From contig OZ004584.1 of NCBI GenBank assembly GCA_963924555.1, forward strand, positions 3,347,001 through 3,411,000: a stretch of DNA of 64,000 nucleotides, in the 5' to 3' direction. The notes under the pieces are model-generated. The model saw only the letters and a list, made by a program, of their open reading frames with translations, was not told the DNA's origin and did no database searches. The stretch's first letter is position 1; each line of letters begins with the position of its first letter. The position numbers were made by a program, and so were the translations under genes. Shown piece after piece: positions 1 through 64,000 of the stretch. The stretch is from Crambe crambe. Lineage: Eukaryota; Porifera; Demospongiae; Poecilosclerida; Crambeidae.

Positions 1-317
1 TAAATAAGTCTAGGGTCCAATGTCCTGACGTAACAGTTGTGACTGTTGTGCAAAGATGTAATACTTACTTCAGTTGCAGTTATAGCTAAAGTCTCACTCG
101 AGCCCTTGGCCATTCGCTATATCTGCTCTAACTTTCTCAATTCTTGACCAAATTTCATATTTAAAACAACAACTGAGAGCTGATCAACCACTCTAATTCT
201 AGTAGGGATTAAGCCTATGTATAGTTAGAGGTGAACTTGGGAAAAAATGCAACTTAAAATACACAGGAAATGTTTGCTCCTCATAATCTTTTTTTCTTTT
301 TCTTTTTTTCCTTGCAG

Positions 318-3300
318 GATCCAATGTGCACTTACAAACCAGACTTCACAGTAAGTCAACCAAAAGTAGTTTACGTAGGTAGAATTTAAGAACCAATTAT
401 GTGATGGATAGTAATTAGTATCCTGTGACTGAGTGAGTGAAGCCCCAGAGCACTCATTCACATGATGGTGGATAGTACTAAGTATCCTGTGACTGAGTGA
501 GTGAAGCCCCAGAGCACTCATTCACATGATGGTATTATGTGATGGATGCCAAGTATCCTGTTACTGAGTAAGGTTGGGGAAGCCCCAGAGCAGGTAATGG
601 TGGTTGGTTGGTTGGTCAAATATCAGACCAAAACTGCATTGATCAGCAATGTGCCAGCTGCTCACTTTTTGTTGTTGTTCTTCTTCTTCTTTTTCTTGTT
701 ATTCTGTCAACAGTTGACTGTCAAATGATCAGTATTTGACTGTTAAGTGTTTGTGCTGTGGGAGCTAACACATGAGAATAAGAATAGGGTGGGGAATGAG
801 ATTGCATTTCAATTTCCTCACAGCAAGTGAACTAATTTAAAGTCTGTTCGGGTTCACTTGATCCACTAATCAATCATTCACTGTTACTCTAACCTTTCTC
901 AGTTCTTGAGCAAATAAAACACCAGCAGAGAACTGATTACACACTCTATGAACTGGTTTTTGAAATTTGGTTAAGAATTGAGAAAGTTATAGCAGTTTAG
1001 AGTGAATGATCAAGGAATCAAGTGAGACTTTAATATGGCAACACACACACACAGAGTGCATGTGAACTTTATACAATGACGCAGGAACAATGTAAGAAAC
1101 AATAACAGAATCTATATTTGGTATCTTCTATTGTTATAATTCCCACTTGCCACTACTGGGGAATGTAGTGGAGTAGTGAGAGTTTTAGAGTGACTAACTA
1201 CGTGCCTATATGTAACTAACTATATACATGGACTGTGGATTGTGGCATTCTAATAGGCATACAACTCCCCCCAACAGATGGCCTGGGTTATGACAGCTCC
1301 AACCATATTTATCGGCTCTATCACTCCATGTAGCAGTTGTGGGTACCCTCAATAAGGATAAAGTCTCATGCCTCTACTCACACTGCATTGTACTCCAGAT
1401 ATGGAGTCTGAGCCATCAATTAGAAGAGCTCTAGTGCTTATGGTGATCGAATTAAAGGGGGTAGCATTGCTATAATAATGATGCTAAATGTCATCCATTC
1501 TTGAAATTCATCCTCCCTGTGATAGCAAACCATCCCCCATGCCCTTACTGATCATGCAAGGACACCCAAAGTCTCCAATCATCCAAAATTTCAGTCATTT
1601 CTCCAAATTCAGTATTAATTTTTGGGAAAAACAGGGAATAGAAATTATGTTTCAGTGATTTGTTGGAATCAGTGGATCGAGTATTTTAGGCAGCAAATGA
1701 GATTGAGTTGGAGACATACACTGGACACCTCACAGTGCAACCCTTACGGTGCAACCCTTACAGTGACCCTTACAGTGACCCTTACAGTGACCCTTACGGT
1801 GACCCTTGTATATATAGTAAAGGATTAGTGACACTTATAGTAGAGGATATCATGTCCTTATAGTAGAGGATCTTACAGTGACCCTTGCAGTAAAGGATCT
1901 TATAGTGGATAATCTGTCTTTAGTGACAGGATCTTAAAAGAGTCCTTTTTTGTAGTATGTAGAGGATCTTACAGTGACCAGATCTTGTGATATCTCAACT
2001 AACACATAATGCTAATAATATTATATGGAAAGGGTTATCCCTATCAGAAGAGAAAATGTTTAATACTAGTCCAATGGGGCATCTGTGTACTTAGTGAGTG
2101 CTATCCTCTAATAATATCCAGGGTTCACTGTACAGTCACCACGGCAAGAGGAACATGATTGACCTTTGGCAACTAGGCCTCATTTCATAATATCTATCCA
2201 TGTAACACATGTGAGCATTCCTTGGCCCTGAGAACTTTTTTTTAAACTTATTTTTACTTAGTCATCTGCCATTAATGTTTGCAGACATAGTTAAATGAGA
2301 AGGTTCCAAAGGTCCTAGCCAGCCTGGCATATTGTGCAACTCAAAGCTAGGCTGGGTCTCCTCCAATTAAGGGAAATACACATGCCACTTATAAATTTCC
2401 CTTTGATGTGCATGGCCTTAGGTTGGAGAGAACCATTTAAGTAATATGCTGTGCAGGATCTGGAATCCATTTTTAAAGCACCCTTTAAGTTGGCATGACC
2501 CCTTCTTATCATTCACTCTTAGTCTATGGAGGGAGATGTTTAAGTGTATTAGTGGAACACAAAGTGGTCATCTTGGGAGCTGGGTGTTCCACAGGTCCAG
2601 TGGACAGCCCTTAGGATGTTTCCATATGCCTTTAAGGTGTCTGCATTGATTTGGGGTCCAGTTCTGGTCACAGTGATGTGATTATTGGGTATTTATTGAT
2701 TGTTATGTCTTCTTTCTTATAGGCCATCACTACAATAGGACCACCAGAGTGCTGCACAGAAGCCTGCTATCAGATCATGAAGATAATGCAGAATGAGCTG
2801 CTCATGACCAACGGCATGATGGAGAGCGGGTAAGCTAGCACCATGAACCACTTGTAACTCTTAGTCTAGAGAAAAAGCTTGGGTCAGACCAGAGTCCCAC
2901 TATCTTATAATTCTTACTCCTGAGTGTCTTAGAGATATCCTGATTAGCAATAGGTGTACAAGTTTTAGGTATCCTTATTTGAAACCAGAGGTGTAGGGTA
3001 TCCTTATAGGAGAACAGGTATCCTTATAGGAGAACAGGTATCCTTAAGGAGAACAAAGGTATAATCCTTACAGGAGAGTAAATGCATGTGTTGGTATCAC
3101 TCTTACTGCCCACATGAAACTAAAGGGTCACACCAAGTGTGTCAAAATCATTTATTATAACTGTGTGACTATATGGAGCACTTGAGATGTATCATGTTAG
3201 TGTTGACAGAGCATGTGAATTATATACTTTTTCTATGAACATTTCACAGGAAATTTCATGAGCCTCTTCCTGTGGTTCCCCTCAAGATCCTAGCACACAA

Positions 3301-5903
3301 TGAGCTAGTTGGACGTGTCATCGGTAAGTCCCTCCCACAAGTAGTTATTGATACTTCTAACAAATAATAGCTAGTCAATGTGTGTGTGCGGCTCTCCCAA
3401 CAATGTAATCTTCCAACTGAGCCAGCCCCTTACTACATAGTGCCCCTCAACATGCACTTCCACACTTTTCAAGCCCTGAAAGTTACAAGAGGTTCCACTA
3501 GCAGAATTTAGATGTTTCCCAATCATAATTATTGTGATTTCAGTGGTACTGTTAATCGCGTACTGTTGTTTTATTGCTCCATGAGAGCAATGGAGGCCCA
3601 TCAGTCCTTTATCATTGCAACAAAGGACATCAGGTGTTGAAAATAGCGGGGTTAGCAACTCTTGAATCAAAAGGGTCAATTAATGACCACAACTAAAGCT
3701 TGTCAATCGATTGCTAGCGAACATGATTAGATTATTTTTGCTGCAAGTAGATGCCTTGCTATGAAACAATTATTTCTACAGCTTTCATAACTAAATGACA
3801 CCTTCAAAAGGCATGATCTCACTTTTTGGCTTTCCTCTCTACTAAATACATAACTACAGTTAACTAGACACCTGGAGTTCTAGCTGGCCTCAACCTCACA
3901 CTTCTGCAGCTGCCTTGTTCACCATGTATAAAGATATTAAAGATTTGCACACCACACATCACATGAAATGCCAATTTGCCATGTGCAAGAAGAAATTAGG
4001 CTCCTCCAACTACAGTGTCCTGATTTATAGAGTTAATTATAGTGTCCTGATTAGAGAGTCATAGTGTCCTGATTTATAGAGTTAATTATAGTGTCCTGAT
4101 TAAAGAGTCATAGTGTCCTGATTAAAGAGTCATAGTGTCCTGAATAGTGTCCTCATTTTATAATAAGTCCCATTTCTCCAGATTTTTTTTTAAATTTCTT
4201 TTGTTGTTGTTTTTTTGTTGTTTTTTGTTTGTTCATTGTTGCTTTTTATTTTGAGGAGTTCAAAGTCCACAGCTAGTAACTAAACAAATCTAAAGCTTGT
4301 GCCCACTTGAGATAGAGTTCAACTGTACACTTAATTAAAGAAAGCAATGCTGATCATTACAGCAAAAGTTCAGCTGTAATTGCATGGTCCCTGATTCATG
4401 GTTACTGATATTCCTAAATGGAGCAAATGAGAAACTGATTTTGTAACTGTTGGACTATGGTGACTGCAAAGCACTGCAGATTCACATTAGCAGAGTGAGC
4501 AGAGCAGCTGTCACTTTTAGATAGGTCTAGAGTCTAGACCAGCTTTACTACACAAAGTGGCCATAACAATTGATAGTACTGTTGTAGCTTCTTAATACTG
4601 CATGGCTCCAGCTGCTGGCAATTATCCAGGGAATCACTTGCTTAGCACACACATACTCAATCTATTTTTAAAAGTTGAAGGATTTATTATAATGGTGCTA
4701 AACTGAGCCTGACCTCATAATTATATGCAAAGACATACATGTATCATGCTTGAATGGCATTTTCCTGCATGTATGTGACGTCCTGAAGCAGTTTGCATAT
4801 TTACAAACAGTAACGATGTTGACGCATTCATATGTTTGCAAAGAGTATGGTGCATGACTCCCCAAGTACATGCAAGTAAGGATCATCACCTTGAACAACA
4901 TTTATAAACATCAACAAATACAGAATTTGCTCTTCAATCCTGTTCAATGGAGCTTAATGCCACTCTCATATTGTCATGTCTTTAAAATTAATCTGTTTAT
5001 CAATGGCTACTTGCATTCATTCTGTTTGAATGTTGAATGTGTGCATGCAGACAGGCATGTGATATGTGATGGAATTCTCGACAGACATGGCATGCCATGT
5101 TCAGTGATGGAATTTTGCATTAGTGATTAAGCTATGGTTTGGCAGGTCATTGCCTGCCACATGATGCAGACAATACCAGACATGAATCTACCACCTTGAC
5201 CAGCACCCTTTATGGAATTACTGATTAATCTCTTTCAAGTTTAGTATATCTTCCAGATTCATAGTATGGTCAACACTTGATTAAAGTGGTGTATGTAGTG
5301 CCAGGGATTGTTGTATCAGGTGTGCTACATGGCAAGCTATAACTCAGATCTGGTTAATAATCCATGCATCCATACTCAGTACAAAAGATATAACAATTGA
5401 TGGAGTCTTAATTGGGCAAGCAAAATCCACTAGATGTATTCACCCCTGAAATAAGGCTATGCCTCCCCCAGGGCTGCCTTTAGGCCATGCCTCCCCCAGG
5501 GCCTTTAGGAAACACTGATTCATTACTTAACACTCTACAATGGCAACCTTTACTATCATTAGGTATCTTCCTACACCACTACTGTAGCACTTTATATCAC
5601 ACAGAGAACATGTGGGTCAGATGCATGTGTGTGTGACTGAAGTGCTATAAAGTCCATTGAACAGCTAATGTGACCTGCTATATGTGTGCCGAAGAGAAAT
5701 GTGTACAGACTAACGGCTCCTCATTGAAATTTGATATCATGCATGGTGGCATATGCATGCATGTAACTACGTCACTAGCCGCTGGGCAATCAAGCACTCA
5801 CTCCACTTAAAGTTGTCCAGTACATGTCAATCAATTTGTTCTAGTCTCTAGAGCAAGAATGCTAACTACACCCTATCTAAGTGACCCAATTCTAACTATA
5901 CAC

Positions 5904-5956
<53 letters not shown>

Positions 5957-8900
5957 GGTAAAGGAGGAGGCACTTTGAAACGAATTATGGCTGAGTCTGG
6001 CACAAAAATCACAATTTCCAAGTAAGTAACAACCATAATATAACTATAGAACTAGCAAGCTAGCGATATCATGAAGGTGTCTAATACCAGCCCAGTAATG
6101 AGGAAGGAAATAGCAGCTGCAGTGCAGTCATGGTAACCAGCTACTGTTGCTAGCAAGCTAAAACAGCCTTGGCTTGTATCTATTTGGCTCTTCTCAAGCT
6201 CTTGAGTCCACGAGGACATTCCATACGATGTTTCCACACGATGTATACGTAGATCTCAAGCACTTAACAGGTTGATGATCTTGTTTGCTGAATTACTCAA
6301 ACACTCTCAGACTGGCTGACTGACTGACTGACTAACCTAATATGTTGTTATTTGGGATATCTTGTTTGGCTGGATTCCTCAAACACTTGATGACGGAGCT
6401 AATGTGGACATTAGGTCTGTCCTGTTAACTCTCAAGTATTCGGAAGATGTTGCATGCTGGCCAATTTTGGTTAAGTCCCATCACTTATGTACGTATGTAT
6501 GTAGCTTGCCATGCTTGTGCAGTCAAGTTACAACCATTACATGCACATTATACATAGTGCTTGTTAAATCACACTTCTCCTAACTAGCTGGTGTAATAGA
6601 GATCAGTATATACAGTGGAAGCTTCTGCATGCTGTATGAAACTGATCAAGACAGAGTTAATTATCTAGCTCCAAGACATGTGACCAAATTTGGCAGTGCT
6701 TTAGACGATTCACCTTTAGAGTAGCTATAAGGAAGGAAGGTTCAGGTGGTTAGAACTGATAGATATGGCTTCCAATTAGAAATAAGTGCATATGGTTGAT
6801 GGCTACCTACTCTCTATGCTCCAGCTGTATGGAGAGGTACTGCCAGGTAGCTTATGGCAGTAACTGTAGCTGTGTGTAGTCATTGAATGTAGCTAGTGTC
6901 CTACACATGTGCTTATATACCTATAGTAGTGACCTTGAGTATAAGTTACCTTTACTCTCAGAGAGAAGTTGTAGGTTCATGATTGGTAACTCCTTGCATG
7001 AAGTCCCAGGCAGCAGCAGTCATTCATGGCTGTTCTACCCCATCATGAGCCCACCATACCATACCTTATGGTGGTTGCTATGAATTTTAGCTCACCTGGG
7101 CTTTGAATCTAATTAGGGTTGAAGGCCTGAGTTTGAGGGTTTAGGTCCTTCCCTAGTGGTTGTCTCTAGGTACACACTGAAGCTGAATAACCTCACACAA
7201 GAAGATTAAAACATTTTTGGCACAAGGAATTTTACTTTAAGCCTGTAGTTAGTTGGTAGCTATTATGCTAGCCACTTGGTAGCTAGCTATGTGGAATAGC
7301 CTATGTAGTAACTATACAGAGCCTGCATATTTTTTACTAGCTAGTATCCTAGTATCCTAACCATGATTTACTAGCTAGTATCCTAGTATCCTAACCATGA
7401 TTTACTAGCTAGTATCCTAGTATCCTAACACATGATTTGCTAGCTAAGTATCCTAACCATGATTTATATACTAGCTGTCCTATTATGCATGTAGATCATG
7501 ATAAAATCTATTAATCAGCACTGCTACACTAATTTCCATCAATATAGAAGAATCTTGATAAACATAATATTATTATACGTATCATCTGTAATTGCAGACT
7601 GAAGGACCTGACAGCCTTCAACATGGAACGTACCATCACTATCCTGGGGACCATCGACAATTGTAAGAAAGCAGAGAGCCTGATCAGCGCGAAACTCAGA
7701 GCTTCCTATGAGAGCGATATGGCCCAATTCATCCCCATCAGTGTAAGTGCAATGGAACTAGCTGCAGTTTAATAAGTGCTGCATGTGCCAGGGAACATAG
7801 CATAGACCTTTGACATATATTTATAGCTGATACTATAGCAGCAAGAATGAGGCGTCTAATGTTATACAAGCTGCCTTACCATTTTACATAGCTACAGATA
7901 TTAACAGTAGCTTACTATAGCAGCAAGAATGAGGCGTCTAATGTTATACAAGCTGCCTTACCATTTTACATAGCTACAGATATTAACAGTAGCTTGCTAT
8001 ATACTTTACTGACTTTTCTTGATGCAGGAACCAAGTGGCTTTGGGAGTGCTCTCAGCCCCTCCCCCACAAATGTGCCCACGTCTTCCAGCCAGGGAACAG
8101 TTGGCTCTGATTTCCGAATACCCCATGCCGGTGCCCAGTCCCTCCCTGCCACGCCTTCTACGACCAATGTCCGCACTTTCACAGATTACTCGGGTGAGCA
8201 CACTCGCCTGACAACTCTACACGGATCCACAGGTGCTCTCGAAGTAAACAACCTTGGAGGCTTCAAACTAGGACCAACTTCTCTAGCCAACGGGGGGACG
8301 TCAAGCAAGTTTGCAAATGCCCTCGAGTCAAGCATCAATGGCATTGTAAGGACCACCACAACAAGTGTTGCTACAAGCAACGGGATCGGAAGCATGAATG
8401 ACTTTGGTAGTTCTATGAACGGACATATTAGGAGTAACGTAGGAACAAACCATCTAGGGCTAGGGCAGAGCCTCATTTCAAAGAACGCTCCAGTCCTTTC
8501 TGGAGTCAGTGGGAACGGTCTAGGGAATGGGCTTGGGAACGGAGTGGTTGGAACAAACGTCATGCAGTTCTCCTCCAATGATGGAATCAATGATGTGGAT
8601 GATATGTCTGATGTCTTTCATGGATTGACATTCAAGGAGCCTTCGATTGGTGCTGCTCCTGGATACGGACGGTCTCGTCTTCGACGATCCAGTGCTCCAG
8701 TGGGGAACGGTGGCGAACAAGGAACTTTTGGTGGTCCCATTTCCACTGGCTATGGCTTGTGGGGGAACGGAGGAGGAAATGAACTGCCGGGGGTGAGCGA
8801 GGTAGTGCCAACATCTCGTAACAGCCCCTCACCTCAATTCAACACTGGGAGTGGTAGCTTTTCCGCAGGGATTGGTCCAAATCCTGCTTTCAACACAGCA

Positions 8901-11900
8901 TGGGTCAATGGACACTCGAATGGCACCAATTTCCCACCAAACTCCACCAACTTCCCAGGAAATTCCACCCACGGAACGCAGAGCATCTGGTCGGGACTTG
9001 GAGGAAGTGGTAGCAATTCTATCGGAGGAAGCAACGGGGGTTCCAATCCAAATGGAAGTCAAGCAATCGTGGGGAACGCCAGCAGTCGTCCTAACAGCCA
9101 AACCAGCAGCTACTCCAACTCTGATAGCTCCCTCAGTGGGATCAGTCCGATATACTCCCCAACCACTTCCAACGGTTTCGGAGGATTCTCCACTTCCGAG
9201 AATGTACCCACATCGCTCGGCCTGCTGACTACAACACCCCTGGGCATAGGACTAGGAGGAGAGGACAGGGAATCACGATCCCCATTTCGGGTAAGTTCAC
9301 ATTTAGATAGCTAGCTACTGCAGCTATGAGTGTGAGGCTCCATTGAAGCATAGCACCATGCAAGCCTTTGCTGCTACTAAACTAGAGGCTTATTAGAGAG
9401 CATGTCTGAAAATTAGACTAAGAAAACTATCTAATGCATGGCTGCTAGTAAAGTTAGTACTGTAGGCATATCTGAACATTAGACTAAGAAAACTATCCAA
9501 TACATTATGAAAGGGCTTAATTTACCCGCACTTTCTTTTATTTCATTATAATTGCATTCTTCTTCTCTTTGGGAGGAAAGCATTGCCCTCTCTGTGGCAG
9601 ATGGCTCTTCCAGATAACCTATACTCACAGGGACTCGCCTACTTTTTCTAACTATTCTTTCTTCCTTTGGGTTAATGTTGTATCAATCATAATTCAATCA
9701 TTATGTGATGGCTAAAAAAGTATTTTGGCGAATCAGGTCACAACAATATTGGCCAGCTCTGGAGATGTTTAGCTACACAATGTGTGACTACTTATAAATA
9801 ACAGCCCTTGATTTCTTCAGGCAGGGAAGGGAGGGGTCAATAATCTGTAAACTAGGGCCCTTACCTGTTTCAGAAAGGTTAAACTGATTTGGAAGTCTGT
9901 CCTCGGTGAGACTTATTAGCTATACTTTGAACTGACTTGTAGCTACATGTACTTATAAATGTGTAGCACCCCTTCTGAGAAAGAACTGAGAACTGGAGGC
10001 TTGGATGCATAGCTACCTGTCCCCCCACTTTGACCACAGCCCTGTTACCCAGGCTTTTCTAACAGTGACCTTGGTTATCATCATCTGGGCAGATAGCTAA
10101 AATGAAAGCTTAAGTTCCTCCCCTCCATCACTAGTACCAGGCTGTTAGATGGCTAGGGATGATTCTGGCCAGATTGAAATCCACATGGCCCTCTTAGATA
10201 AATTTGTGATTCGAAGTCCCCATGGCTAGCTCTCAAGGGGGCTAGGGATGGTTATGGCCAGACTGAAGTCCCCACTCTTACATAAATGCACCCTCAAAAA
10301 ATAAGGAAGAGCTTAAGGAGAAGTATAGAGAGTACAGCTTGCTAATAGCTTCAAATAAAGCACTCCCTTTTTTCTATGTAGCTAGAGCTGGTAAGAAAAG
10401 GCATTTCCTTATCAAAGAAAGTGGTTGGAGCTGCTTCTCATGCATGACAAGGCTCCCCAAGGTTTTCCTCCTGGGCAGGAGCCACAGAAACACATGTTAA
10501 GGAGATGCTGCCTCTGGTAGCTGTAGACATTACCACATTGGTTTGCTGTAGTTTCTGCGGGATGGTTGTCAGGCCAGGCTGTATGGAGGACTTGAGCTCC
10601 ACTGCTGCAGTCACTAACCACTGATGTCTGGGTTAAAAATAGACACTTCTGCAGTGTCTATATATAGCTACTGGTAGCTAGTAAGCAGTTTCAATGAGTG
10701 ATAATCAGCAATACAGGCCTCCAATGGATTTAGCCTTTTATCATATCATTGTAGCACTGATTAGCTGAGTATTAAATTGTTATTTAAAAATAAAAATCCT
10801 AACAAATGGATGTTTTTTGATAGCTTGTAGCTAGCCATGACTACTTGGAACTATTCATGGCAGTAGTGAGTGTAGCATTAGCTATAGCTCAATCTGATCA
10901 TGTGAATGTGGTAGCTATTTTGCTTTGAACATCAACTCATAAATTATGCTAAGAGTTGTATATGTATCTAATGTGAATTGACTACCCCCACACACACTCT
11001 GAACTGTACAATGACACTCACGAGCTTAAAACCTGACCAGCTTCAGTCTTTGTATTGTAAATCTATCCAATAGCAAAGCTGAGCTGTTACAATAGTAGAA
11101 GCTAGTAGTATTACTACCATGGAGGCCCACGTCCCCAATACAGTATCAATAGTGGCCCAGGTCCCCAATACAGTACTACTACCACTATTAATAGTGGCCC
11201 ACGTTCCCAATACGGTACCAAGCCTTTGTCTGTGTTAGTGTCAAATTCCCACAAGACACAATGCTGCAATAATTCCAAGTGATGAAACTGACTCTTTCTC
11301 CGTACGTTCATGTGTAGAAGCTGCACCATTTGGGTCAATGCTGTGTGTACACGCACAACGTACACTACTGCTGTAAAAGCAGTCACAATCTTTAAGGAGA
11401 GGCATAGTGTCTGTTAGTGGCTATGTAATGGTATGCTGAAACCTCCAATAGAAGCATGCTCCCAAATAGAGGTTAAGTATGATAAATGGAGGAATGGGAA
11501 TCAACATCTCAGGGACTTTTTAAGGTGGTAACCGGCTCCCCCCCCCCTTTCGAAAATGGTTTACTTTCTACATCCTGATTAAAGGTGTCTTTTATGTGTG
11601 AACAGTTCTAAAGGAAAAATATCCCTGACATAAAAGTCTTTGTTCCACATCAAAATTGTTAGACCTTTTAAGACTCTTAGAGAAAGAGGCCATTCTGTTT
11701 TAGACTAAGTGAAAAAAAACCACTCTTAATTTAATAGCTCCACTCACTAGAGCATACAAGATCAGGATCTGCTGGTCAAATTGGATTTACTGTCTTGCTA
11801 ATTCATTTCTTACAGGCATCTGTTCCAACTCCACTCACCACAGTGGCTGAGACCATGACCACAAACGTAAGCAGACTCTGTGTATGTGTGTTCCTTATTC

Positions 11901-13374
11901 ATATGGCATCCCCTTAAAAAGGCCGACACACCCTAAACTGAATGCTTCAGGATATGATATCACATCCCTTGACCTTTAGCTACAGCAATAGTTATCACAG
12001 CCCTGTCCTGTCCTGTCCTCTAGGGGTTAACTAATTGTCTGTCCTGCAAAGGAAAAAATACTTAAAATACCCCTGCATGCGTTTCTGTGCAAATTGAATA
12101 CCAGCTACGTACAAATATGCATTGCCCATTGCTTGTTATCTAACCTTGCCTTTCTTACAACCTTGTATACAATCTCGCTTTTCTTATGACTTACCACCTT
12201 GCATGATTCACAGTCGTCGTTGTGATAAGTTGGTAGTTACTACTAGGCTAGAAATCAGTGAGAGAATGGTTATCAGAGTTTCATGTTAAAGCATCACAAG
12301 CCACAAGATCATAATTTTATAATATGAAAGACATTGATTGCTGCATTTTCTACTCTCTTTAGGGTGACAGAGTTGAGGAAGATGATTTTTATCCCCCTTC
12401 CATGGTGAATGACTTGCTTGGAGAGAATCAACCACCAATGGTAAGGGCATTACTTATGTAGTTAACTGCAAATTGTCTTGACGTAACTATCATGATGGAA
12501 TGACACAATGTGGAATGGAGGCTTCTAGCTACATTTTATTCTCATCCTGCAGCTACCACATTCTATAGCATGAGTCAACCAACACATAAAAAAGCTTGGT
12601 GTTCACCATTTTTTTTTCGGAATAAAGTCAGCCCCGTTAAAGTGCATGGTTTTGTGGTAGCATTCCTACGTAGTACGCAAGAGCTGTGTCTGACACTGCA
12701 GTGCGTAAAGCTACCCACATAATATCCGGCCTATGTAAGCTTTTGACCATGAAAGAATTTGACCATCAGTACGTGGCTTGTTCTGAAATTTGATCAGGTA
12801 TTTCATGTCCTCCCCATATCATACAAGCTGTACTCTATTCTGTTATCCATTACTACTATCCCTCTTCACAGATACCTCCCATATCTGTGGGTTTCCAATG
12901 GTAACACTCACTGCGACCACTTCACTTCACACAATACGCAATTACTAATCAAAAAGGAATCGAATAATTTGACTGTGTACGTCCTACAGCATAATTTGTC
13001 TCAAATAATCTTACTGGTATTCTCACACTCCCGTCACAAAACTTTGTAAACTTTTTGAACTTTATTCATTAACCCTCTCTCAGTGTGCAAGTATCATTCC
13101 TAGTTGTTCAAAGTCCGTAGATCATTATCTTTACAAATTTATTGATTCATCCAACCAACACCATCTGTGCATCAATCGTACTCACCCGTTCTTTCTACAA
13201 CTTGCTTACATTAACTTCAATAACAATCTACTTACTCCACCAAAAAAGAATCGAAACGAAGTGAATGTTTATTTTGAGATGATTAAAAGATTGATGAATC
13301 TGTTTTCTTTTGGTTCTTTTTGTTCGTTCGTTCGTTTGTTTGTTTTGCTTCAGACAGCAGCTACCAATCAGTAA
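318..13374 (+). CDS. IGF2BP: IGF2BP/IMP-family KH-domain RNA-binding protein, 3' part (5' exons lie before the window)
   Basis: Probable mRNA-binding cytoplasmic protein that controls stability, localisation or translation of target mRNAs (family knowledge). Exons that I can join in phase are 318-350, 2723-2829, 3250-3323, 5958-6021, 7598-7742, 8028-9290, 11816-11866, 12363-12440 and 13354-13374, giving 611 residues to a TAA stop; all introns are GT-AG. The second and third exons encode the end of one KH domain and the linker. The next KH domain reads VPLKILAHNELVGRVI, then the GXXG loop GKGG, then GTKITIS, then NMERTITILG. These match the KH2 region of vertebrate IGF2BP1-3 as I remember it. 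After this comes a 421-residue low-complexity exon and a short acidic tail with DDFYPPSMVNDLLGE. No KH3 or KH4 is seen. RRM domains would be upstream of the window. The family call is strong; the first 33-bp exon and the last exon are less certain. Confidence 0.85.
401..590. repeat. Degenerate tandem repeat, about 65-bp unit, three copies
   Basis: Each unit contains AGTATCCTGTGACTGAGT and a later AAGCCCCAGAGCA. The first two copies are nearly identical and the third is diverged. It lies in an IGF2BP intron just after the 318-350 exon. Confidence 0.75.
1728..1990. repeat. 12-bp minisatellite CAGTGACCCTTA with a decayed tail
   Basis: Several tandem CAGTGACCCTTA units are followed by scattered GATCTTACAGTGACC variants to about 1990. 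The 68-residue open frame across it (TLTVTLTV) is only the repeat read through. It is intronic. Confidence 0.8.
2998..3080. repeat. 20-bp tandem repeat TATCCTTATAGGAGAACAGG
   Basis: Three close copies plus a degenerate fourth, in the IGF2BP intron between 2829 and 3250. Confidence 0.75.
3324..5957 (+). other. IGF2BP intron; holds a 4012-4155 tandem repeat and no gene
   Basis: AT-rich intron. At 4012-4155 the unit ATAGTGTCCTGATTAAAGAG recurs six to seven times in two spacing variants. A T/G-rich stretch follows at 4185-4250. Short open frames here lack splice signals or family motifs. The intron ends in the (CT)24 tract. Confidence 0.7.
5906..5953 (+). repeat. (CT)24 microsatellite forming the polypyrimidine tract of an IGF2BP exon
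   Basis: Forty-eight bases of uninterrupted CT lie directly before GCAG and the KH-domain exon at 5958. The microsatellite is therefore the polypyrimidine tract of that 3' splice site. Confidence 0.9.
7331..7465. repeat. 34-bp tandem repeat with TAGTATCCTAGTATCCTAAC
   Basis: Three to four copies in the intron before the 7598 exon. Each copy also contains the short doubling TAGTATCC. Confidence 0.75.
7831..7994. repeat. Exact 82-bp tandem duplication
   Basis: Positions 7831-7912 are repeated at 7913-7994 with no difference seen until the last few bases, which implies a recent event. It ends about 33 bases before the large IGF2BP exon, so the branch-point region may be duplicated. Confidence 0.85.
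8028..9290 (+). other. Large Gly/Ser/Asn-rich exon of the IGF2BP-like gene
   Basis: This single 1263-bp exon (421 codons, phase 0 at both ends) has no recognisable domain. It is rich in Gly, Ser, Asn and Thr, with GNGLGNGLGNG, poly-Ser stretches and several SPSP/SPIY type sites, so it looks intrinsically disordered and prion-like. It occupies the position where vertebrate IGF2BP proteins continue towards KH3 and KH4. Open frames on the minus strand across it, for example 8186-8590, are shadows of its biased composition. Confidence 0.8.
9291..11815 (+). other. Long IGF2BP intron without a recognised gene
   Basis: 2.5 kb of AT-rich sequence. It holds two near-copies of a short segment with AGACTAAGAAAACTATC near 9415 and 9480. 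A small degenerate repeat with CCCACGTCCCCAATACAG lies at 11120-11215. A 12-13 base C run lies at about 11540. No coding exon is evident on either strand. Confidence 0.6.
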
Positions 13375-13610
13375 AAATCTACCCAGTCTCTCTCTTCATC
13401 AAGATCATGTTTGTACAATGTGTATTATACAGTTTGATAAGAACTTAGCATGAAAAATTCACTATTTCAAAAAATTTTGGGTTCAAGTAATTTGTCAATT
13501 TTTTTTCACCTAGCAACAAGTCTTCTTTTGCTTTCAATTTTTTGGTTTGTTTTCATTATTCATTTGTCATAATTATTAGCTAAGCTGATTCATTTTCCAT
13601 CACTCCACAG

Positions 13611-13622
13611 GTATACAGCTAG
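13611..13622 (+). other. Possible alternative terminal exon of the IGF2BP-like gene
   Basis: After the acceptor ACTCCACAG, a phase-0 reading gives Val-Tyr-Ser and then TAG. It could replace the 13354-13374 exon (TAATNQ, TAA). Both are very short, so sequence alone does not decide which is used. Confidence 0.3.
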
Positions 13623-14325
13623 AACCGCAATGGAGTTCTCTTTTGTACCCTTTTTTTTTCTGCAAGATCACCCACTTGATTGCAATTCCATCAGTTACAG
13701 CATCACAACATCACCTGTGTGCTACATCACATCACATGACACCATCCCCAACCCCCCACCATATTATATGTCAAACTTTGATTTCATTAGTCAGTCCATC
13801 GTCCCATTTCAAAAGGAAAAAAAAAAGTTAGTGTGAATCTTCTCCTTGAGTTTTCATCTGTGTGTGTACATCATAATTATCATTTAATTTAAAAAAAATA
13901 CTCCCTGATGTGTTCTATATCCACTTATTCATTTTTTTTCCTCTGCTGCCAACATCAATTGCAAAGGTCCTATAGCCAACCAAATTGAACCATGCTCAAC
14001 TACAGATCCAGTTGTATTATAATCAAATATCTACAGTCAGTCATCAACTATAAACTACAGAGGAAAAAAGAAAAAGAAAGAAAAAAAAAACAACAAAAAA
14101 ACTTATTAGTTTTAAAGTTAATACATTGTCTTATCACTTTCCTCATTTTATTTATGATTGTTTCTTCTTAGGCCTTTCTTATTCCCTAGTTGCCATGTGA
14201 AATGACCAGAATTCATAATTCAATTTCTATTACTTTGTATATGTTGAGTTGCTTTGCTTATTCTCTATTATTATTGTATAGACCACATGCCGACAAAGTT
14301 CATTAAAATTGATTTGAGTTTTCAG

Positions 14326-14331
14326 AATAAA
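14326..14331 (+). terminator. Poly(A) signal AATAAA, IGF2BP-like gene
   Basis: Canonical AATAAA in a T/GT-rich context 0.95 kb after the stop codon. The 3' UTR from 13375 is AT-rich and has no competing gene. The signal sits under 250 bases from the stop codon of the convergent USP40 gene. Confidence 0.6.
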
Positions 14332-14390
14332 GTTGGTTAGTTTCTTTTTTCAATAACCCACAAAATATGTAAAAAAGAAGGAAAAAAGAG

Positions 14391-14489
14391 TACTTATTAA
14401 GAGTACATACTATTTATTAAGAGTACATACTATTTATTAAGAGTACATACTATTTATTAAGAGTACATACTATTTATTAAGAATACATT
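14391..14489 (-). terminator. Tandem 20-bp repeat carrying four minus-strand poly(A) signals (USP40 3' end)
   Basis: The unit TATTTATTAAGAGTACATAC is repeated about five times with period 20. On the minus strand each of four units (plus-strand TTTATT at 14413, 14433, 14453 and 14473) reads AATAAA, 83-148 bases past the USP40 stop codon. This is the expected place for its poly(A) signal, so the signal appears to be multiplied in tandem. Confidence 0.65.
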
Positions 14490-14560
14490 ATATTATAGGC
14501 ATTTATACATGTAGGCAATAATTAAAGAGTTGTCATTCACAGTACAGTATATGACAGGAA

Positions 14561-17500
14561 TTACTTTGATCTGTAATCTGGCACAAATATCTTGATCCCA
14601 CGCTCTGGTCTTCTCTGGCGCTTCTCCTTGGGACCAAACAGGTCGTGATCTTCTTTAGCTTTACGTCTGAATCACGGAAATAATTGAAAAGATCATTAAC
14701 CCTCATGCTAGGTAAAGGGTCAAATACAATACAGGGGAAGGTGAAGTTGCTGGATAAAAAGGCCTCTTTGCAGAATAAACAGTACTTCCTGTCAATATGG
14801 TGGTTAGGGAACTGATTAAGTAATTCAGGGACTATTATGGTGGCAAAGGAATTTGTTTTTGCTTTTTGTTATTGTTGTTGTTATTGTTGTTTGGGGGAGG
14901 CAATTAATGTCTTTCAAAAATAGAGGGGGGTAGGACCTGTACCTTTTCCTTTTATCTTCCTGGATAGCCAGTAATAACATCTTGCCCTTGTCATCTTCAG
15001 GGGTGGAGAAATCCTTGTCACTTTCATCACAGACTCTCAAATCCTGAGTGACAGCAAGAAAATAATTTCAGCTCAGAAAAAAAATAATTTTTTTTCCAAT
15101 GGTTTATCACATGTCACTATATTAATTAAGTTGTATCCATGTACTGTCTTACAACAACTCTGATGTGAAGATACACGACTAGGAAGGATGAGAATTTGTG
15201 CAGATTCTGAATGCCCTGTATCTGACGCTAACTGTGTGGTCTACATTTGGAGACTCAAGTAGTCTGACCCTATATGAACTACTCTAGATACAACACATGC
15301 AGGTTACCTTATTAGTTACTTCGTAGAAGGAAATCATCATTCAAGGGGGAGGGGGGGGGGGATTCTGTGATGGCTTTCACTATAATTTTTAACCCACAAA
15401 AATTATGCTGATTCAACACACAGGATGTCATTGTGCCACATTGATTTGATGAACTGCAGTTATCTCATCGCCACTCACCATGGTGAACTCTAAAACAATC
15501 AGAGCTTGAGCTTGAGCACACATTATTAACTCTAAAGCTTGAGCATACATTGTTAACTCTAAAGTTTGAGGACACATTGTTGATTCTTAGAGTTTGAGTA
15601 CACATTGTTGACATTGTTGACTCTAAAGATTGAGCACACATTGTAGACTCTTAAAGTTTGAGCACACATTGTTGACTCTAAAGCTGCATGTTGTTAACTC
15701 TAAAGCTTGAGCATCCATTGTTGACTCTAAAGCTTAAGCACACATTAACTCTAAAGCTTGAGCTCACATTGTAGGCTCTAAAGCACACATGCATTATTGA
15801 CTCTAAAGCTTGAGCACCCATTGTTGACTCTAAAGCTTGAGCACCCATTGTTGACTCTAAAGCTTGAGCACCCATTGTTGACTCTAAAGCTTGAGCACCC
15901 ATTGTTGACTCTAAAGCTTGAGCACCCATTATTGACTCTAAAGCTTGAGCACCCATTGTTGACTCTAAAGCTTGAGCACCCATTGTTGACTCTAAAGCTT
16001 GAGCACCCATTGTTGACTCTAAAGGAATCAGAGATATTGCAGGAAATGTTTGTGCTGGAAATTCTGTGGCATGATTTTTCAAAAAAAAATTCCCTCACAG
16101 CTGCTGTGAATGCACAGTATTGTGCATGCCTAGTATTCGAGAGACTATTTTAAAGCTAGCACATACACACTTTTCAAATACTGACAGCTCAATTCAGACC
16201 CTTTACCACACGCATTATAATTATTATGAAGAGCACACATTGGTTAATGTTGCTAGCTCAGCAAATACTTTTTTCTGCTCATTCCAATGATTAATGTAAC
16301 TTCAGAGACTGTTTGCATGTTTGAGTTATGAAGTGGGCCCAGTGTTTCCCCCAGTATACTAAATGCAGGGCGGCCACCCTGTTTAGATATAGAACTTCAA
16401 AGAAAGTGGGTTGGGCTATGGCACTAATTGAATTATATTCTCATGAATATACTTAAATACCCTGTTTGAAAGTACAGCTAGGGGAGACTCTGGGGCCCAT
16501 TACTTGATGGTAATTATGAAAGGGTATGCTGTAAGTTGGTGAGAAAAACACACTAATGCCAAAATGGTCTTCTGCAAATTGTTTTATGAACTTGGCACAG
16601 TTATTCCAATGCTACAGGCAATTATTAACTACACCTACATTACTCATTCCTTCCTGGAAAAGAACTTATTAGAGAAATTTCTCTGAATCTCTACCAGCTA
16701 GTAAGAGAAAAATGATGGATCCAAGTATCCAGTTTTTGAACTGAGTAAGTCGATTACATGACATCACAGTACTTTTCTCCCACTAACGCAATCAGTGTGC
16801 TTCACTCACCCAATAACTATAACTATCTTGAGCTCCTATTAGCTAATGCATTTAAACGCACCCACTAAGCAGAGGTAAGAATATGCAACCAGTGCAGTGT
16901 TTATGGACTATCAGAGGTGTTAAGAGGTCCTAGCCTCGTCCCCTCTCTCACTGGTATAGTCTCTCATGAAGAAAAGGTAAAGTATTGCACGGGAGGAAAG
17001 GAAAAAGAAGAAGAAAGATACCTTTTCTTCGTGAGAGACTATACCAGTGAGAGAGGAAGGCCTGGGAACGAGGCTAAAGAGGTCCCATGGCAATGACAAG
17101 CAGGAAAAAACCTGTACAGAGTGCCTATATCAACAGTGCATTGGAGCTAGACACAAAAAATTCATTACACAGCTAGACCATACCACGAGGCTGGCGGCTA
17201 AAGGATTCAACCGATTTCAAAACCAGAGAGTGGTACAAGAGCTTTCATAGGGACAAGATAGGGCTGATACATCTATTGTCCAACCTGCCAGGTGTTGTTA
17301 GATGGAATATCAATATGATTTTACCATTGTACTTATTAGTATATATAATATACCTACTCTTCAGTCTTTTATTGTGTATAAAACATACAGCATTGAATTT
17401 GGTGGATATTCGAACAAGTGATAGAGATCCTAAATTGAATGGGAAGGAGAGTGATGATTTACTACACTCCACGACCATATTATTGTCATTGGCACATGGA

Positions 17501-20500
17501 GATTAAGTACTTTTAACCATCATTGAAGAGCGGCCAAAACATTTACATACCTCTAGGGATGGAAATTTACGATATACATTTCAAATGTACAATGCAGAAA
17601 TGAAAAACTGCTCCAGGCAATTTTAATGAAGTCATTAGTGGGATGATAATTAGCAAAGCTGAGCATACATAAATTAGCTAGCCATGAAAAGGGTGAGCTG
17701 GCCATGAAAAGGGTGAGCAGTCCAAGAGATAACATTAGGTGTTGTTGTTATATGCAAACCTACCCATGATCAAAATCACTTACTACACTTCTTATATGCA
17801 ATCAGAATAGAGTTTGAGATAGTCACTGGTATTGACTGACCAATTATGCAGTACTGCCTGAAGGTTTAACTAAATCTCCTGCTTTACAGGTCACCTGCAC
17901 TAGCAACAGAATATTCAGCAACAGTGTAACATGACTGATATGAACCAACAATACCAAATCCATAACTATTTTGAGTTCATAACATGAAAGGAAATCAAAC
18001 ACATCCTACACACCAATGGGAGAGAAGAGCAGTCAACACATAAGCTTAAGCTTAGGAGGAGCTTAAGGATATTACAGGAGCACTACAGGCATCAGGGTCC
18101 CACACACTAGTATACAGACTCACAGTTGTATAGCAACTTCAAAAGGTCAACCAAAGGTCACCTATTTTGAAGATTAATTAAAATTCCTAATTAGTACCTA
18201 TATTCATTTTAATACAGGATTGAAAATGAAACGATGGATTCTAGTTTCTTTGTTATTCTCAAAAAGAGCTGGTGGCTCCGAATAGCTTAATAACCCAGTC
18301 TCAAGTAGTGTGTAGGCACTTGACTTGTTTACTACAGAGCTTGTATAACTCAAGTTGCAGCTCAACTCAACTATGGACTACAGGATTGTGTTAAGCAAAC
18401 TTCTGAAGTGTAAACATTTTTGCTTCATTAAGTCCGGTCTCATAATCCTTATGATTTATGGTTAGGTTAATCACCTATCTAATTCTTAATTAGACTTTAT
18501 AACTTTTAAAAACCATAATTAACTTAGGCTCGGTTGTTATAGTGAGCAACACTGGTCACTAAATTGGACCACTATCCTCTTTCGCTAAATGCTAACTCAA
18601 TAATCTGCACTAAAATTAATGACAGCTATAAAGTTTGCCACACAATTTAATTAGTAGTCCATTACTATGGATATTTAATTAGCAGTCACTATGGATATTT
18701 AATTAGCAGTCCCATATTTAATTAGCAGGTTTGGACCACCAGACTAAAATGAACTCCAATAATTACATGTGTTGCTAAGAATTTAATTTTCTCTATATAA
18801 AGCTTCATATTCGTGAAGAAGAAAAAAAGATGAGATTTCCACTGATAAATTATGTCCCAGTGTCAACGCTCCAATATTCTGTAGGGTACATATCACCATT
18901 CACAATCAGGACATCACCCAGCCCTTTCCAGCAAGCACACTGCAGATGTCCATAAAACTATGTACAGGCGCTACACTCAACCACATTCAAAGAGATTGAT
19001 GAAACCCACTACATATAGTAGAGTAAACTGATACTTAATTGTGTATGGTGTGGTCAAATCTTACCTTCCACATCAGTCACTCCCACAACTATGCAATTAA
19101 AAGCACAGTACATGAGAGGAGCCACCCTGGGGAGCACCCCAGGGATATCCCACCTGTAGGGATAGCCCACAGGCCCACATATCTACAGGGCATCACCCTC
19201 CCTACTTGAAGCAAAGCCTAACAGTAGTATCCACAGGCTTAATTAGGGCTCTAAGGACATTATAATTTATTCATAGATGCATTTCCCCATTGAAATTGAT
19301 CAAGAGGGATGGCAGCTACCGAGATATAACCCTGTAGTGTCACTCTGTGCACTATATCTCTCTGTGCACTATATACTGGACACTTATAGCATCTGAATAC
19401 CATCACTTCTTGAACAATCGAATTTGCAGGCACATCAGTTTCTCATGCAGCTGCTATTAGAAATCTGGCACATGTACAGCTGCTACAGTTTGTTCATTAA
19501 TGTACATACTACACCCACTATTCCTGTGACTACCCAAGGTGATGAAATCACATTGTGGCTGGTGTATCACATTATGTGACTCATTAGCAGTAGCATAATA
19601 CATTACACAGAAATTAGACCTGCCCTGCTGTGCCCAATATAATAGTAGCTTGATTGCGAAGAGGATATATAAACACCTCATTACATAATTTGCTGCAATC
19701 GATCAAGTGACTAAAGATGATCCACTATTATCATATTTAGAAGAAGCCATACTTTTGGACACAATAATGGCTGGTTGAGTCCATACATAATCACGACTCC
19801 AGATCACACCATGGGGCCAATCACATCATGACATGGCAAGTCTAATGTGCTAATACTTGATGACTGGATGGAGTCACATACATGCTGATCACATTCATCA
19901 TGCAAGCATACTAGACCATGATAACTGGCTACATTATGTGATATGACTTGTGCCAAACCTGTTCTAGTCTCATGGCATGGCTGGGATAACTACACATGTA
20001 CCAATGCATTATAAGAGTGTGGGAATTGGAAACACTCAATACAGGTGTGTACTTGATCACACAGCATACTGCCCCTATGAACCAGGAGAGAGGAGGGGCC
20101 ATTATACAGTGACAGCATACTGCCCAGAAAGAGGAAGAACCATACAGGGCCATTATACATGTTGGACTAACAAACAATCTGTGGTTTACTTATATTCAAA
20201 TTTCCATTAATTAACCACATCAAAACAAATTTGTGTAAACTGTGGTACAAAAGTGGTACGTGCTAGCTTGGTTGAATTTCAAGGCGAAATGAACAAATTC
20301 GTCACTGGGACATCTCCTAGGTTCGATACTGGGACATGCTCCCTTAGGCTCGTCACTAGAACATGCTCTCTCTGATAAGTTATTACAGACCTTGATGCCA
20401 ATGGTGTCTCCATCTCGCAGCAGGAAGGGAGAATTCTTGATGTTTGCCTTTGTGCCATGCCCTCCCTTCTTGCGACCACGTTTAGATTCAGACTGTATAG

Positions 20501-23500
20501 AGAATATGCAGATATAGCATCAGTATAACCATAATCACACAATGTGGTAGCATCAAAGCTTTCAATGGCCAACCTAATTTCAGTGCTTATAGTACTAGGC
20601 TTCATCAATCTAAGGGCTGGAAATAACTGCTGGTCACTGGACTATTTGGCATGTGGATGTGGATGTCCAACCAACTCTTTATAATAACCAATCAAATCGA
20701 GTGTCATATTTCTAGCTCTGCCTTGTATCACTGTATAAAGCTAATGGCTTCAGAGAGTCCCACTATGAACTCACTCAAACAGAACTGACTGCAGGCCTCA
20801 ACCTTGCACATACCTGATATGAATCTTCAATAACTGTCCAGTTAAACGCTTCAATCTTATGCTTAGCTATTCGGAACTTATCCAGGGGGATGTCTAGTAG
20901 CCGGGAGAGGTGTGAACGCAGGCCATGTGGAGTGCTAGAGCCTTTACACGATTCATCAATATTATACACCACCTAGCAGGAAAGAATTTGGTAAAGGGTC
21001 AACATTTTGTAGTTGGTAAAGGGTCAATATGCCTAAATACCTACCTCAGTCAGTGGTCCATAGGTTCTTTCATGTGAAGATCTCATACATATATTGAAGA
21101 CTAGAGTAGATGTCCTACAATTATTAAAAAGTTTTCATCAAGAAGAACCAAGGTATAGAGGTGGAATTATGTTCCACAATTTATCTCCTAGACATTACTC
21201 ACGTGAGGTTTTCTTCATATTTAAGGAGTTGGCAACAGATTTGAGTATCAGAAGAGAGTTTGAGACGTCTGAAATAAACAAAAAGAAAAACAAGGAGACA
21301 TAAAAATAACAGTATGTGATGTCTCTGTTCAAAATTTCATGTCTTATACTCAATTCCTTATATTTATAGAAATCTAATATCTTGGTTTCAGAGTATTGCA
21401 AATTGCAATAAGGAACCCGATTCCCCCATATATGACTTGTCAGTTTCATAATTCCTTATAAGGAAACATGATCTCGGTTCATAATTCCATATAAAGAAAC
21501 CTACTTTTCAGTTTTGCAAATTTCTTACGATTCCTGGGAGGAATTCTCATTTCCTTATAAGGAAACAAATTCTTATTCTTCCGGAATCAAAAATTACATT
21601 TTCTTATAAGGAAATAAATTGTTTTATCCATATAAGGAAACCTGATTTGTCAGTTCATAATTCCTTGTAAGGAAAACATTTGTTACACCCATAATTTATA
21701 TGGAAACCTAATTAGTTAGTTTCATAATTCCTTATAAGGAAGTAAAATTTTCACCCATAAGGAAACAGTTTCACAATTCCATATAATTTTATTAGGAATC
21801 TGATATCCCTTCCCTATTTCTTAATTTCACATTTCCATGCAACTCTATCTCGAAATAGCTATAAGGAAACTTCTCCTTCGTAGCTGTAGCTACTAATTTG
21901 TTTTAAAAATTTGATGCTGTATGGTGACTATTTTAACAAGGATCATTGCTAATATGCACAGATATTTTCTTACAGTAAGTTTTATGCAAAGGTTCAAAAG
22001 TTAAACAGTAAGAATCTGCAGCTGATCAGTTTCCCACTTTTACAAACCTCAAACCTCCCTCCTCACACATAAATTTACTTTGCACCAGAATTTTTATCGT
22101 TATTATTTTACTGTTTCCTCTCTTTACACTTAATTCTTCTCATTACTTTGCTTCTTAGCAGATCAAGCATTGAAACAGCAATAATTTTGTTCGGTGCACA
22201 CAGGCAGTACAAAACTTGCTGTGCACATAACCACAGCAATTAGTTTCGTTTCAGGAGAAGTTTGGATTTTACAAGACGCATTATAGAAATAAAAATGGGA
22301 GGATTTTCAGGAAAAGATGGTTTCCTCATAATTATGAAGAAAAAACAGAGCAAAGAATTCTGAGACATTGGGAGTGGTGGAAGGAACAAGATTTTTGTAT
22401 ACTTTCAGTGTGTGAGTTCGATACTGAAATATTATGCTTTCATGTGGTTAGTGAGTGAACACTGTATCTTTAGCTGGCTAAGTTCATATGTATGATTCCT
22501 CAAGCTGAATTTGAATGAGAGTTCTTGGAAATCGTTAATTTTGAGGTGAGTTGATTCTAAGCTATATTATGCTGCTTTTGCATTATTCTTTTCCTATTGG
22601 CCTCAAGATTTTGCCATAACTGCTGTGAAGCTGGGGGCAGCCAGACAAAGAGTTTTCTGGGAAAGGTTGTTCCGACTCGACTGATGCTGAACAATGCTGA
22701 ATGGTGGATATCTAGCTCTTCCAGGACTATGATTGTCTATTTGCTTCTATGGTGTTCCTGGAGCATCATAGAAGTAGAAGACTTGAGAGAAGTTGAAGAA
22801 TGGGAGGTGCACTCATCTCACCTTCAGGTTTTTCATGCAAGACTTATTTAAACGTAGATACTATTTAAACTGTATATAATTACTGATCTTTTGCACAATG
22901 AGACAAAACAAAGTAATGAGCAAACTCCATTATAACCTAAGCTGCAAGGAAGTGAATTTTTATCTCTATGCTGTTTTCAATTGAGGTGCCAGATAGTGAA
23001 GGGTTTAGATAATCAAAGGTTCACTGTATATGTGGAAAATTAGTACATAGCTCACCTTAGAGTGTGTGAACCTTGTTTATATATCTTTCCAGGTCGACCC
23101 TTTACCAGTTCTCTTATTCTCAGGAAACCATTGGTAGGAATAATACTGTCTGAAAACTAATAGTACACCAGTATTATGAAGAGTACAGAGCACATATTAT
23201 TGTTATCCAGTAAGGATTATTCCATTCTGAAATGCCAAGCCATATAATTATGTATAATGAATGACTAAAGTACATTAAACCACTGCTACTAAAATACCAG
23301 GATGCATGTACATACATACATGAAAGGTGACTTACTGCAGGTAGTGTGAGGATCTGCATCTTCAGGTCATCCACAGTGGAGTCCCTATTGACTTCAACAG
23401 TTCCTACTTCCAGGAATTCCCCAGGCACCTTAGGATAGAACTGAGAGGGAGACAGTGAGGGATCCACAGTCTAGTACAAGAAGAAGAACATTACTTTTCT

Positions 23501-25415
23501 GTCCCCCCTCCCTCCACTCCCTCCCACCTCTCCCTTCACCCACTCCCTCCCACCTTTCCCCTTACCCACTCCCCTTTCTTCTCACCCACTCCCTCCCACC
23601 TCTCCCCTCACCTACTCCTTCCCACCTCTCCTTCATTCCCTCTTACCTCTCCCCTCACCCACTCACCCTCAGAATCATACATGCTCTGTATCCAAGAGGG
23701 TTGGCAAGCATTATCTACATGTATGATACCTGAAAAATTACTAACCCAACCCAGGTATCTGTATTGACACTGAAAGTACAAGATAATCCTCTACGAACCT
23801 CTGTAGCACTGTCTTCCATGCTGGAGACTACACTGCCTTCTTGGGATGAGCTGTCCAACATGCTGGAGGAAGTAGTCCTCTCACTCTCAGTGGTCCCTCC
23901 ACTAAGGGAAGAAGGAGACCCAACTGACGCTATCAGTGGCCTCAGTGGTAAAGAAGGTTCATCGTGCGGAGTGAAGAGGAAAATTGGTAGTCTGATATAT
24001 CCCTAGACAGGTACAGTGTGCATGTACAGGAAAATTACAATCCATCCTGACCAATAACCCAATAACTATTACTGACTTCAAAATGTTTTAATAGTTAAAT
24101 ACATGCTCCCTTATAAAAGTTGGAACTTGATATAAGTAAGTAGCTGGCTTTCCCATGTGCATGATTGTTCCCTTCTTCTCTACTGTAGATGATTACCTTG
24201 GGAGGTAGTTTCCCACTCACTACCAGCAACAAGTCTCCCGACTTCACCTTCTCTTCCTCTAATGTTGCCATCTATAAGGAGTAGAATGCAGTTAAGAATC
24301 AAAACATGTACATTAGTGGGTAGTTTTTACATACATCACCTGCATCTATTAAGGAGAGTTGGTGCGGGCTCAGAATAGCGTATGGAAAGCATCATTTGCC
24401 AAACTCAGTTCTGGCAGTTTAGGTTTATCCTCATAGCCCACCTACTGTACAGCAGGAAAGTTCCGTGGGGGGAAATTTTCGTGGATTTACACTTCATTTT
24501 TTCTTATAAAAATTTTATCCCACAAGAAAATTTCATGCTATACAACATTTACTGTGGTTATACTCGTACTCTACCATCATTCGGTAAGGATCATCAATGA
24601 CTGTTCCACATACAACACTGACCTCATCATCAAGGACACCATTTTCTTCCCCACACCAATCAGTCTTACACAGATGCCAGCAATCTCCTACACAAGAGTC
24701 CAATCATATACACACACATCATATCACACCACCTTATGTCCAGGCTAGGCTAAACTAGACTAGAATTTTTTTACCCTGCATGAAGAACAAGAGGTTTAGA
24801 ATATTTTGTACTTATAGATAACTTGCAATATCTAATAGTATAAGGAAATAGTCCCAAGTCTGACCCCACCTACAAATGCATTGCAGCAAGAGTTAATATA
24901 TGTACCTGTGAGCCCCAGGGTCATGACCATGACACTGCAACACTCTCCCACTGTCATCTTCTTCTCCACAATCACCTCACTCACTGCCTTGCTTCCACCT
25001 GACACCACACTCGAGCTGGATAGCGAACACTTCAGGACTACCTATAGATACAACATTACATGTACTCCACCTGAATATTGATCATTTCATAGACTTCATG
25101 ATCTGATGTAATTTATTAACTGAACATGTTTCAAACAGGCTTTAATAAAACACTCCACAAAGCTACCAATAAACATGAGTTTGAAGTGGCTGAAATGAAT
25201 GCATTTGATTTCTACCTAGGACTGGTAAAGGAGTACCATGCCCTAAACAAAGCAGACAATATGAAATATTTGTACCTGAGTAGCCTGAGGTGGTTTCCCT
25301 GGTTCCATAATGACCTTTTGACCCTGAACTATTTCAGCTTCTGTAAGTGGTTGATACTCATACAAAGGTGGTCCCAGTACACATGTATCTGTCTCCACTC
25401 GGAATCTCACATCCC
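14561..25415 (-). CDS. USP40: Ubiquitin carboxyl-terminal hydrolase 40, C-terminal half
   Basis: Deubiquitinase family; this part holds ubiquitin-like folds, not the catalytic domain. Thirteen exons read in phase on the minus strand: 25276-25415, 24906-25041, 24575-24687, 24197-24271, 23730-24002, 23320-23470, 23056-23149, 21203-21268, 21045-21114, 20814-20972, 20391-20492, 14943-15043 and 14561-14666 (TAA). They total 527 residues. Diagnostic stretches against the human USP40 C terminus as I remember it: CKTDWCGEENG, SGDLLLVVSGKLPPKG, EVGTVEVNRDSTVDDLK, RSSHERTYGPL, IPLDKFRIAKH and LLRDGDTIGIK followed by DFSTPEDDKGK. The exon at 23320 uses a GTATGT donor rather than the GTAAGT at 23335, because only that keeps phase with the next exon. 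Most introns are 70-350 bases; two exceed 1.7 kb. The first exon needs one base from an upstream exon. Confidence 0.88.
15487..16025. repeat. 27-bp minisatellite GACTCTAAAGCTTGAGCACC, homogeneous at its right end
   Basis: A degenerate half (15487-15790) is followed by nearly identical 27-bp units (15795-16025). Because 27 is divisible by three, the array stays open in several frames on both strands and creates false repetitive proteins. It lies inside a USP40 intron. Confidence 0.9.
16922..17085. mobile_element. 146-bp fold-back MITE with 9-bp target duplication
   Basis: The element 16931-17076 starts TAGCCTCGT and ends ACGAGGCTA. It has long inverted arms that include CACTGGTATAGTCTCTCA in both orientations. 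It is flanked by the exact 9-bp duplication AAGAGGTCC at 16922-16930 and 17077-17085. A 9-bp duplication suggests Mutator-like mobilisation, and 8-9 bp also occurs near the hAT range. It has no coding capacity. Confidence 0.88.
21340..21870. repeat. Degenerate satellite with palindromic TTCCTTATAAGGAA and four CArG boxes
   Basis: About ten spaced repeats of TTCATAATTCCTTATAAGGA lie in a USP40 intron. Four match the SRF consensus CC(A/T)6GG exactly: 21454-21463, 21553-21562, 21628-21637 (CCATATAAGG) and 21730-21739. Several others miss by one base. Whether SRF binds is unknown. Confidence 0.7.
23494..23672. repeat. C-rich minisatellite (G-rich on the transcribed minus strand)
   Basis: CCCACTCCCTCCCACCTCTC-type units fill most of a 259-base USP40 intron. 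On the minus strand, GGG runs at 23532-23551 fit a four-tract G-quadruplex pattern. The repeat also contains several GTGAGT and GTAAGA donor-like sites. Confidence 0.8.
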
Positions 25416-25737
25416 CTAATAACATAATATACACAATACACTGCTATACACTGCTGAAAGGAATAGGATCATGAACACTTTCATTTCCTCTGCATGCAGA
25501 GCAAGAGGTTCGTATATGAAGTATGTAGCTATCTGTCTACAAAAATTCAAAAAAGCTACATGTAAAGTTTCACTACTTGGATAGTGGTAACTAAAAAAAG
25601 GCAGAGTGGTTTTCTGAACTGTCAAATCAAACTCAATTTGAAGCACACCAAGGTATAGGTGAAACGGTCATGTGTTTATCACAGGTTAATAATTAATGTA
25701 CTAATCTATGCAATGAATGGGTAAGAGAAGTAGCTGG

Positions 25738-26200
25738 ACATGCATAGCATCTTCGTTTCTACAAAGCCTCATCTCAATATTGTCAGTGGTTTGGTCTTTT
25801 GGCTGATTATAGAATTATGGAGGGTTTGCCAGAAGAACTACAGTTAGTACAACTTCCTCCATTCCATAGAAGTTTGAAGGTCTCTTAATGAGTAACCCTC
25901 TTGTTCCATCACAGAAAAAAAAGTGAGTGAAAAAGTGTCCATCAGCAGTAGTTGAAGAATTAAGAAGAGGGATTTGAAAGAAATTCAAAAATAGATATCT
26001 GCTTAAATGTGTTGTCTTGGGAGTTCAACTAACACCAGAAAATATTCAGGTGGGGGGGATTAAGATTTCTGAATTTTGAGAGGGGGGAGCTAAGTGCTGG
26101 CAACTGGTTTTCTCAGAGGGGGAAAAATCATTTTCGAGGGGGAGAGGGCCCTGCCCCTACCTTAAACAGGATTGCTAGCAGTTCCATCCTGAGATCACTG
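25738..26200 (-). pseudogene. Remnant of a fibrinogen-like receptor gene (exon 2 and scraps of exon 1)
   Basis: The stretch 25750-25915 matches exon 2 of copy A but is riddled with changes. Short matches to exon 1 follow, such as TGTTGTCTTGGG near 26010 and GCTAGCAGTTCCATCCTGAG near 26170. The order is scrambled and no frame is open. It lies between USP40 exon 25276-25415 and copy A. Confidence 0.6.
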
Positions 26201-26351
26201 AGAACTACATATGTACATGCATCTATTAGCTTCATGGATTATTTTGAATCACACAAAATCAAGTAGCTAGCAAGCCAATCAAAATTATTGCAATAAAAAA
26301 AAGTATACTAACATGGAAGTCATGTGTGCAGTTATGCATTTATGATGAATT

Positions 26352-27928
26352 TCACTGGATATAAAATTCAAATGCTTCAATTGCCACATCTTCATTATTG
26401 ACTCCTTCATCTCTACAAACTCTCATCTCAATATCATCAGAGGTGTGGTCTTGCAGCTGCCTATAGAACCATGGAGGATTATCAGAAGAATCACAGTTAG
26501 TGCAACTTCCTTCATTCCATAGAGACTTAGTGGTATTACAGACACCCACTAGCTGCAAACTTATTCCATCACAGAAAAGGTTAGAATTATTCCTGAAGAA
26601 ATGTTCTTCTGATGGTAGTTCTTTACAGGAAGAATTAGGAGGAACTAAAACAGAGTGAAAAATAAAATAATAAGAATATTTACTATACATTAGCTACATT
26701 AGAAGAAAGTTTTCGTGGGATAAAAGTTTCATGGATTTTGTGGTTTTGAAAAGCAATACACAAAAACCAGGGAATTTAGCTATATGGTTCATTTTCACCC
26801 TATGAAAGTTGTGCACTATAAAAGCTATATCTTACCTCCTTCAGCAGCAAAGGTCCAAATGTGTTGTTTTGGGGATCCATGAGTTAGACTAATACCGTCA
26901 ACATAATTGGAATCCAGAGCGGAAGAATTCCTTAACCTTGGTTCACCATGATTACCAAATGCATCAGGTATCCCGACTTGATAAGCTCTGATCATCCCAC
27001 AGACTCTGGAATAGTTGAAACCATGTGTGGTAAAGAAGACTGATGAACAGCTTGCATTGCAAGAGTTGATCACACATGTGCGTATAGGATTGCAAGCAAT
27101 TCCCACCTTGAGATCACAGGGACACTGGCTATAGCAGTCTCTCATGTCCAGTTCAGCCACTCTCATCCACCCTCCAGTGATGTTACCGCATGACTTGGTC
27201 ATGTCACAGTACACACGCACAGCAGATTCATTAGAAGACGTGATCCAATAGTGGCCTGAGGGAGAGGAGGGAGCAAACTGGAGAATACTAGCACATGAAG
27301 TTGCAGGATGATTATGATATAAACCAAGTAACCTCTGTAGCGTCGTAGCTACTGCAGAAAAAGTTTGGTTTACTTTAATCTCTAACTCATTCAATCGATG
27401 ATCAGTTTCATTACCCAAGTGGAAAGCGTACTTCTCTAGTGCTGAATAGTTTTGACTCAATACTAGATTCAAACTGTTATTGTAAGATGAGGTCCCATGG
27501 ATTAAAGATATTTCAGACTTTAGTTGTGATATTTCAGCAAATGCAGCAATAGATGCAACCACTAAAATAAGCAGGAAAATAATGATGACAACCATGACAC
27601 ATGACACTCTCCAATTCTTCTGCAGGTTTTTCTTGCATGTAACACTTTTGATCTCAACTGCATTGTCATGAGGATTCTTCTGACAGGACTCATCAGCAGT
27701 CGTGTTTGAACGCATATTTTCCAGTGTGACCATGGAGTATGTGGCATTATCGAATGTAGCATCTGTATGAATGGACAGTTTTTTCTCTCTGTTGAGTTTA
27801 GAATATGTGGCTGGAATATCAGATAGTATTTCAGGTTGATCATCATTTTTATCAGCAGAATGCTTCTTCTTCTTGGACATATCCACCACAGCATAAGTGG
27901 GAACATGACAATCTAATTCAGAAGTCAT
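26352..27928 (-). CDS. Type II membrane receptor with fibrinogen-like ectodomain, copy A (intact)
   Basis: Two exons, 26836-27928 and 26352-26644 (TGA), encode 461 residues. The start ATG follows AACA and is the methionine conserved in all copies. Cytoplasmic tail about 1-107 with Tyr12 (PTYAVV), Tyr42 (ATYSKL), Tyr64 (ATYSMV) and a KKKK patch. Single membrane segment about 108-132, with no cleavable signal, so type II is inferred. Stalk 133-205 has several NxS/T sites. Ectodomain about 206-461 begins SCASILQF, SGHYWI, VYCDM, GGWMRVAELDM, like the N-terminal part of a fibrinogen-related domain. It continues with YVDGISLTHG, HIWTF and exon 2 NPPWFYRQL, DDIEMRVCRDE, a Cys-rich pattern I know from sponge and cnidarian proteins. 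The ligand is unknown. Signalling or endocytic use of the tyrosines is inferred. Confidence 0.82.
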
Positions 27929-27979
27929 TGTTCCAGGCAAACTATGCAGCAAACCACATCTAGCAACTATATACATCAC

Positions 27980-28009
27980 CATACATTAGCTGACATGCGC
28001 AGTGCAATG
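27980..28009 (-). promoter_or_regulatory. Conserved upstream block of receptor copy A
   Basis: ACTGCGCATGTCAGCTAATG on the minus strand, 52-81 bases upstream of the ATG. The same block precedes copies B, C and D at 65-95 bases. Conservation and fixed distance suggest core promoter or 5' UTR. Confidence 0.45.
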
Positions 28010-28020
28010 GATGGAAAAAA

Positions 28021-28075
28021 CATACATACATACATACATACATACATACACACATACATACATATACATACACAT
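28021..28075. repeat. (CATA)n microsatellite
   Basis: About 55 bases of CATA/CACA repeat just upstream of receptor copy A. Confidence 0.9.
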
Positions 28076-28311
28076 AGCGCATATGAATGTCTACTTGCTG
28101 TAAGTTATCATAACCATGGAGCAGAGCACAATAACAAACAACAGCTGCATGGTTGAAAGCACTCGGGAATCAGGTCATGTCATAGAGCAAGCACATAATA
28201 CAAAAAGAGAATAATGAGCACAGGGTGTAAAGTCTTCAAGTGGTTTTAAGCAATCAAGGCTACAAAATTAAAAACTACAAAATCTACAACTACTGAAATT
28301 TCCCACTACAG

Positions 28312-28495
28312 TAAGGAAAAGCAGGGCTATTTCACTATTCCGAACTGTCAAAACTTCTCGAGCTTATGAGCTCTATTTCGAAAGATATGTTCTATTATTA
28401 TAGTAGATTATATCCTCCAAGATGTCTCAGTAGTTTTAGAAATATTTGAACAATACGGAATTACCTGCAGTTCAAAATACCCCCACTTTGCCTTA
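28312..28495. mobile_element. Small inverted-repeat element, imperfect termini TAAGGCAAAG
   Basis: The left end is TAAGGAAAAGCAGGGCTATT. The right end read in reverse is TAAGGCAAAGTGGGGGTATT. A related left end with the same flank occurs at 38792 in the duplicated unit of copy B, so it was present before the duplication. Confidence 0.55.
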
Positions 28496-29027
28496 TATGG
28501 TAATAACTTTCTCTACACATGATATAATCACTCTATACAAGCAGGTTACTTAGCTAATGGAGCACTCCATAGTGAAAACTGACATGTGAAGTTTACTACA
28601 TAACAACTTCATGCATTGTAAGCAATTGGAGTGGCTTATAAACAACTCAAGTGACATTGAAAACGTACATAACTCCTCCACAGTGTTGTCTACAAACTGT
28701 GCAAATACATGTATGGAATACTGCCTTCTCTCACTTCCATTTGGGTCCTGCTAACCAGTTAGGAACAGGCAATTAATTGGACTCTAGACTAGAGCATCGT
28801 AAGCTGGTCATAAATTTATTTGTGTGATATACATTGCAGTAATGAATATGGAGCAAGCACTTTGAGTTCTACACCCACATAGGAGAAAAAAAAGAGTTTC
28901 TAGTTCAACTCTGTTGATTTGAACTTTCACCCTGGTATCCAATTAAAATGAGCATGCTCATATTTGTCTATGTATACTTATATCCCATGCGTGAGGGAGA
29001 TCAAAGGCCCACTGTGTGGTTTATAAG

Positions 29028-29064
29028 TCATAATGTCCGTTGTCATGAACGACGGACATTATGA
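29028..29064. repeat. Perfect 13-bp stem hairpin
   Basis: TCATAATGTCCGT is followed by an 11-base loop and the exact reverse complement ACGGACATTATGA. The surrounding 28.5-30 kb holds no supported gene. Confidence 0.8.
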
Positions 29065-30295
29065 GTACACAGCTCCACATATCATTGCACTTGCAGTGGG
29101 TATAACTGTTGCCATATTCTCCATGGAGACAAGAAATCGCGGCTGCTAAAGCGTCAAGGTGAAGTTACTTTACTGTAGCTAGCCTAGTCTATACTCGCCT
29201 TAGCTAGCTATAGCAGGATATAAAATAGTTATAACATGGGTGTTGTTTATTGTTATAACTTATATACAGGTACACATAATAGTGTGTACGTAGCTTACTC
29301 ATGCAATATTCATCCATAATCTGATCTATTTTTAAACTGTATAATAGTTAAGAGACAACCTTCACTAATGAAACAACATGATAAACACTCTCTACCATTT
29401 GTCTTGTGTATATTCTTGAGGAAGATGACTTAGCTAATAGAGCACTCCAATGTGTGTGAAAATACAACCATGCAAGTAGCTATAAGGATCAGGATGTCAC
29501 CCAATAGAGGACAAGAAAGGGACGATACCGACACAAGATAACAGGAAGCGATTAACCATTAAACCACGCCCATTAACTAAACTATATTTAAACTAGCTAC
29601 ATTGCATATTTATTCATTCTCTGTTCGAGTGCTGATGTAAATACGGTGTATATTTTATTCTGATAATTTAACTAACTACTAAAGAGAGTCTGCCGCTACT
29701 TGGGCAGAGGATCCTGTTGCAGTCACCCCCTCCAGCAGACCGGGACCTATAACACAATTAATGTGAGGTATGCTTCTAAACCATGCATAACAACTGATTA
29801 TAAAAATAAAATAAATAAATCATGTCACGAGATGAAGCGCCAGCTCAAGAATGACTTATTGAGATTCTTCAGCAGACTGAACATTCATGTGGTTCAAAGG
29901 CCCACAGTTTTAGCATTTAACCTGTATGTTTGTATTCACATAACATGTAGCTAGCAGTGATCCTTCGTTCATGCCCATCCTAGCTATCTCGACAACTATG
30001 TGCTTATTCATCCATTTCTTGTAGTTTCCATGGCAAAGGCAGCAGCAAAATGATTGCTGATTTGCTGAACACAGCTAGGCTGGTAAAGCCATTCCCACTA
30101 TGATGACAATAAACAAATCTTCAAATGAGAATCCGGATTCAAAAAAAATCGGAGCATGTAGCTATATGTAAGCAGTATGCCTGGCTCTTCCTTTCCTTCC
30201 ATGCGGACAACATAAAGACTGCACAACTATAGAGCTATTCACAATTTTTTCTTTTTTCCCGTAATACACTAGTCCGAAAAAATTTTTTTATAAAC

Positions 30296-30332
30296 AAACG
30301 TTGCGATCACTTTACAATGATCATCTTCAGTG
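30296..30332 (-). ncRNA. Hammerhead-ribozyme-like motif at the end of a Penelope-like remnant
   Basis: On the minus strand CTGAAGA (fits CUGANGA) is followed by GATCA, a loop, TGATC (stem II) and then GCAAC where GAAAC is expected. A two-pair stem III with a GUUU loop can be drawn next. One core base is wrong and stem I is weak, so this copy is probably inactive. It lies directly after the GIY-YIG remnant, where such ribozymes are known in Penelope-like elements. Confidence 0.35.
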
Positions 30333-30394
30333 TTTAAAATGATATGCCGTCAGGTTATAATCATTAAATACCCATGAGCTATGTTAACTAAAGG

Positions 30395-30670
30395 TTATGA
30401 GGCTATTGTAAACATTTGGTAGTACTCCAACGCTCTATTCATTTTCTCTCTCTGTTTCCTAATGTACCAAGATTCTAAATAGCATCTTTGATATAGCTTC
30501 TGATTGTCCACTACCTCAGCATTACTCCAGTCAATGAGGTGGTTGTGCACAATTGCATGTTCTGCGACAGCAGTATTGGTATCATTTGAAGTTAGGGCTC
30601 TCTTGTGCTCTTTTATTCTGTGAACTAATGTTCATCCTGTCTGTCCAATGTTATAATTCCTACACGGAAT
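30395..30670 (-). pseudogene. Penelope-like retroelement GIY-YIG endonuclease remnant
   Basis: The minus-strand frame reads CRNYNIGQTG, a TGA in place of an expected Arg codon, then RIKEHKRAL, AVAEHAIVHNHLIDW and RCYLESWYIR to TAA. This is the YIGQTGRTL...RLxEHKRA...AVAEH...LESWHI pattern of the C-terminal GIY-YIG domain of Penelope-like reverse transcriptases. The reverse transcriptase part was not recognised. The paralogous flank near 42590 lacks this stretch, which fits an insertion. Confidence 0.75.
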
Positions 30671-31403
30671 CTCCTGATCTTTCACTTTCTGGAATTCTAT
30701 CCTTCATGGAGCTTTCTCAATGCAGTGTGTGATTTGAAACAAGTTCTAAAGCTTAGTGGGTTTAGAATTCTTTTGATGCTCTCTGACACATTCACAATCC
30801 ATGAGAATACAGCATATGTCAAGTCAACAGCAAATGATATCACTATGAAAAATATGATATTATCCCAACACTGCCTTATCTAAAGTTACAACCACCACAG
30901 ATATAGTCTCCAGAAGCTAGAGGGAATAAATGCTAGCTAGGTAGCAATTGGAGTGGCTTTATAAACTTAGTATAACAACTCAAGTGAAGTACAATGAAAG
31001 CAATAATGTTACTCCCCCACAGTTCCCCCACAACAGTGTTGTTTATGTGTATGGATACAAGCTGTGCAAATAAATGCATGGAGTATTGAACCATTCTCCA
31101 TACCATTACTGTATACCACATAAGTACATGGACAGCAATAAATTACTACCAAGATATGGATTCATGCCTTTAGTCTAGGGTCTAATAGCTGCCAGTTCTA
31201 TAATTATTGGTGGCTGGGAAATAGAGAGGACCGAAATTATCATTCCCTATCTTGACTCTGCTGACCTTGACTTGTTATCATGGTACTGTATCCAAGCAAT
31301 CAAGCATAATAACTCATGTGAAATACACCATAAGCATACATAGCCTCGTGCAGGCGCTTAGCATCTCCTGCTCCTGCATGCGTCGAATTAATACTGGACT
31401 ATA

Positions 31404-31900
31404 CCGTAATCGTATAAATTTTCGATGGGGTTTTATTTTCGTTTTTTTTGTAGTCGATCAGAATCCTCAAAAATAATAAACGGAAGTCTTAGTACTATGA
31501 CGTCATATATGACGACGATGAGCATGCGTGTGCGATGTGATATCGATAGCAGCTGGAAAAAAACCTGGAGCAGATAGTCCATGAGACGAAAGTATCATGC
31601 TTCATTACGGCCGTTACCTGTCTCTCTTCTACAACGAAGCGTCTCGCCTTCCGTAGCAGTCTAGATTTTAGTCTGGCGTCGCCAGCCCAGCTTTTCTTCT
31701 TTTTGGGGACTATCTAGATTTCTCTGTAGTAGCCACAAATCACGAGAAGGTAGCTAGCAGCAGGCAATTATATACCTATTATGCGCGTGCATTATTTTCC
31801 ATGTGCTTGATACAAAAATTAGACCTGCAGAAATTTTTTATTATAGGAACAGCTCCGGAAATCACGAAATTTTAAACCTCTGAAAATTTATACGATTACG
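31404..31900. mobile_element. 497-bp inverted-repeat element with empty site preserved in a paralogous copy
   Basis: The ends are CCGTAATCGTATAAATTTTC and GAAAATTTATACGATTACG. It is flanked by ATA on both sides. The duplicated segment at 49060-49090 has the uninterrupted sequence GGACTATACACAAAACCCTA, showing the pre-insertion state and a 3-bp target duplication. The interior carries a TGACGTCA palindrome and no open frame. The superfamily is not assigned. Confidence 0.85.
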
Positions 31901-32313
31901 ATACACAAAACCCTATAAGTACAGGCTGGTTACAAAAATAAATAAGTCATATCGTAAGATCAAGTGCCAGCTATATAACAATGACTTACTGAGAGACTGA
32001 ACATTCATGTGATTCGGGGACACAAACAGAAGAACAGTGATTCTTTGTCCATGTCCATCCTAGCTGCAGCTAGATGCTCTTCATTTATTTCTTATAAGGC
32101 GCAAAAGCAGCAGAAAAATGATTGTTATCTCCAGCAGCAGACAATCTGATTTGCTGAACACAGCTAGGCTGGTTGTAAAGCCATTCTCACTATGATGACA
32201 ACAATGTAGCAAGTCTTCAAATGAGAATCCAGATTAAAAAAAACAACACTTCCTTTCCTCCCACACAAGAGTATGAGACTATACAGATAATATATACTGA
32301 AAAACATATGTAA

Positions 32314-32332
32314 CCCCCCCCCCCCCCCCCCC
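32314..32332. repeat. C19 homopolymer
   Basis: Nineteen C in a row. The paralogous positions near 41550 and 49470 have only three to five C, so this run expanded after duplication. Confidence 0.9.
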
Positions 32333-32464
32333 ACAGTGTTTCTATAGCTTCATGTATTGGATATGAACTGTGGAATAACAATGTACTCATGCATGGAATA
32401 CTGAAAACAAAACATGACAAACATGCCATAAGAGCATTGAAATCCATTATTTCTTGCATAGACG

Positions 32465-33140
32465 GTAGCTCTCTATGTAGGGATAACTAATACAAAAGTG
32501 AAATTTTAGTTCCCCCACTTAGACTTTTAACAAAAGACAAAAGCTACTATGAATGCCTACTATTGAGTTCTTTCATTTGATGTCACAGGTCACGTGCGAT
32601 CGATTGATCCCACCTCCTGGTGTACAGCTGATATAGCAGCTCTGTACAGAAGCGGTGAACAAATGCTCTAGTTCTTATACCAAGGATATATCTTTATATT
32701 AGCAACTAGCTGGAACATATACTCAATGAATCATAACTTCTGCTGCAGGTATAGTCCCTGTATAACTGCCTATTCGCCTGTACACCAGTAACTTCTATAT
32801 ACTTCCATATAGCTACTCTTAAATAATCTGTATAACTTCCATCTGACTTCCGCACAAGTCTGTAATTTTCAGCAAGAGATCACATTATGAAAAATCTCTA
32901 TAAAGTGCAGACCAAGTTCAGGACTGGGGACAGATCTCTCGAACCACACTCAAGCTACAGCTATGATTTCTGGATGAATCCACTCCAAATTCTACCTATT
33001 GTACTCGTCAATCCTTGAAAGAGTTGATGTAAAAGGAAACACTACAGAGTACAGTACTCGACTAACTTAATTGTTGGAAATGGCCATTTTTTCAATGATA
33101 CGCATGTGCATGTTTTTGATATCCACTTATTCGAAGAAAA
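32465..33140. repeat. Interspersed repeat, inverted relative to its copy at 48070-48520
   Basis: It begins CTCTCTATGTAGGGAT, then ACTAATACAAAAGTGAA and AGTTCCCCCACTTAGAC. It later has CTCGAACCACACTCAAGCTA and GGATGAATCCACTCCAAATT near 32940-33000, all found reversed at 48200-48520. Ends with TAGGGAT recur elsewhere in the window. It is probably a non-autonomous transposon. Confidence 0.65.
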
Positions 33141-33489
33141 AAAAAGGAAAGTAGGGATGGCTGTGTGTGATTCAAAAAAGTTCAGCAACAAGAGAATGAA
33201 CTTCAGTAAAGAACCCCTTACCCATCACCAATACTACCAAACTATGAGCTAACTATTCCTACTTCACTCCCTTCATATTTCATCTTGGCCTGTTATGGCA
33301 TGAACAGATGAAAATGGCAATTTTAAAAGTCACTATAAAATGATACTGCTTTATCTTCTGCTCTTCATACTTGAGTCCTAGCACATTGAAGGTGTCTTCA
33401 AGTTATGAGTCGCTGACTGTAGAAGAGACGTATTCTGGAGTTATGAAAGAAAATACTACATTAGTCTAATGGGGCAATTCGTGCCATCC

Positions 33490-33760
33490 CCCATCCATTT
33501 TGCTTGCATCCTGATATGTCTATCCTCAAAACAATTGCTCTAATGTTGATATCAATCATGTATTGTCTGCACAATCGTTACATAGTCTTTTCCAGATGGT
33601 GGTTTCCAGTTTACAGATGCACAAGCTATCATTCTTCCAATGTTGCATACCTCCTTTGTATGGGTTATCTATCAAGTTGTGTACTTTTGAAGATTAGCAT
33701 ACCTGATTGTGGAAGCATACACGACATGGAATCTGAATGCTTATTTTTCTCACGATAATA
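33490..33760 (+). pseudogene. Remnant of the multi-pass membrane protein family
   Basis: The nucleotide sequence parallels two parts of the 35-37 kb pseudogene: the stretch encoding ISITYCL, DRYIV, LPVYRC and the later LKI-x-x-x-DCG segment, now joined with the intervening kilobase missing. No complete frame remains. Confidence 0.6.
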
Positions 33761-33861
33761 ATCATGCATGCATTCCCACAAGTGATAAATTGTAACACCA
33801 CTTCTATAGACATTTAGCTATATATAAACTTATAGACCATTGCTATGGTAACATCACGATT

Positions 33862-34590
33862 TACATGGATCCTGCTGAAGAACCTGGATATTGAAATGTG
33901 ATGGAACAGTTGTTGAAAACTTGGTATGGTTGAATAGTAGTTGCTGCAACTGGACACTGATAACTGTAATAGCTCTGCTGTTGCCAGTTCATTGGTGATG
34001 ACGAAGGAAATACTGCAATTGGAAAATCTAGGATGGCTCCAGTTCATCACATTTGATTCCCATAACATGCTTTTTCCTCCTTTGTTATAATTTCAGCATG
34101 TCTAGAATTACACCCTATACCTTCTTTTCGTAACAATTTGAACAAATTATCCAATACTGCATGCAAAGATTTAAGAATTGGGTTTTGTCAAGGAAGTTGG
34201 GAGCATTTGTGTTCAGTGAACAGATATGATGCAACAGTCCACTTAGCATTAGATATAATGTTTTAGGTGGATACGGATCACCCTTACAATTTCTGGTTTC
34301 ATTGACATAATATGACAACCAGTGGTTTGCTCTTCAGCATTACACTCATCTAAGATGTTTTCTGGGACTTTATTGTGGGGATACCTCTTTATAGCCACTC
34401 ATTGAAATTCTGTACAGCCCAGGTAGTACTGTAAATTATATTTTTAGGAGGAATTGCTGTTGATAAAGCTTTTACTTCACTCTCTGCAACAAAATTGAAA
34501 CGCTCAGAAGGTTCAGTTGGACTCAATTTATCTGGAAAGGCAAATATTCCAGCTGCAAGTCCATAATCCAAGAAAGACTTCTTGGTTGGT
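33862..34590 (-). pseudogene. ZMYM/KIAA1958-like (DUF3504, Crypton recombinase-derived) remnant, core deleted
   Basis: The minus strand encodes, across several frameshifts, RFNFVAESEVKALSTAIPP, YSTTWAVQNFNEW, then YYVNETR, YPPKTLYLMLSGLL, NAPNFLDK, LHAVLDNLFKLL, KEGIGCNSRHAEII and TKEEKSMLWES. It then jumps to a C-terminal tail VFNNCSITFQYP and TAA. The first part matches the N-terminal region of the metazoan DUF3504 family domesticated from Crypton tyrosine recombinases. The recombinase catalytic region expected between ML-WES and the tail is absent. This is a dead copy. Confidence 0.72.
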
Positions 34591-34696
34591 TACTCAGAAT
34601 CGACGTTGAAGTCGCTAGGCCATTCTTGTAAGCAGCGAAAAAGTAGCTATAGAGACAAAAGCACTGAGCATGCGTAGTACACGCACGCGGGCTATA

Positions 34697-34806
34697 AAAT
34701 AGTTATTAACTGCGCGCGTGCAGTTTGTAGCAAATTATAAGCACTCACCCCTCGGGCCTCATGCTTATAATTCACTACAAACTTAGTGCTTGGTTAATAA
34801 CTATTA
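34697..34806. mobile_element. Fold-back element of about 110 bp
   Basis: The arms AATAGTTATTAACT and CAGTTTGTAGCAAATTATAAGCA recur reversed at the right end. A short GC-rich loop with CCTCGGGCC lies between. No clear target duplication was found. Confidence 0.6.
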
Positions 34807-35129
34807 CTTAATATCATGCAATAAGATGATAGGCCTACATATCGACTTTATTCAGGCTATAATAAAAGATACATTGATAAGTATTATACCACCCTACACA
34901 TGAACTTACAGTTCACATGATGTACACAGGATCATTTACTTAACAGAGGCCAGAACGTGTTTTAGCTAGCTATACTCTAAAGGTTTATTCTAATGGAATG
35001 TGTTGCTTATCATAACATACAGACTAGCTCCTTGTCAACAGGTCACAGTTCTGGGAAAGCATAAATGGAGTGGCTAAAGCTATAATACCACTGCATTGTA
35101 GTTTGATACGAATAACTCTAAATCTGACA

Positions 35130-36986
35130 ATGTGTGAGAGACTCACTTTTGTTGTTAGCATCTTTTTACTGTGTGCTGTGATCACCGAATGCAGCAAGTG
35201 GAATGATATGGACTGTCCTCCATGGACCATACTGAATGAGACGTCTAACAACTGTGAGTGTGGGCGTGATCTTGATGGGATTGTACAATACAACAGTGAA
35301 ACTCTTGAAGTGTCTGTGAAGGCTTTATAGTGAGAAGTGGGAGGAGACATTCTTGAGCTATTGCTTCTACTCTTGTTCTTATTCTCATTTTTAAGAATAC
35401 CATCGAATATTCACCAAAAATACATCTGAACTGAATGAAGAGGTATGTGGATCCTTCAACAGGACTGGTCTAATGTGTGGTGAGTGTAGAGCAGAATATG
35501 CTCCATCTGTGTACTCGTATGACTTAGCTTGTGTGGAGTGTAAGGACTACAAGTATAACTGGTTGAAGTATATTGCTGTAGCATATCTGCCACTGACTGC
35601 ATTTTACATACTAATGATTGTATTGAGAGTATCAGTTAATTCTGGTCCTATGGTCGTGTATGTTACCATTAGCCAAATGATAGCATCACCTGGATTGCTC
35701 AGATTTTTTATCACTACAAATAGAGACATAGATATGATATCTATGCTAGCATTATCTCTTTATGCTGTTTGGAACCTTGACTTTTTTCGTAGTTTTTACC
35801 ATCCATTTTGCTTGTATCCTAATATGACTATCCTCCAAACGATTTCTCTGGACTATGCAGTTGCAGTATATCCTCTAGTGTTGATATCAATCACGTATTG
35901 TCTAGTTCGACTGCACGACCGTTACATAGTAATTTCCAGACTGTGGTTGCCAGTGTACAGATGCTGCTCCACGTTCAGGAGAAAGTGGAATATCAGAGAA
36001 TCACTGGTGAATGCTTTTGCTACATTTTAAATTCTGTCCTATGTGAAGATAATGAATATTTCATTTGATATACTGACATTGAGTCATAGTTATTATAATG
36101 AGAGTGGTGATAGAGCAAGCAGTTGTTTATCAATGGCTCCATGACTACTTTCAGTAAAGAACACACTCCATATGCTATACTTGCTATTGTGATGTTATTT
36201 ATCTTCAACTTCCTGCCACTGGTTCTTCTTTGTGTGTACCCTTCTCGCTGCTTTCAAAAGTACCTCAATTGCACTAAATATTCATACCGAACTCTTCATG
36301 TCTTCATGGACATGTTCCAAGGATGCTACAAGGAAACACCAAGGGACTGCAGATATTTCGCTGGCTTTTACCTGTTTCTGAGGAGTTTGAATCAGTTATT
36401 ATATGTAGCAACTAAGAATCCCATATGTGACAGTCGAGGGTAGAAATCAAACTTTATTCACGCTTTCTACTTTTGAAAAAAAAAGTTCGAAAAGCAGAAA
36501 TTTTTATTGTAGAGCATCAGTCATGACAAAAGTAAACTTTGACTAAAACGTGAATAAAGTTTGATTTCTACCCTCGACTTTCACATATACTTTTCATTGG
36601 CAATGTATATGGTGATGGTTGCACTACTTCTGGTGGCAGTCTGTAAGCCCTACAAACACCATATCCATAATATGATCGATAGTGTCATATTTCTCATCAC
36701 TATTGCCATGCATGCCGCTGCTTCATTGTTCATATATGCTCCATATGTAGCACCAACATATGCTGTCAAACACTTCAAATTTGCACGAATTTTTGTTTTT
36801 CCAGTAGTATTCATACTTCCTCTCTATGGTTTAAGCTTGCTCGTCCATCGAGTTTTGTCACTTTTAAAGATTGGCGTACTTGACTGTGGATACCATAAGC
36901 TCAAAAGGAAAATGGCTCAATTGTCAATGAAGTCTCATGTTTTACATCATGATCATTATGACGAGTATTCACCTCTTCTCAAATAG
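35130..36986 (+). pseudogene. Broken multi-pass membrane protein with Cys-rich ectodomain (sponge-type family)
   Basis: The start at 35130 gives a signal peptide-like MCERLTFVVSIFLLCAVITE and then DCPPWTILNET, stopping at 35328. A second open stretch (about 35395-36030) has CGSFNRTGLMCGECRAEYAP, CVECKDY and several membrane helices. A third (from 36123, or 36031 in a shifted frame) and a fourth (36561-36986) carry more helices and end EYSPLLK, TAG. Frames change near 35330, 36025 and 36115, and a fold-back element interrupts the gene at 36423. I associate the FNRTGLMCGEC plus multi-helix layout with large uncharacterised families in sponges. Function is unknown. A set of unusual introns cannot explain the element or all the stops, so it is called a pseudogene. 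Confidence 0.7.
36423..36588. mobile_element. 166-bp fold-back element inside the membrane-protein pseudogene
   Basis: Inverted arms of about 40 bases, 36423-36462 and 36549-36588, contain GTCGAGGGTAGAAATCAAAC and its reverse complement with only terminal differences. They separate codons for NPICDS from those for FHIYFSLAMYM. Confidence 0.85.
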
Positions 36987-39344
36987 ATCCTTCTCATAAC
37001 TGACTTGCATGTGATCACAATAATTTTAGCTCCACATAAAATTTAGCTCTTAATAGAGCTGTGTGAATATATATATTTCTTTCAGAGTCTGTAAACCATC
37101 ATTTCATGACTATTATAGCTACTGGATGCCAGAAGATTTCAAATATGCTGTGATCACCCCAATCACTAAACCATATACCGAACAATAGAACAGGCCCATA
37201 ACACAGCATAAAAAGTATGGATGTGTTTACTGGGTGCACCTGTTGTATATTGAAAAGCTAAGTTAAGCTAAGCTAAGTTTCTACTTCAACAACAAGTTTG
37301 TTATTATCAAAAGTGCATGGTGTTGAAATATCAAAATATATTAGCCATCCCATCCATACAAGGAGATATTGCATCAAAATGTATTGGCTTCTGTGGATCC
37401 ATTACCAGGCAGATAGCTGAAACAGGTGTTGGGTTTTACTGCTAGCTATACGTATATATCTGAAGTATCTTGATTGCAGAAAAGCAGATATACCAGGTAT
37501 TCTGCTGATTGCATATTATTTAGTAATTTTGGCTTCCTGTGCCTGGGATTTAATGTGGCCTGATGCATAATTATGAGGCAATTCCTGATGAGTAATACAG
37601 TCAGGTCCCATGCACTTTGATTCATTGGGGTAACCTTTCTGGAGAGATTAGCCCGAGAGTATAGAGAATGGAAAAAAGTGCATGGATGGAGATTATTAGT
37701 ATTATGCATCTTTGATGATTATTTTAGCTTGAAGCTGTTGTAATTCATAACTGGCCAATTTCAAATTCAACTTGTAATGGACTGTTACCTGTGATATGTC
37801 AATAAGAAGTTTATTTTTCTCTGAGAGCAAAAATAATCTGTCAAATTCCAATACAGTAATTAATAGTTAGCTGTGTTATCTTTCATTTTTGATGATAGCT
37901 TGCAGCTGTTGTCATTCATAACTCATAACTGGCCAGTTTCAAATTCAACTTGTAATGGAGTATCTAGCTACTATATGATATTAGTATGTTGCCTGTGACA
38001 TGTCAATAAGAAGTTTGTTTTCTCTGAGAGCATGTTTACAATAATCAGTCAAATTCCACGTTGAATAAACTGCAGGCTTCTAAAATTTATGATCTTGTGT
38101 GCATCAGTTCGCTAGTTCTTATCACGATAGTGTGGTCTATATTTGATTGATTATCAATGCAATATCCTACATAAGGGAACAGGTAAGATCCAGGGATTTC
38201 ATCCAGTGACATGATTTAAGGATTCTAGTAACCGGGATTCTTGCATTTGACCTCATTCTGTCATCTTCAATTCCATGGACAGACTCACACATGAATGTAG
38301 ATGCATGCACACTCAACAAAAATCTGTCATTAGCATACTAACATAAGGTCTTTTCACTTTTATAGATATTCTTGAATGGAAGAAAGTACCCCACATCCTC
38401 TCTCCTTTTGCTTCACTTTACCACTGCCCAATATTCATCTGGAAAAAATATATATTAACAAGCTTAACATGCAGGAGATAACAACATTAGCTACTTATTT
38501 CATACCTGCAGTTGTACTTTCAGCAGACTCAAAACTTGTACTAGCATCTGGAAGAGATTGCACTAGCTTCCATTTTATGCATCTATCATTGTAATTGCCT
38601 AGTGATACGCACGCACGTTTTGACTCATAGTACGCATGCGCATAGAGGCGAAACCCGAATGGTCTGCACGTGAGCGGTGTTTCCAATCCTGGTTACGTGA
38701 TCCATATATCTATGATATTACAAGCAATCAAGCACACATGAAAGCTACGCTACAAAACAAAATCTACGACTATGAAAATTTCCTACTACAGTAAGGCAAA
38801 GCGGGGCTATTCCGAATGATGGGGCTATTCTGAACGGTCGAATATTTTCAAAACTCCTCGAGCTTATGAGCTCTAGAATTTTAAGATATATTCTCTCTTT
38901 TGTGTAGATGTGATAATTCACTGTAGCCTTCTGAGAACCTGTAGAGTAAGGGTAGAAGAGAAAGAAGAATTTTTAGTTTATACAGTCTTATGACCTTTGA
39001 CCTGCCATCCCTACTTAGAGAGTGTTCTTTGATATATGAATGTGCAACATTTTACCCCGACCAGTGCAGTGTGGCATCGGTTTAGCCTCAAAATAACACG
39101 CATGCATAACAAAACGATAGTTGCCAATCTCATCACCATTTTGAAGTCAGAACAAAAGTCAGCTCTAAGAAATAAGTTATTAGCTAGGGCTATGTAAATT
39201 ACAAGCTCAAAGCTGCATAGTCAACGGCAAATGATATCACTATGAAATATGATATTTACAAATCCCAACAATGCCTTATCTACAACCACCACATATAGTT
39301 TACATACGTGAAAACAATAGCTGAAGAAAAAGCTACAACTGTAG
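36987..39344. other. Intergenic, no gene seen; tandem duplication at 37713-38057
   Basis: A segment of about 170 bp with GCTGTTGTAATTCATAACTG and CAATAAGAAGTTT occurs twice in tandem (37713-37860 and 37890-38057) with about 90% identity by eye. Around 38700-38900 lies flank shared with copy A (28250-28400). The rest has no supported feature. Confidence 0.6.
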
Positions 39345-40895
39345 TTAGTACACATAAATTTCAAACGCTTCAATTTCAATATCTTCATCCACACGTGACT
39401 GATCACGACAAATATTATCAGTTGTGGCGCTTGGTAGCTGTTTGTGGAACCATGGAGAGTTAGTACAATTAGGAGTGCAGTTGTGCAGAGAATCAAATTT
39501 GACAAGCAAGGACTCCTAAAAATTGTTGGTAAAGGATAGCAAGAGATGGTTCAAGATGCAGGATTGTAGGAGACAGCTTGTAAGTAAATTGTGGAGTGCT
39601 TAGTTGTCAGCAGCCAAAGTGTACATTATCCACAATATAAAATCTGCTATTTTATGATTCAGCTACATAATTCCTGCCAATATTTCTGGCCATACAGAAA
39701 TTGTATAGAGAAAAATAAATAAACAAATACCTTGTGCAGCAGCAAAGGTCCAAATGTGTATTCTTGGGGATGATCCATGAGTCAGACTAATGCCATCAAC
39801 ATAGTTATATTCTATGGTGGGAGAGCTCATACCCTCATGAATCCCATACATTTCAAATCCATCAGGTGTCCCTACCTGATAAGCTCTGATCATTCCACAG
39901 ACTCTGGAATAGTTGAAACCATGTGTGGTAAAGAAGACTGATGAACAGTTAACATTGTAAGAGTTGATCACACATGTGTGTGCAAGATTGCAAGCAGTTC
40001 CCAAATAGAGATCACTGGGACACTGGCTACAGCAGTCTCTCATCATGTCCAGTTCAGCCACTCTCATCCACCCTCCAGTGATGTTACCGCATGACCTGGT
40101 CATGTCACAGTACACACGCACAGCAGATCCATTAGAAGACCTGATCCAGTAATGGCCTGAGGGAGAGGAGGGAGCAAACTGAAGAATACTAGCACATGAA
40201 GTTGCAGGATGATTATGATATAAACCAAATAACCTCTGTAGCATCATAGCTACTGCAGAAAAAGTTTGGTTTACTTTAATCTCTAACTCATTCAATCGAT
40301 GATCAGTTTCATTACCCAAGTGGAAAGTGTACTTCTCTAGTGCTGAATAGTTTTGACTCAATACTAGATTCAAACTGTTGGTGGAATTGAGCTCTTCTTG
40401 GAGAATCATACACTTGTTATCAATGGTTTGCTTAACATGGTGAGAAAGTGAAGAAGTATTGTAAGATGAGGTCCCACGGATAAAAGATATTTCAGATTTT
40501 AGTTGTGATATTTCAACAAATGCAGCAATAGACATAACCACTAAAAATAATGATGACAACCAAGACACATGACACTCTCCAGTTCTTCTGCAGGTTTTTC
40601 TTGCATGTAACACTTTTGACCTCAACAGCATTGTCATGAGGATTCTCCTGACAGGACTCATCAGCAGTCGTGTTTGAACACATATTTTCCAGTGTGACCA
40701 TGGAGTATGTGGCATTATCGAATGTAGCATCTGTATGAATAGACAGTTTTTCTCTCTGTTGAGTTTAGAATATGTGGCTGGAAAATCAGATAGTATTTCA
40801 GGTTGATCATCATTTTTATCAGCAGAATGCTTCTTCTTCTTAGACATATGCACCACAGCATAAGTGGGAACATGAGAATCTAATTCAGAAGCCAT
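39345..40895 (-). pseudogene. Type II fibrinogen-like receptor, copy B (two compensating frameshifts, damaged exon 2)
   Basis: Exon 1 (39731-40895) is one long open frame. Relative to copy A it loses one A in an A-run after NREK and 11 bases in the membrane-segment codons. Between these two sites about 65 residues are read in a different frame. The Tyr64 motif is lost, yet a hydrophobic run WLSSLFLVVMSIAAFVEI still follows. Tyr12 and Tyr42 motifs and the ectodomain (SGHYWIRSSNG, GGWMRVAELDM, YVDGISLTHG) are kept. Exon 2 (about 39345-39515) keeps NCTPNC, SPWFHKQL and CRDQSRVDEDIEIEAFE but lacks the FCDG part, and its phase does not fit the exon 1 donor. It could encode a variant protein but is more likely decaying. 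Confidence 0.65.
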
Positions 40896-40960
40896 TATCC
40901 CAGGCACACTATGCAGCAAACTGCATCTAGCAACTACATCAGAGATCTAAATAGTTGATC

Positions 40961-40990
40961 CATACATTAGCTGACATGCGCAGTGCGAAA
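40961..40990 (-). promoter_or_regulatory. Conserved upstream block of receptor copy B
   Basis: Same CTGCGCATGTCAGCTAATGT block as copies A, C and D, 66 bases before the ATG. The intervening sequence (GATCTCTGATGTAGTTGC) is also shared with C and D. Confidence 0.45.
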
Positions 40991-41279
40991 GGATGGAACA
41001 AAAGTACATGCATACAGAGCTACTAAATGGCTACAGAATAGAGTGTGTGGGTGATGGATGTTATTGTCTACTTATTCAAATATTATTGTGAGTCTACTAC
41101 TAGACCATACATATGTAGCAGCAGCACAACAACGAACAACAGCTGCACAGCTCAAAGCACTTTACCAAGAATCAGGTCATGTTCTATGAATTGGAGTGGC
41201 TTTATAAACTTAGTATAACAACTCATGAAAACAATGATGTAGCTATAATAAACATTGCAACATTGAAAATAATGTTACT

Positions 41280-42500
41280 CGCAGCTAGATGCTCTTCATT
41301 TGTTTCTTATAAGGCAAAAGCAGCAGAAAAATGATTGTTATCTCCAGCAGCAAACATTCAAATTTGTTGAACACAGATATAGGCTGGTTGTAAAGCCATT
41401 CCCACTATAATGACAACAATGTAGCAGGTCTTCAATGAGAATCCGGATTCATGTAGCTACTGAAACATGTATTACCAGGCTCTTCCTTTCCTCCCACACA
41501 AGAGCATGAGGCTACAGATAATATATACACTGAAAAAATATCAGCAAACATGTTACTCCCCCACGTTCATGTATTGGAGAAACATGATAAACATACTAAG
41601 TATGTTGCATACACTTGCAATCATAGAAATATCACAAGTGAAGTACAGAGCCAGAAAACATTTCATGGTTAGCATTAACTCATGTAGTGTGTTTGTGTAG
41701 GTGCTTTCAGTGCTCATGCACCCTGACCATCTATGTTCCTGCCATTTTTCCAAGTATCAATGAAAAGATGAAAACTTACAGTGACTCAATGGAAGTCCAC
41801 CAAACAGTGCTGTGATACAATGTTCCATCCAAAACAGGGATTCAGATATAGTAGCTTCACTGCACATCATCAGTACACAACATGATCCTTTTCAGCGCTT
41901 GCTCAAGCTCATCCAGGGTGACTGAAAGATGACTAAGTAGTTAGGTGGAAGCTGCTTTGATGATAGATACATGGACCAAACTTCCATAAATTGCTGAGTT
42001 GGACAAAGTATCTGGTGGTCTCAACTAAAGTAATTGCTTAGGCTGCCCAACCTGCAGTAAATAGTAAGCTAGATCACACAGTTATATGTAGCCACATTTA
42101 CACACACCCTGCCATATAAATGTACGATGAGTCTGGCCATCTGCTTTCATGCCAATCCAGGCTTATCGGGGTGGGATGAACTAAAAGCAACGGTTTTGTC
42201 AGAGCTAACTGTCCATAGCTTCACCTCTCACACTTAAACTCTTCCATTGCATCAACTCTTGCTGTATGAAGACTCCTGGTCGCCAACAGGATCCTACTGT
42301 GTTATGTCATTCATAAATTTGTCTCACCATTTTCCTTAGGGTCAAGCAGATCTACATGTACTGTATCTCTCTTTAGCCACATGGCCCAAAGATTTGAAAT
42401 ATTCGCTCATGAGCTCTTCATACCAGCTCCCTCAGAGCCTGCACATGGGGTCGCAAACCTAGATAACACCACTGAATATAGGGCAGATTTGTTCATCAAA
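41280..42500. repeat. Segmentally duplicated flank upstream of copy B
   Basis: 41280-41460 matches 31990-32230 and 49240-49400. 41700-42330 matches 49880-50370, including ATACAATGTTCCATCC and TTGCTCAAGCTC. On the minus strand both copies of the latter can be read as VTLDELEQ-x-LKRI after a CAG. No longer coding frame is found, so no gene is called. 42500-43300 shows nothing else supported. Confidence 0.55.
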
Positions 42501-43314
42501 GTGGTGCTAACTTAAAATCCGAAAATTCTAAAGCAAACACTGGTATGCAAAACAAAGGGACAGCATAAAAAGTCCGCACAACTATAGGTGTTCACAGTCC
42601 TTGAGCATATAGCATATTGTAAGATATGTTGTCCCATTATCAGATGGAGACTGATATCACTATTCATTAGGGTTATGTGCAACATTTGACAGTGAGCAAG
42701 TATTCAAATACCTTATAGAGCCACCTTAGAAGATTTTGCTATTGAGTTATGTAGGCAGCTGCATCCTTAGTAAGCTGTAATACTCACAACAAAGCACTTA
42801 GATAATCCTAGCACCTATGAAATCTATTCTGGCACCTACAATGCACTATAGAAATCGACCAATGCCTTGCAATTGGAGCATGCACATTACCCACAACTAA
42901 TGCACATTTCTGCCATCATAATATATATATATTTCAATGAGTCATCATAACCTGAGAGTCATCTTGCTATCTACGGTGATTCATCTCAAACCTAAGATTT
43001 TATCAAAATCTACAACTACCACAGACATTGAGTCACAGAATATAAATATTAAGTAAATAAACTTTGTGTATAATTTTCAATATTTACTGATTTAGCAACA
43101 ATGACTAGAGTATGCTGGATGGATGAACCAAGCATCTTGCAGTCTATTTCCAGGCTGCTAGTCTTGCATGGAGATTACACTTTACCACATTTCCCTGCTG
43201 AAAGAAACCAAATACAACTATCGCTGCACCAGCAGGGAAATAAGGTAAAGGGTTGACCATGCAAAAACTATATCTCTATAGGATAATGATGAATAAATCA
43301 CCTAACTAGAGTAA

Positions 43315-44070
43315 AAGTGTTGGTCCATGAGTCAGACTACGTAGTTGGAGTCCAGAGTGGGAAAATGCCTTAGATTACCAAATGCATCAGGTGACCCAAC
43401 TTGATAAGCTCACTATTGTCGAAATTTTAATCCACTGAGCCAATTTCGTGTCTCATTATTCAACTTAAATGATTCTCTAGCACCAAAATGTTTAGACTAC
43501 TTGCATATGAATTGAACTTATTGTAGGATTTAATGTTTCATAGCTATAGGCAATATTATCATTCACAGTATAGTTTCTGAAGACAGCTGTTGAATCAAGA
43601 GCAATTTAGATCTCAATAGTGAAATCTCAGCAAATACAGTAACTAATGCACCCACTACAATAAGTAGTGGAATGATAACCATGCATGGAAATTTTTTATT
43701 CAGCTCTTTTCACATTGACTTCAACTTGTCATGAGGATTCTCCTGACGGGACTCATCAGCAGTCATGTCATCTCCATTGGAAAGAAAATTTATACAGCTT
43801 TAGAGACCTGCAAGGTCCAAGTGTGTTGTATTGGGGGTACTCCATGAGTTAACACCATCGATATTATAGTGGAAGAAGCTGTTCCAAAAAATTCATTAGG
43901 AATAGGTGCCCAAACTTGATAGGTTCTGATCATCGCACAGACATTCAGTCTGGAACAGTTGAAACCATGTGTGGAAAAAGAGATAAATAAACAGTCTCAT
44001 TGACAGAATTAATCATAAGTGCGTGCAGGACTGCACCCAATCCTGAGATCACTGATCACCACTCATAGAC
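43315..44070 (-). pseudogene. Two decayed, rearranged fragments of a fibrinogen-like receptor gene
   Basis: 43315-43440 resembles the ectodomain end (GGTCCATGAGTCAGACTA). 43430-43790 resembles the stalk and cytoplasmic region (GACTCATCAGCAGTC). 43800-44070 resembles the ectodomain again (CATGAGTTAACACCATCGAT). There are many indels and no open frame. Confidence 0.65.
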
Positions 44071-44258
44071 ACCTATGCATTCTATTATTCAGTGAGCAAG
44101 CCCAATGAGTGAGCTGATTCTTGGGTCATGAATTATTGTTTAGGTCTACAGGGCAGGAATGGCAGGAATCACACAAAATCAAGTAGCTAGCTAGCTATTC
44201 AGTTAATAACATGGAAGTCATGTGTGTAGCTATGCATTTATGATTATTGTTATGAATT

Positions 44259-45946
44259 TCACTGGATATAAAATTCAAATGCTTCAATTGCCACATCTTC
44301 ATTACCAACCCCTTCATCTCTACAAACTCTCATCTCAATATCATCAGTGGTGTGGTCTTGCAGCTGCCTATAGAAGAACCATGGAGGATTATTAGAAGAA
44401 GCACAATTGGTACATCTTTCATTCCAGAGAGGTCTGCTGTTATTGCAGAGCCCACTTACTCCATCACAGAAAAAATTATTCTTTAAAAATGGTGGTAATG
44501 GTGGTACTTGTGTACAGGGAACTGAAAGAAAATGAAAAATAAATGATAAATACCATGCATGCATACTACATTAGCAAAAAAATTTTTTGTGGGATCAAAT
44601 GTTTGTAGATTTCATGATTTTGAATACACAAAAGCAAGGGAATCAGTAGCTAATATGGTTCACCATTAAAAGATTTTTTTTATCCCATGAAAGTTCTGCA
44701 CTATGTAGTAGTTAGAGATATATATCTTACAGTTACCTCCAGCAGCAAAGGTCCAAATGTGTCGTTTTGGGGCTCCATGAGTCAGACTAATGCCATCAAC
44801 ATAGTTAGAGTCAAGAGTCAAAGGGCTCATTCGAATGCCAAAAATACCAAATGCATCAAGTGACTTAACTTGGTAAGCTCTGATCATTCCACAGACTTTG
44901 GAATAGTTAAAACCATGTGTGGTAAAGAAGACTGAAGAACAGTTAGCATTGTCAGAGTTGATCACACATGTACGTATAGGATTGCAAGCAGTTCCCATCC
45001 TGAGAGCACTGGGACACTGGCTACTGCTTTCTCTCATGTCCAGTTCAGCTGCTTTCATCCACCCTCCAGTGATGTTACCACATGACCTGGTCATGTCACA
45101 ATACACACGCACAGCAGAGCCATTGGAGGACCTGATCCAATAATGGCCTGAGAGAGAGGAGGGATCAAACTGAAGAATAGCAGCACATGAAGTTGCAGGA
45201 TAATAACCGTATTTCTCTAGATAACTCAGAATTAAAATCTTAGTCTCATTCAACACTGCTGAGAGAGTTTGATTCAATTTGATTTCTGTTTCATTCACTA
45301 TTGCTGAAAGACTTCGATTCAATACAATTTCTAGTCCACTGAGTTGATTTTGTGTCTCCTTATTCAACTGGGAATGATTCTGAACTAAATGATTAACATG
45401 ACTTTCTAGCACCGAAAATTTTTGACTCACTTGCATATAAATCTAACTGATTAATTCTTCACAGGAACTCTTGTTATTTGCAGTAGATTCTGAGGACAGC
45501 TGTTGGATCGAGAGCTGTTTAGACTTCAACAGTGAAATCTCAGCAAATACAGCAATAAATACACCCACTAAGGCAAGAAATGGAATAATAACCATAACTG
45601 AGATGCATGCGAGTTTCTTATCACATAGATTCAATTTTTTTTCGCATGGAATATTCTTGATTTCATCCATATCATCATGAGGATTCTCTTGACAGGACTC
45701 ATCAGCAGTCGTGTTAGTACACATGTTATCCAGCGTTACCACAGAGTATGTTTCATTATCAAATGCAGTACTGGCATAATTCTTTGAAAGAGATGATTCC
45801 TTCTCTCTGTTGAGTTTAGAATATGTGGCTGGAACATCAGATAGTATTTCAAGTTGATCATCTCTTTTAGGAGCAGAATGCTTCTTCTTCTTAGACATAT
45901 CCACCACAGCATAAGTGGGAACATTACCATCTAATTCAGAAGTCAT
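44259..45946 (-). pseudogene. Type II fibrinogen-like receptor, copy C (single in-frame TAG)
   Basis: Exons 44731-45946 and 44259-44521 (TGA) keep splice sites and phase. The frame is open except for one TAG at 45443-45445, where copy D has TTT (Phe) in the stalk. Tail motifs are PTYAVV, ATYSKL and ETYSVV with a KKKK patch. A membrane segment near 112-135 and a stalk with many NxS/T sites follow. The ectodomain carries CAAILQF, SGHYWI, VYCDM, YVDGISLTHG, NPPWFFYRQL and DDIEMRVCRDE. If translated only to TAG it would give a tail-plus-membrane protein of 167 residues with no head. It could be a very young pseudogene or a polymorphic null allele. Confidence 0.75.
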
Positions 45947-46010
45947 TGTCCCAGGCACACTATGCAGCAAACTGCATCTAGCAACTACATCAGAGATCTA
46001 AATAGTTACT

Positions 46011-46040
46011 CATACATTAGCTGACATGCGCAGTGCAAAT
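46011..46040 (-). promoter_or_regulatory. Conserved upstream block of receptor copy C
   Basis: CTGCGCATGTCAGCTAATGT block, 65 bases before the ATG, identical in position to copies B and D. Confidence 0.45.
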
Positions 46041-46509
46041 GGATGGAAACAATGAGACAAAAGTACATACAGTTACTAAGTGGCTACTGTATAGAGTGTG
46101 TGGGTGATGGATATTGTTGTCTACTTATTCAAACATTATTGTGAGTTCACTACTAGACCATACATGTGGAGCATGGAGCAGCACAACAACAAACAACAGC
46201 TGCATGGCTCAAAGCACTCTACCTTGAGCAGGAATCAGGTCACGTTCTATGAATTATATTATAACTAAAGGTCCTTCACGAAAAGCATGGCGTACAGGGT
46301 GTAAATTTCTTAGGTCTTCAAAGTGGTTTTAATGTTACAAAATTAAACCTTCAAAATATAAGCTATGATGGTTTCCAAATAACTTTCTCTAAACATGACA
46401 ATTTACATGATATACATATCACAAGTGTATACAAGCACGAAGTGATAGTAGAGAAAGGTTACTTAGCTAATGGGAGCACTCCCTAGTGTAACTTATTATG
46501 AAAGGCACG

Positions 46510-47290
46510 TGACTGATCATCCACCTTCCAGTGGGGTGTTTCCACATGACCTGGTCATGTCACAATACACATGTACAGCAGAGCCATTGGAGGACCTGAT
46601 CCAGTAGTGGCCTGAACTGGAAAACAGCAGCACAGGAAGTTGCAGGATAATTCCTGATTCTCTGAACTAAAATCTTAGTCTCATTCACTATCGCTCATTC
46701 TGTGTCTCATAATTCAACTGATGAATTCAATGATCAACATGATTCTCTAGCACCGAAAAGTTTGTTTGGACTCAATTGTATTTGAATTGAGGCAATTTTG
46801 TTATCAATGGTATTTGCATGCAGTAACATCTGACAACATCTATTGAATCGAGAGCAGTTCAGATTTCAATAGTGAAATCTCAGTAACTAATGCACCCACC
46901 ACAATAAGTAGTGGAATGATAACCATAACTGAGATGCATACACAAACTTCTTATCATATCGATTCAAATTCCCTTCACATGAAATATTCTTGACTTCAAC
47001 CATATTATCATAAGCTGATGGAACTTATCAGCAGTTGTGTTGGTACACATGTTATCTGGAGTATAGTCATGGAGTACATTTCATTATCAAATGCAGTACT
47101 TGCATAATTCCTTGAAACAGATGGTCCCTTCTCTCTACTGAGTTTAAAATATGTGGCTGGAGTGGTTGATAATCTATTTTGCACTATGCAGTTTGCTGCA
47201 TAGTGTGCCTGGGACAATGACTTCTGAATTAGATTATCATGTTCCTATTTATGCTGTGGTGGATATGACTATCATTCTGCTACTAAGAAA
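46510..47290 (-). pseudogene. Decayed receptor copy with inverted 5' end
   Basis: 46510-47158 carries reduced minus-strand matches to ectodomain, stalk and tail (CACAATACACATG, AGAGCCATTGGAGGACC; frame ATYFKLSREK). At about 47158 the homology flips. 47160-47290 is the gene's start region on the plus strand, with ATG at 47217 and MTSELDYHVPIYAVVDM. An inversion or template switch therefore placed the first exon part head-to-head with the rest. Confidence 0.72.
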
Positions 47291-47490
47291 GATGGAAACA
47301 TTAATGTATATACATGCAATGCTATACGGTAACTAAGCAGTGGGTAATGTATTCAAAAGTGCACTACTAGAAATCATAACCATGAATAGACTGTAAAAAC
47401 AGAAGAATTATATACACACTTAACAGGTGTACACTTTGTGTATGTTAAGATCTGGAGCAGAGCAGCACAACTATGTACACTATATATAAT

Positions 47491-47774
47491 AAGGGAAAAA
47501 GCATTTCATGAAATGAAAAAAGATGTAGGGATGACCACTGCTCAAAAAAGTAAGGAAACAAGAAGGATGGAAATGGGATCAATCTTTGTTCTGTATATCC
47601 CTACATATACGTACATTACTGCACTATAATCTGAAGCTACCTGACGTATATGTAGGGATTGTTGGCTGGATATACAGAACAAAGATTGATCCCATTTCCA
47701 TCCTTCTTGTTTCCTTACTTTTTTGAGCAGTGGTCATCCCTACATCTTTTTTCATTTCATGAAATGCTTTTTCC
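47491..47774. mobile_element. Near-perfect fold-back repeat, arms of about 120 bp
   Basis: 47491-47612 and 47644-47774 are reverse complements with no mismatch seen apart from an 11-base gap (right arm has AGCCAACAAT extra). Each arm contains a unit bounded by GTAGGGAT and ATCCCTAC. The perfect pairing implies a recent event or ongoing conversion. A transcript would form a long hairpin. Confidence 0.88.
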
Positions 47775-48069
47775 CTTACTTGTTCCTGGTCTTTTTTCCT
47801 CTTTATGGTTTTAGCTATGTATAGAGTTCATTCTTCTATGTGTATGCAGGGACAGATGAAAGAAGAATAGTTCTCCAATAGTTCTCCAGCATACCAGCCC
47901 AATCATTATCAACGAGTCAAGGTATTGTGTTATTGTTGAGCTATACTTGGAGGTCAAAGATGCTGAAATAGAGTCTACCGTGGTGAATCTAAATCCCCGA
48001 GTCGATACAGTAGTCTATCATCATTATCTAGAGCTAGCTAGCTAGAGACAGCTGAGTAATATTATAATT

Positions 48070-48520
48070 TCGAATAATTGGATATCAAATACATGCGCAT
48101 GCGTATTATAGAAAAGATGGCTTCCTAATTGAATTAGTCGAGTGCTGTGCTCCGTAGTGTCTCCTTTTTCATTGACTCTTTCGAGGATCAATGAGTAGAA
48201 AAGATCGTAGTTGGTAGAATTTGGAGTGGATTTATCCAGAAATCATAGCTGTAGCTTGAGTGGTTCGAGAGTGTCTAAGAAGAAGAAGAATAATAGAGAA
48301 GAAGAAGAATCCAGCGATTTACCTGCTTGCCGTATTTCTGAAACGGTAAGCTCCCTGGTCCTGAAACTTGGTCTGCACATTGTAGTAGGCTCTAGTAGGC
48401 TGGATAATCATTCACAGTAGCTTTTGTCTAAGTGGGGGAACTAGATTCACTTTTGTATTAGTGGTGGCGCACGCGGCCGTCCGAGTCATCCCTACATAGA
48501 GAGTGCTACCGCACTCTCTG
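48070..48520. repeat. Copy of the 32465-33140 interspersed repeat in opposite orientation
   Basis: It contains GGTAGAATTTGGAGTGGAT, TAGCTTGAGTGGTTCGAGAG, CTAAGTGGGGGAACTAG and ends ATCCCTACATAGAGAG. An extra GGCGCACGCGGCCGTCCGAG segment is absent from the other copy. A (AAG)n-like purine run lies at 48275-48310. Confidence 0.65.
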
Positions 48521-48819
48521 ATATTTATTCAGGAACCAGGTCATGTTTTATGAACTAAAAATCAATATTACAAGCAATCAAGTGCACATGAATGCTACTT
48601 AAAACTTCAAAAAATAAGCTTCCAGTTCTATGGTTACCCACTGCAGTAGCTATACAGTACTATACACACAACAATATATAGGACGAGGATGAAGGAAGAA
48701 AATGTATATCCATCACACTCAAGCCATAGGTATAGTGCAGTAACGTACATATACAGTGTTGTTTATGTGTATAGATACAGGCTATGCATGGAGTATTGAA
48801 CCATTCTCCATTCCACTAC

Positions 48820-50370
48820 TGCATGTATACCACGTAAGTACATGGACTACTACCAAGATATGGATTCATGCCTTTAGTCTAGGGCTAATCTGCAAGTTTT
48901 ATAATTATTGGCTGCATGGTTGGAGAGGACCAAAATTATCATTCCCTATCTTGACTCTGTTGACCTTGTTATCCTGGTACTGTATCCAAGCAATCAAGCA
49001 TAATAACTCATGTGAAATACACCATAAGCAAAATACTGATATACATAGCCTCATGCAGGCTGGACTATACACAAAACCCTATAAGCACATTACAAAAATA
49101 AATCATGTCGTAAGATCAAGTGCCGGCTATATAACGACTTATCGAGAAACTGCATGGTGATTCAGGGACGCAAATAGAAGGTCTGTATATTTATATTTAC
49201 ATGAGCTTGGCCACATGTTGCAACAGTGATTCTTTGTTCATGTCCATCTTAGCTGCAGCTATAGATGCTCTTCATTTATTTCTTATAAGGCAAAAGCAGC
49301 AGAAAAATGATTGTTACCTGCAGCAGACAATCTGATTTGCTGAACACAGCAATATAGGCTGGTTGTAAAGCCATTCCCACTATGATAACCAAGTCTTCAA
49401 ATGAGAATCCGGATTCATGTAGCTATGTGTATTACCAGGCTCTTCGAGGCTATAGATAATATATTGTAACTCCCAAACAGTGTTTCTATAGCTTCATGTA
49501 TTGGATATGAAATGTGGAATAACATCATGCATGGAATACTGAAAACAAATATGCTATAAGAGCATTGAAATCCTAAGGATGTTGCATACACTTACAGTCA
49601 TCATTGAAATATCATATAGCACAAGTGAAGACAAAGCCAGGCTCAGAAATGTTTCTTCAGCCAGTAGTATACCATGGTCCAGTAACTAGCATTAATGATA
49701 TGACTGAAAGTACATAAGTTAGCATATCAAAGTATACTTGAAGGAATTTAGTTAGCTATAATCATCTGGGGTGGATTACTACAACAATAGCAAAAAATCG
49801 TTATGTTGTTGTGGGCTGCACAAACTATTTAGGGAAAGAATATTGTATCATTTAACCACGAGTTATAACTCATGCAGTGTGTTTTGTGTAGGTGCTTGCA
49901 GTGCTCATGCATGCACCTGACTATCTACGTTCCAATTATTTTTCCTTTCCAAGTATCAATGAAAAGATGAAAATTTCGTTGATTTTAACAGTGACTCAAT
50001 GGAAGTCCATCAAACAGTGAAGCTGTGATACAATGTTCCATCCAAAGCAGGGATTCAGATTTAGTAATTGCACATTATCAACGTGATCCTTTTAGCACTT
50101 GCTCAAGCTCGTCCAAGGTGACTAAAAGATGACAGACAAAGTAGTAAGGTGGAAGCTGCTTTGATGATGGGTATGTAGTCCATGAGAGAATTGCTGAGTT
50201 GGCATCTGGATCACTTTTATAAAAGATGTAGTTGGTTGGGGGTGATCACTAGTAGTAAGCTTGCCATCTGTGTACAATGAGTCTGGCCATGGCAATCCAA
50301 GCATTCATGAGGGCTCTTTGGCTGGGATTAACTAAAGCACGGTTTTGCCAGAGTTAACTGTTCACACATA
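48820..50370. repeat. Segmentally duplicated block between receptor copies
   Basis: 48830-49400 matches 31130-32230 and preserves the empty site of the 497-bp element. 49880-50370 matches 41700-42330. Short open frames here have no family features. No gene is called. Confidence 0.65.
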
Positions 50371-50599
50371 TACACCTATGCATTCTATTATTCAGTGAGC
50401 AAGCACAGCGAGCGAGCTGACTCTTGGGTCATGAATTGTTGCTTAGGTCTACACTCCAAAATGTCCCAAGTACCCTAGTAGCTACTTCACAGGTTATTTT
50501 ATGGCAGGAATCACACAAAATCAAGTAGCTAGCTATTCAGCACAGAAGTTAGTAACATGGAAGTCATGTGTGTAGCTATTATAATTATTGTTATGAATT

Positions 50600-52272
50600 T
50601 CACTGGATATAAAATTCAAATGCTTCAATTGCCACATCTTCATTACCAACCCCTTCATCTCTACAAACTCTCATCTCAATATCATCAGAGGTGCAGTCTT
50701 GCAGCTGCCTATAGAACCATGGAGGATTATTAGAAGAATCACAGTTAGTACAACTTCCTTCATTCCATAGAGGTCTGCTATGCTTACAGGTCTTTTTCTC
50801 TAGCCCACTTACTCCATCACAGAAAAGGTTCCTTAAAAAGTGTCTTTCTGGTGGTAGATGTGTACAGTAAGAGTTATGAAAGGCTGAAAGAAAATGAAAA
50901 ATAAAATGATAAATAGCATGCACACACTGCATTAGCAGAAAATTTTTGTAGGATCAAATTTTGTGGATTTTGAATACACTAAAGCAAGGGAATCAGTAAT
51001 ATGGTTCACAATGAAAGATTTATCCCATGAAAGTTCTGCACTAGAGAGATATATCTTACATGATTCAGCAGCAAAGGTCCAAATGTGTTGTCTTGGGGCT
51101 CCATGAGTCAGACTAATACCATCAACATAGTTGGAATCAGGAAAGTTTCTTAGTCTCATAGGTTGACCATGATTACCAAATGCATCAGGTGTCCCAACTT
51201 GGTAAGCTCTGATCATTCCATAGACTCTGGAATAGTTCAAACCATGTGTGGTAAAGAAGACTGAAGAACAGTTGGAACTGTCAGAGTTGATCACACATGT
51301 GCGTTTAGGATTGCAAGCAGTTACCATCCTGAGAGCACTGGGACACTGGCTACAGTTGTCACTCATGTCCAGTTCAGCCACTCTCATCCACCCTCCAGTG
51401 ATGTTACCACATGAACTGGTCATGTCACAGTACACACGAATAGCAGATCCATTAGAAGACCTGATCCAGTAGTGGCCTGAGGGAGAGGAGGGGTTAAACC
51501 AAAGAATAGCAGCACAAGAAGTTCCATGAAAACCTGAATAACTCTGAATTAAAATCTTAGACTCATTCAACACTGCTGAGAGAGTTTGATCCAATTTAAT
51601 TTCTGTTTTATTCACTATTGCTGAAAGAGTTTGATTCAATACAATTTCTAGTCCACTGAGTCGATTTTGTGTCTCATTATTCAATTGGGAATGATTCTGA
51701 ATTAAATGATCAACACAATTCTCTAGCACCGAAAAATTTCGACTCACTTGCATATAAATAAAACTGATCGTAGAATTTAATTCTTCACAGGAACTCTTGT
51801 TATTTGCAGTAGCATCAGAGGACAGCTGTTGGATCGAGAGCTGTTTAGATTTCAACAGTGAAATCTCAGCAAATACAAAAATAAATGCACCCACAAAGAC
51901 AAGAAATGGAATAATAACTATAACTGAGATGCATGTAAGCTTCTTATCACATCGATTCAATTTCTTTTCGCATGGAATATTCTTGACTCCAACCGTATTG
52001 TCATGAGGATTCTCCTGACAGGACTCATCAGCAGTCGTATCAGTACACATGTTATCCAGCGTGACCATGGAGTATGTTTCATTATCAAATGCAGCACTTG
52101 CATAATTCCTTGGAAAAGATGATTCCTTCTCTCTCATGAGTTTAGAATATGTGACTGGAACATCAGATAGTATTTCAGGTTGATCGTCTTTTTTAGGAGC
52201 AGAATGCTTCTTCTTCTTAGTTATATCCACCACAGCATAAGTGGGAACATGACAATCTAATTCAGAACTCAT
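50600..52272 (-). CDS. Type II membrane receptor with fibrinogen-like ectodomain, copy D (intact, ITIM-like)
   Basis: Exons 51060-52272 and 50600-50883 (TGA) encode 498 residues. The tail (about 1-112) holds Tyr12 (PTYAVV), Tyr42 (VTYSKL) and Tyr67 (ETYSMV). The second fits the ITIM consensus (V/I/L/S)-x-Y-x-x-(L/V/I) exactly. A KKKK patch lies at 19-22. Membrane segment about 113-136; no signal peptide, so type II is inferred. The stalk of about 130 residues has repeated NxT/S (NQTLSAIVNKTE). The ectodomain carries SCAAILWF, SGHYWIRSSNG, VYCDM, GGWMRVAELDM, YVDGISLTHG and HIWTF. Exon 2 adds FCDG, NPPWFYRQL, DDIEMRVCRDE and FEFYIQ. Its longer stalk distinguishes it from copy A. Recognition or inhibitory signalling is a hypothesis. 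Confidence 0.85.
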
Positions 52273-52337
52273 TGTCCCAGGCACACTATGCAGCAAACTG
52301 CATCTAGCAACTACATCAGAGATCTAAATAGTTGATC

Positions 52338-52367
52338 CATACATTAGCTGACATGCGCAGTGCAAAT
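52338..52367 (-). promoter_or_regulatory. Conserved upstream block of receptor copy D
   Basis: CTGCGCATGTCAGCTAATGT block, 66 bases before the ATG, as in copies B and C. Confidence 0.45.
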
Positions 52368-54739
52368 GGATGGAAAAAATAATTAATTGCTACATGCATT
52401 ATGCTAACATTATTGTGAGTTCACTACTAGAAAAGCAGAGCAGCACAACAACAAACAATAGCTGCATGGTTCTTTATCATCAGGAGTCATGACTATGATC
52501 AAGGGGCCATCTTCACTGATGAAAGCACATGCATCAGGATGCCTTTGCACTAAGCAGGCACTAGGAGCAGTGTTCACAACCTCCTGGAGCTGGCTAGGAA
52601 CTCACAGGAGGACTGACTATCTTTTCTCACTATGTGGTGTGGGCACCCAAAGTCATAGCTGATATAGGAGAAGCAGCCAGTTGACTTCTGTACCCTATAT
52701 AAACATCACATGCACTGCATAAAGTTGTACTTGAGGAAAGGGACTTAGCTAATGGAATGCTCTTTAATGAAAACTGTATAAATGCTGAAATCAATCAAGT
52801 GAAATAGATGAAGCTGGTTGATTCTTATACATGTACGCATGTTCATCAGCTGCAAAACAATAATCATGTTATATCCATGAGTAGTATGCATAAGTGCCAA
52901 CTGTCCCAGACAGTCTCAGATTTAATAGCTTTTGTCCCATGTCCCAGATTAGTCCATTGTTTTGTCCCAGATGATAAACGGACAACTATCAAAACACTTC
53001 AGGGCATGCAGCTATATGTATCTGTATGCACGTGGTTAGCACATTATCACTATTATTGACTCTGCAGCAGCAATCATTTTCAGAGCTCAAACTCATTAAA
53101 ATTATAGGTGTGATTAAGGTGTGGCTTTATATTTCAGAGGTGCTATCTGTGGGTGTGGCTTTACGTACGGAAGAAAAGTTGGCACCTATATGAGTATGGA
53201 TGCTTAAAGAATTCTAAATCACTTTTTGGGGGGATTTTTTACACTGCTAGCATCATATTATTATGTGATTTCTATACAGTCTACACAAAGACCATGGATA
53301 TTGAAAAAACACTTCCTGTTGACATTAAATCATGGTGGTGCTGTGCATGTAGCTTGTATGTGTCCATCATTTCTACTTCACTTTTACTTATAATGAATGT
53401 TTCTTCTGAGTCTCTTTCCACTACAAAACTGTGGCCAAGAGAGGGTAAGAGAAAGAGTGCAATATACTTCAGTAGGCTGGATAACCTGTGACAGGTTCTT
53501 AATTTATTGACAGCAAGTACTAGAAGCTCTTCTCTTCAAAATATCACTACATCAACCCAGAGGCCATTTGCATCACCTTGTCTAGTCAGTCAAAGATCTG
53601 TGAAACTAGGCAAGTAGCTATGTGTCAAAGATTTTCAGCCTTCAGTTGTACAGAGACAAAGCTTATTTTTACTACTACTAGAGGTTAATTTTCATTTATT
53701 TGGACCTCTTCATAGCTGCTACTGACAACTGAAACCTGGCCTGTCTTTGAGGGGGGAAAAGTATTTCCACTCTATTTTATCACCTAGGATGGTTTTTTTC
53801 TCTGTGGACTTTTACCTTGTAGACTAGGTTAAAGTAATAGGTGGGGCTTGCTATAGTTCATGCCTATCCCATATCTTGACAGCTAGATGCTTTTCATTGT
53901 TTCTTGTAGTTCTTAGAGGCAAAAGCAACAACTATCTCCAGGAGAAGACATTCTGATTTGTTGAGCACTGCCAGATGATAGCAAGTCTTCAAAAATAATG
54001 AGAATCCAGATTTCCAGAGACCGTGCATGCACTCTTCCTTTCCTCCCACTCAAGAGTATGAGGCTATAGATAATATACACTGAAAGAATATCACAGCCAT
54101 AATTATGTATACCTCCCTCACTGTGTTTATATAGATACAAACTGCATGTGGAATAATCATGCAAGGAATATTGAATCTTCTACTGAAACACATGGAATTC
54201 TTGTAGTACCTTGAATAAAAAATGCCAAAATCAGTACCTATGAAGACTCAGAGCCTGAACGTGGGGTCCAACCCAAACCTAGTATCTTATTACGACACCA
54301 CTTAATACTGTTATAAATTTGAAGAAAAACTGGCAAAGATAATTTGCTATAAACTTCAAGATGATGAAACACCCTGCAGTCTATTTTGATACACTATCAT
54401 CCAAAGCAAATGAGAGACCAGCTATTCATACTGCTTATGCATACAGCATATGGTGTACATTGTCAAGTTGATGGCCATTATCCGAATATATCTACAAGTG
54501 AATCCACAGATATTGAGTCATAGATATAGTGATTCCAACTTGTATTACAAGATAGTTTCTAGCAACCATGTGTGAATGGGAGAGAAAAGAGCACCACAAG
54601 TAATTATTATACAGGATGACTTTCCCAATGTAGCTACATCCATCTCTCCACAAAGAACTGTGTCATTATTCATGATAGCATTAGAGTATGCACAACATTT
54701 ATGCAAGTACTTATGTTAGTATTATACTGAAATCACAAA

Positions 54740-54900
54740 ACCACTAAATAGTTGATCCATAACATTCACAGTATAAATGGATGGAAAAAATAAATAATAG
54801 CTACATACATTATGCTAACATTTATTGTGAGTTCATGACCATGCATATGTCAAGATCTGGAGCAGAGCAGCACAACAACAAACAACAGCTGCATGGTACA
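54740..54900 (-). pseudogene. Orphan receptor upstream region without its gene
   Basis: CTAAATAGTTGATCCATAAC and ATGGATGGAAAAAATAA match the region just upstream of copy D (52325-52385), followed by the shared AGCACAACAACAAACAACAG. The coding region that should lie at lower coordinates is missing, so a whole copy was probably deleted. Confidence 0.5.
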
Positions 54901-56244
54901 AAGTACACTATACATGATATCCATCAGGAGTCATATCTTGCTTGACTATAGCTAACTAATGATTAAGGGACCATCTTCACTGATGAAAGCAGATGCATAG
55001 TACCATGCAAAAAGCAAATCATGTTGCTGCAAGTGGTCACCACACCTGGTCAAGCCAGGATACCTGTGTACACTAGGAACAGTGCTCGCAATCTCTTGCA
55101 TGGAGCCTGGCTAGGAACTCATGCACAGGAGGACTGATTATCTCGTCTCAGCAAGTGATGTGAGCACCCATGCAATATGAGAGAGAGCCAGTTGACTTCT
55201 CTACCCTATATACACATCACAGCACTGCATAAAGTGGTACTTGAGGAAAGGGACTTTGTTAAGGAATGCTCCTAGTGAAAACGGCTATTAGTACTGAAAT
55301 CAATCAAGTGAAATAGGAAGCTGGTTGATTCCTAAATTTGCACATGTTCATCAGCTGCAGAATAATATGTCATATCCAATACAGCATAGGATTCAATTAA
55401 CTTAGCAGAAAGTAAGAGAACCAGAAGCCCTATAATTATAAGCAAAGATGAAGTGGAAGTGTAATTATATTATGATGAGCACATGCACAGCACCATGTTT
55501 TAATATCAACAGGAAATGTTTATCTAATATCCGTGGTATGTGGATCCATACTTCAAAACTGTGGCCAAGAGAGGGTATAAATAACAAGAGTGATGTCTCC
55601 CACTTCAGTAGGCTGGATAACCTGACCATTTCTTGACAACAAGTACCTAATTCTCTTCAAAATATCACTATATCAACCCAGACGCTATTTTTTCCTCGGA
55701 TGTACAGTGCCACAGGCTTAAAGAGTAGAACTTTTGTATTTTTCGTGTTTCTGTGTTCCAGAGTTTGTATTTCTAAGCTACAGGTCATAGGGGTCTAAAA
55801 CTCAGTAAAGATATAAATTGCTATCACTCTCACTACAGTACAAATATCAATGAACATGAAAATGAAAACCGTATTATTTATAAACAACTGCACGCGAAGG
55901 TACCTAAAACGGGTGTGGGATTCACTTTCTTTAGCTCATAATTTCCATAACTCATTTAGTTAAGGCCTACAATCTTGAACATTTCTTCCACTAGCATTAG
56001 TATCACTTCTACAGTTCTCTTTGCCATCCTAGCACAAGGTAAGTTTCCACAATATTCTGTTTTTTAAGGTCCTAATGTGTTTAGATCATAATTTGTCCAA
56101 ATATTGTAGTTATATTTGAAAAGCATGTCAAGCTAGTGTCCAGTTTACATCGCTCCTAAGTCGAGTTCCATCCTCCAATGGTTTCTGCGTTATAGCTGCG
56201 TTTGTCGCTAGACTAGAGTAAAAGCTCAGATCCAGTAGCAGGAT

Positions 56245-56455
56245 GTGACGTCACAAGCACCACGCTAGTTTACCGCCATTTGCCAGCTGTAAGTTTGCAG
56301 ATCTGTAGAAAGAAAATACAAGATGCAGACCCCTGTCTTAGCTGCTAACATGTCGACTGCCATCTTTTTACAGATCCGTAGCTGCATGCAAAACTACAGT
56401 GGGAAAATGGTGGTAAACTAACAAGGCCATGTGGTGCTTGTGACATCACGTGGCC
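56245..56455. mobile_element. Fold-back element with GTGACGTCAC in its arms
   Basis: GATGTGACGTCACAAGCACC followed by TAGTTTACCGCCATTT recurs reversed as AAATGGTGGTAAACTA and GGTGCTTGTGACATCACG. A partial extra arm (GTGGCCTCGTTAGTTTACCA) follows at 56450-56470. The arm includes a perfect CRE palindrome TGACGTCA. Confidence 0.65.
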
Positions 56456-58060
56456 TCGTTAGTTTACCACATATACATACAATGTAAAGTGCTACACCTG
56501 GAAATCAAATTTAACTAGTACACATATCAGTCTACGCTAAGACCCTAAGACCGTGGTAATTGGGTGAACACATGGCGTGGCACATGTAGCTTATATGCCC
56601 ATCATGAAAACAATTATAACTCCAGTTCTAATTCATCTTTGCTTATATAATTATAAAATAAAAGAGAATAATGTTTATTGTTTCTTCTGGGTCTCTTACT
56701 TCCACTGGTACTTATAAACTGGACCAAGAGAGGGTAAGTAAACATGAGTGAAAATTCTTGATGTTGCCCACTTCAGTTGACTGAACAACCTGATGCGAAC
56801 TGTAGCAGGTCCTCTATTTCTTGACAGCAAGTGCCAGAAGCTCTTCTGTTCATAATATCACCACATCCACTCAGTTTCTGCTTTTTCCTCAGAGATATAA
56901 GGGGTCAAAAATGGCTGAAAATGGCCAGGTTTCAGTGGTCAGTAGCAGCCACGAAGGATATATCTAAGGTTAAGTAAAGTAGTCTAAGTGTAAATCAACT
57001 CTCTAGTAGTAGTAATAAGAAGTTTTAGCTCCCTAGAACTGGAGGCTGAAAGTTTATGACTCTTCTAACAGAGCCATTCTCTCTACCTACTGATCTTTGA
57101 CTGACTGAACAAGTTGATGCGAACATAGACTATAGAGGTTCCAGAATGGACTGGAAATGATTAATTACATCCGCCTTGCGGTGTTCCGTACATTTATGGT
57201 AATACTTACCGGATATTGTATTCTACCCGGCTGTTTCCATCAATTAATTAACTGTCTAGTGAATTTCTACAACCAAATATGTACCCCAAATGGATAAAAA
57301 CAATACCATGCAACACTGCAAACTTTATATGAACTGCTTATATTACAGTATGAGCTGGATAGGTTAAACTTGGTCCTAGAAAATTACACAAAGCAGGTAT
57401 ACTATTTGACAAAGAAAGGTGTAGTAGTTAGTAACAATGTAGTAGAAAGTTGATATGTATCTTTTAAAACAATTTACTAACATGTACTTCAAGTCCTCAA
57501 CCACACTAACTATGGATGATAGAACTACTTCAGGAGATAAAATTACACAAAGTATTTATATGCAATTTTAACTGCTAGAGCACACTTTAACTCGAGTTTT
57601 GCTATGACAATAATCCCAGGGTCTTGGCATCTTGTAGTATAGTCTCCCTGGCAGAGTTCAGCCTCTTCATAGCCACTTACAAGCTTGTATGGTTAACCAC
57701 TAAAGTGATCTTTCCTGTTCATAGAGATACAGCTGCTTGTTAATATTAATTTAATAGGCGTTTCCAGTCCATGTAGGAACCTATATAGTCTATGATGCGA
57801 ATGACCTCACCACTCTATTTTTAGAATTTAAGTTAAGTTACATCATTGAACTATAACTCAGGATAGTTTTTTTCTTCGTGGACCTTTACCCTGTCGAGAT
57901 ACTTCACCAGATAAGAGCTGATTTAGGGTCCTCCATTAGCATTCACACACAAATAATTGAGTGGGCGTTCCAATTATTTGCGCACAGCTCCATTAGCATG
58001 CTTGCCTAAATATTTTGCACGCAGTTGAATTATAATTATATTCATGGCTTGTTAGAGCAA

Positions 58061-59596
58061 TTAATTGTACATGCCAAAATCACCCAAACTGGTGGGTCTT
58101 AGTGTAGACTGATATATTTCAAATGATTCAATTTGAATATCTTCATCCTCAAGTGGCTGATCACGACAAACTCTCATTTCAATGCTATCAGTTGGTAGCT
58201 GCTTGTAGAACCATGGAGGACTAGTACAATTAGGAGTACAGTTGTGTCCATTCCATAAAGGTCTGCTTTCATAGCACACTCCGTAATTTCCAACTGTATC
58301 ATCACAAAAATAATCTCCACCAATAATTTCTTGTAAAGACAGTGGTACAGGTGAACAAACTATACAGTGGAATAGTACATGATTAAATGGCTAGGACACA
58401 AAGCAAAATACCTCTATGTGAAGCAGCAAAGGTCCAAATGTGCTGTCTTGAGGATGCTCCATGAGTCAGACTAATGCCATCAACATAGTTGGAGTCCAGA
58501 GTGGGAGAATTCCTTAGTTTCGGATCACCATGACTACCAAAGCCATCAGGTGTCCCAACTTGACAAGCTCTGATCATCCCACACACTCTGGAATAGTTGA
58601 AACCATGTGTGGTAATGGAGACTGAAGAACAGTTGGCATTGTCAGAGTTGATCGTACATGTGCGTGTAGGATTGCAAGCAGTTCCCATCCTGAGAGCACT
58701 GGGACACTGGCTACTGTTGTCTCTCACATCCAGTTCAGCTACTCTCATCCATCCTCCAATGATGTTACCACACGACCTGGTCATGTCACAGTACACACGC
58801 ACAGCAGAGCCATTAGAAGACCTGATCCAGTAATGGCCTGAGGGAGAGGAGGGAGCAAACTGAAGAATAACAGCACAGGAAGTTGCAGGATAATTTCCAT
58901 ATTTCTCTAAATAACTCAGAATTAAAATCTTAGTCTCATTCAACACTGCTGAGAGAGTTTGATTCAATTTGACTTCTGTCTCATTCACTATTGCTGAAAG
59001 AGTTTGATTCTAGTCCACCGAGTCGATTTTGTGTCTCATTATGATTCTGAACTAAATGATCAACACGATTCTCTAGCACCAAAAAGTTTTGATTCACTTG
59101 CATATAAATTAAACTGATTGTAGAATTTAATTCTTCACAGGCAATCTTGTTATTTGCAGTAGTATCAGAGAACAGCTGTTGGATTGAGACCTTTAGACTT
59201 CAACAGTGAAAGCTCAGCAAATACGAAAATAAATGCACTCACTAAGATAAGAAATGGAATAATAACGATAACTGAGATGCATGCGAGCTTCTTATCACAT
59301 CGATTCAATTTCTTTTCGCATGGAATAATATTCTTGACTTCAGCCTTATTATAGTCATGAGGATTCTCCTGACGGGACTCATCAGCAGTCGTATTAGCAC
59401 ACATATTATCCAGCGTGACCATGGAGTACGTGGCATTATCAAATGCATAATTCCTTGGAAGAGAAGATTCCTTCTCTCTGTTGAGTTTAGAATATGTGGC
59501 TGGAACATCAGATAGTATTTCAGGTTGATCATCTTTCTTCTTTGTCATATCCACCACAGCATAAGTGGGAACATGATAATCTAATTCAGAAGTCAT
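58061..59596 (-). pseudogene. Type II fibrinogen-like receptor, copy E (frameshifted in the stalk)
   Basis: The N-terminal part runs from ATG at 59596 with PTYAVV, ATYSKL, ATYSMV and a membrane segment, then loses two bases near 59190 (SLLKSKG then out of frame). Deletions of 12 and 11 bases near 59010-59040 follow, and the last creates a TAG just before NQTLSAIV. The ectodomain frame then runs open to the donor at 58412, and exon 2 (58061-58359) joins in phase with GDYFCDD, NCTPNC, PPWFYKQL and MRVCRDQ. Exon 2 resembles copy B more than A, C or D. Its tail is extended beyond the FEIY end. The conserved upstream promoter block is not seen. Confidence 0.7.
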
Positions 59597-60007
59597 TGTC
59601 CCAGGCACACTATGCAGCAAACCACATCTAGCAGCTACATCCATAGAGTACAACAAAATAGTAACTAAAGTCTATTCCATTAAGTGTGTGGGTGATGGAT
59701 GTTTATTCTAACATTGCTGTAAGTTATTATAACCATGTATAAGTCAAGATCTGGAGCAAAGCAACATAACAACAACCAACAGTCACATGTGTATACTAGC
59801 ACAAAGTGGTAGTTGAGTTACTTAGCTAATGGAGCACTCCATAATGAAAACTTTAGTACTAAAAACAAGCATAAAAACTTCATGCATAGAGAGGCTTTAT
59901 AAACTTAGTATAACAACTCAAGTGAAGTACAATAATGTACACTGAAATAATAAACAACATTGAGAATGTATGTAACTCCCCCACAGAATCAAGTCCAGCA
60001 GCTATAT

Positions 60008-60575
60008 AAGGTAGGCGGGGGTAACTCCGGACGAACTTTCAATTGGGAAGGATAACTTTGGAATGGAAGCAGCTATGATCGAGCAGTAAAGTTCAAAAAG
60101 AAGCTGAACTCTTCATCTATCAAGGCCCCAAGCGTTATTATTTTAGTACTTACTCTTGTGAAGTTATCGGGGAAAATTCATAGCTAGTATAAAATTGCGG
60201 TTTGGGGTAACTCCGGACACTACTGGTAGAAATCTCTGATAGAGCTAGCTAGCAACCCAACATGAAAAATTTTAGAGAGAGATGACTTTGGTTTATCTGA
60301 TACACATGCACTTTTTTCCTGCACTCTCTTGATGTTCAACCAGGCCTGCTTGAAATGCACAAGATCGAGACGTAAAGTTTCGGTTCGACGATTATAGATT
60401 TCGGGGCGCGATGCAGTCCAGAACGGTGGAAGAAGAGTTTAGCTAAGCATGCATTTAAACAAGTAGCAGTTATAGTTACTGCAGGTATAAAGACTGCCTC
60501 TCAATCTTTGTAGTTTCTGAAAAAAAGTCGAAAGTCCGAAGTTACCCCATGTCCGGAGATACCCCCGCCTACCTT
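60008..60575. mobile_element. 568-bp inverted-repeat element, termini AAGGTAGGCGGGGG
   Basis: The left end AAGGTAGGCGGGGGTAACTC continues CGGAC. The right end 60551-60575 is its reverse complement with one mismatch. The core TAACTCCGGAC is repeated internally near 60207 and, inverted, near 60535. No open frame was found. It lies between copy E and the upstream USP40-like exons. Confidence 0.82.
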
Positions 60576-60752
60576 ACCTGTCATGTCCTGGTACACAATA
60601 TAATATAATATGTAGCTAAGAAGTCCCAATTCACTAGCTACATCTGTAGTAGTGATTATGGAGAATTTAAAATGCAATCAAGATCATTATGTTAACACAT
60701 GTCATACCACACATATAGTGTTATGTTGTTTGCATATATCTGATCTGCTTAC

Positions 60753-61799
60753 CTTGTGCACTTCTTGTAGGCATGCTATGTGGTTTCCTAAATACACACA
60801 TAATACCCACCCAAATGATTAAGTTGAAACATATCTCTGCAGCGAAGATTATGTGTATATACACATATTATTAATACTGCTGCACGCATGCATGACAATA
60901 TTAGAGTTCAATACAATAAACAGTACACATTCTACATGTACATACATAAATAGGTACTGCGAGGGATTTCACTCAACTTCCATGTACATAGTTACTGAAA
61001 CTACTCAACATTTTTACATTCGTTTCACTGCAAACATGCTGCAGATGTAAACTTGAACTGCCGTTTCATCAGTTTAGCTTTAAACATTATAGTTCAATAT
61101 ATAGCTATATACACTTACCATGTTGTCACAGTACACATTGAACGAACTACCAATGTATTATAATACACTACACATTTAAACCATACTAATGTACACATAG
61201 CCACTAATAACATGTACACTACACAATTAACTTAGCTATGTGTACCTTCAATGCTTTTCCCAGAGAGAGCTTTTCTTTTGAGAGTGGCCACTAGTTCATC
61301 TTTTCCCATCTCCACAGGAAAGACAGGGTAGGCTATACTGGAGTCATGCTGAGGCTATTGAAATATATAAGTCAGAACTACTATAACAAGCCATTAAAGC
61401 TGCTGACAGCTACCAAACAACAATTATACAGGGGGAGGCTCCACAGGGGGCAAGGGGGCAATTCTCCATCAAACTTGGAGGAAGAAGAACCCCCTCTCCC
61501 CCACCCCCCTCCCTCAATTTCAAGTCTTGGTACAACTTTACATCAGTGGGTCCAATAATTATTAGGGTTTTATTCTGGCTTACTGAACATCTGTCCTCCA
61601 CAATGAAAGAAAGCATCTTATTTTGCTTGTCAGCCACAGAGTGTGCCAGAGTCTGTACACTATATACATAAGTACATACATCATATTGTAATTACAAATA
61701 AAAGGCAGATCAGATTGATACCTACCCCTTTTTAATCTCTCTTTCTGCAGCCAGTCTATCTCCATCAACTAACGGCACTTGACTCAGTAGACATTTATC
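60753..61799 (-). CDS. Four exons of a ubiquitin-like-fold protein, probably the upstream part of USP40
   Basis: Minus-strand exons 61726-61799, 61584-61659, 61246-61354 and 60753-60787 join in phase with good acceptors (TTTCAG, TATAG, ATAG, TTTAG) and donors. They encode 98 residues, including LLSQVPLVDGDRL, SSIAYPVFPVEMGKDELV and LKRKALSGKSIEG. Both the LxDGDRL turn and the following strand pattern resemble the repeated ubiquitin-like folds of USP40. Strand and order fit an upstream continuation of the gene ending at 14561. The last exon ends in phase 0 while the exon at 25415 needs a one-base carry-over, so at least one more exon would have to lie between. A separate gene remains possible. 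Confidence 0.55.
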
Positions 61800-61906
61800 C
61801 TGAAAGAGTAATAATATAAGTCAGTACATACATAACAGTAAGTAGCTATACAGAAATATATTTGATAGTAGTATTATTACAAGTGAGCGCAAAAAATATT
61901 AATTAT

Positions 61907-61998
61907 AAAGTTAAGTAGGGATAGCCTAAAATCTAACTGGGCTGTATAATGTACTGCAGCCTCGTATGAAAACAATCTGGAGATCCCTACTTAACTTT
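61907..61998. mobile_element. 92-bp MITE with perfect 16-bp termini
   Basis: AAAGTTAAGTAGGGAT at the left and ATCCCTACTTAACTTT at the right. It shares the TAGGGAT terminus with the elements at 32465, 47491 and 48520. Confidence 0.8.
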
Positions 61999-62640
61999 TT
62001 ATTTAGAAGAGATTTTTTTGTTTCTATCCTTTTTTTAGTGCTTGAAGTTGAAAGTAAGTTTGTGTAAGTAAAGAATTGAGGGTGGCAGTATTGATCGTCA
62101 CTTGAACTGAGAGTATGCACTGATTATTAATAGTTGACATGAGGCTACAGTACAGTACTATAGTCTATACAAAGCCAGCTCTACATAAACCTAGGCACAT
62201 ACGCAGTCTCTGGAAGAATTTATTTAAGTTTTGTCTATTATTTAATATAAAACTTTACAGCAACAGCAATGTAACTGACGTGCATGGCATGGTGAAGTGA
62301 GCTGACTACACTACAGCCAAGTACTGGCTATAATACTATTATAGGATGAGCATCTGTACTGCAATGCAGCAAGGAGTGTCAGGAAGATCGCTAAACTTAA
62401 GAGCTACTGAGCTGATTAGGCTACATGCACTTATGTGGCCTCGCCCATACACTCCGCCCCCTACCAACGTGCACTTCCAAATGGCATAGAAAGATTAGCC
62501 GAGTGCCATTGATATCACTGATTTATGAAGTAGCGCTTTAGTCAAAACTAATAGCAAAAGATCAGCCTCTAGGTGCCGTTCTAACAGATGGCCAGAATTT
62601 TGATAACTACAGCCAGTAAGTCGAGGTGTTGATCTTATAT

Positions 62641-62803
62641 TTATTAGTATAGGTGATTACATGCTTTTGAGTGTAATTTGGGTATAATTGCATGAGGAAC
62701 TGGCTAGGTAATTGCACGAGGCGAAGCCGAGTGCAATTTTAGACAGTTCCAAATGCAATTATACCCAAATTGCATGAAAAAGCATGTGATTGCCTATTAA
62801 TCA
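62641..62803. mobile_element. Fold-back element of about 160 bp
   Basis: Arms contain ATTTGGGTATAATTGCAT and CACATGCTTTT in inverted order around a loop with GAGGCGAAGCCGAGTG. The terminal bases align as TTATTAGTATAGG against TGATTAATAGG. Confidence 0.7.
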
Positions 62804-63245
62804 TATGGCAAATTACTTGTATCAGCCAGGCAGCTGCATGTTTGTGTGAACCTGTAGTGCTTGCTACAAAACACTCACTTCAGCCTAGCGGTGGCCTACT
62901 AGGCTGACAATCCACTTAGATAAGCCTAGCGCCTACAATTTACCCTGAAAAAATATTGTAGAAATCAATCAAACTTGCCTACAATCTTCAGAAATGTTGT
63001 TACTAGGTTAGTCTGCACATGCGCAGTCGGTAGGAGTGAAATTATGAAGTACAAGTGAAATTAAGGATTAATTTCACTCGAACTAATGAGGGTAAATGTA
63101 CTAGTAAATATTAACCATATGATTATCCTTATTATTATTATTATTATTATTATTATCTATATAATTGGCGAGCGAGCGAAGCCCCACACTAATTGGTCAA
63201 AATGGAAAATTGCGATATTTATATGTTACACGTACATCACTCAAA

Positions 63246-63271
63246 ATGCGCATGCGCTTACGCATGCGCAT
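63246..63271. promoter_or_regulatory. Palindromic pair of NRF1-like sites
   Basis: TGCGCATGCGC at 63247-63257 is followed after three bases by the mirrored CGCATGCGCA. The first matches the animal NRF1 consensus. There is no gene start assigned nearby, so its role is open. Confidence 0.35.
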
Positions 63272-63924
63272 GAAATAGCTACTAAGCAACGTCATAATAA
63301 GCAATCATTTTCTTTAAGCTTGAAGTTGAAACACTATTGTAGCGAGTATTATAGAACCCAGAGAACCAGAAAACAAGCGAAGGAGGGCCCCAGAACACCC
63401 TCTAGAAACTGACCAGCAAAGAAGAGCGAGACCTCATGAAAGAAATGAAAGAGAAGGAGAACAGAGTCAAAGGAACAGAGAAAAACAAGACTAGCAAAGA
63501 AATGTGACAGATAGAGGGAATCTACAGAGTCAGCAGAAGATAATGCTGCAAGAGCAGAGCAAATGAGAGCTAGAAGGAGAGCAGAGTCAGAGCTGCCAGA
63601 TTAGAGCATATGAGGGCTCATTATTTGAGAGACTAGCTACTGAGTCTGAACAGGAGTGGTAGCCTGGGTTCAGAGAAGACACTCTAATGCTAACTGGGAA
63701 TGCACCAACCTGAATAGCTAGCTATTGAAAGTCACTGTTGGGGCTATATAATCATAAGTGAGGGAGGAGCACATTGAAATGACCACTGGCTGCTTGCTCG
63801 CCCAACTAATGCTATACGAGCATCTCTAGTAATGTGCTTGTCAGTGCGTACGTACGCACTACGTCACAATACGTCAAGGTAATGCCATCGCAGTTAAAAG
63901 TTGAGAAAGAAAAAAAACCTATTC

Positions 63925-63998
63925 CAGTTAGGGATCGAACCTGAGTCCGCGGGCTTCGCGAGCCAACACACTACTGCGCTACTGCAACGGCAGCGTTA
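63925..63998 (-). mobile_element. tRNA-like sequence with A and B boxes, probable SINE head
   Basis: On the minus strand TAGCGCAGTAGTG (A box, 63969-63981) and GGTTCGATCCC (B box, 63931-63941) have near-tRNA spacing. GGC-TCGCGAA-GCC can form an anticodon arm, but position 33 is not T and the T stem has a mismatch. A functional tRNA is therefore unlikely. A tRNA-derived SINE or tRNA pseudogene fits better. The element may extend left past 63900. Confidence 0.5.
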
Positions 63999-64000
63999 CT

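Follow-up and report, generated by a model that had tools for sequence, protein, structure and literature searches.

A large family of predicted type II membrane receptors with tyrosine-motif tails in the sponge Crambe crambe

Results

A tandem array of five gene copies

The window analysed here, a stretch of 64,000 nucleotides from the sponge Crambe crambe, carries five gene-sized copies of one family, all on the minus strand at 26352-59596, a span that runs from the last base of the stop codon of copy A to the first base of the ATG of copy E (Table 1). The five-copy cluster described in an earlier note on this DNA was thus recovered, and intact, damaged and lost copies do lie side by side in it: A and D are intact, B, C and E are broken, and two relics can now be added. 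Under predicted splicing, copies A and D have GT-AG introns of 191 bp and 176 bp, respectively, both in phase 1. The array is a small part of a much larger family.

Table 1. Family copies and relics in the window, with the parts of copy D
Feature	Position	Strand	Description
Copy A	26352..27928	-	Intact two-exon gene model, 461 aa; exon 1 27928-26836, exon 2 26644-26352
Copy B	39345..40895	-	Reading frame changes; N-half resembles A (tail 96.7%), C-half differs from A and is closest to E
Relic 1	43572..43775 (C6:3390572-3390775)	-	Family tail/membrane segment, 1 stop
Copy C	44259..45946	-	In-frame stop codon 45445-45443; exon 1 to 44731 (donor uncertain), exon 2 44521-44259
Relic 2	46554..47172	-	Tail/helix piece with 7 stops (46816-47172) and head motif (46554-46570)
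Copy D	50600..52272	-	Intact two-exon gene model, 498 aa; exon 1 52272-51060, exon 2 50883-50600
Copy D, predicted cytoplasmic tail	51925..52272	-	TYAVV, TYSKL, TYSMV and KKKK patch; 4 Tyr
Copy D, predicted membrane helix	51862..51924	-	Kyte-Doolittle mean 3.07; central 15 residues uncharged
Copy D, predicted stalk	51520..51861	-	8 sequons; helix predicted for corresponding part of relative P0020
Copy D, head, exon 1 part	51060..51519	-	Fibrinogen-like YCDxxxxGGGW to HIWTFAA
Copy D, head, exon 2 part	50600..50883	-	Ends DIEMRVCRDEG..EFYIQ
Copy E	58061..59596	-	Reading frame changes in the stretch from membrane helix to head

Tail, membrane helix and stalk

The tail had been described as carrying three T-Y-x-x-V/L motifs and a lysine patch. 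TYAVV, TYSKL and TYSMV are indeed found in copies A, D and E, while copy C has TYSVV in place of TYSMV and the third motif of copy B sits in a different frame; the lysine patch reads KKKK, shortened to KKK in E. A single strongly hydrophobic segment (Kyte-Doolittle 19-residue mean of 3.42 in A and 3.07 in D) agrees with the proposed membrane helix, and basic residues just before it form the pattern of an N-inside orientation, so that the order of tail, helix, stalk and head, as far as it can be read from sequence, is that of a type II protein. Sequons are enriched in the stalk of copy D (8 versus 2.4 in shuffled sequence, P 0.0006) and of copy A (4 versus 1.4, P 0.026), with no such enrichment in the tails of the two copies, in keeping with a stalk that is probably N-glycosylated. 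In a predicted structure a helix (86-155) passes from the membrane into the stalk, and the model supports a folded head on a helical stalk.

Family size and location

The earlier note saw a multi-copy locus; the family proves far larger than this view, with about 207 or more loci carrying head sequence in the sponge's own genome, broken ones included (union of three lists). Out of 553 first-look candidates 150 were scored, and 128 of these 150 listed matches fall on C6, the 9-Mb contig that carries the window, a concentration for which no P value is used because the motif lists are cut short in the order of the contigs. Membrane helix and head stand in one frame at 51 of 60 distinct loci read, which are not a random sample and were read with exon 2 left out, and at 44 of 51 once nine loci known only via the tail query are dropped. 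Among the 51 helix-plus-head loci, 50 have a tail tyrosine and 46 have Yxx[VILMP]. Tail types vary widely from cluster to cluster.

Tyrosine motifs and candidate signalling partners

Across 55 non-redundant tails, 95 of 200 tyrosines have V, I, L or M at +3, against 34.3 of 193.4 in shuffled tails, a fraction reached by none of 2000 shuffles; P at +3 occurs 25 times versus 8.9 in shuffles. The motifs are also kept in distant relatives: in nine divergent tails two tyrosines are invariant (9/9) and a third is aligned in eight, as would be expected of the tyrosine-motif tail originally proposed. Strict ITIMs, [ILVS]xYxx[VIL], occur in 17 of the 51 tails from the sponge's own genome, at 19 sites versus 5.2 in shuffles, including VTYSKL of copy D, and are absent from the three main motifs of copy A. 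A classical ITAM array can be ruled out, paired Yxx[LI] with spacing 6-12 being found in 1/51 of these tails and the hemITAM [DE]GYxx[LI] in 0/51. Since none of the 51 helices has a charged residue in its central 15 positions, there is no sign of adaptor-paired activating partners, and receptors of the adaptor-coupled activating type with a charged helix were set aside.

Phosphotyrosines in Yxx[VIL] and YxxP contexts are docking motifs for SH2 proteins. Candidate partner domains for SH2-dependent tyrosine signalling exist in the genome as domain matches: SH2-SH2-PTP in SHP-type order at C18:6540942-6539084 (-), and three instances on C15 of SH2 plus kinase within a single frame, in Src-type order.

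Module exchange and turnover

Inside the window, the N-terminal half is common to copies A and B and the C-terminal half differs (Table 1). Elsewhere in the same genome the family tail is joined to a second, different ectodomain, which we take to resemble the C-terminus of short-chain collagen relatives. A tail-only search returned 18 proteins, ten of them new, and eight of the ten were inspected: six have the complete same head, the head of P0130 is cut short and P0125 ends before any head. As none of these eight has a different ectodomain on the family tail, that combination is known only from the sponge's own genome. A run test for exchange placed 14/78, 1/10, 3/6 and 16/36 pairs above threshold, but it assumes an even rate along the gene and ignores rate differences, so the case for exchange rests mainly on the comparison of A with B. 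Segmental duplications and mosaic genes are seen on C6. Taken as a claim of a tandem array with turnover, the earlier description is supported for both duplication and exchange of parts.

Selection on head and tail

A head evolving faster than the tail, the check proposed in the earlier note, was clear in one of four subfamilies (0.75 vs 0.27), where the 'head' region as cut includes an extra partial head; dN/dS was near equal or reversed in the other three, at 0.46 vs 0.44 (the window subfamily), 0.69 vs 0.80 and 0.43 vs 0.51. Among 54 heads, positive selection reached P<0.05 at 4 of 110 sites, about as many as chance alone would give, in a test that recombination may blunt, while 30 of the 110 were conserved at P<0.05 and omega was 0.56.

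These figures bear on two alternatives. Under mostly neutral birth-and-death, tandem duplication would have multiplied a few functional genes into many copies, most of them dispensable, a reading with which the three broken copies out of five, the two relics and a moderately relaxed omega are consistent. It is quite improbable, however, given that helix and head remain in frame at most of the loci read, over the part covered, that the tyrosine motifs are conserved across divergent tails and that over a quarter of head sites are significantly conserved. Alternatively, C6 could be an allorecognition locus proper, bearing polymorphic self-recognition receptors that decide tissue fusion or rejection. 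The gathering of most scored copies on one contig, together with its segmental duplications and mosaic genes, points in that direction, as do tyrosine-motif allorecognition candidates in Botryllus and Hydractinia, according to the available text of a recent review (PMC12065747). Site-wise positive selection is absent, however, and the term 'fibrinogen' is absent from the available main text of a study on Amphimedon grafts, in which the head might bear another name (PMC5450542); we consider this reading unlikely.

Identity of the head domain

The fibrinogen-like, Cys-rich head proposed earlier holds in part. Window copies have 15-17 head cysteines, and the NCBIfam model NF040941 'fibrinogen-like YCDxxxxGGGW' matches residues 263-309 of P0001 (copy D) at 40.8 bits, above its cut-off of 30; the fibrinogen likeness is firmly established for the N-terminal part of the head only, and no Pfam family exceeds its cut-off in A or D. 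A canonical fibrinogen domain is ruled out for the window copies by the lack of Fibrinogen_C (PF00147) matches, neither up to E 1 in the exon-1 frames of A and D nor, among 81 matches genome-wide, anywhere inside the window. The nearest Pfam profile is COLFI (PF01410), which stays below its cut-off of 26.2 bits in D (19.0) and A (23.3) and likewise in relatives P0020, P0007 and P0024; as a precomputed label it appears on 18 of 120 database relatives listed, and Fibrinogen_C on none. The head is predicted with pLDDT 88.1 and pTM 0.88, and its top solved-structure match in Foldseek, covering the whole head, is the fibrillar procollagen C-propeptide (E 1.7e-4 for the whole model, 8.2e-4 for the head alone). 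Ficolin and intelectin are weak fold matches; reelin, CBM16, Eph and haemagglutinin heads, tied at middling scores, were set aside. Overall the head appears fibrinogen/procollagen-C-propeptide-like, with scores in the window copies that stay beneath the Pfam thresholds.

Such a head could instead be a collagen-propeptide-like oligomerisation or matrix-binding domain of receptors that act in adhesion and tissue patterning and not in non-self recognition. The fold match, the COLFI labels, the presumably collagen-related second ectodomain under a like tail and the overall purifying constraint on heads all agree with this possibility, but some 200 copies with damaged neighbours and exchanged parts would be atypical of structural adhesion genes, and tails differ widely in type between clusters; on balance we find it doubtful.

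Discussion

The best explanation, to which we give a probability of roughly 0.55, is that the copies belong to a very large sponge family of type II single-pass recognition receptors, with fast turnover and tyrosine signalling. The receptors look built for sensing outside the cell and signalling inside it through tyrosine phosphorylation. The head, on its presumably glycosylated helical stalk and probably oligomeric, would bind a surface or soluble ligand; clustering would let a Src-type kinase phosphorylate tail Yxx[VIL] or YxxP tyrosines, and the phosphorylated tail would recruit SH2 proteins, such as a SHP-type tandem-SH2 phosphatase, other tandem-SH2 proteins or CRK/NCK-like adaptors. The repertoire may arise as copies duplicate in tandem or in whole segments, are lost, and swap tails and head halves with one another, and could serve to discriminate non-self, whether microbe or tissue. 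Recognition signalling by the family is likely; an immune or allorecognition use is a putative further step. The innate or allorecognition reading of the locus accordingly keeps its type II layout, conserved tyrosine tail, tandem array and turnover, set against a mixed head-versus-tail dN/dS.

A bolder and rather speculative extension is that one sponge chromosome holds an NK-complex-like or histocompatibility-like region in which some 200 or more type II receptors signal through phosphotyrosine and have their own family of heads; their tails (of the Yxx[VIL] or the YxxP class) and ectodomains would recombine as exchangeable modules into an individual self/non-self repertoire. Such a region would have escaped notice because most heads lack a Pfam label.

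Besides distinguishing self from non-self, sponges manage dense communities of microbes, and the receptors involved are unsettled. Allorecognition candidates are not conserved between sponges, cnidarians and ascidians, according to the available text of the same review (PMC12065747), and no description of this receptor family was found among the titles and abstract starts retrieved from an open-licence library. A tyrosine-tailed family this large would be a direct candidate for sponges, phrased in the signalling language that vertebrate NK receptors use, and linkage and expression could then serve to test the self/non-self question. The family further suggests that Pfam-based immune-gene surveys, such as those in the available text of PMC6208332, PMC8242945 and PMC12909245, can miss a repertoire of such size.

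Several known systems invite comparison. The fibrillar procollagen C-propeptide is the best whole-head fold match and nearest Pfam profile, but the sponge protein would be a membrane receptor and not a collagen. FIBCD1-like type II fibrinogen receptors and ficolins combine a coiled stalk with a fibrinogen-superfamily head, a likeness that the weak ficolin and intelectin matches echo; the window heads, however, have no PF00147 match, and we know of no tyrosine tail of the sponge kind in FIBCD1-like receptors or ficolins. Ly49/KLR receptors of the mammalian NK complex are type II, with an N-terminal tyrosine-motif tail, a stalk and a C-terminal recognition domain. The sponge family appears alike in type II topology, signalling tail and tandem gene cluster, but Pfam places no C-type lectin domain in its head (none listed up to E 1 in copies A and D), its tails mostly lack a strict ITIM, its helices are uncharged, and it is larger than the known NK families. 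Lectin-like receptors of the NK complex also form clusters with lineage-specific expansions and contractions, as the available text of PMC1193534 describes. Botryllus fester co-receptors and the Hydractinia candidates, in an allorecognition setting, have variable ectodomains and ITIM, hemITAM or core Yxx(I/L/V) tails (PMC12065747, available text). A variable ectodomain with a Yxx(I/L/V)-type tail is common to these candidates and the sponge family; the fester co-receptors, however, have a signal sequence and Ig/sushi domains, whereas the sponge receptors are probably type II with a fibrinogen/COLFI-like head.

Receptor genes in the window

The window covers positions 3347001-3411000 of contig C6, in a genome of 143.1 Mb and 119 contigs, and holds five copies (A-E) of a receptor gene together with relics of it (see table). 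In copies A and D, exon 1 encodes an N-terminal tail with tyrosine motifs, a membrane helix, a stalk and ~60% of a Cys-rich head, and exon 2 the remaining head, as delimited by predicted splice sites; the predicted introns are GT-AG, in phase 1 and 191 and 176 bp long, respectively. Repeat families of 253-300 bp recur across the window at start-to-start spacings of ~12.9, 5.0, 6.3 and 7.4 kb, as expected under tandem duplication.

Receptor copies and relics (window positions)
Feature	Position	Strand	State
Copy A	26352-27928	-	intact, two-exon model
Copy B	39345-40895	-	frame changes
Copy C	44259-45946	-	one in-frame stop codon (45445-45443)
Copy D	50600-52272	-	intact, two-exon model
Copy E	58061-59596	-	frame changes
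Relic	43572-43775		between receptor copies
Relic	46554-47172		between receptor copies

The window also contains a perfect inverted repeat, its two 111-bp arms flanking a loop of 67 bp (47490-47778), a 93-bp inverted repeat (90%) pairing 45892-45984, at the start of copy C, with 47179-47271, beside a relic, and, between copies A and B, a Cys-rich, helix-rich membrane-like protein in pieces and several frames (35028-36986, +), what looks like a relic of its second copy being at 33465-33758 (+). Three of the listed open frames, drawn from both strands, run through a tandem repeat (15678-16153; units ALESTMGAQ and LEHPLLTLK), and the most G+C-rich 2-kb stretch (0.477) includes a Ser/Gly/Asn-rich open frame of 433 codons (8013-9314, +) that probably belongs to an ordinary gene as one of its exons.

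Copy D has a tail of ~116 residues with TYAVV, TYSKL and TYSMV motifs and a KKKK patch; basic residues lie ahead of its membrane helix (mean hydropathy 3.07). Its stalk contains eight sequons, where shuffles average 2.4 (P 0.0006), and its head 15 cysteines. The tail of copy D shows no sequon enrichment (1 vs. 1.2 in shuffles), in agreement with a cytoplasmic N-terminus. A model of P0020, an intronless database relative 41% identical to copy D, reaches a mean pLDDT of 75.7: its tail is of low confidence, a single helix (residues 86-155) spans membrane and stalk, and most of the head is confident. Modelled alone, that head scores pLDDT 88.1 and pTM 0.88. The database protein P0131, another relative, carries helix, stalk and head with almost no tail (MKVQAACKLF..); it may be a partner that does not itself signal, or its gene call may be incomplete.

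A large family concentrated on one contig

The cluster of five receptor copies described in the earlier note was borne out, and is larger than described there. The head query gave 553 first-look candidates in the genome, 150 of them scored, and at least 150 matches (weakest listed, E 1.1e-35); 128 of the 150 listed lie on the window's contig, C6, which makes up 6.3% of the genome. Two degenerate DNA motifs had 144 and 131 exact matches vs. 0 and 1 for reversed controls. Places were taken for the first 100 of each in contig order, with 44 and 31 further places beyond these, so that the C6 shares (84 and 97) are biased upward. The union of head matches and both motif sets comprises at least 207 loci genome-wide, relics, broken copies and possibly a few chance motif matches included. 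On C6 the loci are spread from 1.20 to 7.91 Mb in 13 groups, one of which consists of a single locus; the two largest number 40 and 35 loci. Recent duplication of whole blocks seems to underlie some groups: matches at 5542984, 5545013 and 5549265 are repeated at 5566429, 5568471 and 5572769 (a shift of 23.4-23.5 kb), and those at 6331244 and 6333705 recur 63.75 kb further on.

Among database proteins, 2483 of 5801 candidates matched at E<=1e-3 (the 120 best listed), with same-layout relatives in both 'ena' and 'jgi' source proteins. Heads of this kind occur in proteins of sponges and cnidarians, which, together with short introns and an animal-type tyrosine-signalling set, suggests a sponge as the host. 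The PF00147 model is not reached by the window heads. Canonical fibrinogen domains (PF00147) have 81 genome matches, none in the window, and form separate clusters elsewhere (C5:0.989-1.054 Mb, C19:1.235-1.259 Mb, C8:6.404-6.439 Mb and C9:3.444-3.455 Mb). The sponge immune surveys PMC6208332, PMC8242945 and PMC12909245 screen by Pfam domains, and two of these three look for fibrinogen as PF00147 or Fibrinogen C.

Tyrosine motifs of the tails

We examined 86 loci (L009-L094: the best 30 from the head query, the best 30 from the tail query and 26 chosen by place); four had no head and one a short piece only, and the others collapse to 60 distinct heads. A strong helix lies upstream and in frame in 51/60 (44/51 once nine known from the tail query alone are dropped); the nine without a helix may be damaged or of other build. 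Of the helix-bearing loci, 50/51 have a tail tyrosine and 46/51 a Yxx[VILMP] motif. In 55 non-redundant tails drawn from 154 (own genome and database), V/I/L/M stands at +3 of 95 of 200 scored tyrosines vs. 34.3 in shuffles, a fraction reached by 0/2000 shuffles, and P at 25 vs. 8.9, internal repeats inflating these figures somewhat.

Core Yxx[VIL] occurs in 38/51 own-genome tails, strict ITIM in 17, YxxP in 19 and ITAM in one; hemITAM was found in 0/51. Tail type varies by cluster, from YAVV/YSKL/YSMV in the window to AIYAQV, LAYDVL/YSEI/YSKL, YELP/YEIP, YEMI/YNVP/YEDL/YKMP and YAEV in others, and locus L062 has ten tyrosines arising from internal repeats. Nine divergent tails from the YAVV class share two invariant tyrosines and eight other invariant columns, and a third tyrosine aligns in 8/9, in some as YDM.

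Exchange and selection

Parts have been exchanged between family copies. Copies A and B are 96.7% identical in the tail and 95.7% in the stalk, but alignment of their intron-plus-exon-2 segments extends for no more than 98 bp (80.6%). This second segment of A instead matches C (87.3% over 465 bp) and D (88.3% over 478 bp); that of B, the weaker half of the argument, is closest to E (84.4% over 141 bp). The N-terminal halves group as AB|CDE and the second segments as ACD|BE, which one unbroken history does not fit. Loci L022 (C6) and L023 (C12) have a dS of 0.013 in the head and 0.149 in the tail, and L060 equals L062 along a run of 164/377 variable sites (L060 residues 256-360). At C6 ~7.600-7.616 Mb, L059, L061 and L063 combine a tail, helix and stalk of this kind with a different ectodomain (GTLYTRWG..CVVCTK). 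That ectodomain is a family of its own, with at least 155 genome matches (150 scored of 208 candidates), and looks similar to the domain at the C-terminus of short-chain collagen relatives.

The comparison of head with tail dN/dS proposed in the earlier note gave a divided answer: the head is higher in the third subfamily (tail/head 0.27/0.75, 10 pairs) and marginally in that of the window (0.44/0.46, 6 pairs), the tail in the second (0.80/0.69, 78 pairs) and fourth (0.51/0.43, 45 pairs, with L035 and L048 one locus counted twice). Across 54 distinct heads omega is 0.56, mid-head windows reach 0.8-0.9 and 30/110 sites are conserved; excess amino-acid change reached P<0.05 at 4/110 sites, and so gives no evidence here of a single-site arms race. 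Family diversity seems to arise from copy turnover and exchange.

Proposed signalling and comparison with known systems

Candidate partners are encoded in the same genome: at C18:6540942-6539084 (-) two successive SH2 matches are followed by a tyrosine-phosphatase match, the arrangement of SHP phosphatases, and SH2-plus-kinase matches occur in one frame three times at C15:2906819-2913224. A dense array of SH2 matches at C5:1468041-1522148, many paired ~400 bp apart and with no kinase nearby among the matches listed, is a possible expanded tandem-SH2 family.

The family, its layout, its motifs and the exchange of parts are established here. As for the topology, oligomer, phosphorylation and ligand that we infer, the most likely scheme is one in which the head would bind ligand, stalk and head would cluster, and tail tyrosines would be phosphorylated by a Src-type kinase and read by SH2 proteins, Yxx[VIL] and YxxP tails perhaps giving different outputs. 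An immune or allorecognition role is possible, with adhesion as the main rival. We favour sensing of microbes or foreign tissue, chiefly on three grounds: the size of the family, its turnover, and its parallels both with NK-complex receptors and with candidates from Botryllus and Hydractinia, for which PMC12065747 describes ITIM-like motifs and core Yxx(I/L/V). Clustered tyrosine-signalling recognition receptors are a known kind, of which this family is a very large new variant.
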